From Mesorhizobium sp. J428 (GTDB taxonomy: Bacteria > Pseudomonadota > Alphaproteobacteria > Rhizobiales > Rhizobiaceae): a stretch of DNA of 64,000 bases. Under the pieces are notes generated by a model, which was not told where the DNA came from, did no database searches, and saw nothing but the letters and a program-made list of their open reading frames with translations. Of this stretch, positions 1 to 64,000 are shown one piece after another (within the stretch, counting starts at the first letter, position 1; every line of letters begins with the position of its first letter). A program made the position numbers and the translations under genes. The stretch covers positions 2,642,001 through 2,706,000 of the forward strand of contig NZ_JAJOMX010000001.1 of assembly GCF_024699925.1 (NCBI RefSeq), given 5' to 3'.

Positions 1-1453
1 CCAGGTCGCCGGCCATGAAGCGGTCGACCTCCAGCGTCGGCACGACGCAGCGGATCGTCCGGTGTGCAGCAGCCAGCTCGATGCTTGTCGTCAGCGGCGC
101 GCGGAAATCGAGTCCCTGCGCTGCCACCACCGCTTCGATGCCGATGATGCCGGCTAAATTGTCGGTCATCTGCAGCAGCCGCCGGGCGCCGTGGCAGGCC
201 ATCGACACGTGGTCCTCCTGGTCGGCGGAGGTCGGCGTGGAGTCGACGGAGGCCGGATGGGCCATCTGCTTGTTCTCGCTCATCAGTGCAGCTGATGTAA
301 CCTCGGCGATCATCATGCCGGAGTTGAGGCCCGCGTTCTTGGCCAGGAAGGGCGGCAGGCCGTAGGAGAGCTTCGGGTCGACTAGCAGCGCCACGCGGCG
401 CTGCGCGATCGCGCCGATCTCGCAGACGGCGATGGCGATCTGGTCGGCGGCGAAGGCCACCGGTTCGGCGTGGAAATTGCCGCCGGAGACGACCCGGCCG
501 TCGGAGAGAACCAGCGGATTGTCGGTGACGGCATTCGCCTCGGTCTCCAGCGTCGTCGCGGCCATGCGCAAGAGGTCGAGGCAGGCGCCGTCGACCTGCG
601 GCTGGCAGCGTATGCAGTAGGGATCCTGCACGCGCTCGTCACCCTCCAGATGGCTGTCGCGAATCTCGGAGCCGGCCATCAGCGCGCGCAGCGCCGCTGC
701 CGTCTCGATCTGGCCGCGATGGCCGCGCAGCGTGTGGATTTCCTCGACGAAAGGCGCGGACGAGCCCATCGCAGCATCGGTGGACAGCGCGCCGGTGATC
801 AGCGCCGCATTGGCCGCGCGATGTGCGCGGAACAGGCCGGCAAGCGCAAGTGCTGTCGACACCTGGGTGCCGTTGATCAGCGCCAGCCCTTCCTTGGCCG
901 AGAGCACGATCGCGGCAAGGCCGGCCCTGTCAAGCGCGGCCTTGCCGCTCATCCGGTCGCCGGCAAAGAAGGCTTCTCCCTCGCCGATCATCACCGCCGT
1001 CATATGCGCCAGCGGTGCGAGGTCGCCGGATGCGCCGACCGAGCCCTTCTCGGGGATCACCGGAATCACGCCCTTGGCCAGCATCGCCTCGATCAGCTCG
1101 ACCACCACCGGCCGCACGCCCGATGCGCCGCGGCCGAGCGAGATCAGCTTCAGCGCCATGATCAGCCGGACGATGTCCGGGGCGAGCGGGGCGCCGACGC
1201 CGCAGCAGTGCGACAGGATCAGGTTGCGCTGCAGGGTCGCGAGGTCGGACGGCGGAATGCGCACCGAGGCGAGCTTTCCGAAGCCGGTATTGACCCCGTA
1301 GACGGCATCCCCGCCGCCCGCGATCTCCGCTATGCGGGCAGCGGCCTTCGCGATACCGGGGCGGAAGGCGTCGTCCAGCCGGGCGGGGGCGCCGCTGCGG
1401 TAGATGGTTTCAAGGTCGGAGAGGGGAACCGCGCCGGGGTGGAGGGTGATCAT
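1..1453 (-). CDS. hutH: Histidine ammonia-lyase (3' end cut by window edge)
   Basis: First step of histidine degradation: non-oxidative deamination of L-histidine to urocanate in the cytoplasm. About 484 residues are visible, starting MITLHPG; families of this type run to about 510 residues, so roughly 25 C-terminal residues lie outside the window. The Ala141-Ser142-Gly143 triad that cyclises into the MIO electrophile sits in the context [12 protein letters not shown], with the NTGFG segment upstream and the NPLV segment later. The gene follows hutI on the same strand after a 198-base gap filled by a palindromic repeat, so the two are probably one unit read from the hutI/hutF intergenic promoter region. 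Identity is seen directly from motifs; co-transcription through the repeat is inference. Confidence 0.96.
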
Positions 1454-1480
1454 GCGTAATGCGCCTTTCCTGATAGGTCC

Positions 1481-1650
1481 GTCCCCCTCACCCGGCCTCC
1501 GCTTCGCTCGGCCACCCTCTCCCCAAGGGGAGAGGAGGCCTGCAGACGTCCGTGCTCCTTCCCCACCAAGGACGTGGCGGAGGCAGTGGATCGCCTCCTC
1601 TCCCCTCGGGGAGAGGGTGGCCGAGCGAAGCGGAGGCCGGGTGAGGGGAC
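1481..1650. repeat. Large palindromic intergenic element, family A
   Basis: The outer arms are near-perfect inverted repeats of about 50 bases: the left begins CCCCTCACCCGGCCTCCGC and the right ends with its reverse complement. A CTCTCCCC/GGGGAGAG hairpin lies inside each arm. The centre, about 60 bases, is unique. It sits between hutI and hutH, which are transcribed in the same direction, so it would fold in the mRNA. It has the look of the mosaic repeats common in rhizobial intergenic DNA. No transposase or coding sequence is present. Confidence 0.85.
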
Positions 1651-1651
1651 A

Positions 1652-2833
1652 TCACGCAATCTTCCGGAACAGCGGGTTGAACCCGATCCTGTAAGTGAGC
1701 TCTGCCGGTTCGGCGGCGTTCCAGATGGCGATCTCGGCGCGCTTGCCAGGCTCCAGCGTGCCGATGTCGCCGGATAGGCCGAGCGCGCGGGCGGCGTTGC
1801 GGGTGAAGCCGGCCAGCGCCTCCTGCGGCGTCAGCCGGAACAGGGTACAGCCCATGTTCATCGTGGTGAGAACGGAGGTGAGCGGCGAGGTGCCGGGGTT
1901 GCAATCGGTGGCGAGCGCGATCGGCACGCCCGCCTCGCGCAGCAGCTTCACCGGCGGCGCCTGCGTCTCGCGCAGGAAATAGTAGGCGCCGGGCAGAAGC
2001 ACCGCGACGGTGCCGGCCGCGGCCATTGCCGCGACGCCCGCGGCGTCGAGATGCTCCAGATGGTCGGCCGACAGCGCGCCATAGGAGGCGGCGAGCCGGG
2101 CCCCACCGAGATTGGACAATTGCTCCGCGTGCAGCTTCACCGGCAGGCCGAGCGCGCGCGCCCTGTCGAAGACGCGGGCGATCTGGGCCGGCGAGAAGGC
2201 GATGCCCTCGCAGAAGCCGTCGACGGCGTCGACGATGCCTTCGGCTTGGGCGGCTTCGAGCCCCGGCAGCGCGACCTCGTCGAGATAGGCCTCAGCGCGG
2301 CCCTTGTATTCGGCGGGCACGGCATGCGCGGCGAGCCAGGAGGTGACGACGCGCACGGGCCGCAGGCCGCCGAGCCGGCGTGCGGCGCGCAGCATCTTCA
2401 GTTCGTCGGCTATGGTCAGCCCGTAACCCGACTTGATCTCGACCGTGGCGACGCCCTCGGCCAGCAGTGCGTCGAGGCGCGGCAGCGCCTGGGCGACCAG
2501 CTCGTCCTCGCTCAATGCGCGCGTCTGCGTGACGCTCGAGACGATGCCGCCGCCGGCGCGTGCGATCTCCTCGTAGCTCGCGCCTTCCAGCCGCATCTCG
2601 AATTCGCGCGCGCGGTTGCCGCCGAAGACGAGGTGGGTGTGGCAATCGATCAGCGCCGGCGTGGCAAGGCGGCCGGCGAAGTCCTCGCGCTCCACGCCCT
2701 GCCAGCCGGCAGGCGCGGCGCCGACGAAAGCGATCCGCCCGTCCTCGATTCCGATCGCGCCGTCGACCATGCCCCAGCCGTGCGGCCCGGCCATGGTGGC
2801 GATGCGCAGATTGTCGAGAAGGCGACGGCTCAT
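1652..2833 (-). CDS. hutI: Imidazolonepropionase
   Basis: Third enzyme of the hut pathway: hydrolyses 4-imidazolone-5-propionate to N-formimidoyl-L-glutamate. The 393-residue protein has the amidohydrolase metal-binding His65-x-His67 in [10 protein letters not shown], the KLHAEQLS segment in the middle and the [10 protein letters not shown] segment carrying the catalytic Asp near residue 315. Length is close to the usual 400-420. It is the first gene of the minus-strand hut arm; hutH follows. Its start faces hutF across 72 bases that contain a HutC-like operator. Urocanase (hutU), needed between HutH and HutI, is not in the window and presumably lies beyond the left edge. Confidence 0.96.
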
Positions 2834-2867
2834 CGGAATTCGCTTTTAATGTCTGCGCATATTGCTA

Positions 2868-2883
2868 TTATGTATAGACATAA
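2868..2883. promoter_or_regulatory. HutC-like operator between hutI and hutF
   Basis: TTATGTATAGACATAA is an inverted repeat with perfect 6-base arms (TTATGT/ACATAA) around ATAG. It lies 35 bases upstream of the hutI start and 22 bases upstream of the hutF start. A GntR/HutC repressor is encoded two genes away, and HutC regulators are known to bind sites of the TGTATAnACA type. Repression of both arms, relieved by urocanate, is the expected behaviour of this family but is inferred here. Confidence 0.7.
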
Positions 2884-2905
2884 AGAGTCAACGGGTGGTT
2901 TGTCG

Positions 2906-4276
2906 ATGCAGACGATTTTCGCGCGGCGGGCATTGCTGGCAAGGGGCTGGGGTCACGACGTGGCGGTCTCGGTCGACGGGAGCGGACGGATCGCCGATGT
3001 CGTCGAAGCTGCTTCGAGGCCGTCCGGTGCGTCGAGCGTCGACGTCCTGCTGCCGGCGCTGTCCAACCTGCACAGCCACACCTTCCAGCGCGCCATGGCG
3101 GGACTGACCGAGACGCGCGGGCCGTCGCAGCACGATTCCTTCTGGACCTGGCGCGAGGTGATGTACCGCTTCCTCGACGTGCTGACGCCCGACGAGATCG
3201 AGGCGATCGCCGCCTTCGCCTTCATGGAGATGCAGGAGGCGGGCTTCTCGGCCGTGGCCGAGTTCCACTACCTGCACAATCGTCCGGGCGGGGCGGGCTA
3301 CGACAACCCGGCGGAACTGTCGCAGCGCATCGCGGCGGCCGCGGCGGAGACCGGTATCGGCCTGACGCTGCTGCCGGTGCACTACGCGCAGGGCGGCGTC
3401 GACGGCCGGCCGCTTGCCGGCGGACAAATGCGCTTCCGCAACGACCTCGCCTCCTTCGAGGCGCTCGCAGCCCGGATGCCGCAGATCGCGGCCGGCCTGC
3501 CTGCCGACGCGGGTTGGGGCGTCGCGCCGCATTCGCTGCGCGCGGTCTCGCGCGACGATCTGCGCCATCTTGCGGCGATTGCGCCCGACCGCCCGCTGCA
3601 TATGCACATCGCCGAGCAGGAGAAGGAGCTGGAGGAGACCCGCGCGGTCTTCGGTGTCCGGCCGGTCGAGTGGCTTCTGTTCGAGCACGACGTTTCCGCG
3701 CGCTGGTGCCTGGTCCATTGCACCCATATGACGCCGGCGGAGACCGAGGGCCTGGCGCGCAGCGGCGCCGTCGCAGGCCTGTGCCCGGTCACCGAGGCCA
3801 ATCTCGGCGACGGAATTTTCGATGGCCGGCGCTATCTCTCCGCCGGGGGCTTCTTCGGCGTCGGCTCCGATTCCAACATCCGCATCTCGGCGTCCGAGGA
3901 ACTGCGCCAGCTCGAGTATTCGCAGCGCCTGCGCGACCGGCTGCGCGTGGTGCTGGCCGATCCCGGCCAGTCGGCGGGCGATGTGCTCTACCGCGGCGCA
4001 CTTGCCGGCGGCGCAAGGGCGCTCGGCCGCGACACGGGCGCGATCGAAACAGGCCGCTGGGCGGACCTCGTCGCACTCGATCTCGACGCGGCAGGCTATG
4101 CGCCTCTTGGCGAGCAGGCCGCGCTCGATGCATGGGTCTTCTCGGCCGGCAATGCCGCCGTGTCAGACCTCTGGTCGGCGGGGCGGCACAGGGTCAGGGG
4201 CGGCCGGCACGTCGCGCGCGAGGCGATCGCCTCGCGCTACCGGGCCTGCCTGGCATCGATACTGGAGCGTTTCTGA
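2906..4276 (+). CDS. hutF: Formimidoylglutamate deiminase
   Basis: Converts N-formimidoyl-L-glutamate to N-formyl-L-glutamate plus ammonia, the five-step variant of histidine degradation. The 456-residue amidohydrolase has His56-x-His58 in LHSHTFQRA, MHIAEQ in the middle, LVHCTHM, and GSDSNIRIS carrying the metal-binding Asp. I chose ATG 2906 (MQTIFARRAL) because it follows a short purine-rich leader and gives the usual family length; an open frame extends much further upstream but there overlaps hutI on the opposite strand. The stop overlaps the hutC start (TGATG). Having HutF implies an N-formylglutamate deformylase (HutG) elsewhere; none is in the window. Confidence 0.95.
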   Translation: MQTIFARRALLARGWGHDVAVSVDGSGRIADVVEAASRPSGASSVDVLLPALSNLHSHTFQRAMAGLTETRGPSQHDSFWTWREVMYRFLDVLTPDEIEAIAAFAFMEMQEAGFSAVAEFHYLHNRPGGAGYDNPAELSQRIAAAAAETGIGLTLLPVHYAQGGVDGRPLAGGQMRFRNDLASFEALAARMPQIAAGLPADAGWGVAPHSLRAVSRDDLRHLAAIAPDRPLHMHIAEQEKELEETRAVFGVRPVEWLLFEHDVSARWCLVHCTHMTPAETEGLARSGAVAGLCPVTEANLGDGIFDGRRYLSAGGFFGVGSDSNIRISASEELRQLEYSQRLRDRLRVVLADPGQSAGDVLYRGALAGGARALGRDTGAIETGRWADLVALDLDAAGYAPLGEQAALDAWVFSAGNAAVSDLWSAGRHRVRGGRHVAREAIASRYRACLASILERF

Positions 4277-4956
4277 TGGCCACCTTCCGGGCGATCAAGG
4301 AAGAGATGGAACGCCGCATCGCCGCGCGCGAATGGGAGCCAGGCGCGACCATTCCCGCCGAGGAGGAGCTGGCGCGCGAATTCGGCTCGGCGCGTGCGAC
4401 CGTCAACCGCGCGCTGCAGGAACTCGCCCGCGCCGGCGTGGTCGAGCGCAAGCGCAAGGCCGGCACGCGCGTCTCGCTGCACCCGGTGCGCGAGGCGCGC
4501 TTCGTCATCCCGCTGGTGCGGCAGGAGATCGAGGCGGAGGGCGCGGAATACCGCTATGCGCTCTTGTCGCGCGGGATGGAGCGCGCGCCGGATCTCGTCC
4601 GCGCCCGCCTCGGCGTCGAGGGCGAGCTCCTCCACCTGCGCTGCCTGCATCTCGCCGACGGCGCGCCGTTCCAGTTCGAGGACCGCTGGATCAATCCGGC
4701 GGCGGTGCCCGGCGCCCTGGAGGAGAGCTTCGCCGGAATCAGCCCGAACGAATGGCTCGTCCGCAATTCGCCCTTTTCGCAGGCCGACTTCTCCTTCCGC
4801 GCCGCCCGCGCTTCGCGCTCCGAGGCCGAAATCCTCGGCCTGCCGGAAGGCGAGGCCGTGTTCGTCGCCGAGCGCGCGACCTTCATCGGCAAGGCGCCGG
4901 TCACCCTCGTCCGCCTAGTCCATCCGCCCGGCTACGTCCTGCGCACCTCGCTTTGA
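4276..4956 (+). CDS. hutC: Histidine utilisation repressor, GntR/HutC family
   Basis: 226-residue transcription factor. An N-terminal GntR winged helix-turn-helix covers about residues 5-70 (IPAEEELAREFGSARATVNR is the recognition region). A UTRA ligand-binding domain covers about residues 85-225, ending VHPPGYVLRTSL. In the HutC family urocanate is the inducer, and the repressor binds palindromes like the one at 2868-2883. The ATG overlaps the hutF stop by one base, so the two are translationally coupled. The gene is probably autoregulated because it is co-transcribed with hutF. Confidence 0.94.
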   Translation: MATFRAIKEEMERRIAAREWEPGATIPAEEELAREFGSARATVNRALQELARAGVVERKRKAGTRVSLHPVREARFVIPLVRQEIEAEGAEYRYALLSRGMERAPDLVRARLGVEGELLHLRCLHLADGAPFQFEDRWINPAAVPGALEESFAGISPNEWLVRNSPFSQADFSFRAARASRSEAEILGLPEGEAVFVAERATFIGKAPVTLVRLVHPPGYVLRTSL

Positions 4957-5063
4957 TGGACGGCGCGGCAATCCTTCCTTGACGCTGATCCGCCTGCGGC
5001 CTTGACCTCGGGCGCAGAGCGGCATTCTGATCCGGCCAGCCAGAAAGCCATCCGGAGTTGTTC

Positions 5064-5462
5064 ATGCCTCGCCTCGTTGCCTCCACCCTTGCCGCGCTTG
5101 CTTTCATCCTGTCTGCCGGCGGGGCGAACGCCCAGGATACCGAGGCGGGCAAGAAGATCTTTGCCCGCTGCGCCGTCTGCCACGGCATTGGCGATGCGAA
5201 GAAGCCGATCGGCCCGACCCTCAACGGCGTGATCGGCCGCACCGCGGGAACCGAGCCGGAATTTGCCGCCAAGGCGTCCGGCTACTCGAAGGTGATGAAG
5301 GAAGCCGGAGAGCACGGCCTGGTCTGGGACGAGGCCAATCTCGACGAGTATCTGGCGGAGCCGCGCAAGAAGCTGCCCGGCAACAAGATGGCGTTTGCCG
5401 GTCTCAAGGAGGAAAAGGACCGGCTCGACGTCATCGCCTACATCAAGACGTTCGGCGAGTGA
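5064..5462 (+). CDS. Class I c-type cytochrome, periplasmic
   Basis: 132-residue precursor with a Sec signal peptide (about residues 1-23, cleaved after GANA) and one haem attachment motif, Cys36-Ala-Val-Cys39-His40. It then has the GPTLNGVIGR loop and a KMAF segment offering the axial Met. This is the pattern of soluble cytochrome c2 / c-552 electron carriers. ATG 5064 is preceded by CCGGAG at good spacing; a TTG two codons earlier is less likely. The redox partner is unknown. The next gene, 70 bases downstream, encodes a secreted caspase-like protease in the same orientation. Confidence 0.9.
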   Translation: MPRLVASTLAALAFILSAGGANAQDTEAGKKIFARCAVCHGIGDAKKPIGPTLNGVIGRTAGTEPEFAAKASGYSKVMKEAGEHGLVWDEANLDEYLAEPRKKLPGNKMAFAGLKEEKDRLDVIAYIKTFGE

Positions 5463-5532
5463 GCGCGCACACGACACAGTTTCGATACGCCGCCATGCTA
5501 CCGCCGAACCGTCCGGATGTCCGGACGACGAA

Positions 5533-8500
5533 ATGTTTTCCGGGCCGATGCGAGCAGCGTACCTAGCCCAAACCTGGTTGAGATTTGCGTTGTGCCTCGC
5601 TCTGCTTGGCGCAGCGGTGGCGCTTGTCGCGCGGCCGGCGCTGGCGCAGGAGCCGAAGAGCCTGAACGGCGTGGCGCTGGTCATCGGGCAGTCGGCCTAC
5701 GAGAACATCGCGCCTCTGCCCAACCCGGCCAACGATGCGCGCGAGATGGTGAAGCTGCTGACCGATCTCGGCTTCGATGCGCGCGGCGTCACGGACCGGG
5801 ACGCCAGCCGGCTGCGGCGCGACATCGAGCGCTTCGTCGAGGACGCCGCGGAGGCGGACGTGGCGCTGCTCTATTATTCGGGACACGGCATCGAGGCCGC
5901 CGGCGACAACTGGCTGGTCCCGGTCGACGCCGGCCCGGCGGCGCTGGAGTCGGCGGAGGAGTCCTTCATCTCGCTGGCCTCGATCGTCGAGGAGCTGAAG
6001 AAGTCCGTGCCGGTGACGATCGTCCTGCTCGACGCCTGCCGCACCAACCCGTTCCCGCCGGACGCGACGCTGAAGCGCACGCCGACCGGCTCGGCCGAAC
6101 CCGTCTCCGCCGGAGGTCTCGGCGCGGTGCGCGGTGTCACCGGCTTCAAGGCGCAGACGCCTGCCAACGACAATCTCGGCATGGTGATCGGCTTCGCGGC
6201 CGAACCCGGCCAGCCGGCGCTCGACGGCGAGCCGGGCGCCAACAGCCCCTATGCGGCCGCGCTGATCCGCCATCTCGCGGCGATGAAGGGGCTGGAGTTC
6301 GGCCAGGTCATGCGCATGGTGACGGAGGAGGTCTATCTCGCCACCGGCGCGAAGCAGCGGCCGTGGATGAACGAGAGCCTCAGGCGCCTGCTCTATTTCG
6401 GCCTCGCGCCGGAGGAACCCGAGGGCATCGACGCCACGATCACCGGCGAGCGGCGGCAACTGCTGCTCACCATGGCCGACCTGCCCGACTTCGAGCGCGT
6501 CCAGGTCGAGCAGGTCGCGCTGCGCGAGGGCGTCAAGCTCGATTCGCTCTACGGCGTGCTGCGCGCGCTGGGCGAGGAGCAGACGCCCGGCAATCCGGAG
6601 GAACTGGGCAAGCTGCTCGACGCTCAGGCCGGCCGGCTGAAGTCGATGCTGTCGGAGCGCGCGGCGCTGCATACCGACGATCCCGAACTGCTGGCGCTCG
6701 CCAACGCGGCCGACCGCGCCATCGGCGAGGGCGCGATCGTCGCGGCACGGCGCTTTCTCGACGACGCGGTGGCGAAGGTAGAGGCGGGGAGCGCCGCGGT
6801 CGACGCGCTGGAAGACCAGGTGAAGGAAAAGCGCCTCGCCGACGCCGCGATCTACGCCAAGCGCGCCGACGCATCGGCTCTCGTCTTCGATTTCCGCGCT
6901 GCGGCGGCCGATTATGCCAAAGCCTTCGACCTCGTCGAGAAATGGGACGACCGGCTGGCCTGGAATTACAAGAACCTTGAGGCGGAGGCACTGCGCGGCC
7001 AAGGTGCTGCCACCGGCGACCGCGCGGCTCTCGACGGCGCGCTGACCGCCTACCAGGCGGCTCGACATGCTGCCCAACGGCGAGAAGGGCCGGGACTGGG
7101 CGATTACCCGCAACAACATGGCGGTGGTGCTGAACACGATCGGCGAGCGTGAGGAAGGCACCGAGACGCTCAAACGCGCGCTCGACACGTTCCGCGAAGC
7201 GATGGAGATCTTCAAGGCCGAGGGCGACGACACCAACTGGGCCGCCGCGCAGAACAATATCGGCAACATCCTGCTCGCCATGGGCGGGCGATCTGGCGAC
7301 CTGGCCATGACGCGCGATGCCGTCGCCGCCTATCGCGCAGCGCTGGAGAAGCGTTCGCGCGACAAGGTTCCGCTGGACTGGGCGTCGTCGCATAACAATA
7401 TCGGCATCGCGCTGTTCCAGCTCTCGCAGCCCACTGGCGACGTGGCGGGGCTGGTCGAGGCGGAGGCGTCCTATCGCGCCGCGCTGGAGGTGCTGACGCG
7501 CGATTCCGCACCTGTCGACTGGGCGCTGGTGCAGAACAATCTCGGCAATACGCTGAACGCGCTCTCGCTCGCGCGCAACGATCCGGAGCCGGCGAAACAG
7601 GCGGCCGAGGCCTTCAAGGCGGCCATGACCGTGCGCACCAAGGAGACCTGGCCGCTGCAGTGGGCCAGCAGCCAGCTCAATCTCGGCAATTCCTACACCG
7701 CGCTCGGCCGCCACGAGCTCGGCACGGCGAGTATCGAGGAAGCGCGCGGGGCCTACGAGAACGCGCTGACCATCTTCGACCGCCAGAAGACGCCGCTCGA
7801 CTGGGCGTCGGTGCAGAACAATCTCGGCTCCTCGTGGCAGACCATCGGCCAGCGCACCCAGGACCTGTCCGCACTGCAGAAATCGCTGGACGCCTTCCAG
7901 GCGGCGCGGCGCGTCTACAAACGCAAGGATTTTCCGTCAGACTGGGCGATGACTGAGAACAATGCCGGCAACACGCTGCGGCTGATGGCGGTGGTGTCGG
8001 GCGACCCAAAATATTACCGCGAGGCGATCGAGGCCTATGACCTGGCGCTGCGCGAATACACCCGCGAGCGCGCGCCGATGCAGTGGGCGCTGGCGACGTC
8101 GAGCATGGGCGACGCGATGCAGTTCCTCGCCGCGACGGAAGAGAAGACCGACAATCTCCACGCTGCCGTGGCCGCGCGCCGCGCGGCGCTGGAGGTCCTG
8201 ACCGCGGAGAATGCGCCGGTGGACTGGGCCAATGCGCAGAACGGCCTCGGCATGTCGCTGCTCAACCTCGCCACGCGCGAACAGAATGCGGCCTTCCTGC
8301 TCGAGGCCAAGGCCGCGTTCGAGGCGACGACCAAGGTCTTCACCCGCGAGACGCAGCCGGTGCAGTGGGCCTTCGCGCTCAACAATATCGGCGACGTGCA
8401 CTGGTCGCTCGCCGCCCAGGGCGGCGGCGCGGCCGACTACCGCCAGGCGCTCGCCATGTTCGAGCAGGCGAAGGAAGGCTTCGCGGCGGCAGGCTACGCG

Positions 8501-8560
8501 CCGCTGATCCAGCTCGTCGACCAGAAGATCGACCTGGTGAAGCAGAACCTGGCGAAGTGA
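5533..8560 (+). CDS. Secreted caspase-like (peptidase C14) protein with TPR-like repeat array; frameshift near 7055-7062
   Basis: Corrected length is about 1009 residues. There is a signal peptide (hydrophobic run ending ARPALA-QEP near residue 39), then a caspase p20-like domain (about 43-260). The domain carries the dyad His118 (YYSGHG) and Cys169 (LLDACR). A linker with TPR-like helices follows, then about ten repeats of 47 residues whose signature is DWAxxQNNLG. The reading frame breaks in the text TAYQAA/LDMLPNG; restoring two bases rejoins the halves (upstream half stops at 7152, downstream half reads to 8560). ATG 5548 is an alternative start. Bacterial orthocaspases of this build are usually Arg/Lys-specific or non-catalytic scaffolds; the substrate here is unknown. 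The frameshift is probably a sequence error. Confidence 0.82.
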
Positions 8561-8626
8561 GCCGGAAGTGATTTTCGGCTCGGTGCGGGGCAATTGACTC
8601 TCATTACTGGCGCAATACCCCCGACC

Positions 8627-8644
8627 CCTCCCCACAAGGGGAGG
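8627..8644. repeat. Small hairpin related to the rhizobial palindromes
   Basis: CCTCCCC-ACAA-GGGGAGG is a 7-bp stem lying between the ends of the convergent caspase-TPR gene and cysK. Its core matches the inner hairpin of the larger elements elsewhere in the window, so it may be a remnant. It could also terminate transcription, but no U-tract follows on either strand. Confidence 0.5.
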
Positions 8645-8681
8645 AGGATCTGGGCGTGCGCCTATGGGGCAGTCCGGCGTG

Positions 8682-9659
8682 TCAGCCGAGCCCGTCGAAC
8701 AGGACCGTCGACAGATACCGCTCGGCGAAGGAGGGGATGATGACGACGATGTTCTTGCCGGCATTTTCCGGCCGGCGGCCGACTATGGTTGCCGCCTGCA
8801 GCGCGGCGCCCGAGGAGATGCCCACCGGCACGCCTTCCAGCCGGGCGACGAGGCGGGCATTGGCGAAGGAATCCTCGTTGGAGACGGTGACGACCTCGTC
8901 ATAGACCGTGGTGTCGAGGATCTTCGGCGCGAAGCCGGCGCCAATGCCCTGGATCTTGTGCGGGCCGGGCTGGCCGCCCGAGAGCACGGGCGAGGCTTCC
9001 GGCTCGACGGCGACGACGCGGACGCCGGGCTTGCGCGCCTTGAGCACCTGGCCGACGCCGGTGATGGTTCCGCCGGTGCCGATGCCGGCGACCAGGATGT
9101 CGACGCCGCCCTGCGTGTCGTTCCAGATCTCCTCGGCCGTCGTCTTGCGATGGATCTCCGGATTGGCCGGATTCTCGAACTGCTGCGGGATGATCGCGCC
9201 GGGGATGGTCTGCACGAGCTCCTCGGCCTTGGCGATGGCGCCCTTCATGCCCTTGGCGCCTTCGGTGAGCACGAGCTCGGCGCCGAGCAGCGCAAGCATC
9301 TTGCGGCGCTCCATCGACATCGTCTCGGGCATGGTCAGGATCAGCCGGTAGCCCTTGGCGGCCGCGGCGAAGGCGAGCGCGATGCCGGTATTGCCCGAGG
9401 TCGGCTCGACCAGCGTCGTCTTGCCGGGGACGATGCGGCCGTCGGCCTCCATAGTCTCGATCATCGCCACGCCGATACGGTCCTTGACGCTGGCGATCGG
9501 GTTGAAGAATTCGAGCTTCGCCAACAGGTTGGCGACGATCCCCTTCTCCTTGGCGAACTTGTCGAGCCGCACGATCGGCGTGTCGCCGATGGTCTCGGTG
9601 ATGGAATTGTAGACCCTGCCGCGGCCCGGCACGTGCGTGGCGCTCGCATGCTTGTTCAT
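8682..9659 (-). CDS. cysK: Cysteine synthase A (O-acetylserine sulfhydrylase)
   Basis: PLP enzyme that makes L-cysteine from O-acetyl-L-serine and sulfide. The 325-residue protein has Lys59, the Schiff-base lysine, in NPIASVKDR. It also has the substrate loop TSGNTGIA and the phosphate-binding GTGGTITG. I chose the start MNKHASATH (ATG at 9657-9659) because AGGGAGAA lies just upstream; the open frame continues about 73 codons further but without a family-like sequence. The gene is monocistronic and divergent from the adenosine kinase gene. The shared 284-base spacer contains a repeated TAGAATTTC motif. Confidence 0.96.
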
Positions 9660-9745
9660 CGTTTTCTCCCTGAGGCGGTTTGCAGCACCATAGTCTCTCG
9701 CAGGCCGAAATCCGAGAGGCGAACGATCGCGCTGGGCCCCTTCTG

Positions 9746-9790
9746 TAGAATTTCGTCCCAAGAACGCGCGGAACCTAGAATGAAATTCTA
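9746..9790. promoter_or_regulatory. Tandem TAGAATTTC-type operator candidates upstream of cysK
   Basis: TAGAATGAAATTCTA (9776-9790) is a perfect 6-bp inverted repeat around GAA. Thirty bases away, TAGAATTTCGTCCCA (9746-9760) repeats its left nine bases exactly in the other reading. Spacing of about three helical turns suggests a dimeric or higher-order regulator. The sites are 87-130 bases upstream of the cysK start and about 155-200 from the adenosine kinase start. The regulator is unknown. Confidence 0.5.
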
Positions 9791-9943
9791 TGGCTTGGAT
9801 ACCCGCTGCCTTGCGGGCACCGTTCGGATGGCAACGGAAGGCCCGGCGGAGTCGTCCGAGGCGCTTGCAATCCGTCATCCACGCGCTAAACCCGTGGTCG
9901 ACAGGCGCCCCGTGGATGGACGGCGCGAAGAGCGGGACGCTTC

Positions 9944-10936
9944 ATGAGTCAGTATGACGTGCTGTGCATCGGCAACGCGATCGTGGACATCATCGCGCGG
10001 TGCGAGGAGAGTTTTCTCGTCGACAATGCCATCATCAAGGGCGCGATGAACCTGATCGATACCGATCGCGCCGAACTTCTCTACAGCCGGATGGGGCCTG
10101 CGATCGAAGCCTCCGGCGGCAGCGCGGGCAACACGGCGGCCGGCGTCGCGAGCTTCGGTGGCAGGGCCGCCTTCTTCGGCAAGGTGGCGAAGGACGCGCT
10201 GGGCGAGATCTACGCGCACGACATCCGCGCCCAGGGCGTTGCCTTCGACACCAAGCCGCTCGATGCGCCGCCGCCCACTGCGCGCTCCATGATCTTCGTG
10301 ACCGCCGACGGCGAGCGCTCGATGAACACCTATCTCGGCGCCTGCGTGGAGCTTGGACCCGAGGATGTCGAGGAGGACAAGGCGGCCGGCGCCAAGGTCA
10401 CCTATTTCGAGGGCTATCTGTGGGACCCGCCCCGCGCCAAGGACGCGATCCGGCTGACCGCGAAGCACGCGCACGCCGCCGGCCGCGAAGTGTCGATGAC
10501 GCTGTCCGATTCCTTCTGCGTCGACCGCTATCGCGACGAGTTCCTCTTCCTGATGCGTTCGGGAACGGTCGACATCGTCTTCGCCAACGAGAGCGAACTG
10601 AAGGCGCTCTACCAGACGTCGTCCTTCGAGGCCGGGCTGGAGGCGATCCGCAAGGATTGCAAGCTCGCAGCCGTGACGCGCTCGGAGCTCGGCTCCGTCG
10701 TCGTGCGCGGCGACGAGACCGTCGTGGTGGACGCAATCGAGATTGGCGAACTGGTTGACACGACGGGTGCGGGCGATCTCTACGCCGCCGGTTTCCTGTT
10801 CGGCTACACGAGCGGCCGCTCGCTTGCGGATTGCGGCAAGCTCGGCTCTCTCGCGGCGGGGCTGGTGATCCAGCAGGTCGGCCCACGCCCCCGCCAGAGC
10901 CTGCGCCAGGCGGCCGTCGAGGCGGGGCTGCTCTGA
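9944..10936 (+). CDS. Adenosine kinase, PfkB/ribokinase family
   Basis: 330-residue sugar/nucleoside kinase. It has an N-terminal ribokinase start (DVLCIGNAIVDI), the substrate-side GGSAGNTAAG motif (58-67), and the PfkB catalytic signature DTTGAGDLYAAGF with GAGD at 275-278. The long NTYLGACVEL segment and overall length match rhizobial adenosine kinases, which phosphorylate adenosine to AMP and so help clear adenosine made from S-adenosylhomocysteine. Other PfkB substrates cannot be excluded. It is divergent from cysK, a suggestive but unproven link to sulfur-amino-acid metabolism. Confidence 0.82.
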   Translation: MSQYDVLCIGNAIVDIIARCEESFLVDNAIIKGAMNLIDTDRAELLYSRMGPAIEASGGSAGNTAAGVASFGGRAAFFGKVAKDALGEIYAHDIRAQGVAFDTKPLDAPPPTARSMIFVTADGERSMNTYLGACVELGPEDVEEDKAAGAKVTYFEGYLWDPPRAKDAIRLTAKHAHAAGREVSMTLSDSFCVDRYRDEFLFLMRSGTVDIVFANESELKALYQTSSFEAGLEAIRKDCKLAAVTRSELGSVVVRGDETVVVDAIEIGELVDTTGAGDLYAAGFLFGYTSGRSLADCGKLGSLAAGLVIQQVGPRPRQSLRQAAVEAGLL

Positions 10937-11014
10937 GCAGGGCTTGACAAGGCGGGCCGCTGCGGCAGTTCATGGGTGCGGGCCGGCATGGCAGCGCACC
11001 CAGGGAGGTCGCCA

Positions 11015-11317
11015 ATGAACGTCGCCAATCTCCAGCTTCAGGGTCTTCTGATGGCGGTTGCGTCCATCAACGAGATGCTCGTCAGAAAAGGCCTTCTGTC
11101 GGTCGAGGAAATCGACCTCGCGCTGCGCAAGGCGGAAGCCGATCTCACCTCCGAGGAAAGGATGACGGAAGACCTGTCGCACTCCAACCGGGACGCGATC
11201 TGCTTTCCTATCCGTCTTTTGAAGGCCGCGAACCGCGGAACGTCGGAACGGACGACTTTTTCCGACCTTTCGCGCAAGGTCGGCACCAACAAGGAACGCT
11301 ATGCCGATCAGGCGTAG
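11015..11317 (+). CDS. Small conserved-type hypothetical protein
   Basis: 100-residue, soluble, mostly helical protein with no signal peptide or membrane segment. Its middle reads like a regulatory-subunit helix (EMLVRKGLLSVEEIDLALR), then an acidic stretch and a basic tail. I chose ATG 11015 because CAGGGAGG lies 7-8 bases upstream; an earlier in-frame ATG (10976) lacks such a site. It stands alone, 78 bases after the adenosine kinase gene and convergent with the outer-membrane protein gene. I do not recognise the family. Confidence 0.65.
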   Translation: MNVANLQLQGLLMAVASINEMLVRKGLLSVEEIDLALRKAEADLTSEERMTEDLSHSNRDAICFPIRLLKAANRGTSERTTFSDLSRKVGTNKERYADQA

Positions 11318-11431
11318 CGATCAGAGACTGTCTGGAAGTTCTGCTCTGACGGCCATCTGAGGGCGCTTTCTGCGCTTCCGGTGCTCACGGACCCGTTTCC
11401 GAAACCACCACCAGCTGACTCGCCAGAGCTC

Positions 11432-11989
11432 TCAGAACTTGTAGGTGAGCTTGCCTTCGATCAGGTCGATCTCGAGCGAGTTGCCGGTGTTGTTCAGGTC
11501 TTCGAACTTGTATTTCAGGTACTGCAGCCCGAAGATCGCGTTCTGCAGCGTCGCGAAATCGAGGCCTGCGCCCACGGCCGTGCCGCGGCCGTCGAAGCCG
11601 GCGCTCGTGCTGCCATAGGCGCCGCCGGCGGTGCCGTAGACCAGCACGCGGTCGAAGGAATAGCCGAGCCTTGCCCTGAGATCGATGACGGAGGTCAGTC
11701 GGTTGTCGGGGCCGATCTCGATGTCGGCGGCGGACAGCGAGCCTTCCACACCCGCGACCGCGTCGCCAAGCGTCCAGTCATAGCCGCCATGGATACCGCC
11801 GATCGCGCCGTCGCCGGCCACGACACCCGGGCTGCCCCAGGCGTAGCCACCCTGCACGCCGAGCCGGAAGCCGCTCCAGTCGAAGGTCTGCGCATTGGCG
11901 AAGCGCTCGGCCGAGGGGGCCGGAATCTCGTCAGCCGCTACGGCGGGCGTCGCGGCGAGCAGCAGGATTGCGGTCACACAACGTTTCAC
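11432..11989 (-). CDS. Outer-membrane beta-barrel protein, Omp25/Omp31-like
   Basis: 185-residue precursor: signal peptide about residues 1-19 (MKRCVTAILL..., cleavage after VAA). Then come alternating amphipathic strands typical of small porin-like barrels (FDWSGFRLGVQGGYAWG, GGIHGGYDW, LRARLGYSFDRVLVYGTAGGAY). It ends in the aromatic C-terminal strand LTYKF needed for BAM recognition. The WSGFxxGxxGGYxxG opening is the hallmark of the rhizobial/Brucella Omp25-Omp31 group, although this member is shorter than most (about 210-240). It is preceded by a long leader with an EcfG-like promoter candidate. Confidence 0.85.
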   Translation of the reverse strand: MKRCVTAILLLAATPAVAADEIPAPSAERFANAQTFDWSGFRLGVQGGYAWGSPGVVAGDGAIGGIHGGYDWTLGDAVAGVEGSLSAADIEIGPDNRLTSVIDLRARLGYSFDRVLVYGTAGGAYGSTSAGFDGRGTAVGAGLDFATLQNAIFGLQYLKYKFEDLNNTGNSLEIDLIEGKLTYKF

Positions 11990-12043
11990 GCTTCAGTTCC
12001 CAGATACAACAGCCGTGTTTGTATCGAATCACCGTTTCAGCAG

Positions 12044-12068
12044 AATGCCGTTCACCGATAATTGTTCC
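12044..12068 (-). promoter_or_regulatory. Weak EcfG-type promoter candidate for the barrel gene
   Basis: On the minus strand GGAAC is followed after exactly 16 bases by CATT. The alphaproteobacterial general-stress sigma consensus is GGAAC-N16/17-CGTT, so there is one mismatch. The start codon of the outer-membrane protein lies about 55 bases downstream. A CCGTT-AA-AACGG palindrome overlaps it at 12067-12078. Confidence 0.35.
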
Positions 12069-12134
12069 GTTAAAACGGTTACGTGAACGTTGCTGTCGAA
12101 ATGCGTCAGAAATGCGAAAACCGTGTGGCGAAGG

Positions 12135-12770
12135 TCAAGGGATGTCTTCCGGCCGCCGTCCCGGCCGGGTGCGGTAGCGCGGAAAGGTCCAGCTGAACTT
12201 CAGCGCGCCGCCGCGCACCACGAAGGCGGCCGCCGCCGCGATCAGTGCCGAGGCGAGCAGCGGCAGGTCCGCAAGCATCAGCCCGGTATGCATCGCCGCG
12301 CCGACGAGGGCCGCGGTGACATAGATTTCCGGCCGCAAAAGCACCGAAGGCTCGTTGGCGAGCAGGTCGCGCAGGATGCCGCCGAAGGTCGCCGTCAGGA
12401 CGCCGGTAACGATCGCGACGGCCGGCGAGCCGGTCGTAACCAGACCGATCTGCGCGCCGAGCACGCAATAAGCAGCCAGACCGACCGCATCCAGCCAAAG
12501 AAGAAGCTTCCACCGGCTCTCGAAAAGATGGGCCGTGAAGAACACCAGCACAGCGACGCCCGCGCAGACGAGGATGTAGCCCGGTTCCCGGACCCAGAAC
12601 ACCGGCGTCAGGCCGAGGATCAGGTCGCGGAACATGCCCCCGCCGACGCCCGTCACGCCGGCCAGGAACAGGAAGCCGATGATGTCGAGCTGCTTCCGCG
12701 ACGCCGCCAGTGCGCCGGTGGCGGCGAAAACCGCGATGCCGGCGTAGTCGAAGGCGAGGATGGGGTTCAT
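12135..12770 (-). CDS. TRIC/YicG-type cation channel family membrane protein
   Basis: 211-residue integral membrane protein with about seven hydrophobic helices arranged as two related halves. Each half contains a Gly-rich kinked helix followed by a conserved Arg-Asp: GVGGGMFRDLI near 42-52 and TATFGGILRDLL near 125-136. This duplicated pattern defines the bacterial TRIC (UPF0126) family, homotrimeric channels with K+/Na+ conductance. The start is MNPILAFDY. An imperfect inverted repeat of about 30-base arms separates it from grpE on the same strand. The physiological role in rhizobia is unknown. Confidence 0.88.
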   Translation of the reverse strand: MNPILAFDYAGIAVFAATGALAASRKQLDIIGFLFLAGVTGVGGGMFRDLILGLTPVFWVREPGYILVCAGVAVLVFFTAHLFESRWKLLLWLDAVGLAAYCVLGAQIGLVTTGSPAVAIVTGVLTATFGGILRDLLANEPSVLLRPEIYVTAALVGAAMHTGLMLADLPLLASALIAAAAAFVVRGGALKFSWTFPRYRTRPGRRPEDIP

Positions 12771-12775
12771 GGACT

Positions 12776-12899
12776 AAGGGAGTAGGGGAGTAAGGGAATA
12801 GGGCAGTAGGGCACTAAAGACGCATTTATAGCACGTCTCCGCGGGTGCCAGGAACGACTTCCTCCTGCCTTACTCCCCTATTCCCTTGTTCCCCTACTC
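12776..12899. repeat. Imperfect inverted repeat, family B (GGGAGTAGGGGAGTAAGGG type)
   Basis: The left arm (about 12778-12812) is built of GGGAGTA/GGGAATA units, and the right arm (about 12868-12899) is its approximate reverse complement, with about 24 of 29 positions matching. The loop is about 55 bases. It lies between grpE and the TRIC gene and runs into the grpE stop codon. It is a REP-like intergenic element with no coding potential. Confidence 0.75.
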
Positions 12900-13524
12900 A
12901 CGCATCCTTCTCGGCCTGCTCGTTCACCGGGCCCGGTTCCGCGGCCTGTGCGGGTGCAGCCTTGGGGCCGCCCTTGGCGATGCCGACCATGGCGGGGCGC
13001 AGCACGCGGTCGCCGATCGAATAGCCCGACTGAACCACCTGCACCACGGTGCCGTTCGGCACGTCGGGGTTCGGCACTTCGAACATCGCCTGGTGGAAAT
13101 TGGGGTCGAAGCGTTCGCCCTGCGGCTCCAGCTTCTTCACGCCGTGCCGTTCGAGCGCCGAGAGCATGGCGCGCTCGGTGATGTCGACGCCTTCGAACAG
13201 CGCCTTGAAGCCGGCGTCGCCAGCTTCCTTCGCCTCGGCCGGCACGGCATCGAGCGCGCGGCGCAGATTGTCCGACACCGTCAGCATGTCGCGCGCGAAA
13301 TTCGTCACCGCGTAGGTGCGCGCGTCCGCCACGTCGCGCTGGGTGCGGCGGCGCAGGTTTTCCATCTCGGCTGCAAGGCGAAGCGCCCGGTCCTTGAGCT
13401 CCTCGTTCTCCTTCATCAGCCGCACCAGCGCCTCATAGTCGCCGTCATTGCCCTGGCCACTTTCGCCGGGCGTGGCATCTTCGATGCGCTCGTCGTTCAT
13501 GTCGTCGTTGGGCTTCTCGCTCAT
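12898..13524 (-). CDS. grpE: Nucleotide exchange factor GrpE
   Basis: 208-residue co-chaperone that releases ADP from DnaK. An acidic, disordered N-terminus (about 1-30) is followed by the long coiled-coil helix (about 30-85, with [14 protein letters not shown]). Then comes the C-terminal beta domain containing the [14 protein letters not shown] signature and [17 protein letters not shown]. It is the third gene of an hrcA-mmcQ-grpE minus-strand group, the usual heat-shock grouping. No CIRCE element is visible nearby. The 85-base gap after mmcQ leaves room for its own promoter. Confidence 0.96.
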
Positions 13525-13609
13525 CGCGTCGGTCCTGCATCAACTGTTCGTGAGTTGTGCCCGATATCGATACTTGCGGTCGAAAAATCAAGGCTGGATG
13601 CGCATGCCG

Positions 13610-13933
13610 CTAACGACGGCGCGCTTTTGCTCCGGCCTGCCGCCAGGCCATCCGCAGGGCGTCGGCAAGTTCGGCCTCGGAAAGAGCCGAAAGCGTCGCA
13701 GTCGTCCAGCCCTGTCGACCCCAGGCGTTGGGCACTGCCGCGAAGGCGTCAGGCGCGACCTCGCATTTCAGTGCCTGCTCGTCCGGCGTGAACTTAAAGT
13801 TGGCGGTGGCGCCATCGGCGGCGAGCGTCACATATATCCGCTTTACCTTGAAGGCTGCGCGGTCGAAATGCGGCGCCTCGGTGGTGCCGTCGAGCGCAAG
13901 GGCGGCCTGCCGCAGATCGCTGGCGGTTGTCAC
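13610..13933 (-). CDS. MmcQ/YjbR family DNA-binding-fold protein
   Basis: 107-residue protein with the MmcQ/YjbR signature: an opening helix ([14 protein letters not shown]), the conserved [17 protein letters not shown] strand, the [10 protein letters not shown] turn, and the [11 protein letters not shown] segment. It ends in a helix and basic tail. The fold (CyaY-like) is known but the biochemical role is not. I chose the GTG start at 13931-13933, which overlaps the hrcA stop (GTGA), so translation is coupled to hrcA. Much longer upstream reading in this frame runs antisense to rph and is spurious. Confidence 0.85.
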
Positions 13934-15000
13934 CTGAGCATCCGGCTGATCATTTGCGCGGTATAGTCCACCATCGGCACGATGCGGGCATAGTTGAGCC
14001 GCGTCGGCCCGATGACGCCGAGCGCGCCGACGACGCGGGAGTCCTTGTCGCGATAGGGCGCGACCACCAGCGACGAGCCGGACAGCGAGAACAGCTTGTT
14101 CTCCGAGCCGATGAAGATGCGCACGCCCGATCCGCCCTCGGCGAGGTCGAGAAGCTGCATCAGCCCGTCCTTGGTCTCGAGATCCTCGAACAGGTGACGC
14201 AGGAGCTGGATGTCGGCCTCGGCGGTGACGTTTTCCAAAAGGTTGGCGCGGCCGCGCACGATCAGCGTCGCCGGCAGGCCGCCGTCGCCGCCCGACCAGA
14301 CGGCCAGACCCTTGTCGACCAGGTCCTGCGACAGCGCGTCGAGCGCCGTCTTGGTCTGCGCCTTGAGCCGGGCGACCTCGGCGCGGGCCTCGGCCAGCGT
14401 GCGCCCGACGATATGCGCGTTGAGGAAGTTCGACGCCTCCATGAGCTGCGAGGTGGTGACGCCCGGCGGAAGCTCGACGATGCGGTTTTCCACGTCGCCG
14501 TTCTGCGACACCAGCACGGCGAGCGCCCGGGTCGGCTCGAGCTGGATGAATTCGAGATGCTTCAGCGGCACCTCGTTCTTGGCCGCGACCACGAGGCCGG
14601 CGCCGCGCGACATGCCCGACAGCATCTGGCTCGCCTCGGTCAGCATCTGCTCCAGCGTCGATCCGGAACCTGAGGCCTTCACCTGCGCGTCGATCGTCCG
14701 CCGCTCTTCCTCGGACAGGTCGCCCAGCTCCATGAAGGCGTCGACGAAGAAGCGCAGGCCCTTCTGGGTCGGCAGGCGGCCGGCCGAAATGTGCGGCGCA
14801 TAGATCAGGCCGAGCTGTTCCAGGTCGCTCATCACGTTGCGCACGGTCGCCGGCGACAGCGAGGCCGGCAGCATGCGCGACAGGTTGCGCGAGCCGAGCG
14901 GCTCGCCGTCGCGCAGGTAGGAATCGACGATCGCCCGGAAGATGTCCCGGGAGCGGACGTCGAGCGACTGGAGATTCTGATCGAAGACGGGGTTCGTCAT
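13930..15000 (-). CDS. hrcA: Heat-inducible transcription repressor HrcA
   Basis: 356-residue repressor that binds CIRCE elements of groESL-type operons and is kept active by GroEL. The N-terminal winged helix spans about residues 10-85 ([51 protein letters not shown]). The C-terminal GAF-like dimerisation domain ends [19 protein letters not shown] chose ATG at 14998-15000 (MTNPVFDQN); upstream codons extend the frame but are not family-like. It is divergent from rph over 145 bases, a classic alphaproteobacterial arrangement. Confidence 0.96.
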
Positions 15001-15145
15001 GGCCGGAGGATGGGACCGGAGCGCTGGATTCTGTGCAGAAGAATATAGTCGGGTGCGCGACCCGCGCAACCGAGCCGGCGTTTCGGTTGCCCCGCGCCCG
15101 GACTGCGTCTACAAGCGCCCTTCTCCAGCCAACCGGAACCGAGTC

Positions 15146-15862
15146 ATGCGTCCTTCCAAGCGCCAGCCCGACGAGATGCGGGCCATTTCCTTCGAACGCG
15201 GCATTTCCAAGCATGCCGAGGGCTCGTGCCTCGTCAAGTTCGGCGACACGCATGTCCTGTGCACCGCGAGCCTGGAGGAGAAGGTGCCCGGCTGGCTGCG
15301 CAATGCCGGCAAGGGCTGGGTCACCGCCGAATACGGCATGCTGCCGCGCTCGACCGGCGACCGCATGCGCCGCGAGGCGGCGAGCGGCAAGCAGGGCGGC
15401 CGCACCATGGAGATCCAGCGCCTGATCGGCCGCTCGCTCCGCTCCGTCATCGACCTGCAGGCGCTGGGCGAGGTGCAGATCACGGTCGACTGCGACGTGA
15501 TCCAGGCCGACGGCGGCACGCGCACGGCGGCGATCACCGGCGGCTTCGTCGCGCTGCACGACTGCCTGTCCTGGATGGCGGCGCGCAAGATGATCGACCT
15601 GTCCAAGGTGCTGAAGGACCACGTCGCGGCGATTTCCTGCGGCATCCATGACGGCGTGCCGGTGCTCGACCTCGACTATCTGGAGGACTCCTCCGCCGGC
15701 ACCGACGCCAATTTCGTCATGACCGGCAAGGGCGGCATCGTCGAGATCCAGGGCACGGCGGAGGGGATTCCCTTCACCGAGGAGGAATTTGCCGCGCTGA
15801 TGGGGCTGGCGAAGAAGGGTATTGCCCGGTTGGTCGACCTGCAGAAGATGGCGGTGGCTTAG
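15146..15862 (+). CDS. rph: Ribonuclease PH
   Basis: Phosphorolytic 3'-5' exoribonuclease that trims tRNA 3' ends. At 238 residues it is exactly the family length. It starts [12 protein letters not shown] and has the phosphate- and RNA-binding features [15 protein letters not shown] and [19 protein letters not shown], then [20 protein letters not shown]. It ends with the [12 protein letters not shown] segment typical of the C-terminal half. It begins a forward run with the VOC gene, rdgB and hemW, interrupted only by the palindromic repeat at 15893-16051. Confidence 0.97.
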
Positions 15863-15892
15863 GCTTCCGACGGCGATGTCGATGCTCCACGG

Positions 15893-16051
15893 CGCCCCCC
15901 TCTGTCCTGCCGGACATCTCCCCCACAAGGGGGGAGATCGGCCGTCACAGATGGTTTCGCTTTCCTCTGCAGCATTGGGAGTTGGACGACGTCGGCGGTT
16001 AGCCGATCTCCCCCCGTGTGGGGGAGATGTCCGGCAGGACAGAGGGGGGCG
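15893..16051. repeat. Large palindromic intergenic element, family C, copy 1
   Basis: The arms are inverted repeats of about 55 bases: the left begins CGCCCCCCTCTGTCCTGCCG and the right ends with its complement. Each arm carries an internal hairpin (CATCTCCCCC...GGGGGGAGAT). The central part, about 50 bases, is unrelated to the second copy at 35312-35470, while the arms match that copy almost base for base. It is located between rph and the VOC gene. Confidence 0.9.
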
Positions 16052-16090
16052 TGACGGAGCACGTCGCCAGGCTCCTGCAAGGAGCTACCG

Positions 16091-16501
16091 ATGAAACCCG
16101 CCGCCGTCCTCGAATCCGCCCTCTACGTCACCGACCTCGCCGCCGCCGAACACTTCTACGGCGCGGTGCTCGGGCTGGAGCCGCTGGGCAGGGTCGAGGG
16201 CCGGCACGCCTTCTTCAGATGCGGCGGGAGCGTCGTGCTTCTGTTCAATGCCGAGGCGACGCGGCATCCGCCGGCGCCCGATGCGCGCCTGCCGGTGCCG
16301 CCGCATGGGACCGTGGGCGAAGGACATCTCTGCTTCGCTGCGACCGAAGCGGAAATCGACCGCTGGAAGGCGCATCTGACCGAGGCCGGCGTGGCGATCG
16401 AGGCCGAGTTCGAATGGCCGCAGGGCGGCCGCTCCATCTATTTCCGCGATCCGTCGGGCAATTCGCTCGAATTCGCCAATCCGTCCATCTGGGGGCTCTG
16501 A
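16091..16501 (+). CDS. VOC (glyoxalase/bleomycin-resistance fold) family protein
   Basis: 136-residue protein with two beta-alpha-beta-beta-beta units. The first opens [22 protein letters not shown]; the second carries [12 protein letters not shown] and finishes [19 protein letters not shown]. The metal-ligand candidates are His in EGHLCF and the Glu of NSLEF. Families with this pattern include glyoxalase I-like lyases and dioxygenases; the substrate cannot be told. The stop overlaps the rdgB ATG by one base (TGATG), so it is co-translated with rdgB. Confidence 0.85.
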
Positions 16502-17145
16502 TGAGGGATCTCGGCAAGCGTATCGTCGTTGCCAGCCACAATGCCGGCAAGCTGGCCGAATTCGCCGACCTTCTGGCGCCGTTCGGCCTGGAGGCGAGGT
16601 CTGCCAAGGAATACGGCCTGCCGGAGCCGGAGGAGACCGGCACGACCTTCGAGGAGAACGCCTACATCAAGGCGCATGCCGCGGCGCAGGCCACCGGCCT
16701 CCCGGCCATGTCGGACGATTCCGGCCTGGTGGTGGATGCGCTGGACGGCGCCCCCGGCGTCTACACCGCCGACTGGGCGACGAAGCCCGACGGCACGCGC
16801 GACTTCATGATGGCGATGCAGAAGACGGAGGATGCGTTGCAGAAGGCCGGGGCGAGCGATCCGGCGCAGCGCACCGGCCGTTTCGTCGCCGTGATCTGCC
16901 TGTGCTTCCCCGACGGCGAGGCGGAGTATTTTCGCGGCGAGGCCGAGGGCACGCTGGTCTGGCCGCCGCGCGGAACCAGCGGCTTCGGCTACGATCCGGT
17001 CTTCCTGCCCGAGGGCCATTCGCGTACCTTCGGCGAGATGACGGCCGAGGAAAAGCACGGCTGGAAGCCCGGCATGGAAACCGCCACCTCGCACCGGGCG
17101 CGCGCCTTCAAGAAGTTCGCCGAGGCGAGACTGGGGCTGAAGTGA
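16501..17145 (+). CDS. rdgB: Non-canonical purine NTP pyrophosphatase (dITP/XTP)
   Basis: House-cleaning enzyme hydrolysing dITP, ITP and XTP to the monophosphates. The 214-residue HAM1/RdgB protein has the N-terminal [14 protein letters not shown], then [13 protein letters not shown], the catalytic [18 protein letters not shown], the GRFVAVI strand, and [15 protein letters not shown]. It ends with [10 protein letters not shown]. All key segments are intact. It overlaps the preceding VOC gene and, by four bases (GTGA), the hemW start. Confidence 0.97.
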
Positions 17146-18316
17146 CCGGCGCCGGCACCCCCTCACCGACCCCGGCTTCGGCGTCTACCTGCACTGGCCG
17201 TTCTGCGCGGCGAAGTGCCCGTATTGCGACTTCAACAGCCATGTCCGCCACCAGCCACCCGACCAGGCGCGGTTCGCGCAGGCCTTTCGGCGCGAGCTGG
17301 AGCATTTCCGCGTCCGCACCGGACCGCGCGAGGTGACGTCGATTTTCCTCGGCGGCGGCACGCCGTCGCTGATGGAGCCTGAGACGGTCGGCGCGCTGCT
17401 CGACGCGGTGGCTGGCCTCTGGACCGTGCCGGAGGGCATCGAGGTGACGCTGGAGGCCAATCCCTCCTCGGTCGAGGCCGGGCGCTTCCGTGGTTACCGC
17501 GCCGCCGGCGTCAACCGCGTCTCGCTCGGCGTCCAGGCGTTGAACGATCCGGACCTGCGCTTCCTCGGTCGGCTGCACGACGTGGCGGAGGCCAAGCGTG
17601 CCATCGCGCTGGCGCGCGACATCTTTCCGCGGCTTTCCTTCGACCTGATCTATGCCCGCCCCGGCCAGTCGCTCGACGCCTGGCAGCGTGAACTGGGCGA
17701 GGCGATCGACCTCGCGGCCGACCACCTGTCGCTCTACCAGCTCACCATCGAGGAAGGCACGCGCTTCCACGTGCTTCACGCGGCCGGCAAGTTCGTCATG
17801 CCAGATCCCGACCTTTCGGCGGACCTCTATGCGCTGACGCAGTCGGTGACGGCCCAGCGCGGCCTGCCGGCCTACGAGATCTCCAACCATGCAAGGCACG
17901 GCGCGGAAAGCCGCCACAACCTCGTCTACTGGCGCTACGGCGAATATGTGGGCGCCGGTCCCGGCGCGCATGGGCGTTTCGTCGAGGACGGCCGCCGCGT
18001 CGTCACCTTCACCGAGAAGATGCCGGAGACCTGGGCCAATCTGGTCGAGGCCAACGGCCATGGCGTGGTAGGCGGCGAGGTGCTCCACCGGAGCGAGGAG
18101 GCCGACGAGTTCCTGATGATGGGCCTGCGGCTCGCCGAAGGCATCGATCTCGCCCGCTACGAGGACATGGCCGACCAGCCGCTGTCCTCGAAGCGCATCG
18201 CCGTGCTGCAGGGCGAGGGGCTGGTCGAATCCCTAGGCAACTCCCGGCTGCGTGCCACGCCCACCGGCATGATCGTGCTCGACGCTCTCGTTGCCGATCT
18301 TGCGCGCACCGATTAG
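17142..18316 (+). CDS. hemW: Radical-SAM haem chaperone HemW-type protein; frameshift in a C-run at 17158-17162
   Basis: Corrected length is 391 residues. GTG 17142 overlaps the rdgB stop. The reading frame from that start is lost at a run of five C; adding one C restores continuity into [18 protein letters not shown], which holds the three [4Fe-4S]-ligating cysteines (CxxxCxxC). Downstream the TIM barrel is intact: [39 protein letters not shown] and GAGPGAHGR. HemW was long called an oxygen-independent coproporphyrinogen III oxidase homologue and acts as a haem chaperone. The homopolymer position makes a sequencing error the likely cause. Confidence 0.9.
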
Positions 18317-18519
18317 CGCTTTGCGATGCTGAACCTGGTTTCCGGGAGCTTAGACCCGTGCCCGCCGCCTTCGCGGCGCCGGCGGTGGTCAGCCGAACTG
18401 GAGCCCTGATCGCCGGCGGCGCCGTCCTGGTCGCCATCCGTTGACCGGGCGCCCTGCGCGGCGTCCATCGTGTGGACGAGATACTCGATCTTCGCCGAAA
18501 AGCGTGCCGCGGCGCTCAT
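18313..18519 (-). CDS. Possible small protein, unknown
   Basis: 68 codons, opening MSAAARFSAKIEYLVH and continuing as a hydrophilic, low-complexity Asp/Gly/Arg tail. Its ATG overlaps the TGA of the small gene upstream (18516-18698) in the ATGA manner of coupled genes, and its stop overlaps the end of hemW on the other strand. No motif is recognised. Composition is compatible with a spurious frame in GC-rich DNA, so support is weak. Confidence 0.3.
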   Translation of the reverse strand: MSAAARFSAKIEYLVHTMDAAQGARSTDGDQDGAAGDQGSSSADHRRRREGGGHGSKLPETRFSIAKR

Positions 18520-18698
18520 TGGCGGGGCAGCCGCTCCCAGGGCTTCGGCAGGTTCGCCGGCAGCGGGGTCGCTGGCTGAGTCGCGGCGTCCCGGGTCTCG
18601 GTGCGCCGTTGGGCCGGCGGCTGCGGCGGTTTCTCCTTCCGGCGCTCGCGCCCGGCATAATAGGGCTCGTAGCTGTCGTGTATGAGCAGGCCGTCCAT
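18516..18698 (-). CDS. Small hypothetical protein, Pro-rich
   Basis: 60 residues, starting MDGLLIHDSYEPYYAGRERR and continuing as a Pro/Gln/Arg-rich disordered tail ending PKPWERLPRQ. GGGAGG lies six bases before the ATG, a strong ribosome binding site. There is no signal peptide or membrane segment. It lies between hemW (convergent) and rsmI (divergent), 116 bases from the latter. The family is not recognised. It is more credible than the overlapping downstream frame because of the binding site and the non-repetitive N-terminus. Confidence 0.5.
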   Translation of the reverse strand: MDGLLIHDSYEPYYAGRERRKEKPPQPPAQRRTETRDAATQPATPLPANLPKPWERLPRQ

Positions 18699-18814
18699 CC
18701 TTCGCCTCCCGATGTCCGATGCCTAAATCCACCTGATCGGTTTTCGTTCCCGATCGTGGCGCGGGCGTGGCGATGCTCTTCCCTTGGACCGGACGGTCAT
18801 GCGACACACGGCGC

Positions 18815-19735
18815 ATGAGCAGGCACGACACATCTCCCGAAGCCACGCCGCGCCGGACCTTCCTTATCGGCGAGAGCGAGGTCGTCGCCCGCCCGCTGGA
18901 GCCGGCGCTCTATCTGGTCGCGACGCCGATCGGCAACCTCGGCGACATCACGCTGCGGGCGCTGGAGACGCTCGCCGCGGCCGACCTGCTCGCCTGCGAG
19001 GACACGCGCGTCACCCGTAACCTGCTCTCGCGCTACGGCATCCGCCAGCGGCCGGTGTCCTACCACGAGCACAATGCGGCAGAGGCCGGTCCCGGCCTGA
19101 TCGCGGCCCTTGGCGAGGGCAAGAGCGTGGCGCTGGTCTCCGACGCCGGCACGCCGCTGGTCTCCGATCCGGGCTACCGGCTGGTCGGCGAGGCGATCGG
19201 CGCGGGGCACCGCGTCGTGCCGATCCCCGGCGCCTCGGCGCCGCTCGCCGCGCTGACCGCCAGCGGCCTGCCGTCGGATGCGTTCCTGTTTGCCGGCTTC
19301 CTGCCGGTGAAGGACGGCCAGCGCCGCCAGCGACTGGAGACGCTGAAGGCGGTGCCCGCCACACTGATCTTCTTCGAATCGCCGCGTCGGCTTGACGATA
19401 CGCTTGCCGCGATGGCCGAGGTGCTCGGCGAGCGTTCCGCCGTAGTCGGGCGCGAGCTGACCAAGACCTTCGAGGAATTCCGCCGCGCCGGCCTCGCCGA
19501 CCTCGCGGCGCATTATGCCTCGGTCGATGCGCCGAAAGGCGAGGTGGTAATCTGTGTCGGCCCGCCGGCGGAGGAGGCCGCGCAAGCGCGGGACGTCGAC
19601 CGGCTGCTCGTCTCGCTCGCCGCCGAGATGCCGGCCTCGAAGGCGGCGGCCGAGGCGGCACGGCTGACCGGGCAACCGAAGCCGGGCCTCTACCGCAGGC
19701 TTCTCGAACTCAAGGGCGAGGGCGGTGGCGCCTGA
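18815..19735 (+). CDS. rsmI: 16S rRNA (cytidine(1402)-2'-O)-methyltransferase
   Basis: SAM-dependent methyltransferase that 2'-O-methylates C1402 in the decoding centre of 16S rRNA. The 306-residue tetrapyrrole-methylase-fold protein has the motifs [46 protein letters not shown] and [12 protein letters not shown]. It then has FFESPRRL and TKTFEEF. I chose ATG 18815 ([10 protein letters not shown]) although an in-frame ATG exists at 18767; both precede the conserved core. It overlaps yraN by 11 bases. Confidence 0.96.
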
Positions 19736-20102
19736 CGGCCGTCGCAAGCGCCTGCGCGCCTATCGCCTCGGCTTCCGCGGCGAATTCCTCGCCTCGCTCG
19801 CCCTGATGGCCAAGGGCTACCGCATCGTCGCGCGGCGCTACCGCACCAAGCTCGGCGAGATCGACCTGATCGCCCGGCGCGGCGACCTGATCGCTATCGT
19901 CGAGGTCAAGGCGCGGCCGACGCTGGCGGAGGCGATGGACGCGATCGGCCGCGAGTCGGCCTGGCGCATCGAGGGCGCGGCCGACATGTGGCTGTCGCGC
20001 CAGCGCGATTTCCCGCGCCTGTCGGTGCGCTTCGACATGGTGGCGGTGCTGCCATGGCGCTGGCCGGTGCATGTCGAGAACGTTTTTTCCGGCAGGCGGT
20101 AA
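19725..20102 (+). CDS. YraN/UPF0102 family nuclease-fold protein
   Basis: 125-residue protein with a restriction-endonuclease-like core. GxxGE appears as [10 protein letters not shown], followed by [21 protein letters not shown] and AIVEVKAR, which together supply the E-x(n)-D-ExK catalytic-type residues. Family members are conserved next to rsmI in many bacteria and are proposed Holliday-junction or DNA-repair nucleases, but the function is not firmly established. The start is GTG 19725 inside the end of rsmI, so translation is coupled. In many Rhizobiales gshB follows; here a cyclase gene does. Confidence 0.92.
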
Positions 20103-20181
20103 CCGCGCCTCATACTTCCCTTGCGGAACACCGCGTTCCTCTGCACTCTGAATGGTCTCAATAACCTTCGGAGTTATCGAT

Positions 20182-21003
20182 ATGTGTCACGCCTGCGTCA
20201 TGGAGAACGTCAAGTCGAACATGCTGTCGCGCCGCGCCCTGTTCCGCGGCATCGCCGGGGCCGGCGCTGTCGCCGCCGTCGCGTCGGCTCCCGCGCCGCT
20301 GTTTGCCCAGTCCGCCGCGCCCGCCAAGGCGCATGACCTGACCCACGAGCTCTACGATAAATTCCCGACCTATTTCGGCGCGCAGCAGTTCTGGATGGAC
20401 CAGAAGTTCAGCCACGCCAAGGACACGTTCAACCTGTTCGAGTGGCGGCTGAGCGAGCACACCGGCACCCATATCGACGCGCCGCTGCATTTCACCGCCG
20501 ACGGCAAGTCGGTGGCCGAACTGCCGGTGGAAGACCTCGTCGGGCCGCTCGTCGTCATCGACATCAGGGCCAAGGCCGCCGAGAACCCGGACGCTCAGGT
20601 GACGCCCGAGGATCTCAAGGCCTGGACCGACGCAAACGGGCCCATTCCGGACGGCGCGGTGGTGGCGATGAACTCGGGCTGGTCGGCGCATGTCGCCACC
20701 GACAAGTTCCGCAACCTTGGCGCGGACGGCAAGACGATGCATTTCCCAGGTTTCCACGTCGACGCGATCAAACAGTTGCTGGAAGGGTCGACCAAGGCGA
20801 TCGCGGTCGACACGCTGTCGCTCGACTTCGGCCAGTCGCCCGACTTCATCGTCCACAACACCTGGCTGCCTGCCGGCCGCTACGGCATCGAGGGCATCGC
20901 CAACCTCGACGCCCTGCCCGCCAAGGGCGCGACCATCGTCGTTGGCGCGCCGAAGGTGAAGGGCGGCACCGGCGGCCCGGCTCGCGTGTTCGCGCTGGTG
21001 TGA
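20182..21003 (+). CDS. Tat-exported cyclase family (kynurenine formamidase-like) hydrolase
   Basis: 273 residues. The N-terminus MCHACVMENVKSNML precedes a twin-arginine signal (SRRALFRGIAGAG, hydrophobic run to about residue 45, AQSAAPAKA), so the protein is exported folded. The mature part has the cyclase-family metal motif HTGTHIDAPLHF, then VVIDI, and the His of the C-terminal INNTWLP-like segment (IVHNTWLPAG). Related enzymes hydrolyse amides or lactones with Mn/Zn. The substrate is unknown. The MCHACV opening with two cysteines before the Tat motif is odd for a signal peptide. An alternative start lies 10 codons upstream. Confidence 0.83.
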   Translation: MCHACVMENVKSNMLSRRALFRGIAGAGAVAAVASAPAPLFAQSAAPAKAHDLTHELYDKFPTYFGAQQFWMDQKFSHAKDTFNLFEWRLSEHTGTHIDAPLHFTADGKSVAELPVEDLVGPLVVIDIRAKAAENPDAQVTPEDLKAWTDANGPIPDGAVVAMNSGWSAHVATDKFRNLGADGKTMHFPGFHVDAIKQLLEGSTKAIAVDTLSLDFGQSPDFIVHNTWLPAGRYGIEGIANLDALPAKGATIVVGAPKVKGGTGGPARVFALV

Positions 21004-21006
21004 GGG

Positions 21007-21768
21007 CTATCGCGTCGCCAGCACCGCCAGTCGCGGATCGGCGGCGAAGAGCGTGACCGGGAACGACAGGCGCGCCTCGGGGCGGTCGCACAGCGCGATC
21101 GCCTCCCGTGCCGAGAAACCGATGCGCCACGTGGCGTATCGGGCAGGCGCCGGTGCGGAGAAGGCGAGGCAGGACAGGAGCGCGAGGTTCGCCCTGCCGT
21201 GCGGATCGCGGATCGATCCGTAGCGGATCGCGGTCATTCCGGCCGCGCGCGCGGCGTCGGACAGATCGAGGCAGGCCGAATAGTCGGCCGGATGCGTCCA
21301 GAGCGCTGCATCGGCGGAGAAGGGCGCCGCCGTCAGGTCGATCGCGGCGTCGACGCGGAAGGCCGCCTCGAACCCGGTGAATTCGAGCGGATTGCGCGGA
21401 AAGGGCGTCGTCGGGCTCTCGGCGAAGAAGAGCAGCCGGTAGAACACGGTCTCCGCCACCGCGGTTTCGGGGTGTTCGGCCGCGTAATAGACGCCCGGCG
21501 AATAGCCCTCGCGCCGGAACCTAGAACTTCCGGGATAGCGGCCGTATCGGAACGGCGTGGACAGGAGATAGTGGAGGCCGGAACATTCGGGCGGGCCTGG
21601 CGGCTTCGTCCGTTCCAGTTCCTCTTCCAGCAGCGCCTGCTCTTCCAGCGTGTCGACCAGTTTCATCGTCGACACGCGGTGCTGTGCCTCGACGAGGCGC
21701 CAGCAATCGCCGCCGAGCGGCCTCGCCTCAGACCGGAGCGCGTCGGGCGTCCAGATAGGCGAGGACAT
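21007..21768 (-). CDS. RES-domain toxin of a type II toxin-antitoxin pair
   Basis: 253 residues. The RES domain (about 65-235) includes GYSPGVYYAAEHPETAVAET, the conserved Arg/Glu/Ser positions of the family, and DPHGRANLALLS. RES toxins resemble ADP-ribosyltransferases and degrade NAD+, arresting growth; this activity is inherited from the family, not shown here. The first 41 bases overlap the end of the antitoxin gene, the normal antitoxin-then-toxin order. It is convergent with the cyclase gene, with three bases between the stops. Confidence 0.88.
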   Translation of the reverse strand: MSSPIWTPDALRSEARPLGGDCWRLVEAQHRVSTMKLVDTLEEQALLEEELERTKPPGPPECSGLHYLLSTPFRYGRYPGSSRFRREGYSPGVYYAAEHPETAVAETVFYRLLFFAESPTTPFPRNPLEFTGFEAAFRVDAAIDLTAAPFSADAALWTHPADYSACLDLSDAARAAGMTAIRYGSIRDPHGRANLALLSCLAFSAPAPARYATWRIGFSAREAIALCDRPEARLSFPVTLFAADPRLAVLATR

Positions 21769-22108
21769 GAGCGAGCCCGTCTATGCTTCTGATGCGCGAC
21801 AGCGGCTGTCCGCCCAGCGCGAGGTTCTCGGCACGCAGCCAGTGGCGCGAGGCGGCATCGTCCCCACCCATGATGGCGTCCAGCGAGCGATAGAGCCTGA
21901 TGAACAGCAGCGCCAGCTCGTAGGGCTTGCCGGAGAGGCGGAAGCTGGCGTCGCCGCGTTTCATCCGCGACAGGCTTGCCTCCGACACGCCAATGATCGC
22001 GGCGAGATCCCTGCCCGAAACATCGAGCAGATCGGCGGCTCGTGTCACGGCCTTGGCGGCAACCGTGGATGTATCCGGCGAAATATCCCGTTTAAGCGCG
22101 GTCGACAC
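21728..22108 (-). CDS. Xre/MbcA/ParS-type antitoxin of the RES toxin
   Basis: 126 residues from GTG 22106-22108 (VSTALKRDIS). An Xre-like helix-turn-helix lies near the middle (LDVSGRDLAAIIGVSEASLSRMKRG), and a DUF2384-type C-terminal toxin-binding domain follows (RLSGKPYELALLFIRLYRSLDAIMGGD, LAYLDARRAPV). An ATG 18 codons upstream is possible, but it would lie upstream of the promoter and operators at 22120-22162, so I prefer the GTG, which has AAGG before it. The complex with RES probably represses its own promoter. Confidence 0.88.
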   Translation of the reverse strand: MSTALKRDISPDTSTVAAKAVTRAADLLDVSGRDLAAIIGVSEASLSRMKRGDASFRLSGKPYELALLFIRLYRSLDAIMGGDDAASRHWLRAENLALGGQPLSRIRSIDGLAHVLAYLDARRAPV

Positions 22109-22119
22109 AGCTCGAACCT

Positions 22120-22162
22120 TTCTTCTGAAAGAAAATATAGCTCTTCTTTCCAAAGAAATCAA
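22120..22162 (-). promoter_or_regulatory. RES-Xre promoter with two palindromic operators
   Basis: Minus-strand promoter: -35 TTGATT (22157-22162), 17-base spacer, -10 TATATT (22134-22139). Two palindromes bracket the -10: TTCTTTCCAAAGAA (22144-22157, perfect) in the spacer, and TTCTTCTGAAAGAA (22120-22133, one mismatch) downstream, 24 bases centre to centre. This placement fits autorepression by the antitoxin or antitoxin-toxin complex. Confidence 0.65.
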
Positions 22163-22171
22163 ACCGCCTAG

Positions 22172-23542
22172 CTATGCGCGCGCTGTCACCTTCATCGGCA
22201 GGCCGCCTTCGGGCTGTGTGGTCAGCTTCTGCACCGGCCACGGCCTCGTCTCCGCCACCGTGTCGAAGCGGAAGCGCGAGAGGAGAACGGCGAGCGCGAT
22301 GACGGCTTCCTGCATGGCAAAGCTGGCGCCGATGCAGATGCGCGGGCCGGCGCCGAAGGGGAGGTATTGATAGCGGTCGATCGCGTCGCGCCGGCCGGGG
22401 TGGAAGCGCGACGGCATGAAGGCGTCGGGCTTGTCCCAGAGCTTGCGGTGACGGTGCACCGTCCAGGGCATGACGAGCACGGTCGCGCCCTTGCGCAGGA
22501 TCAGGTCGCCATAGCGGTCTTCTTCCACCGGCTCGCGGTTGATCGACGGCGCGGGCGGATAGAGCCGCATCGCTTCCTCGAAAGCCGCCCGTGTCAGCGG
22601 CATGGCGTCGAGCCATTTCACCGGATCCGGCTCGCGGGCGAGGACGGACGCGATCTCTTCCTCGATCTTCTCCCGCTCCCATGGCGATTCCGCCAGGCAG
22701 TAGACCGTCCAGCCGAGCGCGCGGGCGGTGGTCTCGTGGCCGGCGCCGATGAAGGTGATGATGTTGTCTTCCACCTCGCCGCGCGTCAGCCCGTCCGGCC
22801 CTTCCGCCCTCAGCAGCAGGGTCAGGAAGTCCTGCGGCGCGCTACCGGGATCCTTTGCCAGGTGCTCCTCGCGCAGGGCGATCGTGTCGGCCACGATGCC
22901 GCGAAAATACGCCATCGTCTTGCGTCCGCGGAGGCGCGTGATGCGCGGCAGCCAGTCCGGCGCCCTGAGCAGGTCGAGCGGGTCGACGCGGCCCATCGTT
23001 TCGAACAGGCGGTCGATCTGGGCTTCGAACGTGCCGGGAGGCGCTGCGATCTCGCCGGAAAACAGCGTCTCGGCCAAGATGTCGTAGGTCAGCGTCGTCA
23101 TGTCGCGCGCCAGGTCGACCGTCGTGCCCGACACGTAGCGGTCGGCGAAGTCTTGGGCGCGCTTCAGCATCGGCTGCGCGAAGCCGAAGATGTGGCGCGG
23201 CGTGAACACCGGCGCCATCGCCTTGCGCGAGCGCTTCCAGGTGTCGCCCTCGGCGGTCAGCAGGCCATCGCGCAGGATCGGCCGCAGCACCTTCTGCCGT
23301 ACGGTCGACATGCGATAGTTCTTGACGTTGTCGACGAGGATATGCCGGATCAGCCCGGGGTCGTTGGCGACGACCAGTGGCCCGCCGAAGCCCGAGACCG
23401 AGATCCAAGGCTGGTTATAGGACGGCTCGCCCCACAGTTCGAGCGGGTTGCGGTAGACGATCCGCATCATTTCCAGCGTCGACGGCGGCGAGGTCCGCGG
23501 TTTCGGCGCGGGCGGCACGAAGGGGGCGGGCGTTGCGTCCAT
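22172..23542 (-). CDS. Cytochrome P450
   Basis: 456-residue soluble bacterial P450. The haem-binding loop is FGAGPRICIG with Cys403 as thiolate ligand. The I-helix oxygen-activation motif is AGHETTAR, and the K-helix ExxR is EEAMR. PERF-like SRFHPGRR precedes the haem loop. The Pro-rich N-terminus has no membrane anchor. It needs ferredoxin and reductase partners, none of which is encoded nearby. The substrate is unknown; the sequence resembles the group often annotated as fatty-acid or xenobiotic hydroxylases. The gene stands alone, upstream of the RES-Xre promoter. Confidence 0.93.
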   Translation of the reverse strand: MDATPAPFVPPAPKPRTSPPSTLEMMRIVYRNPLELWGEPSYNQPWISVSGFGGPLVVANDPGLIRHILVDNVKNYRMSTVRQKVLRPILRDGLLTAEGDTWKRSRKAMAPVFTPRHIFGFAQPMLKRAQDFADRYVSGTTVDLARDMTTLTYDILAETLFSGEIAAPPGTFEAQIDRLFETMGRVDPLDLLRAPDWLPRITRLRGRKTMAYFRGIVADTIALREEHLAKDPGSAPQDFLTLLLRAEGPDGLTRGEVEDNIITFIGAGHETTARALGWTVYCLAESPWEREKIEEEIASVLAREPDPVKWLDAMPLTRAAFEEAMRLYPPAPSINREPVEEDRYGDLILRKGATVLVMPWTVHRHRKLWDKPDAFMPSRFHPGRRDAIDRYQYLPFGAGPRICIGASFAMQEAVIALAVLLSRFRFDTVAETRPWPVQKLTTQPEGGLPMKVTARA

Positions 23543-23779
23543 CGCTTTCGATCCGTTTCGTCCTCTAGATAGGTGATGTGCGACATGCCGCCAACTTCAC
23601 TCGACGCCTGGTCGTGTGGCACATAGTCGTCACGCGACAGAAACCCTGGAAAAGTCGACTTAATTGCGTTCCAGCGTGCGGTTCGGCGTGATAAAAGGGT
23701 GTGAGTGCAACTTTATCTGTCATCGGAAGTTTGAGTATCCCGGAGAAGGGCAAAAGAGGTTCGCAAGCGGAAGTCTGGA

Positions 23780-24202
23780 ATGTCGTGCAGGATACTTGTG
23801 GTTGAAGACGAGATCTTCGTCGCTATCGAGATAGAACACGTGGTTTCTCAGATGGGCCATCGGCCGATCGGCATTGCGGCCGACAGCCGCAAGGCCGAGG
23901 AACTTGCGGGTGAAGCCGAAGTTGCGTTGGTCGACCTCAATCTGCGCGACGGGCCGACCGGTCCGGCGATCGGACGCATGCTTGCCGAGAGGCATGGGGT
24001 GACGGTGCTGTTCGTCACCGCGAATCCGGCGCAGCTCGGCGACGGAATCCCGGGGACGCTCGGTGTGATTCCAAAGCCCGTCAATGACGATGAGATGCGC
24101 CAGGCAGTGAGTTTTGCGATTGCGCACCGGCAGCGCCAAGAGGCAAAGCCGCCGGCGAGCATGAAGCTCTTTGATGCGGAGCCCAGCAGGCTCGCGGGCT
24201 GA
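23780..24202 (+). CDS. Single-domain response regulator (receiver only)
   Basis: 140 residues: one CheY-like receiver domain. It has the acidic pair Glu9-Asp10 (VVEDE), phospho-acceptor Asp52 (VDLNLRD), the switch Thr near 80 (LFVTANP) and Lys99 (IPKPVND). There is no output domain; a 20-residue tail follows. The VEDExxVAxxIE opening is typical of receivers working with HWE/HisKA2 kinases in Alphaproteobacteria. It is convergent with such a kinase ten bases away, so they are likely partners although not co-transcribed. Confidence 0.9.
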   Translation: MSCRILVVEDEIFVAIEIEHVVSQMGHRPIGIAADSRKAEELAGEAEVALVDLNLRDGPTGPAIGRMLAERHGVTVLFVTANPAQLGDGIPGTLGVIPKPVNDDEMRQAVSFAIAHRQRQEAKPPASMKLFDAEPSRLAG

Positions 24203-24212
24203 CCTGCGCTCC

Positions 24213-26099
24213 CTACGCGGAGCGGCGGAGCGCCCGGGCCGGTATGGTGGCACGCACGCGCAGGCCGTCCTCTTCCCACACCCGCTCCAGTCGGCCCGAT
24301 AGCTGACCTTCCACCGACAAGGACATCAGGCGGGTGCCAAAGCCCTCCTGTTGAGGCGGAGCCGTCGTGGTCGATCCGCTTTCCTTCCAGTCGATGTAAA
24401 GGTTGTCGGAGTCGGTCTCGAGGTTGACGATGACCCGTCCGCCTTTCTGCGCGAGTGCGCCGTATTTTGCGGCGTTGGTGGCAAGCTCGTGCAGCAACAG
24501 CGAAATCGGAGTGGCGGAGCGCTCGTCGATATGCGCGTCGTCTCCGGAGATGGACAGCCGGTCATCTCCTTCGTCGCGATATGGCTTCAGCAATGTCGTG
24601 ATGAGCCCCTTCACGGTCATCTCGATCCCCGCAGGCCGGGAGGCGATCGAATGAGGGCGCACGAAATCATGCGCCACGCCGAGCGCCGAGATGCGTGCCC
24701 GCAGTGTGCTGGCCAGCGGCGCCAGCTCTGGATAGGTGCGTGCCGAAAGCGAGACGATTCCACTCAACACCGAGAAGATGTTCTTGATCCGGTGGCTGAG
24801 TTCCTGCGCGACGATCTCGCGCTCTTCAGCCGCCAGCTTGGTCTCATGGATGTCCGTGCAGGTGCCGAACCATCGGACGATCCGCCCGTCATTGTCGCGG
24901 ATGGGCATCGCCCTGCCAAGCGTCCACCGGTATTCGCCGCTGTGGTGCCTCAGGCGATACTCGATCTGATACGGCTCGCCGGTCGCAAGCGAATGCCGCC
25001 ATGCCGCCCAGGCGCGTTCCTGGTCGTCGGGGTGGAACATCCCGTTCCAGCCTTCGCCGTCCGTCGAGCCGTCCGGCATGCCGGTATATTCGTACCAGCG
25101 GGCATTGTAGTAGTCGTGGTATCCGTCCGGCAGCGTAGACCACACCATCTGCGGCATCGAGTCGGCGATCGCACGGAACTTCGCCTCGCTCTGGGCCAGT
25201 TGCTCGGCCACCATCTTCTGAGCGGTGATGTCGACCGCGACACCTGCAAGCCGCGTGGGTGTGCCGTCTGAATCGACGATCACCCGACCTGTCGCGAGCA
25301 CCCAGCGTTCCTCCTGGGATCCACCGTTCAGCCGATACTCGGCCCGGAAAGGGGCTCGTTCGGCGATGGAATAGTTGATCGCCTCCGTCAGCAGCTGACG
25401 GTCGCCGACATGAACGCTGTCAAGGTAGACTTCGATCGGGGCGCCGCTTTGCGCAACCGTCGCATCGATCCCGAACATCGCGCCGAAACGCTCGTCGGCA
25501 GTGACGCGGTCGGCGATCAGGTCCCAGTCGAACACGCCGACGATGCCCGATGCATCCAACGCCAGCGACAGACGCTCCTCGCTCCGCGCCAGCGCCCGCT
25601 CCGCCAGCACGCGTTTCGTCATCTCGCTGACGATCACCAGTTCTGCGATCGGCACGCCGCGTTCGTCGAGCACTGGGCTGTAGTTCAGATCAAGCCATAG
25701 ATCTTCGAAGACGCCGGTTCGATCCAGGGTCATTTTCTGATCGGTAAAGGAGACGGTCTCGCCGGAAAGGACCCGTTTCAGGATCTCAAGATTGAATTCA
25801 GCGATCTCGGGCCAGGCGAGCGCAACGTCCTTGCCCAATATTTCCGGATGCCGCCGGCCGGCAAACACGGCATAGCCGTCATTGTAGACCAGAACGCCGG
25901 TCTCACCCATCAGCATGACCATGGGAACCGGCGAGGACAGCATGATCCTGACCGCGGCGCGGAGACACTCGGGCCAGTCCCGTATCGGGCCTACAGCCGT
26001 TCCTTCCCAGTCGAAGCTGTTGATCAGACCGAGCATCTCGCCGGAGCCGGCGCCCTTGGGGGAAACGCCGCCGGCGGCCGGAAATATCGTATTGGGCAT
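24213..26099 (-). CDS. PAS-domain HWE-family sensor histidine kinase
   Basis: 628-residue soluble kinase. Three PAS-like sensor units cover about residues 45-165, 172-300 and 302-420; the last two have PAC endings (GVAVDITAQK, GTCTDIHETK). The HWE kinase core carries the phospho-acceptor His435 (QELSHRIKNIFSVL), the N box Asn541 (LLHELATNAAKYGAL) and the Trp570-x-Glu572 that names the family. There are no membrane segments, so it senses a cytoplasmic signal; no haem or flavin cysteine motif of LOV type is evident. The start is MPNTIFPAAG. An EcfG-type promoter lies about 100 bases upstream. Confidence 0.92.
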   Translation of the reverse strand: MPNTIFPAAGGVSPKGAGSGEMLGLINSFDWEGTAVGPIRDWPECLRAAVRIMLSSPVPMVMLMGETGVLVYNDGYAVFAGRRHPEILGKDVALAWPEIAEFNLEILKRVLSGETVSFTDQKMTLDRTGVFEDLWLDLNYSPVLDERGVPIAELVIVSEMTKRVLAERALARSEERLSLALDASGIVGVFDWDLIADRVTADERFGAMFGIDATVAQSGAPIEVYLDSVHVGDRQLLTEAINYSIAERAPFRAEYRLNGGSQEERWVLATGRVIVDSDGTPTRLAGVAVDITAQKMVAEQLAQSEAKFRAIADSMPQMVWSTLPDGYHDYYNARWYEYTGMPDGSTDGEGWNGMFHPDDQERAWAAWRHSLATGEPYQIEYRLRHHSGEYRWTLGRAMPIRDNDGRIVRWFGTCTDIHETKLAAEEREIVAQELSHRIKNIFSVLSGIVSLSARTYPELAPLASTLRARISALGVAHDFVRPHSIASRPAGIEMTVKGLITTLLKPYRDEGDDRLSISGDDAHIDERSATPISLLLHELATNAAKYGALAQKGGRVIVNLETDSDNLYIDWKESGSTTTAPPQQEGFGTRLMSLSVEGQLSGRLERVWEEDGLRVRATIPARALRRSA

Positions 26100-26197
26100 C
26101 GTAGAGAGATCTCGGGAAAGAACGGGCGGGTTTTGAATATCTATAGATGCAGTTTTGTCTTTGTCACGATGCCGGAACGGAAGTTGCCGGGTGTCCA

Positions 26198-26222
26198 AAC
26201 GCGGAGAGCGGCTCCCGGTTCC
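26198..26222 (-). promoter_or_regulatory. EcfG-type (general stress) promoter of the HWE kinase gene
   Basis: On the minus strand GGAAC is followed after exactly 16 bases by CGTT. This is a full match to the consensus recognised by the alphaproteobacterial stress sigma factor EcfG (GGAAC-N16/17-CGTT). The kinase start codon is about 100 bases downstream. Confidence 0.65.
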
Positions 26223-26366
26223 GCCCCGCCGGCCTGCCAAGGCCATCCCCGACGGGATTTAGCGGGGATAGCTCGGCTTTCAGCCGCCCTATCGGGGCCT
26301 GCAAACTTGGAAAGACCCCATCAAGCGCCTATATCTAGGCAGGGTTTGACGCCTGATTCGGCGTGA

Positions 26367-28896
<2,530 letters not shown>

Positions 28897-28941
28897 CGGC
28901 CGTTCTCGGCCTCTTACATCGCACCGTTCGACGCCCTGGCG

Positions 28942-29103
28942 TCATTCCGGTTCGTGGCGATAGGCCCGGTGGATCTGCCGGGTCTGCGCGGCCTTCTCGT
29001 TCGGGCTCAGCCGTCTGCGGGTGAGCAGGGCGTAAGCGATGACGCATCCGAGCACGATCGGGCCGAGCACGGTGGCCCACCACCAGTTCATGATCCACTC
29101 CAT
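28942..29103 (-). CDS. Small single-span membrane protein (53 aa)
   Basis: 53 residues: MEWIMNWWWATVLGP, a hydrophobic helix (about 10-28, VLGPIVLGCVIAYALL), then TRRRLSPNEKAAQTRQ and a charged tail. AAGGAGG lies six bases upstream of the ATG, an excellent ribosome binding site. The Trp-rich start and the Arg-rich cytoplasmic side follow the positive-inside rule. It is too short for many gene callers. An EcfG-like promoter lies 50-70 bases upstream. It sits between gyrB and divergently read small stress-type genes. The function is unknown. Confidence 0.75.
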   Translation of the reverse strand: MEWIMNWWWATVLGPIVLGCVIAYALLTRRRLSPNEKAAQTRQIHRAYRHEPE

Positions 29104-29150
29104 TGCCGGCCTCCTTCCGTTCGGCCGCTGTCCGCGGCGATCAATAGCGC

Positions 29151-29175
29151 AACCGGTGCGGCGGGCGTTTGTTCC
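29151..29175 (-). promoter_or_regulatory. EcfG-like promoter for the 53-aa membrane protein gene
   Basis: Minus strand: GGAAC (29175-29171), 16 bases, GGTT (29154-29151). One mismatch from the GGAAC-N16-CGTT consensus. A transcript would start around 29143, giving a leader of about 40 bases before the ATG. On the plus strand GGAAC at 29195-29199 is followed after 16 bases by GATT, a weaker candidate for the divergent genes. Confidence 0.45.
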
Positions 29176-29249
29176 GCAAATCGACCCCGCAGGCGGAACT
29201 TCCTTGCCGACATGGGATTAGCCTTCATCACAAGCTGAAGGAGGCCATC

Positions 29250-29441
29250 ATGACCGACCGAAACAGCGGACCTGCCGGCACGAGCGACCAGAAGCCCCGT
29301 TGGGAAGGCCCGCCAGAGAACCGACCGCGTGGCTATCTGCCGGCGCGTGACGATCCGGAGAACGAGCCGGACGCGGCGGGCGAGACCCTGCCGAAATTCC
29401 CACCCGAAGACGAGACCGGAGGCGAAGATGCCGAGAGGTGA
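29250..29441 (+). CDS. Small hydrophilic protein, unknown
   Basis: 63 residues, starting MTDRNSGPAGTSDQKPRWEG. The protein is rich in Pro, Asp, Glu and Gly and probably disordered throughout. GAAGGAGG precedes the ATG at good spacing, supporting translation. It overlaps the next gene by 14 bases and is probably co-transcribed with it. No motif identifies a function. Composition resembles small stress-inducible proteins of Rhizobiales, an inference only. Confidence 0.7.
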   Translation: MTDRNSGPAGTSDQKPRWEGPPENRPRGYLPARDDPENEPDAAGETLPKFPPEDETGGEDAER

Positions 29442-29742
29442 CAAGTCCAAATATACCGACAAGCAGGAGCGCAAGGCGGATCACATCGCCGAGGGCTACG
29501 AGAAGAGAGGCGTGTCCGAGAAGGAAGCGGAGCGACGTGCCTGGGCCACGGTCAACAAGGATGACGGCGGCGGCAAGAAATCCGGGTCCGGCCGCGGCAA
29601 GCACACCGGCAACCCGGCCGCGCACAAGGGCGGCGAGAAGGGCGGCAAGGCCGCTGCCTCGCGCTCGGCCGCGGACCGGTCGGCGAGCGCGAAGAAGGCC
29701 GCCGCAACCCGCAAGCGCAATGCCGAGCAGCGGGCTCACTAG
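29428..29742 (+). CDS. Basic small protein of the 'plasmid stabilisation/KGG' stress type
   Basis: 104 residues, opening MPRGDKSKYTDKQERKADHI, then AEGYEKRGVSEKEAERRAWATVNK, followed by a Lys/Gly/Ala/Ser-rich histone-like tail (KKSGSGRGKHTGNPAAHKGG). Close relatives in Rhizobiales are usually called plasmid stabilisation proteins, a label with little experimental basis. The tail composition suggests nucleic-acid binding. It starts inside the preceding small gene, and the flavodoxin-fold gene begins three bases after its stop, so the three form an operon. Confidence 0.8.
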   Translation: MPRGDKSKYTDKQERKADHIAEGYEKRGVSEKEAERRAWATVNKDDGGGKKSGSGRGKHTGNPAAHKGGEKGGKAAASRSAADRSASAKKAAATRKRNAEQRAH

Positions 29743-29745
29743 GCA

Positions 29746-30390
29746 ATGGCGAGCGATGATCATGTGCCGCTCACTGCGTTCGCGCTCAACTGCTCGCTGA
29801 AGGCTTCGGGCGCGTCCGCGAAGAGTTCCACGGACAGGATGATCGCAGACCTGTTCGCTACGCTCGCGGCCTACGGGGTGACCGGCTCCGTCGAGCGCGC
29901 CGCTGATTACGACATCAGGCCTGGCGTCTCGTCCGATGAGGGCAAGGGCGACGAATGGCCGAAGCTGCGCGAGCGCGTGCTCGAGGCGGATATCTTTGTC
30001 CTCGGTGCGCCGATCTGGCTCGGCCAGCCCTCAAGCATCGCCAAGCGGGTGGTCGAGCGCATGGATGCCTTCCTGTCCGAGACCGACGAGGCGGGCCGCA
30101 TGCCGCCCGCCGGCAAGGTCGCGATCGTCGCCGTGGTCGGCAACGAGGACGGGGCGCATCACTGCCACGCGGCGATGTTCCAGGCGCTGAACGACGTTGG
30201 TTTCACGATCCCGGCCAATGCGGGCGTCTACTGGGTCGGCGAGGCCATGGGCGATGCCGACTATGTCGACCTCGACACCACCCCGGAGCCTGTGAAGCAA
30301 ACTCTGGAGACGGCCGCCGCGAACGCAGCCCACCTCGCGCGGGTCCTGCGCCAGAACCCCTATTGCGGCACGAAAGCCGGCGGAAAATAA
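29746..30390 (+). CDS. NAD(P)H-dependent FMN reductase / flavodoxin-fold protein
   Basis: 214 residues of flavodoxin-like fold. An opening strand and phosphate-binding loop (LTAFALNCSLKASGASAKSSTDRM) are followed by the conserved IFVLGAPIWLGQPSS around the flavin and VAIVAVVGNEDGAHH. It belongs to the NADPH-dependent FMN reductase/NADPH:quinone superfamily; the electron acceptor is unknown. It follows the basic small protein gene with a three-base gap. A role in oxidative or quinone stress would fit the neighbours but is not shown. Confidence 0.82.
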   Translation: MASDDHVPLTAFALNCSLKASGASAKSSTDRMIADLFATLAAYGVTGSVERAADYDIRPGVSSDEGKGDEWPKLRERVLEADIFVLGAPIWLGQPSSIAKRVVERMDAFLSETDEAGRMPPAGKVAIVAVVGNEDGAHHCHAAMFQALNDVGFTIPANAGVYWVGEAMGDADYVDLDTTPEPVKQTLETAAANAAHLARVLRQNPYCGTKAGGK

Positions 30391-30492
30391 TCCGCCGGCG
30401 CCTGCTGCGGGCGGCTTCCCGGCGGGCGTGCGGCGTGCAAATGTAGGCGTCGCGCGGCGAGGGGTGCCGCGTTTCTTTCGGGGACTTTTTCC

Positions 30493-30873
30493 ATGAACAG
30501 CCTTTTCATGCGCAGCCTGGCGGCTGCCGCATTCGCCACGACGGCCGTGCTCGCGGCGTCGTCCTTCTCGCTGGCGAGCGACGTGACTTTCGTCATGAAG
30601 AATTCGCATCCCAACGCGCTGGAGGTCGAACTCTACAGCCAGGATCGCGATCATGTCTGGCCCGGTAACAACCAGGTCTATTATCTCGACGACGGCGAGA
30701 CGAAGACGATGCCGCTTTCCTGCGAGGAGGGCGAAACGATCTGCTACGGCGCCTGGATCTCGGGCGACAAGGGGACCTACTGGGGCGTGGGGCCGGACAA
30801 TTCCGAGGATTGCGAGAACTGCTGCTACACCTGCACCGGCGGCGAGACCGAGGAAATCGATCTGGTCCCGTAG
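30493..30873 (+). CDS. Secreted Cys-rich small protein, unknown
   Basis: 126-residue precursor with a clear signal peptide (MNSLFMRSLAAAAFATTAVLAASSFSLA, cleavage near 28). The mature part is an acidic beta-rich domain with six cysteines, including two single ones (LSCEEGETICYG) and a C-terminal CENCCYTC cluster. The pattern would suit two or three disulfide bonds or a metal site. The mature N-terminus DVTFVMKNSHPNALEVELYS resembles small periplasmic binding domains but no family is recognised. A strong terminator follows it, so it is transcribed separately from the hydantoinase gene. Confidence 0.75.
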   Translation: MNSLFMRSLAAAAFATTAVLAASSFSLASDVTFVMKNSHPNALEVELYSQDRDHVWPGNNQVYYLDDGETKTMPLSCEEGETICYGAWISGDKGTYWGVGPDNSEDCENCCYTCTGGETEEIDLVP

Positions 30874-30907
30874 GCCGAGCTTTCGTGGCTTCGCGAGATG
30901 AAGTAAG

Positions 30908-30933
30908 GGGCGCGGAGACATCCGCGCCCTTTT
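30908..30933 (+). terminator. Rho-independent terminator
   Basis: GGGCGCGGA-GACA-TCCGCGCCC forms a perfect 9-bp stem with a 4-base loop, followed at once by TTTT. It lies 35 bases after the stop of the secreted Cys-rich protein gene. Confidence 0.85.
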
Positions 30934-30949
30934 CAGTTTGCGAGCCTCG

Positions 30950-32965
30950 ATGACGACCGACCGAAACGCTTTGCCGATCTTCCTCGGCATCGACACCGGC
31001 GGCACCTATACCGACGCCGTGCTCTGGGCGGAGGAACGCGGCGTCGTCGCCAAGGCGAAGTCGCTGACCACCCGGCACGACCTCGCCGAGGGCATATCCG
31101 GCGCGGTGGATGCGGTGCTCGACAAGGCGGCGGTCGCGCCGCCCTCGATCAAGCTCGTCTCCATGTCGACCACGCTGGCGACCAACGCGCTGGTGGAGGG
31201 GCAGGGCGGTCGCGTCGCACTGGTGATGGTCGGCTTCTCGGCGGCGGACCTCGAGCGCGACGGGCTCAAGGCAGCACTTGGCTCCGATCCGGTCGTCTTC
31301 TGCCCCGGCGGCCACGACGTCCACGGTAACGCCCAGCCGCTCGACCTGTCCGCGCTGGAGGAGGCGCTTCCGGCGCTCGGCGGCTCGGTTTCGGGCTTCG
31401 CGGTCTGCGCCTATTTCGCCACGCGCAATCCCGCGCACGAGAACGCCGCGCGGGACATGATCCGCAAGGCTACCGGCCTGCCGGTCACGGCCAGCCACGA
31501 ACTCAGCTCGAAGCTCGGCGGCCCGCGCCGAGCGCTCACCACGCTGCTCAACGCCCGGCTGATCTCGATGATCGACCGGCTGGTGGCGGCGACCGAAGGC
31601 TTTCTTGCGCAGCGCGGCATCGACGCGCCGCTGATGGTGGTGCGCGGTGACGGCGCGCTGGTGTCCGCGGCGTTCGCCCGCGCCAGGCCGATCGAGACCA
31701 TTCTGTCCGGCCCCGCGGCGAGCCTCGTCGGCGCGCGCCACATGACCGGGCTCGACGATGCCATGGTGTCCGACATCGGCGGCACCACCACGGACGTCGC
31801 TGTGCTCGACCGCGGGCGGCCGCGCCTCGACCCGGAAGGCGCCACGGTCGGCGGCTTCCGCACAATGGTGGAAGCGGTGGCGATGCGCACCTTCGGCCTC
31901 GGCGGCGATTCGGAGGTCTCGCTGGAGGATGGCGGGCTTGCGCCGCGCATCCAGCTCGGCCCGCGGCGGCTGGTGCCGCTGGCGCTGGCCGGCGTGAGGC
32001 ACGAGGCGGTTGTGAGGGAGCATCTCGAACGTCAGCTGCGCGCGCCCAATCCCGGCCGCATGGACGGCCGCTTCGCCCTTCGCACCGGCGTGCCGGACCG
32101 GCTGGCGGCCGGCCTGACCGCGCCCGAGCAGAAGCTCTACGACACGCTGACCGACGTGCCGCAGCCGCTCGACCGGGTTCTGGCGTCCACTGCGCAGGCG
32201 GCGACGCTCAACCGGCTCGTCGCGCGCGGACTTGTCCATGTCTCTGGCTTCACGCCGTCGGACGCGGCCCACACGCTGGGACTGCAGCGCAACTGGAATA
32301 CGGCGACGGGCCGGATGGCGGCGGAGCTGTTCGCGCGCCGCCGCGACGGCCGCGGCCAGCCGATCGCGGCGACGCCCGAGGAGATCTCGCGCCGCGTGCT
32401 CGACGCGCTGAGCCGCCGCTCGGCCGAGGTGATCCTGGAGACGGCGTTTGCCGAGGACGGGCTCGACGGTGCTGCGACCGTGGCGCATGCGCTGGTGCAG
32501 CGCGCCGTCGACGGCGACCATGGCATTGCGCGGCTTGCCGTCTCGCTCGACCGGCCGGTGATCGGCCTCGGCGCCTCCGCCCCGCTGCACTATGCGGGCC
32601 TGCCGCCACTGGTCGGCAACGACTGCGTTGTGCCGGAGGACACCGACGTTGCCAATGCGCTCGGCGCCGTGGTCGGCCAGGTGCGCGTCTCGGTCGAGGC
32701 GCGCATCAGCCAGCCGAAGGAAGGGCTGTTCCGGGTCGCCGCCGGCGACACGATCAGGGATTTCCCGAACGAGGCGGCCGCGATGGAACTGGCGGAAACC
32801 GAGATACGCGCTGTGGCGGCGGAGCGCGCCCGGGAGGCGGGCGCGGCAGACGCCAATGTCGAGCTCCTGCGCGACATCCGCACCGCCACCGTCGAGGGCC
32901 AGCGCACCTTCATCGAGGCGATCCTGACCGCGACGGCCGCGGGCAGGCCCCGGATCGCTGAGTGA
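30950..32965 (+). CDS. Hydantoinase/oxoprolinase family protein (HyuA-like)
   Basis: 671 residues. The N-terminal hydantoinase/oxoprolinase domain contains the phosphate-binding loop FLGIDTGGTYTDAVLW. The second ATPase-like loop is VSDIGGTTTDVAVLDRG near residue 280, with the HyuA domain around it (PIETILSGPAASLVGARHMTG). The C-terminal part is longer than the simplest members. Such enzymes open 5-membered cyclic imides or lactams with ATP; the usual HyuB partner is not adjacent. Substrate unknown. A 9-bp hairpin lies between it and glcB. Confidence 0.85.
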   Translation: MTTDRNALPIFLGIDTGGTYTDAVLWAEERGVVAKAKSLTTRHDLAEGISGAVDAVLDKAAVAPPSIKLVSMSTTLATNALVEGQGGRVALVMVGFSAADLERDGLKAALGSDPVVFCPGGHDVHGNAQPLDLSALEEALPALGGSVSGFAVCAYFATRNPAHENAARDMIRKATGLPVTASHELSSKLGGPRRALTTLLNARLISMIDRLVAATEGFLAQRGIDAPLMVVRGDGALVSAAFARARPIETILSGPAASLVGARHMTGLDDAMVSDIGGTTTDVAVLDRGRPRLDPEGATVGGFRTMVEAVAMRTFGLGGDSEVSLEDGGLAPRIQLGPRRLVPLALAGVRHEAVVREHLERQLRAPNPGRMDGRFALRTGVPDRLAAGLTAPEQKLYDTLTDVPQPLDRVLASTAQAATLNRLVARGLVHVSGFTPSDAAHTLGLQRNWNTATGRMAAELFARRRDGRGQPIAATPEEISRRVLDALSRRSAEVILETAFAEDGLDGAATVAHALVQRAVDGDHGIARLAVSLDRPVIGLGASAPLHYAGLPPLVGNDCVVPEDTDVANALGAVVGQVRVSVEARISQPKEGLFRVAAGDTIRDFPNEAAAMELAETEIRAVAAERAREAGAADANVELLRDIRTATVEGQRTFIEAILTATAAGRPRIAE

Positions 32966-33013
32966 TTTGCTTTCCTGAAGAGTGTTTGGCGGTTTGGACA
33001 GCTTGACGCCCTT

Positions 33014-33039
33014 CGCGCCCGCGTGTTGAAGCGGGCGCG
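33014..33039 (+). terminator. GC hairpin between the hydantoinase gene and glcB
   Basis: CGCGCCCGC-GTGTTGAA-GCGGGCGCG is a perfect 9-bp stem with an 8-base loop, 49 bases after the hydantoinase stop and 20 before the glcB start. There is no U-tract, so it may be a weak terminator or a leader structure of glcB. Confidence 0.5.
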
Positions 33040-33059
33040 ACGAAAATGGGAGAACGTGC

Positions 33060-35236
33060 ATGACCGACCGCATCGACATCGACGGATTGAAGATCGCGCG
33101 TGAGCTGCATGACTTCGTAGCCAACGAGGCGCTGCCCGGCACCGGTATCGATGCGGCGAAATTCTGGGCCGACTTTTCAGCCATCGTTCACGACCTCGCG
33201 CCGAAGAACCGGGCTCTGCTTGCCCGCCGCGACGAGCTGCAGGCCAAGATCGACGCCTGGCACCGCGACAATGGCGCGCCGACCGATCTCGCTGCCTACA
33301 AGGCCTTCCTGTCCGACATCGGCTACCTGCTGCCCGAAGGCGCGGATTTCTCGGTCGCCACGGCGAATGTCGATCCCGAGATCGCGACCATCGCCGGCCC
33401 GCAGCTCGTCGTGCCGGTCATGAATGCGCGCTATGCGCTGAACGCCGCCAACGCCCGCTGGGGCTCGCTCTACGACGCGCTCTACGGCACCGACGCGATC
33501 CCCGAGACGGACGGCGCGGAGAAGGGCAAGGGCTACAATCCGGTGCGCGGCGCCAAGGTCATCGCCTGGGCGCGAGGTTTCCTTGACGAAAGCGCGCCGC
33601 TCGACGGTGCGTCCTGGACGGACGTCAAGTCGTTCGACGTGGCCATGGGTCGCCTCGCCGTGACGCTCACCGACGGCCGCATGACCGGGCTGGTCGACGG
33701 CGCCCAGCTGGCCGGCTATCTCGGCTCGCCGTCGGCGCCCTCGCAGTTCCTGCTGCGCAAGAACAACCTGCTGGTCGAGGTGCTGATCGACGCCACCTCG
33801 GCGATCGGCAAGGACGATCCCGCCAACATTTCCGATGTCTGGCTGGAATCGGCCATAACCACGATCATGGACTGCGAGGATTCGGTCGCCGCCGTCGACG
33901 CCGAGGACAAGGTGGTCGTCTACCGCAACTGGCTCGGCCTAATGAAGGGCGATCTCACCGAAGAGGTGGCCAAGAGCGGCAAGACCTTCACCCGCAAGCT
34001 CAATCCCGATCTCGACTATATCGCGCCGGACGGCACCGCGTTCGAGCTCAAGTGCCGCTCGCTGATGCTGGTGCGCAATGTCGGGCACCTGATGACCAAT
34101 CCGGCGATCCTGCTGAAGGACGGCTCGGAAGTGCCGGAAGGCATCATGGATGCCTTCGTCACCGCCGCGATCGCACTGCATGACATCGGTCCCAATGGGC
34201 GCCGGAAGAATTCCCGCGCGGGCTCCATGTACGTCGTGAAGCCCAAGATGCACGGCCCCGACGAGGTCGCCTTCGCCTCCGAGATCTTCGCCCGCGTCGA
34301 GGATGCGCTGGGCATGGCCCGCAACACGATCAAGATGGGCATCATGGACGAGGAGCGCCGCACCACGGTGAACCTCAAGGAGGCGATCCGCGCCGCGAAG
34401 GAGCGGGTGGTGTTCATCAACACCGGCTTCCTCGACCGCACCGGCGACGAGATGCACACCTCGATGGAAGCCGGCCCGATGATCCGCAAGGGCGACATGA
34501 AGGCCGCCCCCTGGATCCAGGCCTACGAGAACTGGAACGTCGACATCGGGCTGGCCTGCGGCCTGCAGGGCCGGGCGCAGATCGGCAAGGGCATGTGGGC
34601 GATGCCGGACATGATGGCGGCGATGCTGGAGCAGAAGATCGCGCATCCGAAGGCCGGCGCCAACACCGCCTGGGTGCCGTCGCCGACCGCGGCGACGCTG
34701 CATGCGACGCACTACCACAAGGTCGACGTCAAGGCGGTGCAGGAGAAGCTGAAGAGCCGCCCGCGCGCCAAGCTGGACGACATCCTCTCCGTGCCGGTGG
34801 CGATCCGCCCCAACTGGACGCCCGAGGAGATCCAGCGCGAGCTCGACAACAATGCCCAGGGCATCCTCGGCTATGTCGTGCGCTGGATCGACCAGGGCGT
34901 CGGCTGCTCAAAGGTGCCTGATATCAACGACGTCGGCCTGATGGAGGACCGCGCGACGCTGCGTATCTCCTCGCAGCACATCGCCAACTGGCTGCATCAC
35001 AAGGTCTTACCGAGGACCAGGTGACCGAGACGATGAAGCGCATGGCCGGCGTGGTCGATCGCCAGAACGCCGGCGACCCGCTCTACCGGCCGATGGCGCC
35101 GGATTTCGCGGGCTCCATCGCCTTCCAGGCCGCCAGCGACCTGGTCTTCAAGGGCCTTGCCCAGCCAAACGGCTATACCGAGCCGGTGCTGCATGCGCGG
35201 CGGCTGGAGCTGAAGGCGCGGCAGAAGTCGGCTTAA
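33060..35236 (+). CDS. glcB: Malate synthase G; one-base deletion near 35005-35009
   Basis: Condenses glyoxylate with acetyl-CoA to malate (glyoxylate cycle/glycolate use). Corrected length is 725 residues, the usual size of isoform G. Recognisable pieces: [53 protein letters not shown] and [21 protein letters not shown]. Then [19 protein letters not shown] and the catalytic-loop segment [18 protein letters not shown]. After HHKVL the frame is lost; one added base restores [17 protein letters not shown] and the rest up to the stop at 35236. The break is near the C-terminal plug and is probably a sequence error. Confidence 0.95.
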
Positions 35237-35311
35237 CGGCTGGACAATGTCGTCGGAGTAGAGTTCGAGAGGGGATGCTTCTCGAACCAAGAGCTATGAT
35301 GGCGTTCCTTC

Positions 35312-35470
35312 GCGCCCCCCTCTGTCCTGCCGGACATCTCCCCCACAAGGGGGGAGATTGGCTGTCGCGGCGACCTTCGCCAATTTTCGGCGTTGCGGGA
35401 GAGGCAGTGGCGGCGGAATTGCCAATCTCCCCCTTGTGGGGGAGATGTCCGGCAGGACAGAGGGGGGCGC
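35312..35470. repeat. Large palindromic intergenic element, family C, copy 2
   Basis: The same arms as the element at 15893-16051 (CGCCCCCCTCTGTCCTGCCG and its complement, with the CATCTCCCCCACAAGGGGGG hairpin). The central region is different. It lies between glcB and tsaB; the right arm ends 34 bases before the tsaB start and so is within its leader. Confidence 0.9.
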
Positions 35471-35503
35471 CACAGGGCGCGTTGCCTGCAACATGTGGCA
35501 ATC

Positions 35504-36187
35504 ATGATCCTCCTCGCCATCGACACCGCCTCGTCCCTCTGCGCCGCCTGCGTCTTCGACGCCGCGGCGGGTCGCGAGCTCGGCCGCGCGGTCGAGGATA
35601 TCGGCAAGGGCCATGCCGAGCGGCTGATGGATGTGATCGCGGAGGCACTCGCAGCTGCCGGGAAGATCCATGCGGATCTCGGCGCCGTCGCCGTCTCGAT
35701 CGGTCCTGGCTCGTTCACGGGCATCCGGGTCGGCGTCGCCGCCGCGCGCGGGCTGGCGCTGGGGCTGAGGGTGCCGGCCCATGGCATCACCACGCTCTCG
35801 GCCATCGCCGAGGAAGCGCGCGACACTTTCCCGGGTTGCCGCATCGTCGCATCGATCGACGCCAAGCGGGACGAAATCTATGTCGAGGACCATGCGGCGG
35901 ACGGCTCGATCACGCATGGCCCGAGCATCGTCCCGGTGGATCAAGCCTCAGCCCTGCTCGACGGCGAGCGTCCCGTCCTCGCCGGCTCCGGCGCGGCGGT
36001 CATCGCGGCCGGCGCTGACCCGGCGCGATATGAGCTTGCGGGCGGCGCGGCGACCGCCGATATCGCCGTCTATGCCCGCCTTGCCGCCGCCGGCCGGACC
36101 TTCAATTCGCCGCCGAAGCCGCTCTATCTGCGCGGGCCCGATGCGCGTCCGCAGGACGGCTTCGCGTTGCCGCGGAGGGCGACCTGA
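35504..36187 (+). CDS. tsaB: tRNA threonylcarbamoyladenosine biosynthesis protein TsaB
   Basis: 227 residues, ASKHA fold. It opens MILLAIDTASSLCAACVFDA, then GKGHAERLMDVI, the signature VAVSIGPGSFTGIRVGVAAARGLALGL, and DAKRDEIYVE. TsaB is the scaffold of the TsaBDE complex that makes t6A37 in ANN-decoding tRNAs and is essential in many bacteria. ATG 35504 is the only start that keeps the conserved opening. The stop overlaps the rimI ATG by one base. No TsaD or TsaE gene is in the window. Confidence 0.95.
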   Translation: MILLAIDTASSLCAACVFDAAAGRELGRAVEDIGKGHAERLMDVIAEALAAAGKIHADLGAVAVSIGPGSFTGIRVGVAAARGLALGLRVPAHGITTLSAIAEEARDTFPGCRIVASIDAKRDEIYVEDHAADGSITHGPSIVPVDQASALLDGERPVLAGSGAAVIAAGADPARYELAGGAATADIAVYARLAAAGRTFNSPPKPLYLRGPDARPQDGFALPRRAT

Positions 36188-36675
36188 TGCGCCTGCCCTT
36201 CGTCTCCCGCCGCCGCGAATACATGGTCGAACGCCTGCTGCGCGACGATGCGCCGTCGGTGGCGAAGCTGCACAAGGAGGATTTCACCCGCCCCTGGTCT
36301 CCTGGCGAGTTCGCCGACCTGATCGACCAGGCGACAGTGTTCGGCTTTATCGTGCGCGAGGTCGGCCGCAAGGCGGACCCTGCCGGCTTCGTGCTGGCGC
36401 GGCGCGCCGCCGACGAAGCCGAGATCCTGACCGTCGCGGTTGCGCGTGCGCACCGCCGCGAGGGCCTAGGCCGTGAGCTGATGGAGGCGGTGCTGCGCCA
36501 GCTCCACGCCGACCGCGCCTCGCATCTCCTTCTCGAAGTGGACGAGACCAACGCGCCGGCGCTGGCGCTCTACCGCCGCCTCGGCTTCCGCGAGGTCGGC
36601 AGGCGCCGGAACTATTACGAGCATGCAGGCGCCCCGGCCACCGGCGCGCTTGTCATGCGCCGCGATCTCCGCTAG
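36187..36675 (+). CDS. rimI: Ribosomal-protein-alanine N-acetyltransferase, GNAT family
   Basis: 162-residue GNAT enzyme. It has the acetyl-CoA loop VARAHRREGLGRELMEAVL (R/QxxGxG/A form), then LEVDETNAPALALYRRLGFREVGRRRNYY, the RimI signature. RimI acetylates the N-terminal alanine of ribosomal protein S18; alphaproteobacterial versions coupled to tsaB may have wider targets. It overlaps the tsaB stop and is followed 32 bases later by an acyltransferase gene. The somewhat basic N-terminal extension MRLPFVSRRREY is unusual. Confidence 0.92.
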   Translation: MRLPFVSRRREYMVERLLRDDAPSVAKLHKEDFTRPWSPGEFADLIDQATVFGFIVREVGRKADPAGFVLARRAADEAEILTVAVARAHRREGLGRELMEAVLRQLHADRASHLLLEVDETNAPALALYRRLGFREVGRRRNYYEHAGAPATGALVMRRDLR

Positions 36676-36707
36676 CGCGGCCCGGGCGAGGTGGAGGGCA
36701 CTCGGGC

Positions 36708-37514
36708 ATGATCGGCTGGTTCCGCCTCGTGTTCGGCCTCGCTGTCGCGGTCGTCGTCACTCCGCCGCTGATTCTCTGGCAGATACTCGCCATGCGCTTC
36801 GGCTGGAACGAGAAGCCGGCACCGCGCCTGTGGCACCGCATCGTGCTGAGGCTGCTCGGCATCCGCGTCCATGTCCACGGCGGCCTCGCCCGCGAGCGTC
36901 CGCTGCTGATCGCGGCGAACCACGTGTCCTGGAGCGACATTGTCGTGCTCAGCTCGATCGCCGACGTGCATTTCATCGCCAAGTCGGAGATGGCGACATG
37001 GCCGGTGTTCGGGCTGCTGGCGAGATGCCAGCGCAGCGTCTTCGTCGAGCGCGAGCAGCGTCGCAAGTCGGGCGCCCAGGCGGACGAGATCGGCTCGCGC
37101 ATCGCCAAGGGCGACCCGATGGTGCTGTTCGCCGAAGGCACCACAGGGGACGGCAATCAGATCCTGCCTTTCAAGTCGACCCTGTTCGGCGCTGCCAAGG
37201 TGGCGCTGTCGAATGATGGCGGCGAGCGCGTCTTTATCCAGCCGGTCGCCATCGCCTACACCCGGCTCCACGGCATGCCCATGGGTCGCCAACATCGCAT
37301 CCATGCCGCCTGGATCGGCGACAGCGTTCTAGCGCCGCATATCGGCGCCCTGCTGCGGGAGGGGGCGATGGACGTCGAAGTGCATTTCGGCGCGCCGCTG
37401 GAGTTCACGTCCGACAGCCGCCGCAAGGAGGTCGCGGCGGCTGCGGAAAACGAGGTGCGGCGCATGATGTCGGCGGCGCTGTCCAATCCAGACCCGGCGA
37501 GCCGCAAACGCTGA
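36708..37514 (+). CDS. 1-acyl-sn-glycerol-3-phosphate acyltransferase-type (PlsC family)
   Basis: 268 residues. An N-terminal membrane helix (about 5-28) anchors the protein to the inner membrane. The catalytic HX4D motif is His72-Val-Ser-Trp-Ser-Asp77, and the substrate motif FAEGTTGDG follows near 142-150. Members make phosphatidic acid; rhizobia encode several, some acting on ornithine lipids (OlsA type), and I cannot distinguish these. It sits in the conserved tsaB-rimI-plsC-miaB order. Confidence 0.88.
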
Positions 37515-37564
37515 TCCGGCGCCCTGCCCGCCAGGGCATCTGTCGCTCGGCGTCAAAAAGCGTT

Positions 37565-38974
37565 ATGAGCCCGCCCATGAACGAAGAGATGATGACCCTC
37601 GAAGCGCGCGGCGCGGGCGATGTGGCGGCGGGGACTGCCCCGAAGCGCTATTTCGTCAAGACGTTCGGCTGCCAGATGAATGTCTATGACAGCCAGCGCA
37701 TGGCCGATGCGCTTGCCGCCGACGGCTACAGCGCGACCGAGAACCCTGACGACGCGGACCTGATCCTGCTCAACACCTGCCATATCCGCGAGAAAGCGGC
37801 GGAAAAGGTCTATTCCGACGTCGGGCGGCTGCGGGAGATCAAGGCGCAGCGCAAGGCGGCGGGGCAGCAGACGACGATTGCCGTCGCCGGCTGCGTCGCC
37901 CAGGCGGAGGGCGCGGAGATCATCCGCCGCGCACCGCTGGTCGACCTCGTCATCGGGCCGCAGACCTATCACCGGCTGCCGGACGCGGTGCGCCGCGCCC
38001 GCGCGGGCGAGAAGGTGGTCGAGACGGACTACGCGGTCGAGGACAAGTTCGACCACCTGCCTGCGCCGAAGCCGGCGGCCACCCGCAGCCGCGGCGTGAC
38101 GGCCTTCCTCACCGTGCAGGAAGGCTGCGACAAGTTCTGCACCTTCTGCGTCGTGCCCTATACGCGCGGCGCCGAAGTGTCCCGCCCCGTCGGTCAGATC
38201 GTCGCCGAGGCCGAGCGGCTTGCTGCGTCGGGCGTGCGCGAGGTCACGCTGCTCGGCCAGAACGTCAACGCCTGGCACGGCGAGGGGGCGGACGGCCGCG
38301 CCTGGGGGCTCGGCGAGCTGCTGCGCCGGCTGGCGGACATCCCCGGCCTCGCGCGCCTGCGCTATACGACCAGCCATCCGCGCGACATGGACGAGGGCCT
38401 CATAGCCGCCCACCGCGACCTGCCAAGTCTGATGCCCTATCTGCAACTGCCGGTGCAGGCGGGCTCCGACCGCATCCTGAAGGCGATGAACCGCAGGCAT
38501 ACGGCGGACGACTATCTGGCCCTGGTCGAGCGGATCCGCGCGGCACGGCCGGACATCGCGCTGTCGGGCGACTTCATCGTCGGCTTCCCGGGCGAGACCG
38601 ACGAGGATTTCGAGGCGACCCTCGATCTGGTGCGCAAGGTCCGCTACGTCGCGGCCTATTCGTTCAAATATTCCCCGCGCGCCGGCACGCCGGGCGCCGG
38701 CATGGCGGACCAGGTGCCGGAAGCGGTCAAGGATGCGCGGCTCCAGGCGCTGCAGGCCTTGCTCAACGAGCACCAGGCCGATTTCGTCGGCGCGCTGAAG
38801 GGCAAGCCGGTCGAGATCCTCATCGAACGGCAGGGCAAGGAACCGGGTCAGGTCGTCGGTCGTTCTCCCTGGCTCCAGCCGGTGATTGTTGATGAAAAGG
38901 CCGGCGGAATCGGTGACATTGTCACAGTGCGAATCACAGGGACGGGGATTACCCTTTATGCCGAGCCGCTCTGA
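37565..38974 (+). CDS. miaB: tRNA-2-methylthio-N6-dimethylallyladenosine synthase
   Basis: 469-residue radical-SAM methylthiotransferase that converts i6A37 to ms2i6A37. The N-terminal UPF0004 domain carries the auxiliary-cluster cysteines in [20 protein letters not shown] and [10 protein letters not shown]. The radical-SAM domain has the CxxxCxxC motif in [19 protein letters not shown]-terminal TRAM domain (about 400-465, [10 protein letters not shown]...VTVRITG) binds tRNA. The start is MSPPMNEEM. It is followed by phoH, ybeY and corC in the usual alphaproteobacterial order. Confidence 0.97.
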
Positions 38975-39004
38975 CGGCGGCCGGCGCCCAACAAGGAGAG
39001 ATGT

Positions 39005-40033
39005 TTGAACGCCGCTGCTGAACTGAAGACTACCCCCGCGGGGGCGTCCGACATGGCGCACATCGTCCTGACTTTCGACAACAACAAGCACGCCAGCGCG
39101 ATCTACGGCCAGTTCGACCAGAATCTGGCCCTGATTGAGCAGAAGCTCGGCGTCGACCTGCGCTCCAAGGGCAACCAGCTCTCGGTGCGCGGCTCCACCG
39201 TGGCCGCCGAGCAGGCGCGCCGCGCGCTCGACTATCTCTATGAGCGCGCGCAGAAGGGCTCGGAGATAGCCCCGTCGGACGTCGAGGGTGCGATCCGGAT
39301 GGCGGTCGCGGCCGACGACCAGCTGACGCTTCCGACGCTGGAGCGCAAGGGCCGGCTCGCCGCCGCGCAGATCTCGACCCGCAAGCGCACCATCTACGCC
39401 CGCACGCCCAACCAGGACGCCTATATGCGCGCGCTTGAGCGCTCGGAGCTTGTCTTCGGCATCGGCCCGGCCGGCACCGGCAAGACCTATCTCGCGGTGG
39501 CGCACGCGGCCATGCTGCTCGAACGCGGCATGGTGGAGCGGATCATCCTGTCGCGCCCCGCGGTCGAGGCGGGCGAACGGCTCGGATTCCTGCCCGGCGA
39601 CATGAAGGAGAAGGTCGACCCTTATCTGCGGCCCCTCTACGACGCGCTCTACGACATGATGCCGTCGGACAAGGTGGAGCGGGCGCTCACCGCCGGCGTG
39701 ATCGAGATCGCGCCGCTGGCCTTCATGCGCGGCCGCACGCTGGCGCACGCAGCCGTCATCCTGGACGAGTCGCAGAACACGACGTCGATGCAGATGAAGA
39801 TGTTCCTGACGCGCCTCGGCGAGGGTGCGCGCATGATCGTCACGGGCGATCCGACGCAGGTCGACCTGCCGGCCAACACCAAGTCCGGTCTCGTCGAGGC
39901 GTTGAAGATCCTCGACGGCGTGCCGGGCATCGTCACGGTGCGCTTCAACGATGCCGACGTGGTGCGCCATCCGCTCGTCGCCGAGATCGTGCGTGCCTAC
40001 GACCGCGCCGGCGCCGACAAGGGCGCCGTCTGA
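39005..40033 (+). CDS. PhoH-like ATPase (YbeZ type)
   Basis: 342 residues. The P-loop is [19 protein letters not shown] near 160; the downstream motifs include [35 protein letters not shown] (Walker B) and [13 protein letters not shown]. PhoH2/YbeZ proteins are RNA-linked ATPases working with YbeY in rRNA processing. I chose TTG 39005: AAGGAGAG lies a few bases upstream and the nearby ATG (39001) runs to a stop after six codons. It is five bases from ybeY, so one operon. Confidence 0.93.
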
Positions 40034-40038
40034 CGAAC

Positions 40039-40563
40039 ATGCCGCGCGCTTCCGCAAAATCTTCGGCCACCGGTCTCCCGGTGGTCGAGATCGAATTTTC
40101 GGTAGAGGCCGGCGAGTGGCCGGCCGAGGCCGAACTCGCAGCGCTCGGCGATCGGGCCGTAGCGGCCGCGCTGCCCGAACTCGGCGCGAAAGGAAGCCGC
40201 AGCGAGCTCAGCATCCTTTTCACCGACGACGCGCATATCCGCACCCTCAACGCCGAGTGGCGCGGCAAGGACAAGGCGACCAACGTCCTGTCTTTCCCTG
40301 CTTTTCCGGTCCGGCCCGGCGATGCGCTGCCGCCGATGCTGGGTGACATCGTGCTCGCCGCCGAGACGGTCCGCGCCGAATCGGCACTGGAATCGAAGCC
40401 CTTCGACCACCATCTGACCCATCTCGTGGTGCACGGCCTGCTGCATCTTCTGGGCTACGACCACGAGACGGACGAGGAGGCGGAAGAGATGGAAGCGCTG
40501 GAACGTCGTATTCTTGCGAGGCTTGCCATCGCCGACCCCTATGCGGTAACGGATGAAGCCTGA
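40039..40563 (+). CDS. ybeY: Endoribonuclease/rRNA maturation factor YbeY
   Basis: 174 residues. The zinc site is [20 protein letters not shown] (HGxLHLxGYDH), the metal ligands being the three histidines. Upstream is the conserved [18 protein letters not shown]. YbeY acts in 16S rRNA 3'-end maturation and late 70S quality control; in Sinorhizobium the orthologue influences small-RNA regulation. The gene is sandwiched between phoH and corC with gaps of five and eight bases. Confidence 0.96.
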
Positions 40564-40571
40564 TTGAAGCG

Positions 40572-41672
40572 ATGACGATGAACGACACTTCGGATAGCTC
40601 TGCGCCAGCGGGTTCGCCCCGCGACCAGGCGGGGGCGGACACCTCGGGCGACCCGCAAAATACGCCCGCGCGGACGTCTCCGCGCACCTCGCTCTTCGAC
40701 GGGCTTCTGCATTTCTTCCGTGGCCGCAACGGCAACACGCTGCGCGAGGACCTTGCCGACGCGCTGTCAGAGGCGGCGCCCGACGGCGCATCCTTCACGC
40801 CCGCCGAGCGCGCGATGCTCAACAACATCCTGCGCCTGCGCGAGGTCCGCGTCGAGGACGTGATGATCCCGCGCACCGACATCGAGGCGGTGGAGATCGG
40901 CACGACGTTGGGCGAAGTAATGGAGCTCTTCGAGGAATCCGGCCATTCGCGCATGCCGGTCTATGCAGAGACGCTGGACGATCCGCGCGGCATGATCCAC
41001 ATCCGCGACGTCGTCGGCCACCTCACCCGCACCGCGCGGCAGAAGAAGGGTCGCGGCGCGCGCAAGGCCGATCCGTCGGGGCTCGACCTCGCCCAGGTCG
41101 ACCTGAAGCGGCCGATCGGCGATCTCGGCCTGACCCGATCGGTGCTGTTCGTGCCGGCCTCGATGCTGGCCTCCGACCTGATGGCGCGCATGCAGGCCAC
41201 CCGCACCCAGATGGCCCTCGTCATCGACGAATATGGCGGTACCGATGGCCTCGTTTCGCTGGAAGACATTGTCGAGATGGTCGTCGGCGACATCGAGGAC
41301 GAGCACGACGATGACGACGAGCCGCTGATCACCCAGACCGGCGACGGCGTCTTCGTGGTAGATGCCAAGGCCGAGATCGACGAGGTCGCCGAGAAGGTCG
41401 GCGGCGACTTCACCGCCGGCGAGCATGGCGACTATGTCGACACGATCGGCGGCCTGATCTTCTCGACGCTCGGACGCATCCCGGCGCGTGGCGAGGTCGT
41501 CCGCGCCGTGCCCGGATACGAGTTCCACGTGCTCGACGCCGATCCGCGCCGCGTGAAGCGCGTGCGCATCGTCCAGGTGAAGGCGGCAGAGCCGCGTCGC
41601 CGTGCGCGGCCGGCGAAGGAAGAGACAGCGAAGCCCGAGGTTGCCGAGCCGGAGGCCGGCCCGGAGCAGTAG
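40572..41672 (+). CDS. CBS-pair/CorC_HlyC domain protein (CorC/TlyC-like)
   Basis: 366 residues. An acidic, disordered N-terminus (about 1-40) precedes two CBS domains (RVEDVMIPRTDIEAVEI..., LFVPASMLASDLMARMQ). A connecting VIDEYGGTDGLVSLEDIVEMVVGDIEDEHD segment follows, then the CorC_HlyC transporter-associated domain (about 265-345). An Ala/Glu/Pro-rich tail ends the protein. There is no membrane domain, as in CorC, which is linked to Mg2+/Co2+ homeostasis. In related genomes apolipoprotein N-acyltransferase (lnt) follows; here the next gene is convergent. Confidence 0.92.
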   Translation: MTMNDTSDSSAPAGSPRDQAGADTSGDPQNTPARTSPRTSLFDGLLHFFRGRNGNTLREDLADALSEAAPDGASFTPAERAMLNNILRLREVRVEDVMIPRTDIEAVEIGTTLGEVMELFEESGHSRMPVYAETLDDPRGMIHIRDVVGHLTRTARQKKGRGARKADPSGLDLAQVDLKRPIGDLGLTRSVLFVPASMLASDLMARMQATRTQMALVIDEYGGTDGLVSLEDIVEMVVGDIEDEHDDDDEPLITQTGDGVFVVDAKAEIDEVAEKVGGDFTAGEHGDYVDTIGGLIFSTLGRIPARGEVVRAVPGYEFHVLDADPRRVKRVRIVQVKAAEPRRRARPAKEETAKPEVAEPEAGPEQ

Positions 41673-41678
41673 GCTCGA

Positions 41679-42752
41679 TCAGCTCGCGTGCTTGAGGCTC
41701 AGTCCGCTGGCCTGGTCGAAGATCGTCAGCTTGTCCGGATTCCAGCCGAACCGCACCTCGTCCTCGATCGACAGGCTGGTGCGGGCGGGAACCGTCGCGC
41801 GCAGCATGTTGTCGCCGACGCGCAGCGTCAGGATCTTCTCGACGCCGTGGTTCTCGACATCGTGCACCTTGGCCGTCACCGGCGCTCCCTGTTCCACCTG
41901 CACGTCCTCCGGGCGGATGCCGAAGGTGAGCGGCCGGTCCGCCGCGCCGGCGGCAGCGGCTCCCGCGGGCAGTTCGAACCCCGGCGCGACCACGGCGCGG
42001 CCCGCGACGAGGCGGCCGTTGACCAGGTTCATTGGCGGCGAGCCGACCGAGCGGGCGACGAAGGTGTTCTTCGGGTTGGCGTAGATCTCCTGCGGCGTGC
42101 CCACCTGCACCAGCGCGCCGTTGTTCAGCACGCCGATCTTGTCGCCCATCGACATCGCCTCGATCTGGTCGTGGGTCACGAACAGGAAGGTCTGGCCGAG
42201 ATTCATCTGGATGTTCTTGAGCTCGGTGCGCAGTGCCTCGCGCAGCTTGGCGTCGAGCGCCGACAGCGGCTCGTCCATCAGGAACACGCGCGGCTTGCGC
42301 ACGATCGCGCGGCCGATCGAGACGCGCTGCATCTCGCCGCCCGACAGCCGGTCGGTCTTGCGCTGGAGCAGGTGCTCGATCCGCAGCGTCTTTGCCGCCT
42401 TGGCCACCCGCTCGGCGATCTCGCTGTCCGGCACGCGCCGCAGCTTGGATTTCAGCGGGAATTCGAGGTTCTGCTTCACCGTGTAGCGCGGGTAGAGCGA
42501 GTATTGCTGCAGAACCAGCGCCACGTCGCGCTCCGCCGCGCCCCAGTCGGCCACGTCGACGCCGTCGATGAGAACGCGTCCCTCGGTGGGCTTTTCGAGG
42601 CCGGCGATGATGCGCAGCGTCGTTGTCTTGCCAGCGCCGGTCTCGCCGAGCAGCACGAAGAACTCGCCGTCGGCGATCTCGAGGTTGAGGTTCTTGAGCG
42701 CGGTGTGGGCGCCGAAGGTCTTGGTGACGTTGTCGAGACGGATATGGGCCAT
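41679..42752 (-). CDS. Carbohydrate ABC transporter ATPase, MalK/UgpC-like (second ATPase)
   Basis: 357 residues. Walker A is GETGAGKTTT, the Q-loop is VLQQYSLYP, the signature LSGGEMQR and Walker B VFLMDEP, with the switch His in FVTHDQIEAMSMGD. A C-terminal regulatory TOBE/OB domain covers about 240-355. The residue after the Walker A Gly is Glu (GETGAG) where GPSGCG is usual, and its sister ATPase keeps GQSGCG. It is the last gene of the ABC operon, separated from the sister by palindrome family D. Two non-identical ATPases suggest a heterodimeric motor. Confidence 0.92.
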   Translation of the reverse strand: MAHIRLDNVTKTFGAHTALKNLNLEIADGEFFVLLGETGAGKTTTLRIIAGLEKPTEGRVLIDGVDVADWGAAERDVALVLQQYSLYPRYTVKQNLEFPLKSKLRRVPDSEIAERVAKAAKTLRIEHLLQRKTDRLSGGEMQRVSIGRAIVRKPRVFLMDEPLSALDAKLREALRTELKNIQMNLGQTFLFVTHDQIEAMSMGDKIGVLNNGALVQVGTPQEIYANPKNTFVARSVGSPPMNLVNGRLVAGRAVVAPGFELPAGAAAAGAADRPLTFGIRPEDVQVEQGAPVTAKVHDVENHGVEKILTLRVGDNMLRATVPARTSLSIEDEVRFGWNPDKLTIFDQASGLSLKHAS

Positions 42753-42783
42753 CAGAATGTTCCTTCGGTCGCGTCTACGCCTG

Positions 42784-42913
42784 CGCCCCCTCCACCGCTT
42801 CGCGGTTCCCCTCCCCCGTAAACGGGGGAGGATCTGCGTCGCGGCCGGCCGCAGCCTTGGATCCTCCCCTGCGAAGCGGGGGAGCGGGACCGCCGAAGGC
42901 GGTGGAGGGGGCG
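42784..42913. repeat. Large palindromic intergenic element, family D
   Basis: Outer arms CGCCCCCTCCACCGC (42784-42798) and its exact complement (42899-42913). Inside are CCCTCCCCCGTAAACGGGGGAGG and a second CCTCCCC...GGGGGAG pairing. The unit lies between the two ATPase genes of one operon and will fold in the transcript. It is related in style, not in sequence, to families A and C. Confidence 0.85.
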
Positions 42914-42921
42914 GCAGGCGC

Positions 42922-44029
42922 TCACAGCCTCACCCCCAGGCTCTTGCCGCTGTCCGTGTCGAAGAAGTGTGCCTGCGCCGGGTCGATGCGGGCATAGACC
43001 TTCTCGCCCGCCCTCGGCACGAAGCCGGCGCGGGTGCGTGCCCGCAGCATGGTCGAGCCCACCGCCAGGTCGACGATGTCGTAAGCGCCGAGCGGCTCGA
43101 TGATGTGTGCCTCGACCGGCAGGTAGCCCTGGCGCTCCTCCCGCTCGACCAGCACGCCCTCCGGCCGGATGCCAAGCTTCAGCGCGCCCGGTTTGTCCGC
43201 ATGTCCGTTGAGCCTGCCCGCCAGTTCCTTCGGGAAGGCGAAGCCGTTCGCCTCTCCCCCCATCATCACGGTCGCCCCCTTGGCGTTTGACGTCACCGTA
43301 ACCGGGGCGACATTCATCACCGGGCTGCCGACGAACTGGGCGACGAACAGGTTGGCCGGGTGGGCGTAGACCTCCTCGGGCGCGCCGATCTGCTGCAGCA
43401 CCCCCTCGTGCATGATGACGATGCGGTCGGCGAGGCTCATGGCCTCGACCTGATCGTGGGTGACGTAGATCGTCGTCGATCCCTGCTGGAGATGCAGACG
43501 CTTGATCTCGGCCCGCATCTCCTCGCGCAGCTTGGCGTCGAGCGCGCCGATCGGCTCGTCCATCAGCATCGCCTTCGGCCGGCGCACCAGCGCGCGCCCG
43601 ATCGCCACGCGCTGCATGTCGCCGCCCGACAGCGCCGACGGCTTGCGGCCGAGCAGGTCGGTGATCCGCAGCACCTTGGCGATCTCGCACAGAACGGTCG
43701 ATGCCCGTCTTGTCGATGCCGGTGGCCCTGAGCGGGAAGGCGATGTTCTCGTAGACCGTCATGTGCGGATAGAGCGAGAAGGACTGGAACACCATCGCGA
43801 TGTCGCGGTCCGACGCCTTCATGTGCTGCACCGGCTTGCCGTCGATGAGGATATCGCCCTCGTCGATGGTCTCCAGCCCGGCGATGGCGCGCAGCGTCGT
43901 CGTCTTGCCGCAGCCGGACTGGCCGAGAAGCACGATGAACTCGTTGTCGGCGATGGCGAGATTCATGTCCTTGACGACCTGGACGTCGCCGAACCACTTC
44001 TGCACGCCGCGAAGCTCGATCTGGGTCAT
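42922..44029 (-). CDS. Carbohydrate ABC transporter ATPase, MalK/UgpC-like (first ATPase); frameshift near 43683-43690
   Basis: Corrected length is about 369 residues. Before the break: GQSGCGKTTTLRAIAGLE (Walker A), MVFQSFSLYPHMTVYENIAFPL (Q-loop). After the break: IAKVLRITDLLGRKPSALSGG, LSGGDMQR, AMLMDEPIGALDAKLREE, YVTHDQVEAMSLAD, and the C-terminal TOBE region. The break occurs in GIDRSVR/EIAKVL, where GTGCGAGATC lacks one CG pair relative to the expected GTGCGCGAGATC. Both halves are intact and colinear. The ATG overlaps the stop of the small membrane protein gene upstream. Confidence 0.9.
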
Positions 44030-44244
44030 GACTTGCCTTCGTGATGATCCGAGACGTCGAACACGCCGTCCTGGGCATTGTCCGGCTTGCCGAACCAGCC
44101 GGTGAACATGAAGGTGAGCAGGCCGACAATGATTACGGTCAGCCCGTAGCGGTGCAGGAACTCCACCCAGGGCTGGCAGAGGAAGACGATGCCGAGCACC
44201 ATCACGATTTCCGCGATACGTTGCAGTTGCGTCGACTTGATCAT
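44026..44244 (-). CDS. Small membrane protein of the ABC operon
   Basis: 72 residues with two hydrophobic helices (about 10-27, IAEIVMVLGIVFLCQPW; about 34-52, GLTVIIVGLLTFMFTGWF) and a short polar C-terminus. It overlaps the permease stop and the ATPase start by four bases each, so it is fully embedded in the operon. Comparable small two-helix proteins occur in other two-ATPase sugar/polyol importers of rhizobia, such as the glycerol-type transporters. Its function is unknown; it may be an accessory subunit. Confidence 0.8.
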   Translation of the reverse strand: MIKSTQLQRIAEIVMVLGIVFLCQPWVEFLHRYGLTVIIVGLLTFMFTGWFGKPDNAQDGVFDVSDHHEGKS

Positions 44245-45200
44245 TTGCGGATCGCCCCGAAGCTCATGCCGCGCAGCAGGTGGTTGCGCAGGAGGAAGGT
44301 GAAGATCGCCACCGGCAGCAGGAACAGGAAGGTGCCAGACGCGATCACGGTCCAGTCGGGCAGGCCAGAGCCGACCTGGCTGGGGATGAAGGGCGGCGCG
44401 GTCTGCGCGCGGCGGTTGGTCATGATCAGGGCGAAGGCATATTCGTTCCAGGCCGTGATGAAGCAGAAGACGGCGGTTGCGGCGATGCCGGTGGCGGCCT
44501 CGGGCAGCACGATCTTGAAGAAGGCCTCCATGCGCGTGTAGCCGTCGACGAGGGCTGCCTCCTCATATTCCTTCGGGATCTCGTCGATGAAGCCTTTCAT
44601 CAGCCACACCGAGAAGGAGAGGTTGAAGGCGGTGTAGAGGATGATCAGACCCCAATGGGTGTCGTTGAGACCAACCGCCCGATACATCAGGAACATCGGG
44701 ATCGCGACGACGACCGGCGGCAGCATGCGCGTCGACAGGATGAAGAACAGCAGGTCGCCCTCGCCCTTCACCTTGAAGCGGGAGAAGCCGTAGGCGGTGA
44801 GCGTGCCCATCCCCACCGCAAGCACCGTCGAGGTGATGGCGATGATCAGCGAGTTCATGAACCGGCTCGGATAGCCGGACCACTGAACTTCGCCCCGGCC
44901 GGAGCGCACGACCTTCTCGCCGCCGTCGAACACCAGCCGCTCCCACCACGGCGCGGCTTCGTATTCCTCGGTGGTGGGCGGCGCGCGCAGCTGCGAGCGC
45001 TTGGTGAACAGCTTGACGAAGGGCGAGATCTCGGGCGTGAACATCACGGTCGGCGGGATCGTCGTGGCAAGGTTGCGCGGCTTGAAGGCGGTCGAGGCGA
45101 TCCAGTAGATCGGCGCCAGGAAGATCATCGTCACGACGAGCACCGCAACGATCGCCAGCCGGTTCAGGCCCTTTTCGGTGGAGGTCTGGACAGCAGCCAT
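44241..45200 (-). CDS. Carbohydrate ABC transporter permease, MalG-like
   Basis: 319 residues with six predicted helices; the first is about 15-35. The cytoplasmic EAA loop that docks the ATPase is EEAALVDGYTRMEAFFKIVLPEA. The C-terminus LLRGMSFGAIRK is typical of CUT1 MalG-type permeases. An insert of about 70 residues (about 55-110, including RAPPTTEEYEAAPWWERLVF) lies in the periplasmic loop after helix 1 and is longer than in MalG. It overlaps the small membrane protein gene and starts two bases after the stop of the partner permease. Confidence 0.93.
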   Translation of the reverse strand: MAAVQTSTEKGLNRLAIVAVLVVTMIFLAPIYWIASTAFKPRNLATTIPPTVMFTPEISPFVKLFTKRSQLRAPPTTEEYEAAPWWERLVFDGGEKVVRSGRGEVQWSGYPSRFMNSLIIAITSTVLAVGMGTLTAYGFSRFKVKGEGDLLFFILSTRMLPPVVVAIPMFLMYRAVGLNDTHWGLIILYTAFNLSFSVWLMKGFIDEIPKEYEEAALVDGYTRMEAFFKIVLPEAATGIAATAVFCFITAWNEYAFALIMTNRRAQTAPPFIPSQVGSGLPDWTVIASGTFLFLLPVAIFTFLLRNHLLRGMSFGAIRK

Positions 45201-45201
45201 C

Positions 45202-46113
45202 TCAGCGCTCCTTCACCTTGTTCAGGTATTTGACGTAGATGTTGGTGATGGCCAGAACCATGATGAGCATGATGTAGGCGAGCGCGCAGGAGCGGCCCGT
45301 TTCCCAGGTCTGGAAGGCCATCTTGTAGAGCCGGATCGAGATCACTTCGGTCGTCGGCTGGCTGGTCAGGATGTAGGCCAGGTCGAAGGTCTTGAACGCT
45401 TCCATCGTGCGGAAGATGATCGCGATCATCAGGATCGGCGCGACCAGCGGCAGCGTGATGCGGAAGAAGGTGTAGATCGGTCCGGCGCGGTCGATCGCAG
45501 CCGCCTCGTAGAGATGCTTCGGCACCGCCGAGAGGCCGGCGAGCGACAGGAGCATCACGAAGGGCGACCACATCCAGATGTCGGTCAGCGCCACCGCGTA
45601 GAGCGCCATGTCGGGATTGGCCAGCCATTCGAAATTGCCGAGCCCGAGCGCGTAGTTGATGATGCCGAAGGACGGATCGTAGAGCAGCTTCCAGAACAGG
45701 CCGACGACCGCCATCGACAGCATCATCGGCAGGAGCAGCAGCGTCGTGATCAGGCCCTTGAGAGGAATGTCGCGGTTGAGCAGCATCGCCGTGCCGAAGC
45801 CGACGATCACCTGGCCCACCACCGAGACGATCACATATTTGGCCGTGATCGAGAAGTTCGCCCAGATGTACGGGTCGTTGAGCAGCTCGCGGTAGTTCTG
45901 CAAGCCGACGAAGTTGGCCGCGGCGCTGCCCGACGCGCGGAAATCGGTGAACGAGTAGCCGAGCGAATAGAGCAGCGGGAAGATGTTGAAGACGATCAGG
46001 AAGACGATCGTCGGAATGATGAAGAGATTGCGGATCGCAAGGTCGCTCATGCCGCGGGAGGCGGCGCGCGATGTGGGGTCGAGCGTGGTCAATGCTGCCG
46101 TGGCCAAGGCCAC
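45202..46113 (-). CDS. Carbohydrate ABC transporter permease, MalF-like
   Basis: 303 residues, six membrane helices. The N-terminus is Ala/Thr-rich and polar (about 1-25); the first helix is IRNLFIIPTIVFLIVFNIFPLLYSL. The EAA loop is YEAAAIDRAGPIYTFFRITLPLV. It pairs with the MalG-like permease to form the channel of a CUT1-type importer. It is separated from the substrate-binding protein gene by 66 bases that contain a strong hairpin, the usual site where expression steps down after the binding protein. Confidence 0.93.
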   Translation of the reverse strand: MALATAALTTLDPTSRAASRGMSDLAIRNLFIIPTIVFLIVFNIFPLLYSLGYSFTDFRASGSAAANFVGLQNYRELLNDPYIWANFSITAKYVIVSVVGQVIVGFGTAMLLNRDIPLKGLITTLLLLPMMLSMAVVGLFWKLLYDPSFGIINYALGLGNFEWLANPDMALYAVALTDIWMWSPFVMLLSLAGLSAVPKHLYEAAAIDRAGPIYTFFRITLPLVAPILMIAIIFRTMEAFKTFDLAYILTSQPTTEVISIRLYKMAFQTWETGRSCALAYIMLIMVLAITNIYVKYLNKVKER

Positions 46114-46140
46114 CTCCTCGGTGAGCGTCAGAGACGAAAA

Positions 46141-46167
46141 CGGAGGGGGCGGGTCGCGCCCCCTCCG
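46141..46167 (-). terminator. Strong hairpin between substrate-binding protein and permease genes
   Basis: CGGAGGGGGCG-GGTCG-CGCCCCCTCCG is a perfect 11-bp, almost all G-C stem with a 5-base loop, 12 bases after the corrected stop of the binding-protein gene. There is no U-tract. Such hairpins usually stabilise the upstream message and attenuate the downstream permeases. Confidence 0.7.
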
Positions 46168-46179
46168 GCGAAGTCGGGA

Positions 46180-47494
46180 TCACTTGATCCGGTTGTAGCT
46201 TCTTGAACGTGGCGTTCCAGTCGGCCGCCAGCGCGTCGAGCGCTTCCTTGGCCGTGCCCTGGCCGGCGGTGATGTACGGATAGATGCGCTGGTTCATCTG
46301 CATCAGCAGCTCCGCATATTCCGGCGTCGCCCAGAAGTCCTTCACCTTGAACATGGTCTCGTAGAAGGCCTTGTTGTAGGGCGTCGCATTCTGGAATTCA
46401 GGCGATTCCAGCACCTTGGCACTCGCGGTGTAGCCGCCGAGCTCTGCCCAGCGCTTCTGGGTCTCGTCCTTGATGAACCATTCCAGGAACTTCATCGCCT
46501 CTTCCTTGTTCTCGGAATAGGAGACGACGGAGATGCCCTGGCCGCCGAGCGCGGCGAACTGGTCGCCGTCCGGTCCCGCCGGATTCGCGAAGAAGCCCGT
46601 GACCTTGGCGTTGGGGTTCGAGGCCTCGTTCACCAGCGCCGGGAAGAAGGCGAAGTAGTTCATGCTCATCGCCGCCAGGTTCTCGGTGATCGCCTGGTTG
46701 TTCTCAACGAAGAAGGTCTTGGCCCAGCCCGGAGGCGTGAAGCCGTAGAGCTCGCGATAGGCCTCGAGCGCCTTGACGTTCTTGTCCGAGTTGATGATCC
46801 CGTCGACCTTGTAGGTCGCATAGTCGCCGAGTTCACCGCCATACGAGAAGATCGCGTTCTCGACGCCCATCACGAGGCCGTCATAGGAATTGTCGGTGTA
46901 GATCGCGACGCCGTAGCGCTTCTCGTCCGGACGGTGGAAGAACTCGGCGATGTCGCGCAGTTCCTTCCAGGTCTTCGGCGGAGCGAGGTCGTAGCCGTAT
47001 TTGGCCTTGAACGCCTCCATCTCCTTGGGGTCCTCGAACCAGTCCTTGCGATAGGACCAGCCGACCGCGTCGCCCTCGGCCGGGATGGACCAGTATTTGC
47101 CCGAGTTGGACGGATACTCTGCGTAGTATTTCACCGTCGCCGGGGCCATCACCTCGCCGAGCTTGTGCTTGTTGAAGAACTCGGTCAGGTCGACATAGTG
47201 GCCGGCCTCGGACGCCGCGCCGATCCACTGCGAGTCGCCGACGACCATGTCGTAGGCCGAGCCCTTCGCGTTGAATTCCGTGAAGGCCTTCGTCTGGAAA
47301 TCCTGCCACGGCGTGGTCTCGACCGTGACTTTGACGCCGGTTTCCTTTTCGTACTCGTTGACGAGTTCCTGCAGGTAGTTGGCCGGATCCCACTCCGCCC
47401 AGAAGATCGTCAGTTCCTGCGCGTGCAGCGACGAAACGCTGCCGGCAAGCGTAAGGGCCAATCCGGCCAAAAGGCCGGTCACTTTCCTGTGCAT
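46180..47494 (-). CDS. ABC transporter substrate-binding protein, sugar type; one-base insertion at 46198
   Basis: Corrected length is 437 residues: signal peptide (MHRKVTGLLAGLALTLAGSVSSLHA), then a solute-binding family 1 domain. The start of the mature protein is QELTIFWAEWDPANYLQELV, followed by VVGDSQWIGAASEAGHYVDL and YWSIPAEGDAVGW. The C-terminus is AADWNATFKK followed, after deleting one base, by YNRIK and a stop at 46180-46182. Without correction the frame runs hundreds of codons into the permease gene. The ligand is unknown; large aromatic residues in the predicted cleft suit a sugar or polyol. Promoter and operator candidates lie upstream. Confidence 0.92.
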
Positions 47495-47673
47495 GTCATT
47501 TCCTCCCTGTCGTGCCTCGATCGGGCCCGTGCGCGGCCTGTCCGCGGCGCCGGCTCCCGTTGGCGGCTCTTCGCCGCCTCGTCCCGCCCTGGTCTCCTCC
47601 CGAGGCGAGCAGATTGAGATGACCGATCAGTTCTCCGCGGCAGACGCCGCGCTGGCCGGACATTCCCCTAAAC

Positions 47674-47702
47674 TGGTATTACCAATGCCTCGGCCCGGTC
47701 AA
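47674..47702 (-). promoter_or_regulatory. Promoter with GntR-type operator for the ABC operon
   Basis: Minus strand: -35-like TTGACC (47697-47702), then TAATAC at 15 bases (47676-47681) or ATACCA at 17. Overlapping the -10 is TGGTATTACCA (47674-47684), an inverted repeat of the form used by FadR-subfamily GntR repressors. It lies about 180 bases upstream of the substrate-binding gene. No GntR gene of that subfamily is in the window. Confidence 0.45.
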
Positions 47703-47777
47703 GCGCTTTCTTTGCCGCCCCGCTCTTCCCCGCTTTTCTGCGGTTTTCCGACCTAGAGATGTCCACATACTGAACAT

Positions 47778-47791
47778 TGTAATCGATTACA
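47778..47791. promoter_or_regulatory. 14-bp perfect palindrome, LacI-type operator candidate
   Basis: TGTAATCGATTACA reads the same on both strands. The central CG and AT-rich arms are the usual look of LacI-family operators. It is 284 bases upstream of the substrate-binding gene, beyond the promoter candidate, so it could serve in repression by looping or belong to a second promoter. Confidence 0.5.
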
Positions 47792-47905
47792 TCGACGCGG
47801 CAACCGGGTGCTCAACCGCGACAGTGGCGCAATCTGGTAAGACCAGAGATGTATGAACTTTGAGCGTCGCTCCCGGCTGCTCCGGCAACCTGTGATCGTC
47901 CCATG

Positions 47906-47940
47906 TGAGACTATCATATCAATATGATACTCTCGTCTCA
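47906..47940. promoter_or_regulatory. Nested palindrome TATCATAT-CA-ATATGATA, unknown
   Basis: TATCATATCAATATGATA (47912-47929) has perfect 8-base arms. It is bracketed by TGAGAC (47906-47911) and GTCTCA (47935-47940), themselves an inverted pair, and an A-run follows. This AT-rich patch stands out in GC-rich DNA. In the 602-base gap between the ABC operon and the hydrolase gene (47495-48096) I see this element, the palindrome at 47778 and the promoter at 47674, but no gene. Confidence 0.5.
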
Positions 47941-48096
47941 AAAAACCGCAATCCCCATTCCGCCCTGGACGGGGCGGGACCTTTTCCGCGCTCGACCCTA
48001 TTGTTTCCGCAATCGCGACGATGAATTGTCCCGTGTCATCGGCTTGTGATCCCGCTAGGTTGGGATCGGCCGGCACCGGGCGGGTGGAGCGACGAC

Positions 48097-49887
48097 ATGT
48101 GGACTGCGTTTCTGGCGCGCGTGCCAGGCCTTGGAATGAGATCCGGTCTGGCCGCGGCGGCATGTGCCGTCCTCCTGGCGATGGGCGCGGCACCGGCTGC
48201 TGCCCTCGACATCATGCTGGACGCCCGTGTCGCCGAGGCGACCGCAAAGGGCGACACCGCGGCCGCGCTGGGCATCATCGACGCCGCGCTGGCGGCGGAG
48301 ACTGATCCAGCCATCGTGGAAGACCTGCTGCGCCGTCGCGCCGTCGTCCATTCCGAGGCCGGGCAAGCGAAGGAGGCGGGAGAAGCCTGGGCGCGGCTTG
48401 CCGCGAAGCTTGCCGAACGTCTGAAGGACAAGGCACCCGAACTCATCCCGGTCTGGGAGAAGGCGGGGGCCGAGTTCGAGAAGGCCGGCGAGACCGGCCC
48501 GGCGGTCGATGCCTATGCCCGGGCGCTGGCCATCGTCGAATCCGCCGGCCTCGATCCGTCCGTGGCGGCGGAGACCTATGCGAAGCTCGACAAGCTGGCC
48601 GAGAACGCGCCCGACGGTCTCGTGGCCGACCAGGCGATCGATGCGCTCGAAGCCTTCGCGGATTATCGCCAGGACTTCGCCGACAAGGCCGCCGGCGGCC
48701 TGCGCGACACCTCCGATCCCGACAAGGGCTACAAGGAGGTCAAGATCTACTATGCGACCGACCGCGCCCGTTCGGGCAGCGAACTGCCGGGCGAGTTCTA
48801 CGGCGGCCAGCGCGGCACGGCGCTGGAACTCGGCACCGCGGTCGTCTCCATTCCGCTCGACCATCGCCCGGGCCAGATCGAGGCGCCGTCGATCTGGAGC
48901 TTCGACTTCCGCGAAGACCCGCAGCGCCATATCGTCCTCGCCAGCGTCACGCCGTCAGCAAATGAAGCGGTGTTCGCGCAGATGCGCGAGCAGATGGCGA
49001 AAACACCCGCCAAGGAGGCATTCGTCTTCGTCCACGGCTTCAACGTGCCGTTCAACGAGGCCGCGATGCGCACCGCGCAGATGGCCTACGACATGAACTT
49101 CGAAGGCCTGCCGATCCTCTATTCCTGGCCGTCGCGCGGCTCGGTGCTGAGCTACATCGCCGACACGGCCGTGGTGAACCTGTCCGGCCGCCGCCTCTCG
49201 CTCTTCCTGGAGGATGTGGTGGCGAAGTCGGGCGCGACGCGCATCCACCTCATCGCCCATTCGATGGGCAACCGCGCGCTGACCGACGCGCTGGAACTCT
49301 TCGCCCTGCGCAACAAGGACAAGCCGCCGGCGTTCGACCAGGTTCTGTTCACCGCGCCCGACCTCGACGCCGGCCTGTTCGGCGAGATGGTCAAGACCAT
49401 CCGGCCGACCGCGCAGCGCATCACGCTCTACGCCTCCAATCGCGACTGGGCACTCGCCGTCTCGCGCCAGCTGCATGGCGACGCGCCGCGCGCCGGGCAG
49501 GGCGGCAACGACATCCTGCGCCTGGCGGACGTGGATTCGATCGACATGACGACGATCGGCGAGGACATGCTGGCGCACAGCTACTACGCCAACAATCCCT
49601 CGGCGCTCACCGATATCCTGTCGCTGTTCTGGCGCGACGCGCCGCCCGAGCAGCGCTGCGGCATGACCAAGTCGACCACGGACAAGGGCGCCTACTGGGC
49701 CTATTCGCCCGAGCCCTGCGACAGCGCCGCACTCCTCTCAACCTTGTCGATCCTGCGGCGAGGCAGCGTCAAGAGCGCCAACGAGGCGCGCACCTTCCTC
49801 AACTCCTATATCCTCTCGCCGACGATCGACGCCGGCGAGCGCTCCCGGCTGGAGCAGGCGCTGGGACGGCTGTTCGGAAAGTCGTAG
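48097..49887 (+). CDS. Secreted alpha/beta hydrolase (DUF900 type) with N-terminal helical repeats
   Basis: 596 residues: signal peptide (about 1-35, ending APAAALD), then TPR-like helices (about 40-190, rich in Ala/Glu). A DUF900 alpha/beta-hydrolase domain follows (about 220-520). The domain opens KIYYATDRARSG and continues AFVFVHGFNVPFNEA (oxyanion-hole region), YSWPSRGS and LIAHSMGNRAL with nucleophile Ser389. An Asp in FTAPDLDAG and a later His (LAHSYY) could complete the triad. The substrate is unknown. It is convergent with the GST gene across a set of small hairpins. Start ATG 48097. Confidence 0.85.
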   Translation: MWTAFLARVPGLGMRSGLAAAACAVLLAMGAAPAAALDIMLDARVAEATAKGDTAAALGIIDAALAAETDPAIVEDLLRRRAVVHSEAGQAKEAGEAWARLAAKLAERLKDKAPELIPVWEKAGAEFEKAGETGPAVDAYARALAIVESAGLDPSVAAETYAKLDKLAENAPDGLVADQAIDALEAFADYRQDFADKAAGGLRDTSDPDKGYKEVKIYYATDRARSGSELPGEFYGGQRGTALELGTAVVSIPLDHRPGQIEAPSIWSFDFREDPQRHIVLASVTPSANEAVFAQMREQMAKTPAKEAFVFVHGFNVPFNEAAMRTAQMAYDMNFEGLPILYSWPSRGSVLSYIADTAVVNLSGRRLSLFLEDVVAKSGATRIHLIAHSMGNRALTDALELFALRNKDKPPAFDQVLFTAPDLDAGLFGEMVKTIRPTAQRITLYASNRDWALAVSRQLHGDAPRAGQGGNDILRLADVDSIDMTTIGEDMLAHSYYANNPSALTDILSLFWRDAPPEQRCGMTKSTTDKGAYWAYSPEPCDSAALLSTLSILRRGSVKSANEARTFLNSYILSPTIDAGERSRLEQALGRLFGKS

Positions 49888-49894
49888 GAGTAAA

Positions 49895-49995
49895 TCCCGC
49901 GTTCCCCGGGGCGGGTCCCGCTGCTTCGCAGCTCCCGCCCGTTCGATCCCTTCGGGAGGTCCACCGGACCTCCCGATCCGACTTCGTCGGACCGA
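49895..49995. repeat. Cluster of short hairpins between convergent genes
   Basis: Consecutive stem-loops: CCCGCTGC-TTC-GCAG and flanking GGGCGGG...CCCGCCC; GGGAGGTCC-ACC-GGACCTCCC; TCCGAC-TTC-GTCGGA. The triple mosaic lies between the convergent hydrolase and GST genes and may act as a two-way terminator or be another intergenic repeat family. Confidence 0.55.
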
Positions 49996-49999
49996 GACC

Positions 50000-50704
50000 T
50001 CACCCCCTCGCCGGAATGTCCAACCCCCTCTGCACCGCCGGCCGCGCCACGCCGCGGTCGAGCCAGGCCTGCACATTCCTGAAATTGGAGAAGCCGACGA
50101 GGTCGCCTGCCTCGTAGAAGCCGACAAGGTTGCGCACCCAGCCGAGATGCGCCACGTCGGCGATCGTGTATTCGTCGCCCATCAGCCAGGTGCGGCCGGC
50201 AAGTCGCGCATCGAGGACGCCGAGCAAGCGGATCGATTCGTCCGCGTAGCGCTTGAGCGGGCGCTTGTCCTCGTAGTCCTTGCCGGCGAACTTGTGGAAG
50301 AAGCCGACCTGGCCGAACATCGGCCCGATCGCGGCCATCTGGAAGAATACCCATTCGATCGTCTCCCAGCGGGCGGCCGGGTCGGCAGGGATCAGCTTGC
50401 CGGTCTTGTCGGCGAGATAGAGCAGGATCGCACCGGATTCGAACAGGCCGATCGGCTTGCCGCCCGGGCCGTTGGGGTCGATGATCGCTGGGATCTTGCC
50501 GTTGGGGTTGAGCGACAGGAATTCCGGGCCCCAGGTCTCGTTCTTCATGATGTTGACTGCATGCGCCTCGTAGGGGAGGCCGATCTCCTCCAGCGCGATC
50601 GACACTTTCACGCCGTTCGGCGTGGGAAAGGAATAAAGCTGCAGCACTTCCGGGTTCTTGGCCGGCCAGCGCTTGGCGATCGGAAAGGCGGAAAGATCTG
50701 TCAT
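50000..50704 (-). CDS. Glutathione S-transferase family protein (YghU/YfcG-like)
   Basis: 234 residues. The N-terminal thioredoxin-like domain starts VLQLYSFPTPNGVKVSIALEEIGLPYEAHAV and includes the Pro-containing strand NPNGKIPAIIDPNG and FESGAILLYLADK, the glutathione-binding Glu-Ser pair. The C-terminal helical domain follows with the N-capping YTIADV box. TPNGVKVSI is typical of the disulfide-bond-reductase-like Nu class, which uses two glutathiones. I chose MTDLSAFP as start; an ATG six codons upstream is possible. It stands 52 bases downstream of the NodE-like gene. Confidence 0.88.
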   Translation of the reverse strand: MTDLSAFPIAKRWPAKNPEVLQLYSFPTPNGVKVSIALEEIGLPYEAHAVNIMKNETWGPEFLSLNPNGKIPAIIDPNGPGGKPIGLFESGAILLYLADKTGKLIPADPAARWETIEWVFFQMAAIGPMFGQVGFFHKFAGKDYEDKRPLKRYADESIRLLGVLDARLAGRTWLMGDEYTIADVAHLGWVRNLVGFYEAGDLVGFSNFRNVQAWLDRGVARPAVQRGLDIPARG

Positions 50705-50756
50705 CGTCGGGTCTCGCGTCATGAGGGGCGGATGCCGCCCCTGATATCGCAATCGC

Positions 50757-51968
50757 TCAGGCGGCGCGCAAGGCGATGACCGAATTCGTGCCGCCGAAGG
50801 CGAAGGCGTTGCTGATCGCCGCGCGAACGGGCCTCTGCCGCGCAACGTTGGGCGTCACGTCGAGATCGCAGGCGGGATCGGCCTCGCGATAGCCGATGGT
50901 CGGCGGCACCACGCCGTCGCGGATCGCCATGACGCAGGCGATCATCTCCAGCGCGCCCGAGGCACCGAGGCAGTGGGCGTGCATCGATTTCGTCGAGGAG
51001 ACGGAGAGGCGGTCGGCATGCGCGCCGAAGACGCGGCGGATCGCCGTTGTCTCGATCTCGTCGTTTGCCTTGGTGCCGGTGCCGTGCGCGTTGATGTAGT
51101 CGATCTCATCCGGTGCAAGCCCCGCATCCGCAAGGCAGGCGCGGATGGCCGCCGCCGGGCCCTCGACGGTCGGCGCGACGATGTCGGCGGCATCGGCCGA
51201 CATGCCCGAGCCGGCGAATTCTGCCAGGATGGTGGCACCCCGTGCCATCGCATGGTCGTAGCTCTCCAGCACCGCCATGCCGGCGCCCTCGCCGAGCACG
51301 AGGCCCTGGCGGTCGGCCGAGAACGGGCGGCAGGTGTCCGGCGACAGGATGCGCAGCGCCTCCCACGCCTTGAGTATGCCCCAGACCATCGGCGCATCGG
51401 TGCCGCCGGCCAGCATCACGTCGGCGCGTCCGAGCCGGATCTGGTCCGCCGCCGTCGCGAAGGCATGGTTGGAGGACGAGCACGCCGAGCTGACGCCGAA
51501 GACCGGCCCGTGCAGCCCGTACTGGATGCTGACCTGTCCCGCCGGCGCGCCCGGCATCACCCGCGGCACGGTGAAGATGCCGGCGCGGGTCTTTCCGTCG
51601 AGCAGCACACTGCGATAGTTCTCCTCGATCGCCTCCCAGCCGCAGATGCCGGTGCCGACCACGGCCCCGGTCCGGTCTGAGCTTTCGGGCTCGACGCTCA
51701 GCCCCGCCTGCGACAGTGCCTGGCCGGCGGCGAGCACCGCGAGCAGCGAGAAGCGGTCCATTGTCACCAGCCGCTTGCGGTCGATGTCGTGCGCGGGAAG
51801 CTGCTTGATCTCGCCGCCGGTGCGGATCTTGAGGTCATGCAGCGGAATCGTCTCCAGCGGCCCGATGCCGCCGCGGCCGGCCTGCATGGCGTTCCAGATG
51901 GCTTCGGTGTCCGTGCCTAGCGAGCAGAGCCCGCCCAAGCCGGTGATGACGATGCGGGGGCGGCTCAT
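50757..51968 (-). CDS. NodE-like beta-ketoacyl-ACP synthase
   Basis: 403-residue KAS II/NodE-type condensing enzyme with the complete triad: Cys163 ([11 protein letters not shown]), His295 ([11 protein letters not shown]) and His332 ([12 protein letters not shown]). From memory, long stretches follow rhizobial NodE closely, for example [35 protein letters not shown] and [11 protein letters not shown]. NodE sets the acyl chain of Nod factors together with NodF. Here it is paired with a NodF-like carrier one base upstream, but no nodABC, nodD or nod box is present. A role in another special acyl chain is therefore more likely. Confidence 0.88.
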
Positions 51969-51969
51969 A

Positions 51970-52224
51970 TCAGCCTTTTTTGTCGATCAGCGTTCGGACC
52001 GCGGCGACGATGTCGCCGATCGTCTTCAGGTTGTTCCAGGCGTCGACCGTGTTCATCTCGATCTCGATCGCGTGCCTCTCCTCGAGGTCGAAGATGATCT
52101 CCGTAAGCTCGAGCGAATGGATGCCCAGCGTGTCGAGTTCGGTTTCCGTCGTGATCTCCCCGGCGTCGGGACCGGCATGCGCCTTGATCAGCTCGATTGT
52201 TTCCGCGGCGAGCGGGTCAGACAT
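51970..52224 (-). CDS. NodF-like acyl carrier protein
   Basis: 84 residues of acyl-carrier fold. The phosphopantetheine attachment serine is Ser37 in [10 protein letters not shown]; the usual Asp before it is His36. The C-terminal part [21 protein letters not shown] is the segment shared with NodF proteins and unlike FabC/AcpP. The stop is one base from the NodE-like start (TGATATG), so the pair is translationally coupled. It starts 165 bases from the urease ureD arm, divergently. Post-translational loading by a 4'-phosphopantetheinyl transferase is required. Confidence 0.85.
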
Positions 52225-52290
52225 GAATTTCCCCCTGTAAGGACATGCGAACGCGGACGTTCAGCCACCGTTCCCCCACTTCTGCGCCTT

Positions 52291-52318
52291 TTGAGCGGCG
52301 TTCGAGTTCCTCTATAGA
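52291..52318 (+). promoter_or_regulatory. Promoter candidate for the urease cluster
   Basis: TTGAGC (52291-52296), 16 bases, TATAGA (52313-52318). It lies in the divergent spacer between the NodF-like gene and ureD, about 70 bases before the chosen ureD start. Confidence 0.4.
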
Positions 52319-52388
52319 AAGGGAAACCGGGGGTGGCAACAACTGGCGCCTCGACAGCGACATCATGCTCCGCCTAGGGTCGCGCACG

Positions 52389-53252
52389 ATGATCCGCGTC
52401 TCGATCCCCCTGGACACCCCGACAGAGCCCGTCATGCAGCGCGTGCAGGCGACGGGGCAGCTCGCCGTCGCCGCGCATGGCGGCCGCACGCGCCTGGAGC
52501 GGCTGTTCCAGCAGGGGGCGGCCAAGATCAGGATGCCCGTGACGGCGGCCGGCCCGCTCGAGGCGATCCTGATCAACACCGCCGGCGGCATGACGGGCGG
52601 CGACCGGCTCGAATGGGAGATCGGGGTCGGCGCTGATGCCGCGGCCGTCGTGACCACGCAGGCCTGCGAGAAGGCCTACCGCTCGGCCGGCGGCGTCGCG
52701 CATATCCGGACCTCCGCACGCGTGGCGGCGGGCGGGCATCTCGCCTGGCTGCCGCAGGAGACGATCCTCTACGACCGCTCCGCGCTGCATCGCCGGCTGG
52801 ATGTCGACCTCGCGCCGAGCGCAACGGCCCTCATCGTCGAATCCGTCATCTTCGGCCGCCGCGCGATGGGCGAGGTGGTGACGACCGCGCAGTTCCGCGA
52901 TGTCTGGCGCATCCGCTCCGGCGGCCGCCTCGTCCATGCCGACGCGATCGCGTTCGACGGCGATGTTGCCGGCCAGTTGTCCCACGCTGCGGTCGCGGGG
53001 GGCGGCACCGCTTTCGCCACCGTGCTGCTGATTGCGCCCGACGCGGAAGAGCGCCTCGACCAGGCGCGGAAGATCGTCGGCGAGGCGGGCGGGGTGAGTT
53101 TCTGGTCGCTGCGCGGCGATGCGCAGGCGGCGAATGGCAAGCTTCTTGCGAGGCTCGTCGCAAGCGATGGCTACGACTTGAGGCGGCGGCTGGTTCCCTT
53201 GCTGGGCCTGCTCAACGCGCAGGCAGCTTTGCCTAAAGTCTGGTCAACATAG
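52389..53252 (+). CDS. ureD: Urease accessory protein UreD
   Basis: Urease chaperone that binds the apo-urease trimer and, with UreF and UreG, delivers nickel. About 287 residues from ATG 52389 (MIRVSIPLD). Conserved segments: [63 protein letters not shown] 52434 (MQRVQATG) would give 272 residues, nearer some rhizobial relatives, so the start is uncertain. It is the first gene of the cluster; ureA follows after 14 bases. Confidence 0.93.
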
Positions 53253-53266
53253 CATTCGGAGGGCGC

Positions 53267-53569
53267 ATGAATCTGACACCACGGGAAAAGGACAAGCTGC
53301 TGGTCGCCATGGCGGCGATCGTCGCGCGCAAGCGGCTGGAGCGCGGCGTGAAGCTGAACCACCCGGAGGCCATCGCCCTGATTACCGATTTCGTCGTGGA
53401 AGGCGCGCGCGACGGCCGCTCGGTCGCCGATCTGATGCAGGCGGGCGCCCATGTCCTCACCCGCGACCAGGTGATGGACGGCGTCGCCTCGATGATCCAC
53501 GACATCCAGGTCGAGGCGACGTTCCCGGACGGCACCAAGCTCGTCACCGTGCACGAGCCGATCCGGTAG
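53267..53569 (+). CDS. ureA: Urease subunit gamma
   Basis: 100 residues, the standard gamma-subunit length. It opens [20 protein letters not shown], followed by [24 protein letters not shown] and the [30 protein letters not shown] signature. It forms the (alpha-beta-gamma)3 enzyme with UreB and UreC that hydrolyses urea to ammonia and carbamate. AGGGCGC lies before the ATG. Intact. Confidence 0.97.
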
Positions 53570-53576
53570 AGCCGGC

Positions 53577-53828
53577 ATGCTCGAGCTGCGCCCGAACTGC
53601 GAGTGCTGCGACCGCGACCTGCCGCCGGAGAGCGCCGACGCGATGATCTGCACCTTCGAGTGCACGTTCTGCAGCGACTGCGCGGAGCGGACCCTTGGCG
53701 GCACCTGCCCGAACTGCGGCGGCGACCTCGTGCGTCGGCCCCTGCGGCCGGCGGCGATGCTTCAGAAATATCCGGCCTCCACGCGCCGCGTGCTGAAGGC
53801 CGAAGGCTGCCCGCAGCGGGCGGCTTGA
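53577..53828 (+). CDS. DUF1272 zinc-ribbon-type protein
   Basis: 83 residues with eight cysteines in paired CxC/CxxC arrangements: MLELRPNCECCDRDL, CTFECTFCSDCAE and GTCPNCGGDL, a double zinc-binding module. DUF1272 proteins of this length are frequent beside metabolic genes, and their role is unknown. It starts eight bases after ureA and is followed by the nickel permease, so it is transcribed with the urease genes. Why it was recruited is unknown; metal handling is a guess. Confidence 0.88.
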   Translation: MLELRPNCECCDRDLPPESADAMICTFECTFCSDCAERTLGGTCPNCGGDLVRRPLRPAAMLQKYPASTRRVLKAEGCPQRAA

Positions 53829-53858
53829 CCGGCGACTGACAGAGAAGGGGACGACACA

Positions 53859-54449
53859 ATGTTGAAGCGGATCGGATTGGCCTTCGTGGGGCTCGGCACC
53901 GGGGTAGCCCCGGCCTTCGCGCATCTCAACCCGGCCGAGCACGGCTCGTTCACGGCAGGTTTCACGCATCCGCTGTTCGGCCTCGACCATATCCTGGCGA
54001 TGGTGGCAGTCGGCCTTTGGGCCACCCTGCTCGCCCGGGGCACCGACCGCAAGGCGGTCTGGCTGGTGCCCGCGGCCTTCGTCGGGACCATGCTCGCCGG
54101 CTTCGGCGCGGCCATGGCCGGAGCGCCGCTGCCTTTCGTCGAACCGGTGATCCTCGCCTCGGTGGTGGCCATCGGCCTGCTGGCGGCGGTCGCGCTCAGC
54201 GTTCCGACCGTTGCGGCCATGGCGATGGTCGGCTTCTTCGCCTTCTTCCACGGGCACGCGCATGGCGGCGAGCTTGGTGAGGCCGGCGCCTGGCCGTTCG
54301 CGATCGGTTTTGCTGCGGCGACCGCGTTCCTGCATGCAGCCGGCGTCCTGCTCGGCATCGGGCTTGGCGGTCGCTACGGACAGGCCGCGGCGCGCGCAGC
54401 CGGCGCGCTGGCAGCGGCGGGCGGGCTCTGGCTCGCCTTCGCGGGCTGA
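53859..54449 (+). CDS. HupE/UreJ-type nickel permease
   Basis: 196 residues: a cleavable signal or first helix ([21 protein letters not shown]) and about six further membrane helices. The family metal motif is [12 protein letters not shown] (HPxxGxDH), and a second His-rich segment is [13 protein letters not shown]. HupE/UreJ proteins carry nickel into the cell for hydrogenase or urease; context within the urease cluster favours UreJ. Start by GAAGGGGA upstream. Confidence 0.92.
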
Positions 54450-54460
54450 GGGGGATTGCC

Positions 54461-54781
54461 ATGATCCTCGGAGATTTCGTTCCCGGCCAGATCATCACCG
54501 CCAAGGGCGACATCGAGCTCAACGCCGGCCAGCCGACGGTCACGCTCAAGGTCGCCAACACCGGCGACCGGCCGATCCAGGTCGGCTCGCACTACCATTT
54601 CTTCGAGACGAACGAAGGGCTCTCCTTCGACCGCGACAAGGCGCGCGGCATGCGGCTCGACATCGCCGCCGGCACCGCCGTGCGCTTCGAGCCGGGCCAG
54701 GAGCGCGACGTGACGCTGGTGCCGCTCGGCGGAAAGCGCGAGGTCTACGGCTTCCAGCAGAAGGTCATGGGCAAGCTGTGA
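54461..54781 (+). CDS. ureB: Urease subunit beta
   Basis: 106 residues. It opens [23 protein letters not shown], then the conserved [30 protein letters not shown] and [10 protein letters not shown]. This is the stand-alone beta subunit usual in Alphaproteobacteria. It follows the nickel permease after 11 bases. ureC does not follow directly: an oppositely oriented gene intervenes, so ureC may be read from an additional promoter. Confidence 0.97.
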
Positions 54782-54792
54782 CGACCGGGGGC

Positions 54793-55257
54793 TCAGCCCG
54801 CCGGCTTCGCGGCCGCGTAGACGACGACGCGCCGGTCGTCGCCGATCTCGACCGCGAGCACGTCGCGCATCAGCACCTGCCGCGAATCGATGGCGTGGAA
54901 GAGCAGCGCATTGCCCTCGATCTCCTGCCGCAGCGAAGCGATCTCGCTTTCCCGCTCCTTCAGCTTGGCGTCGATATCGGAGGGAGGCCCGCCCTCAGCC
55001 GCCGTGGCGTCGGGCAGGAAGACGATGTCGACGCTCCTGACGTCGGTGACCTTGCGCACCGCTTCCGCGCTTTCACCTGCCCTGTCGATCGCCTTTACGA
55101 TCCTGCCGTGGTCGGCGCTGGCCGAACTCTCCTGCTCGCGGATCTCCGAGCCGACGATGGCGTCGATCGCGCCTTCGGCGTCCAGTCCCTGCGCGAACGC
55201 GCCGCCTGCTGCGGTCGTCGCCGCGAGCAGGGCCATGCACATGGCTCGTCGCATCAT
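54793..55257 (-). CDS. Secreted hypothetical protein, inserted between ureB and ureC on the opposite strand
   Basis: 154 residues: signal peptide (MMRRAMCMALLAATTAAGGAFA), then a mixed helical domain with a predicted coiled coil (DIDAKLKERESEIASLRQEIEG). A C-terminal beta segment (VLMRDVLAVEIGDDRRVVVYAA) ends the protein. GAGG lies six bases before the first ATG. Antisense to the urease operon, it would oppose read-through from ureB to ureC. I do not recognise the family. Composition and the plausible signal peptide support a real gene. Confidence 0.75.
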   Translation of the reverse strand: MMRRAMCMALLAATTAAGGAFAQGLDAEGAIDAIVGSEIREQESSASADHGRIVKAIDRAGESAEAVRKVTDVRSVDIVFLPDATAAEGGPPSDIDAKLKERESEIASLRQEIEGNALLFHAIDSRQVLMRDVLAVEIGDDRRVVVYAAAKPAG

Positions 55258-55371
55258 CTCTCACCTCGTCTCGTTCGTGTCCGGATCATGGAAAACCGTC
55301 CGCATCGCGGATGGTTCCCCTCGCGATCCGGCATGTCCCCGTTTCCGCACGCTCACACCGGAGCCTGACCC

Positions 55372-57084
<1,713 letters not shown>

Positions 57085-57183
57085 AACTCATCAACTGCGG
57101 ATTGGTTCTGACCCACGGCTCTCAAGTCAGCACTTACTTATTTTTTGCTTCCAGAAACGTTTCACTGGCCGCATGATGCGCCC

Positions 57184-57645
57184 ATGAACAAGGTCTTCCG
57201 CCTTCAGAAGTTGACGCCCTATGAGTCGGACTATGCTCTCTGGTGCGCCGAGCAGGGCGCGCTGCTGCGCGAGGGCCGTGTCGACGCGCTCGATCGCGAA
57301 AACCTTGCCGAGGAGATCGAGAGCTTGGGACGGAGCGACAGGCGGGAGATCGAGAACAGGCTGAAGGTGCTGTTGGTCCACTTGCTGAAATGGAGTTATC
57401 AGCCGGAAGGCCGAAGTGGAAGCTGGCGTTCGACGATCCGGGGGCAACGGCAGGGGATCGCGAAGATAATCAAGGAAAGTCCGAGTCTTCGCGGCCATCC
57501 ATCGAAGGCACTTGCCGAGGAATACGCCTACGCGGTTCCGGAGGCTGCCGACGAAACCGGCCTTCCCGAAACGGTGTTCCCCACGACCTGCCCCTTCACG
57601 ATCGAACAGGTTCTCGACTTGAACTGGCTCCCCGACGCAGGATAG
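57184..57645 (+). CDS. DUF29 domain protein
   Basis: 153 residues. The DUF29 pattern is YESDYALWCAEQGALLREGRVDALDRENLAEEIESLGRSDRREIE, then HLLKWSYQPEGRSGSW and a C-terminal segment ending CPFTIEQVLDLNWLPDAG. Helix-rich and soluble. Function unknown; DUF29 proteins are common in cyanobacteria and Alphaproteobacteria. The start is MNKVFRLQKL. It lies 99 bases after ureC; that gap is AT-rich with a T-run (TATTTTTTGC) but no clear hairpin, and holds no other gene. Confidence 0.9.
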   Translation: MNKVFRLQKLTPYESDYALWCAEQGALLREGRVDALDRENLAEEIESLGRSDRREIENRLKVLLVHLLKWSYQPEGRSGSWRSTIRGQRQGIAKIIKESPSLRGHPSKALAEEYAYAVPEAADETGLPETVFPTTCPFTIEQVLDLNWLPDAG

Positions 57646-57680
57646 ATGCCCCGGCAGTCAAGTGCCTGGAGGAGACCTGC

Positions 57681-57977
57681 ATGATCTACGTCGTCGCCAC
57701 CATCGAGCTGAAGTCCGGCTCGGTCGATGCCATCCGCGCCGCGGCTGTGGCCTGCCGGGCCGAGACGCTGAAGGAGGATGGCTGCATCGCCTATGAGATG
57801 TTCTCCAGCCTGGAGAATCCCGACAAGCTGGTCGTGGTCGAGAAGTGGGCGACGCGCGAGGCGCTGACGGCGCATTCGAAGCAGCCGCACCTGAAAGCCT
57901 GGCGCGAGGCGAGCGCGCCGTTCACCACGTCGCGTAAGATCGAGATCGTGCACCCCGAGAAGGTCGAGGAGTTCTGA
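57681..57977 (+). CDS. Antibiotic biosynthesis monooxygenase (ABM/YgiN) domain protein
   Basis: 98 residues of dimeric ferredoxin-like fold: MIYVVATIELKSGSVDAIR, EDGCIAYEMFSSLENPDKLVVVEKW and HLKAWREASAPFTTSRKIEIV. The KEDGCIAYE segment is the common signature. Members may oxidise quinols or simply bind aromatic compounds; the biological role here is unknown. GGAGGA precedes the ATG at good spacing. It lies in the urease cluster but has no known link to urease. Confidence 0.88.
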   Translation: MIYVVATIELKSGSVDAIRAAAVACRAETLKEDGCIAYEMFSSLENPDKLVVVEKWATREALTAHSKQPHLKAWREASAPFTTSRKIEIVHPEKVEEF

Positions 57978-58035
57978 GCTTCGCCGGAGGCCGCGACGGG
58001 TTGATGCGACCCGCCTGCGGCGCTATCGATCCGTC

Positions 58036-58626
58036 ATGGAACCGCACGCCGCAGCCGCCGACGTCTTCCCCCATGTCCGCGTCGTGCTCGGCATGGTCGT
58101 GGGGCTCGGCGTAACGCGCATCCTGTCGGGCTTCGCGCGCATCGTGCAGCACCCGACGCAATACCCGCTCTATCCGGTGCATCTTGCCTGGTCGGCGATG
58201 CTGCTGCTGGTGCTGGTGCATTTCTGGTGGTGGCAGTTCGGCCTGCACGCCATCCAGCACTGGACCTTTCCGATCTACCTGTTCGTGATCGCCTACGCGA
58301 TCCTGCTGTTCCTGCTCTGCGCGCTGCTCTTTCCCGATTCGATGCGGGACTACGAGAGCTACGAGGACTATTTCTACGCGCGGCGCGGCTGGTTCTTCGG
58401 CATCCTCGCTGCAACCTACGTGCTCGACGTGATCGATACGATGATCAAGGGCGAGGAGCATTTCGCCAAGTTCGGAACCGAATATCTGGTGCGCACGCCG
58501 ATCTTCTTCGCGCTGAGTCTCGTCGCGGCGATGACCAGCAGCCGCCGTTTCCACCTCGCCTTTGTTGCCTTGGCGCTGATCTACCAGATAGTCTGGATCC
58601 TGCGCCTGTTCGACGACATCGGCTGA
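58036..58626 (+). CDS. Hypothetical integral membrane protein
   Basis: 196 residues with about five hydrophobic segments: VVLGMVVGLGVTRILSGF, HLAWSAMLLLVLVHFWWW, FPIYLFVIAYAILLFLLCALL, GILAATYVLDVI and FFALSLVAAMTS. A charged loop (SMRDYESYEDYFYARRGWF) lies between the third and fourth. I do not recognise the family. ATG 58036. It is placed between the monooxygenase-fold gene and a GST gene inside the urease cluster. Confidence 0.72.
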   Translation: MEPHAAAADVFPHVRVVLGMVVGLGVTRILSGFARIVQHPTQYPLYPVHLAWSAMLLLVLVHFWWWQFGLHAIQHWTFPIYLFVIAYAILLFLLCALLFPDSMRDYESYEDYFYARRGWFFGILAATYVLDVIDTMIKGEEHFAKFGTEYLVRTPIFFALSLVAAMTSSRRFHLAFVALALIYQIVWILRLFDDIG

Positions 58627-58646
58627 GGCGCTTTCAGGCGGGAGGG

Positions 58647-59266
58647 ATGAAGCGAATTACCAGGCCGTCGGATCTCCGGGCTCGCGCCTGACGCGGGTGA
58701 CGTGGATGCTGGAGGAGCTCGGCCAGCCCTACGAGATCGTGCGGGCCAAGCAGTATTCGGACACGATGCACCGCTACAATCCGACCGGAAAGATGCCGGC
58801 GCTGATCGACGGCGATTTCGTGCTCACCGACTCGGCCGCCATCTGCGCCTATCTCGGCGAGAAGCATGCCGACCGGGGCCTCGGGCCGAACCCGGGCATA
58901 GAGGGCCGGGCGGAGATGACCTCCTGGATGCTCTATGCGCTGTCCGAGTTCGAGCAGCCGATGTGGAACAAGCTGAAGCACCGTTTCCTGTTGCCAACCG
59001 AACTGCGGGCCGAGGTGGCGCCTTGGGTCGGGCACGAATTCGCGGCCGAGATCAAGGGGCTGGAAGCCAAGCTCGCGGGCCGGCCCTATGCGCTTGGCAA
59101 CCGCTTCTCGGCGGTCGACGTGATCCTTGGCCATTGCGGCCAGTGGGCCAGGAGCGGCAAGTTCGAGGTGGCGTCGAAGCCCGTGGCGGACTATTTCGAG
59201 CGCGTGCTCTCGCGTCCGGCGCTGGCGCGGGCAAGGCAGCGCGAGCAAGAGGTGCAGGCCGCATGA
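58647..59266 (+). CDS. Glutathione S-transferase family protein; probable frameshift near 58660-58672
   Basis: Corrected length is about 206 residues. ATG 58647 gives MKRIT, while the body of the enzyme is in another frame that has no upstream ATG or GTG other than the codon inside RVTWMLEEL. Adding one base in the first dozen codons joins MKRIT to [18 protein letters not shown], which supplies the active-site Ser and first helix of a GST. Downstream [29 protein letters not shown] and [10 protein letters not shown] are intact. The stop overlaps the ureE ATG by four bases. Alternative: a truncated enzyme starting at GTG 58697. Confidence 0.78.
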
Positions 59267-59934
59267 AACTGTCGATGAACACAGACTTCACCAAGATGCC
59301 ACGCGCCGGCAGCGTCATTCGCGCTGCCGATCTGTCGGAAGGCGCGCGCATCATCCCGTTCGACCTTGCCGTGCTCGATCACGAAGGTCGGCACCTGCGC
59401 CGGCGCGTGGTCGAACTCGTCCACGGCGACAAGGTGCTGGTCGACCTGCCTGATGCCGTCCAGCTCGAGAACCACGACGTGCTGGTGCTGGACGACGGCC
59501 GGCATGCCGAGATCATCGCCGCCGAAGAAGAGGTCTACGACATCCGCGCGAAAGGCCCGGTGCATCTGGCCGAACTCGCCTGGCACATCGGCAACCGGCA
59601 TCTCGCGGCCCAGATCGAGGAGGACCGCATCCTCATCCTGCGCGACCATGTCATCAAGGCGATGCTGGAAGGGCTGGGCGCCACGGTGACGGACGCGTCC
59701 GAGCCGTTCCACCCGGTGCGCGGCGCCTATTCCGGTCATTCGCACGGCCACGGGCCGCAGCCTGACGCCTACGGGCGTATGCCCCGCGATCCGCACTATG
59801 GTCACAATCACGGGCCGGATCAGCACCATCATGGCCACGGTCACCATGACCACGACCATGGCCACCACCATGGCGAGGCCGACCGTTTCGGTCGCCTCCC
59901 GGGCGACCCGCATTACGGCCACAACCATGGCTGA
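59263..59934 (+). CDS. ureE: Urease accessory protein UreE, with long His-rich tail
   Basis: 223 residues. The N-terminal peptide-binding domain is about 18-85, the C-terminal metal domain about 90-155 ([37 protein letters not shown]). The nickel-binding histidine is within AWHIGNRHL. The tail (159-223) holds about 20 histidines and two copies of a 15-residue unit: [15 protein letters not shown] (170-184) and [15 protein letters not shown] (209-223). UreE passes nickel to UreG. The start overlaps the GST stop, and the stop overlaps ureF by eight bases. Confidence 0.96.
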
Positions 59935-60619
59935 CCTTCCCGGCCAGACGGCGCTGCTGCGCCTGATGGCCTGGCTGTCGCCGGCGTTCCCGATCGGCTC
60001 GTTCAGCTATAGCCACGGGCTGGAGACGGCCGCCCATCGAGAGCTCGTGGCAGACGCGACGGGCCTGCGCATCTGGCTGGCGGACCTGATCGAGCGCGGA
60101 TCGGCGTGGAATGACGCGGTGCTGTTTGCCGAGGCGCACCGGCGGATGGAGGGTATCCTCGCGCCATCCGAAAGCGATGCCGCGCTTGCGGAGCTCTGCG
60201 AGCTTGCCGAGGCGCTCGCCGGCTCGCGCGAGCGGCATATGGAGACGATGCTGCAGGGCGCGGCGTTCCTGAAGGCGGCGGCAGCCTGGCCGCATCCCGC
60301 CCTTGCCGCGCTTCCGGCCGACTGCGCCTATCCGGTCGCCGTGGGCGCGGTCGCCGGCGCGCATGGCGTCGACCTGCACTCGGCGCTCGCGGCCTTCCTC
60401 CAGGCCTTCACCTCGAACCAGATCCAGGCCGCGATTCGCCTCGGCATCATCGGCCAGACGGATGCAATGGCGACGCTGGCCTCGCTCGAGGCTGCGATCT
60501 CGGATGCGGCCGGCCGTGCGACACAGTCCACGCTTGACGATCTCGGCTCGGCGACGATGATGGCCGAGGTCGCTGCGATGCAGCATGAAACGCACTATTC
60601 GAGGCTGTTCAGGACGTGA
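59927..60619 (+). CDS. ureF: Urease accessory protein UreF
   Basis: 230 residues. Conserved: [24 protein letters not shown], then the [14 protein letters not shown] helix, [14 protein letters not shown] and the C-terminal ISDAAG and [13 protein letters not shown], a close match to the UreF C-terminus. UreF bridges UreD and UreG in the activation complex and gates GTPase activity. It starts inside the end of ureE. Its stop overlaps the start of a DUF3995 gene. Confidence 0.96.
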
Positions 60620-61056
60620 CCCTGATCGCACTTGCCCTGACCGTGGTCCTCACCTTCGTGGCCGGTCTCCACGTCTACTGGGGGATCGGCGGCGTCTGGC
60701 CGGGAACCGACCAGCCCTCGCTCGCCCGCGCAGTGGCGGGGTTTCGCGGCATCGACGCGATGCCTTCTCCCACCGCCTGCTTCGCGGTCGCGGCCTGTCT
60801 GGTGCTCGCGGCACTCTGGCCGTCGGCCCTTGCCGGCCTGTTCGCCTCGCCGTTCCAGCTCGCCGGCCTCGTCGCCGGCGCCGTGATGCTGGCGCTGGTT
60901 TTCCTCGCGCGGGGCATAGCCGGCTTCACGCCGGCCTGGCGCCGACTTACACCGGAAGAGCCGTTTGCCACCAACGACCGGCGCTTCTTCTCGCCGCTTT
61001 GCCTCGCGCTCGGCGCGGGCTTCCTTTTTCTCGCTTTCGAAAGGGCATTGTCATGA
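60616..61056 (+). CDS. DUF3995 membrane protein between ureF and ureG
   Basis: 146 residues with four predicted helices: [62 protein letters not shown] and [18 protein letters not shown]. The [14 protein letters not shown] and [14 protein letters not shown] segments are the DUF3995 hallmarks. Start GTG 60616 (overlapping the ureF stop, GTGA); the stop overlaps ureG by four bases. It is therefore tightly embedded in the urease operon, although no function is known. Confidence 0.85.
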
Positions 61057-61688
61057 ACGCCAACGGACCCCTTCGCGTCGGCATCGGCGGGCCGGTCGGC
61101 TCGGGCAAGACGACGCTGACCGAGAAGCTCTGCAAGGCGCTGCGCGACCGCTACTCCATCGCGGTGGTCACCAACGACATCTACACCAAGGAGGATGCCA
61201 TGATGCTGGCGCGCCTGCAGGCGTTGCCGGAGGAGCGCATCATGGGGGTGGAGACCGGCGGCTGCCCGCACACGGCGATCCGTGAGGACGCCTCGATCAA
61301 CCTGCAGGCGATCGCCGAGATGAACCGCAAGTTCCCCGACCTCGACATCGTCTTCATCGAATCCGGCGGCGACAACCTCGCCGCGACCTTCTCGCCCGAC
61401 CTCGCCGACATCACGCTCTACGTCATCTCGGTCTGCCAGGGCGAGGAGATCCCGAGGAAGGGCGGGCCGGGCATCACCCGCTCCGACTTCCTCGTCATCA
61501 ACAAGTCCGACCTCGCGCCCTATGTGAACGTCAATCTCGACGTGATGGAGCGCGACGCGGGCAAGCAGCGCGGCAAGCGCCCGTTCGGCTTCACCGACCT
61601 GTCGCGCGGCAAGGGCCTGGACGAGGTGATCGCCTTCATCGAGGAGCATGGCGGCCTCGAAGCCCGCGAGGTGCGCGGCGCGGCGTAA
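61053..61688 (+). CDS. ureG: Urease accessory GTPase UreG
   Basis: 211 residues of SIMIBI-class GTPase. P-loop [15 protein letters not shown]; then [12 protein letters not shown], the metal-binding [18 protein letters not shown] (the CPH motif that binds nickel), FIESGGDNL (Walker B) and VINKSDLAP for guanine recognition. UreG dimerises with nickel and GTP and hands nickel to urease. All motifs are intact. Last gene of the urease operon; 124 bases follow before htpX. Confidence 0.98.
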
Positions 61689-61776
61689 GTCGCGGGCGTG
61701 GTTCCTCCTCCACGTTCACCGGGAGGAGGTGCGCGAAGGGCGGATGAGTGCATGTGCGATGTTTCGAAAGTACGCA

Positions 61777-61805
61777 CTTTGGTGAACCATCGTCTCATCC
61801 CATAT
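61777..61805 (+). promoter_or_regulatory. Promoter candidate abutting the htpX start
   Basis: CTTTGG (61777-61782), 17 bases, CCATAT (61800-61805). It resembles alphaproteobacterial RpoH (heat-shock) promoters (CTTG...CCATAT type) with one mismatch in the first box. Transcription would start at about the htpX ATG (61813). Confidence 0.4.
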
Positions 61806-61812
61806 TAATCCC

Positions 61813-62907
61813 ATGAACGACCCCCTGCGTCTCGACCGTGTCCAGCAGCTGCGCTCCGGCGCGCGCAATACGATTCATACCTGGCTTTTGGGCACAGGCA
61901 GCCTGCTGCTGCTGGCGGCGACGGCCTTTGCGCTCGCGGGCGGGCTCGGGCTCGTCTTCGCGGCAGGCTTCGCCTTCCTCACCAGCATCGCGGCGCGGCG
62001 CGTCAGCCCGAAGGTGGTGCTACAGATGTACAAGGCGCGGCCGGTTTCGCGGGCGAGCTTTCCTGGCGGCTTCGACATTGTGGAGCGACTGGCCGCGCGG
62101 GCGGGTCTGGAGCATGCGCCCGCGCTTTACGTCGTGCCGTCGAAGATGATGAACGCGTTTGCCGTCGGCAGCCGTCAAGATTCGGCGATCGCGATCACCG
62201 ATGCGCTGGCGCGCAACCTCACGGTGCGCGAGTTCACCGGCGTGCTGGCGCACGAGATCAGCCACATCGCCAATGAGGACCTGAAGGTGATGGCCTTCGC
62301 CGATATGGTGTCGCGCTTCACCTCGCTGTGGTCGACCTTCGGCATCTTCGCGCTGTTCTTCAACCTGTTTGGCGTCGCGGGCGGTGGCGAGGCGATGGTG
62401 CCGTGGCCGGCGGTCGCGCTGCTGGTGCTGGCGCCGACGCTCGGCGGCCTGCTGCAGCTTGCCCTGTCGCGCACCCGCGAATTCGACGCCGACCTGCATG
62501 CCGCGATCCTGACCGGCGACCCGGACGGGCTCGCCTCGGCGCTGCGCCGGCTGGAGAAGGCGCAAGGCATGTACTGGGAGAGCCTGATGCTGCCCGGCAG
62601 CCGCACGCCGGTGCCCTCCGTGCTGCGCACCCATCCGGCGACGGAGGAGCGCGTCGCGCGGCTGATGGCTCTGAAGCGCGGCGGGCCGGTCGATCTCGGC
62701 CCGGACGGCCCTGTCATGCCGCCGCCGCAGCGCCGCCCGAGCATCGTGCCGCACATCCGGCCGCGCCACCCCGACCTCGCCGCCTTCATGCCGCTGCAGG
62801 CGATGGAGATGCCCATGCCGCATGACGAACCGGCCTGCGCGGCGGGACTGGCGGACGCGGACGGCAATCCGCGCATCCGGCCGATGCGCGGCGGGATCTA
62901 TTTCTGA
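61813..62907 (+). CDS. M48 family zinc metalloprotease, HtpX-like
   Basis: 364 residues with two N-terminal membrane helices (about 23-62) and two more near 165-210. The zinc motif is His147-Glu148-Ile-Ser-His151 (LAHEISHI), with the third ligand Glu in SRTREFDADLHAA. The topology of HtpX (membrane-protein quality control) is present, but a C-terminal extension of about 70 residues rich in Pro and Arg is not typical. No ribosome binding site is seen before ATG 61813, consistent with a leaderless message. Confidence 0.88.
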   Translation: MNDPLRLDRVQQLRSGARNTIHTWLLGTGSLLLLAATAFALAGGLGLVFAAGFAFLTSIAARRVSPKVVLQMYKARPVSRASFPGGFDIVERLAARAGLEHAPALYVVPSKMMNAFAVGSRQDSAIAITDALARNLTVREFTGVLAHEISHIANEDLKVMAFADMVSRFTSLWSTFGIFALFFNLFGVAGGGEAMVPWPAVALLVLAPTLGGLLQLALSRTREFDADLHAAILTGDPDGLASALRRLEKAQGMYWESLMLPGSRTPVPSVLRTHPATEERVARLMALKRGGPVDLGPDGPVMPPPQRRPSIVPHIRPRHPDLAAFMPLQAMEMPMPHDEPACAAGLADADGNPRIRPMRGGIYF

Positions 62908-62915
62908 GGGGCCGG

Positions 62916-63302
62916 ATGGCGAGGCCGAAGACCTATTCCGGCGGATGCCTGTGCGGGGCGATCCGCTTCGAGGCGGCTGGCCCGGCGGAAAAGCCTCATT
63001 CCTGCTCCTGCTCGATCTGCCGCCGCCACACCGGCGCGCCGACGGCCGTGTGGGTTGAGTTTCCGCGCGAATCCGTCCGCTGGACGGGGCCGGGCGGCGC
63101 GCCGGCGCTCTATCGCTCGTCCGATTTTTCCAGCCGCGCCTTCTGCGCGACCTGCGGCAGCTCGATCGGCGCGATCGACGACGCGCCGGTGGTGGCGCTG
63201 CTCGTCGGTGCGTTCGACCGGCCGGGCGTGAAGGAATTCGCACCGGCAAGCCATTCCTTCAAAGGCAACCGCCCGCGCTGGTGGCACCCGGATATGGCCT
63301 GA
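62916..63302 (+). CDS. GFA / CENP-V family zinc-binding protein
   Basis: 128 residues. The GFA fold is evident: GGCLCGAIRFEA, SCSCSICRRHTG, CATCGSSIGAID, the cysteine positions of the two zinc sites. The family was named for glutathione-dependent formaldehyde-activating enzyme, but most members are uncharacterised. The C-terminus ends HPDMA. It is nine bases after htpX and probably co-transcribed. Confidence 0.88.
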   Translation: MARPKTYSGGCLCGAIRFEAAGPAEKPHSCSCSICRRHTGAPTAVWVEFPRESVRWTGPGGAPALYRSSDFSSRAFCATCGSSIGAIDDAPVVALLVGAFDRPGVKEFAPASHSFKGNRPRWWHPDMA

Positions 63303-63373
63303 GGAGGCCGGAGCTGACGCGAATGTGATCGCGGGTTAACCGGCTGCTATCGCTTTTCAGGCATGCTGTGCGG

Positions 63374-64000
63374 ATGCAAAGCACTGCCGCCGAACGTTCC
63401 CGTGTCGCCTGGGTCGACATCGCCAAGGGCATCTGCATCATCATGGTGGTGATGGTGCACGCGACGCTCGGCGTCGAACTCGCCCTCGGCGAGAAGGGCT
63501 GGATGCACTACGCGGTCGCATGGGCTCGGCCGTTCCGCATGCCCGACTTCTTCCTGATCTCCGGCCTGTTCCTTGGCCTGGTCATCGACCGGCCGTGGCT
63601 GCGCTATCTCGACCGCAAGGTGGTGCACTTCGCCTATTTCTACGTGCTGTGGCTGACGATCCAGTTCGCCTTCAAGGCGCCGGGCATGGCGATGGAGGAG
63701 GGCGCGGCCGCCGCGGCCTGGAACTATCTGCTGGCCTTCGTCCAGCCCTTCGGCACGCTGTGGTTCGTCTACCTGCTGCCGATCTTCTTCGTCTTCACCC
63801 GGCTGGTGAAGAGCGTTCCGGTCTGGATCGTGCTCGCCTGGGCGGCACTGCTGGAGATCCTGCCGGTCGCCACCGGATCGGTGGTGTTCGACGAGTTCTG
63901 CGCCCGCTTCGTCTATTTCTATGCAGGCTATGCGCTGGCCGCCAACGTGTTCCGCATCGCCGACTGGTTCAGGGACAATCCCGGCAGGACGCTGGCGCTG
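63374..64000 (+). CDS. Acyltransferase family 3 membrane protein (3' end cut by window edge)
   Basis: At least 209 residues from ATG 63374 (MQSTAAERSRVAW). The acyltransferase-3 signature is in the first helix, VDIAKGICIIMVVMVHA, with the His of MVHAT that is essential in OafA/ExoZ-type enzymes. FRMPDFFLISGLFLG and TLWFVYLLPIFFVFTRL follow. Such proteins O-acylate surface sugars or glucans. The gene runs off the window, so length and C-terminal helices are unseen. It is separated from the GFA gene by 71 bases. Confidence 0.9.
   Translation, partial: MQSTAAERSRVAWVDIAKGICIIMVVMVHATLGVELALGEKGWMHYAVAWARPFRMPDFFLISGLFLGLVIDRPWLRYLDRKVVHFAYFYVLWLTIQFAFKAPGMAMEEGAAAAAWNYLLAFVQPFGTLWFVYLLPIFFVFTRLVKSVPVWIVLAWAALLEILPVATGSVVFDEFCARFVYFYAGYALAANVFRIADWFRDNPGRTLAL

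Follow-up and report, generated by a model that had tools for sequence, protein, structure and literature searches.

Gene breaks in the assembly of Mesorhizobium sp. J428 as very probable residual indel errors, bound in part to the words GTAC and GANTC

Genes that are interrupted by a gain or loss of one or two bases raise the question of whether the cell or its sequence is at fault. In the window, that is, the whole stretch of 64,000 nucleotides analysed here (G000:C1:2642001-2706000), a preliminary description made from the sequence had named seven genes of this kind and had taken the breaks as assembly errors rather than as marks of pseudogenes. The assembly under study (G000) is 5.88 Mb long and consists of five contigs, with a completeness of 99.53% and a contamination of 3.52%. 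It was compared with G003, a close relative with about 91-93% DNA identity that is collinear with it across most of the window and shows 89-96% in the longer alignments there, and a third genome, G006, was used to judge the breaks called between these two. The best among 80 matches listed for residues 1-448 of gyrB belong to Aliihoeflea, Mesorhizobium and Aminobacter (85-89% identity). Positions 1-4957 of the window are inverted with respect to G003, and the longer alignments elsewhere in the window run in the same direction.

Broken genes in the window

For each locus, intact G003 proteins were searched against the window with the pieces left unjoined, and the positions of net gaps were taken from the DNA alignment of G000 with G003. 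The loci are as follows, including an eighth site which was found in this analysis and rejected.

5395..8560, + strand: gene for a caspase (Peptidase_C14)-TPR protein, whose frame changes at about 7056-7061, net -2
17142..18316, + strand: hemW, with an uninterrupted frame through the body and a doubtful start region on a C-run at about 17156
26406..28896, + strand: gyrB, whose frame changes at 27761-27763, net +1; G003 has GANTC at the site
33060..35230, + strand: glcB (malate synthase G), whose frame changes at 35006-35008, net -1
42925..44029, - strand: ABC transporter ATPase, whose frame changes at 43682-43686, net -2
46199..47536, - strand: ABC solute-binding protein, net +1 at 46198; G003 has GTAC at the site
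53171..54335, - strand: rejected candidate, break at 53570
58658..59266, + strand: GST, net -1 at 58658; G003 has GTAC at the site

Departures from an intact gene are real at six of the seven named loci and lie within the gene at four; in hemW the body is open and the leader alone is doubtful. The internal frame switches of the caspase-TPR, gyrB, glcB and ABC ATPase genes, judged against G003 and G006, lie where the preliminary description had placed them, and each G003 protein is split there into two frames: residues 100-574 and 577-1075 of caspase-TPR (gap of -2 at 7061), 1-452 and 453-829 of gyrB (net gap of +1 at 27761), 1-649 and 650-724 of glcB (gap of -1 at 35008) and 1-116 and 116-369 of the ABC ATPase (gap of -2 at 43686). 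Family motifs had been reported on both sides of every break, and in a domain scan this is true with caspase-TPR and gyrB, which carry family domains on either side of the switch. The ABC ATPase has a single domain that is cut (profile positions 1-80 upstream, 101-136 downstream), and the C-terminal domain of glcB ends at profile position 56 of 118 in a scan that covered the upstream piece and not the short downstream piece. Five of the named genes (those for caspase-TPR, glcB, the ABC ATPase, the binding protein and the GST) are each in one piece in G006, where gyrB is also open across the break site. The ABC ATPase gene is one of two adjacent genes of this kind at 41694-44029 on the - strand, which are paralogues with 47% identity.

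The two loci at which the damage lies at a gene end had been described as broken genes, the GST as a probable one, and the gaps are there, at the ends of bodies that are largely intact. The binding protein aligns to G003 over residues 2-447 of 452 and its frame continues as a 776-aa ORF; therefore, the loss is limited to the last five residues. For the GST, the alignment covers residues 5-206 of 206; the -1 at 58658 takes away the likely start codon, and a separate +1 gap lies at 58647, just 5' of the break. The hemW gene aligns to the G003 protein as one piece (4-387 of 387); a 327-aa ORF was not accepted as its true extent, being merely the first listed start within the open frame. From the preceding stop to the start of the conserved body, hemW has no in-frame ATG, GTG or TTG, and the C-run may accordingly hold a frame fault, although the layout of this region varies among the relatives. 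Between the upstream gene and hemW, G003 carries other, repeat-like sequence of about 130 bp that is absent from the window; in G005, sequence similar to these 130 bp adjoins the start, and in G004 the start overlaps the stop of the upstream gene. Weaker matches to other places in G003 occur at window positions 15895-16057 and 35315-35467. A further claim, that several breaks lie in short G/C runs, did not hold, since a run of at least four is found in the window at hemW only, and none of the caspase-TPR, glcB and ABC ATPase breaks has GTAC, GANTC or a G/C run directly at the site.

The break at 53570 was rejected as an assembly error because G005 and G006 are split at the identical residue; the G002 gene aligns over 1-387 as one piece and has five internal stops. 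At 55526-55813 on the - strand of the window, the Rfam family 5_ureB_sRNA (RF02514) matches with 111 bits, antisense within a 570-aa ORF that carries Urease_alpha and amidohydrolase domains, and this match may be a mere reflection of conserved coding sequence.

Breaks across the chromosome and the words at which they occur

The comparison was extended to four regions of G000 totalling 924 kb, which gave 767,233 aligned columns against G003. C1:3500001-3540000 was dropped since it had no alignment within 60 kb of G003, just 16 kb of the 40 kb at C1:3000001 could be aligned, and C1:800001-820000 was used as query only. Isolated gaps of 1-2 nt were considered where the surrounding stretch had an identity of 85% or more, and a break was called if one genome kept the phase of third-position mismatches on both sides together with an open frame. 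Among 230 such gaps, 54 break G000 only, 5 break G003 only and 171 break neither or both (54 against 5, p = 2e-11); the window cases at 17156, 46198 and 58658 stand outside the 54. Breaks are present in all four regions and fit a single common rate (chi-square p = 0.30), which is about one per 14 kb aligned and roughly ten times that of G003.

G006 allowed a judgement on 17 of these 54 breaks, of which 15 are open and 2 split, and 37 have no match there. Two of the 15 open matches have just 64-65% identity and may be paralogues. The split sites are C1:4423231 and 53570, and the count of 54 still includes both. With two of 17 testable calls wrong and two of 15 matches weak, 54 is therefore an upper count, and the real figure lies somewhat lower.

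The contrast is weaker in a coarser table of ORFs, where 47 of 350 genes scored in G000 and 28 of 371 scored in G003 have inner frameshift gaps; part of the reason is that run-on ORFs formed by broken genes of G000 are held against G003. With any frameshift gap counted, the figures are 90 of 350 and 71 of 371. Since many of the gaps lie in the outer tenths of ORFs (48 of 101 in G000, 53 of 82 in G003), the table was restricted to the comparison of nonsense codons and third positions. Substitutions cluster weakly near the breaks (59 of 320 up to 4 bases away, 143 of 960 at a distance of 9-20 bases) in a set of 40 breaks from an earlier caller which had no isolation filter, so that diverged stretches are mixed in.

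The breaks favour particular short words. When the contexts of both genomes are joined, 12 of the 54 breaks have GTAC, 8 have GANTC, 9 have a G/C run of at least four, a class which an inserted C can by itself create, and 25 have none of these; the expected shares are 0.5%, 1.0% and 3.4%, respectively. Word-bound errors are the newly found aspect of these breaks, and G/C runs account for a minority only. Of 3000 patterns tested for enrichment, the top three at the 35 insertion breaks in the G003 context are CGANTC (7 breaks; background 0.4%), CNAATC (6; 0.35%) and GANTC (7; 0.8%), and with a tighter margin GANTC is still found at 5 of the 35 (0.5%). For all 54 breaks in the G000 context, AGTAC occurs at 5 (background 0.02%) and GTAC at 8 (0.3%). 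A site-based test gave enrichments of GTAC at breaks of 33-fold (5 matches, G003) and 58-fold (7 matches, G000). At the 171 other isolated gaps, which played no part in picking GTAC, the word is enriched 22.6-fold (11 matches, G003) and 16-fold (6 matches, G000).

In addition, GTAC is depleted in the assembly itself, with 309 occurrences in G000 and 403 in G003. This ratio of 0.77 is the lowest among the 4-mers with more than 300 occurrences in G003, and the fifteen other palindromic 4-mers have ratios of 0.99-1.18. The observed/expected values for GTAC are 0.40 in G000, 0.51 in G003 and 0.53 in G006. CTAG is likewise under-represented in the samples of the three genomes (0.23-0.26). GANTC is not depleted (1079 in G000, 1022 in G003). 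Gaps in or beside GTAC are equally frequent whichever genome supplies the sites (27 of 403 for G003, 21 of 309 for G000), so this count alone cannot assign the fault to G000; the fault is assigned to G000 because its GTAC total is the lower one and because of the frame calls. Gaps in or beside CTAG also amount to about 5%, and one of the five G003 breaks adjoins GTAC.

CcrM is the GANTC methylase of the alphaproteobacteria. G000 has a gene of this family with an open frame of 389 aa and N6_N4_Mtase and RAMA domains, which scores 643.6 bits with the NCBIfam CcrM model, below the model cut-off of 830, and G003 also carries a CcrM-like gene. Searches with the profiles PF18755, PF01555 and PF02086 assigned no responsible enzyme to GTAC. 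Two D12-family DNA methylase genes of G000, to which no specificity is assignable, look split (C1:806239-806909 and C1:2380501-2381064), and G003 has an open 270-aa frame matching this family at C4:2244192. Among the methylation motifs published for Helicobacter pylori J99 is GTAC, apparently as one of the m6A motifs.

Sequencing error, gene decay and other explanations

NCBIfam scans of 30 intact G003 counterparts were used to name the genes broken outside the window, and 12 of the 30 had no NCBIfam family at E <= 1e-20. The broken genes include recF, rpoN, sufB, murF, proS and those for penicillin-binding protein 1C and a sarcosine oxidase alpha family protein; a dnaA reading frame is broken near residue 49, before its matched domain, which starts at 78. 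A second copy was searched for in the cases of gyrB and proS. The prolyl-tRNA ligase gene (proS) is the sole full copy found by profile search of the assembly and is cut at residues 87-89. The preliminary description had proposed looking for a second intact gyrB, and there is one gyrB in the assembly; the second family match is a paralogue with 41% identity, which is probably parE-like. A cell in which gyrB, proS, murF and sufB are all broken would not be viable, and therefore the sequence is at fault and not the cell.

Real gene decay, as in the pseudogenes of a degenerating or hypermutating lineage, would accord with the presence of every break in the sequence as given, but it is very improbable, provided that the strain grows, in view of the essential genes broken, with gyrB and proS in single copy. 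Neither the excess of nonsense codons and loss of constraint nor the sparing of essential genes by which pseudogenes would be recognized was found: nonsense codons without a frameshift occur in 10 of 350 genes of G000 and in 16 of 371 of G003, and the pooled share of mismatches at third positions is similar, 0.75 where genes have frameshift gaps and 0.78 where they have none, in what is a noisy gene set. Rescue of the proteins by programmed frameshifting or other recoding, for which the site would be conserved in relatives and in favour of which nothing was found, is scarcely conceivable, because 15 of the 17 testable sites are open in G006 and gyrB is open, with 809-890 aa, in 19 of 20 relatives, the gyrB of G001 being in two pieces that are split elsewhere; the shift is thus not conserved. 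If the cell cut its own DNA at GTAC and rejoined it with small indels, both the indels at this word and its lower number than in G003 would follow. Such real scars are nevertheless highly unlikely, as the breaks at GANTC and elsewhere would require another cause and essential genes are broken. The frame breaks are very probably residual indel errors of the assembly and not mutations, because they are spread through the sampled assembly, break essential genes and favour specific short words. The interpretation in the preliminary description was therefore right, and it is sharpened here to an indel-prone assembly whose errors are partly bound to GTAC and GANTC, a reading that the excess of breaks in G000, the essential genes among them, the ordinary level of nonsense codons, the open sites in G006 and the clustering at words support.

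How such errors arose is a separate matter. The assembly would be a long-read one, probably from the Oxford Nanopore platform, whose basecaller would misread sites carrying modified bases. The insertions at GANTC would then reflect sites modified by CcrM, whose gene is open, a putative enzyme would modify GTAC as another word, and the remaining breaks would be ordinary run-length and other indel errors. The errors would in this way be a fossil readout of DNA modification in the strain, with CcrM at GANTC and a mark that the basecaller did not know at GTAC, where about one fifth of the sites, measured as the deficit against G003, would be corrupted; we give this reading about an even chance. 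Ordinary long-read indel error without base modification, in contexts that are badly handled in any DNA, has a considerable chance as well, a little short of even. It agrees with the breaks at G/C runs, with the 25 of 54 at no listed motif and with the result that matches to the three methylase profiles included no GTAC enzyme. However, the enrichment of GANTC coincides with an open CcrM gene, GTAC is a lone strong outlier, and G003, which has a CcrM-like gene but may come from a different platform, has few breaks.

Related cases and consequences

Brucella is a related alphaproteobacterium. For nanopore assemblies of this genus, one report ties GANTC and CcrM to two potential errors (PMC12392509); the motif and the presence of a CcrM gene are shared with the present case, but here GANTC was found in G003 at 7 of 35 insertion breaks. 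In Listeria nanopore assemblies, modification-mediated errors at GCAGC and GCTGG are described together with a system encoding a methyltransferase and with modifications for which there had been no training (PMC10687267). The errors stay at short motif words in both cases; unlike those in Listeria, the words here are GTAC and GANTC, the visible effect is a frameshift and the pattern is known from the assembly alone. Kastor (PMC12007338) and Homopolish (PMC8011154) deal with frameshifts that give false pseudogenes or with systematic nanopore errors, which are detected against relatives, and the openings of their abstracts contain no motif analysis of breaks of the kind made here.

As biology, the breaks are an ordinary artefact. 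If 54 breaks in 767 kb are scaled to the whole, perhaps several hundred genes would be wrong in any protein set or pseudogene count derived from this assembly. gyrB is a common taxonomic marker, and it is among the genes that are wrong in this assembly. The motif pattern shows a curator which type of data to request. Moreover, it suggests a way of flagging modification errors without reads, through the enrichment of motifs at frame breaks as measured against a relative, and if GTAC is indeed modified, an epigenetic mark of the strain would be recoverable from the finished sequence alone.
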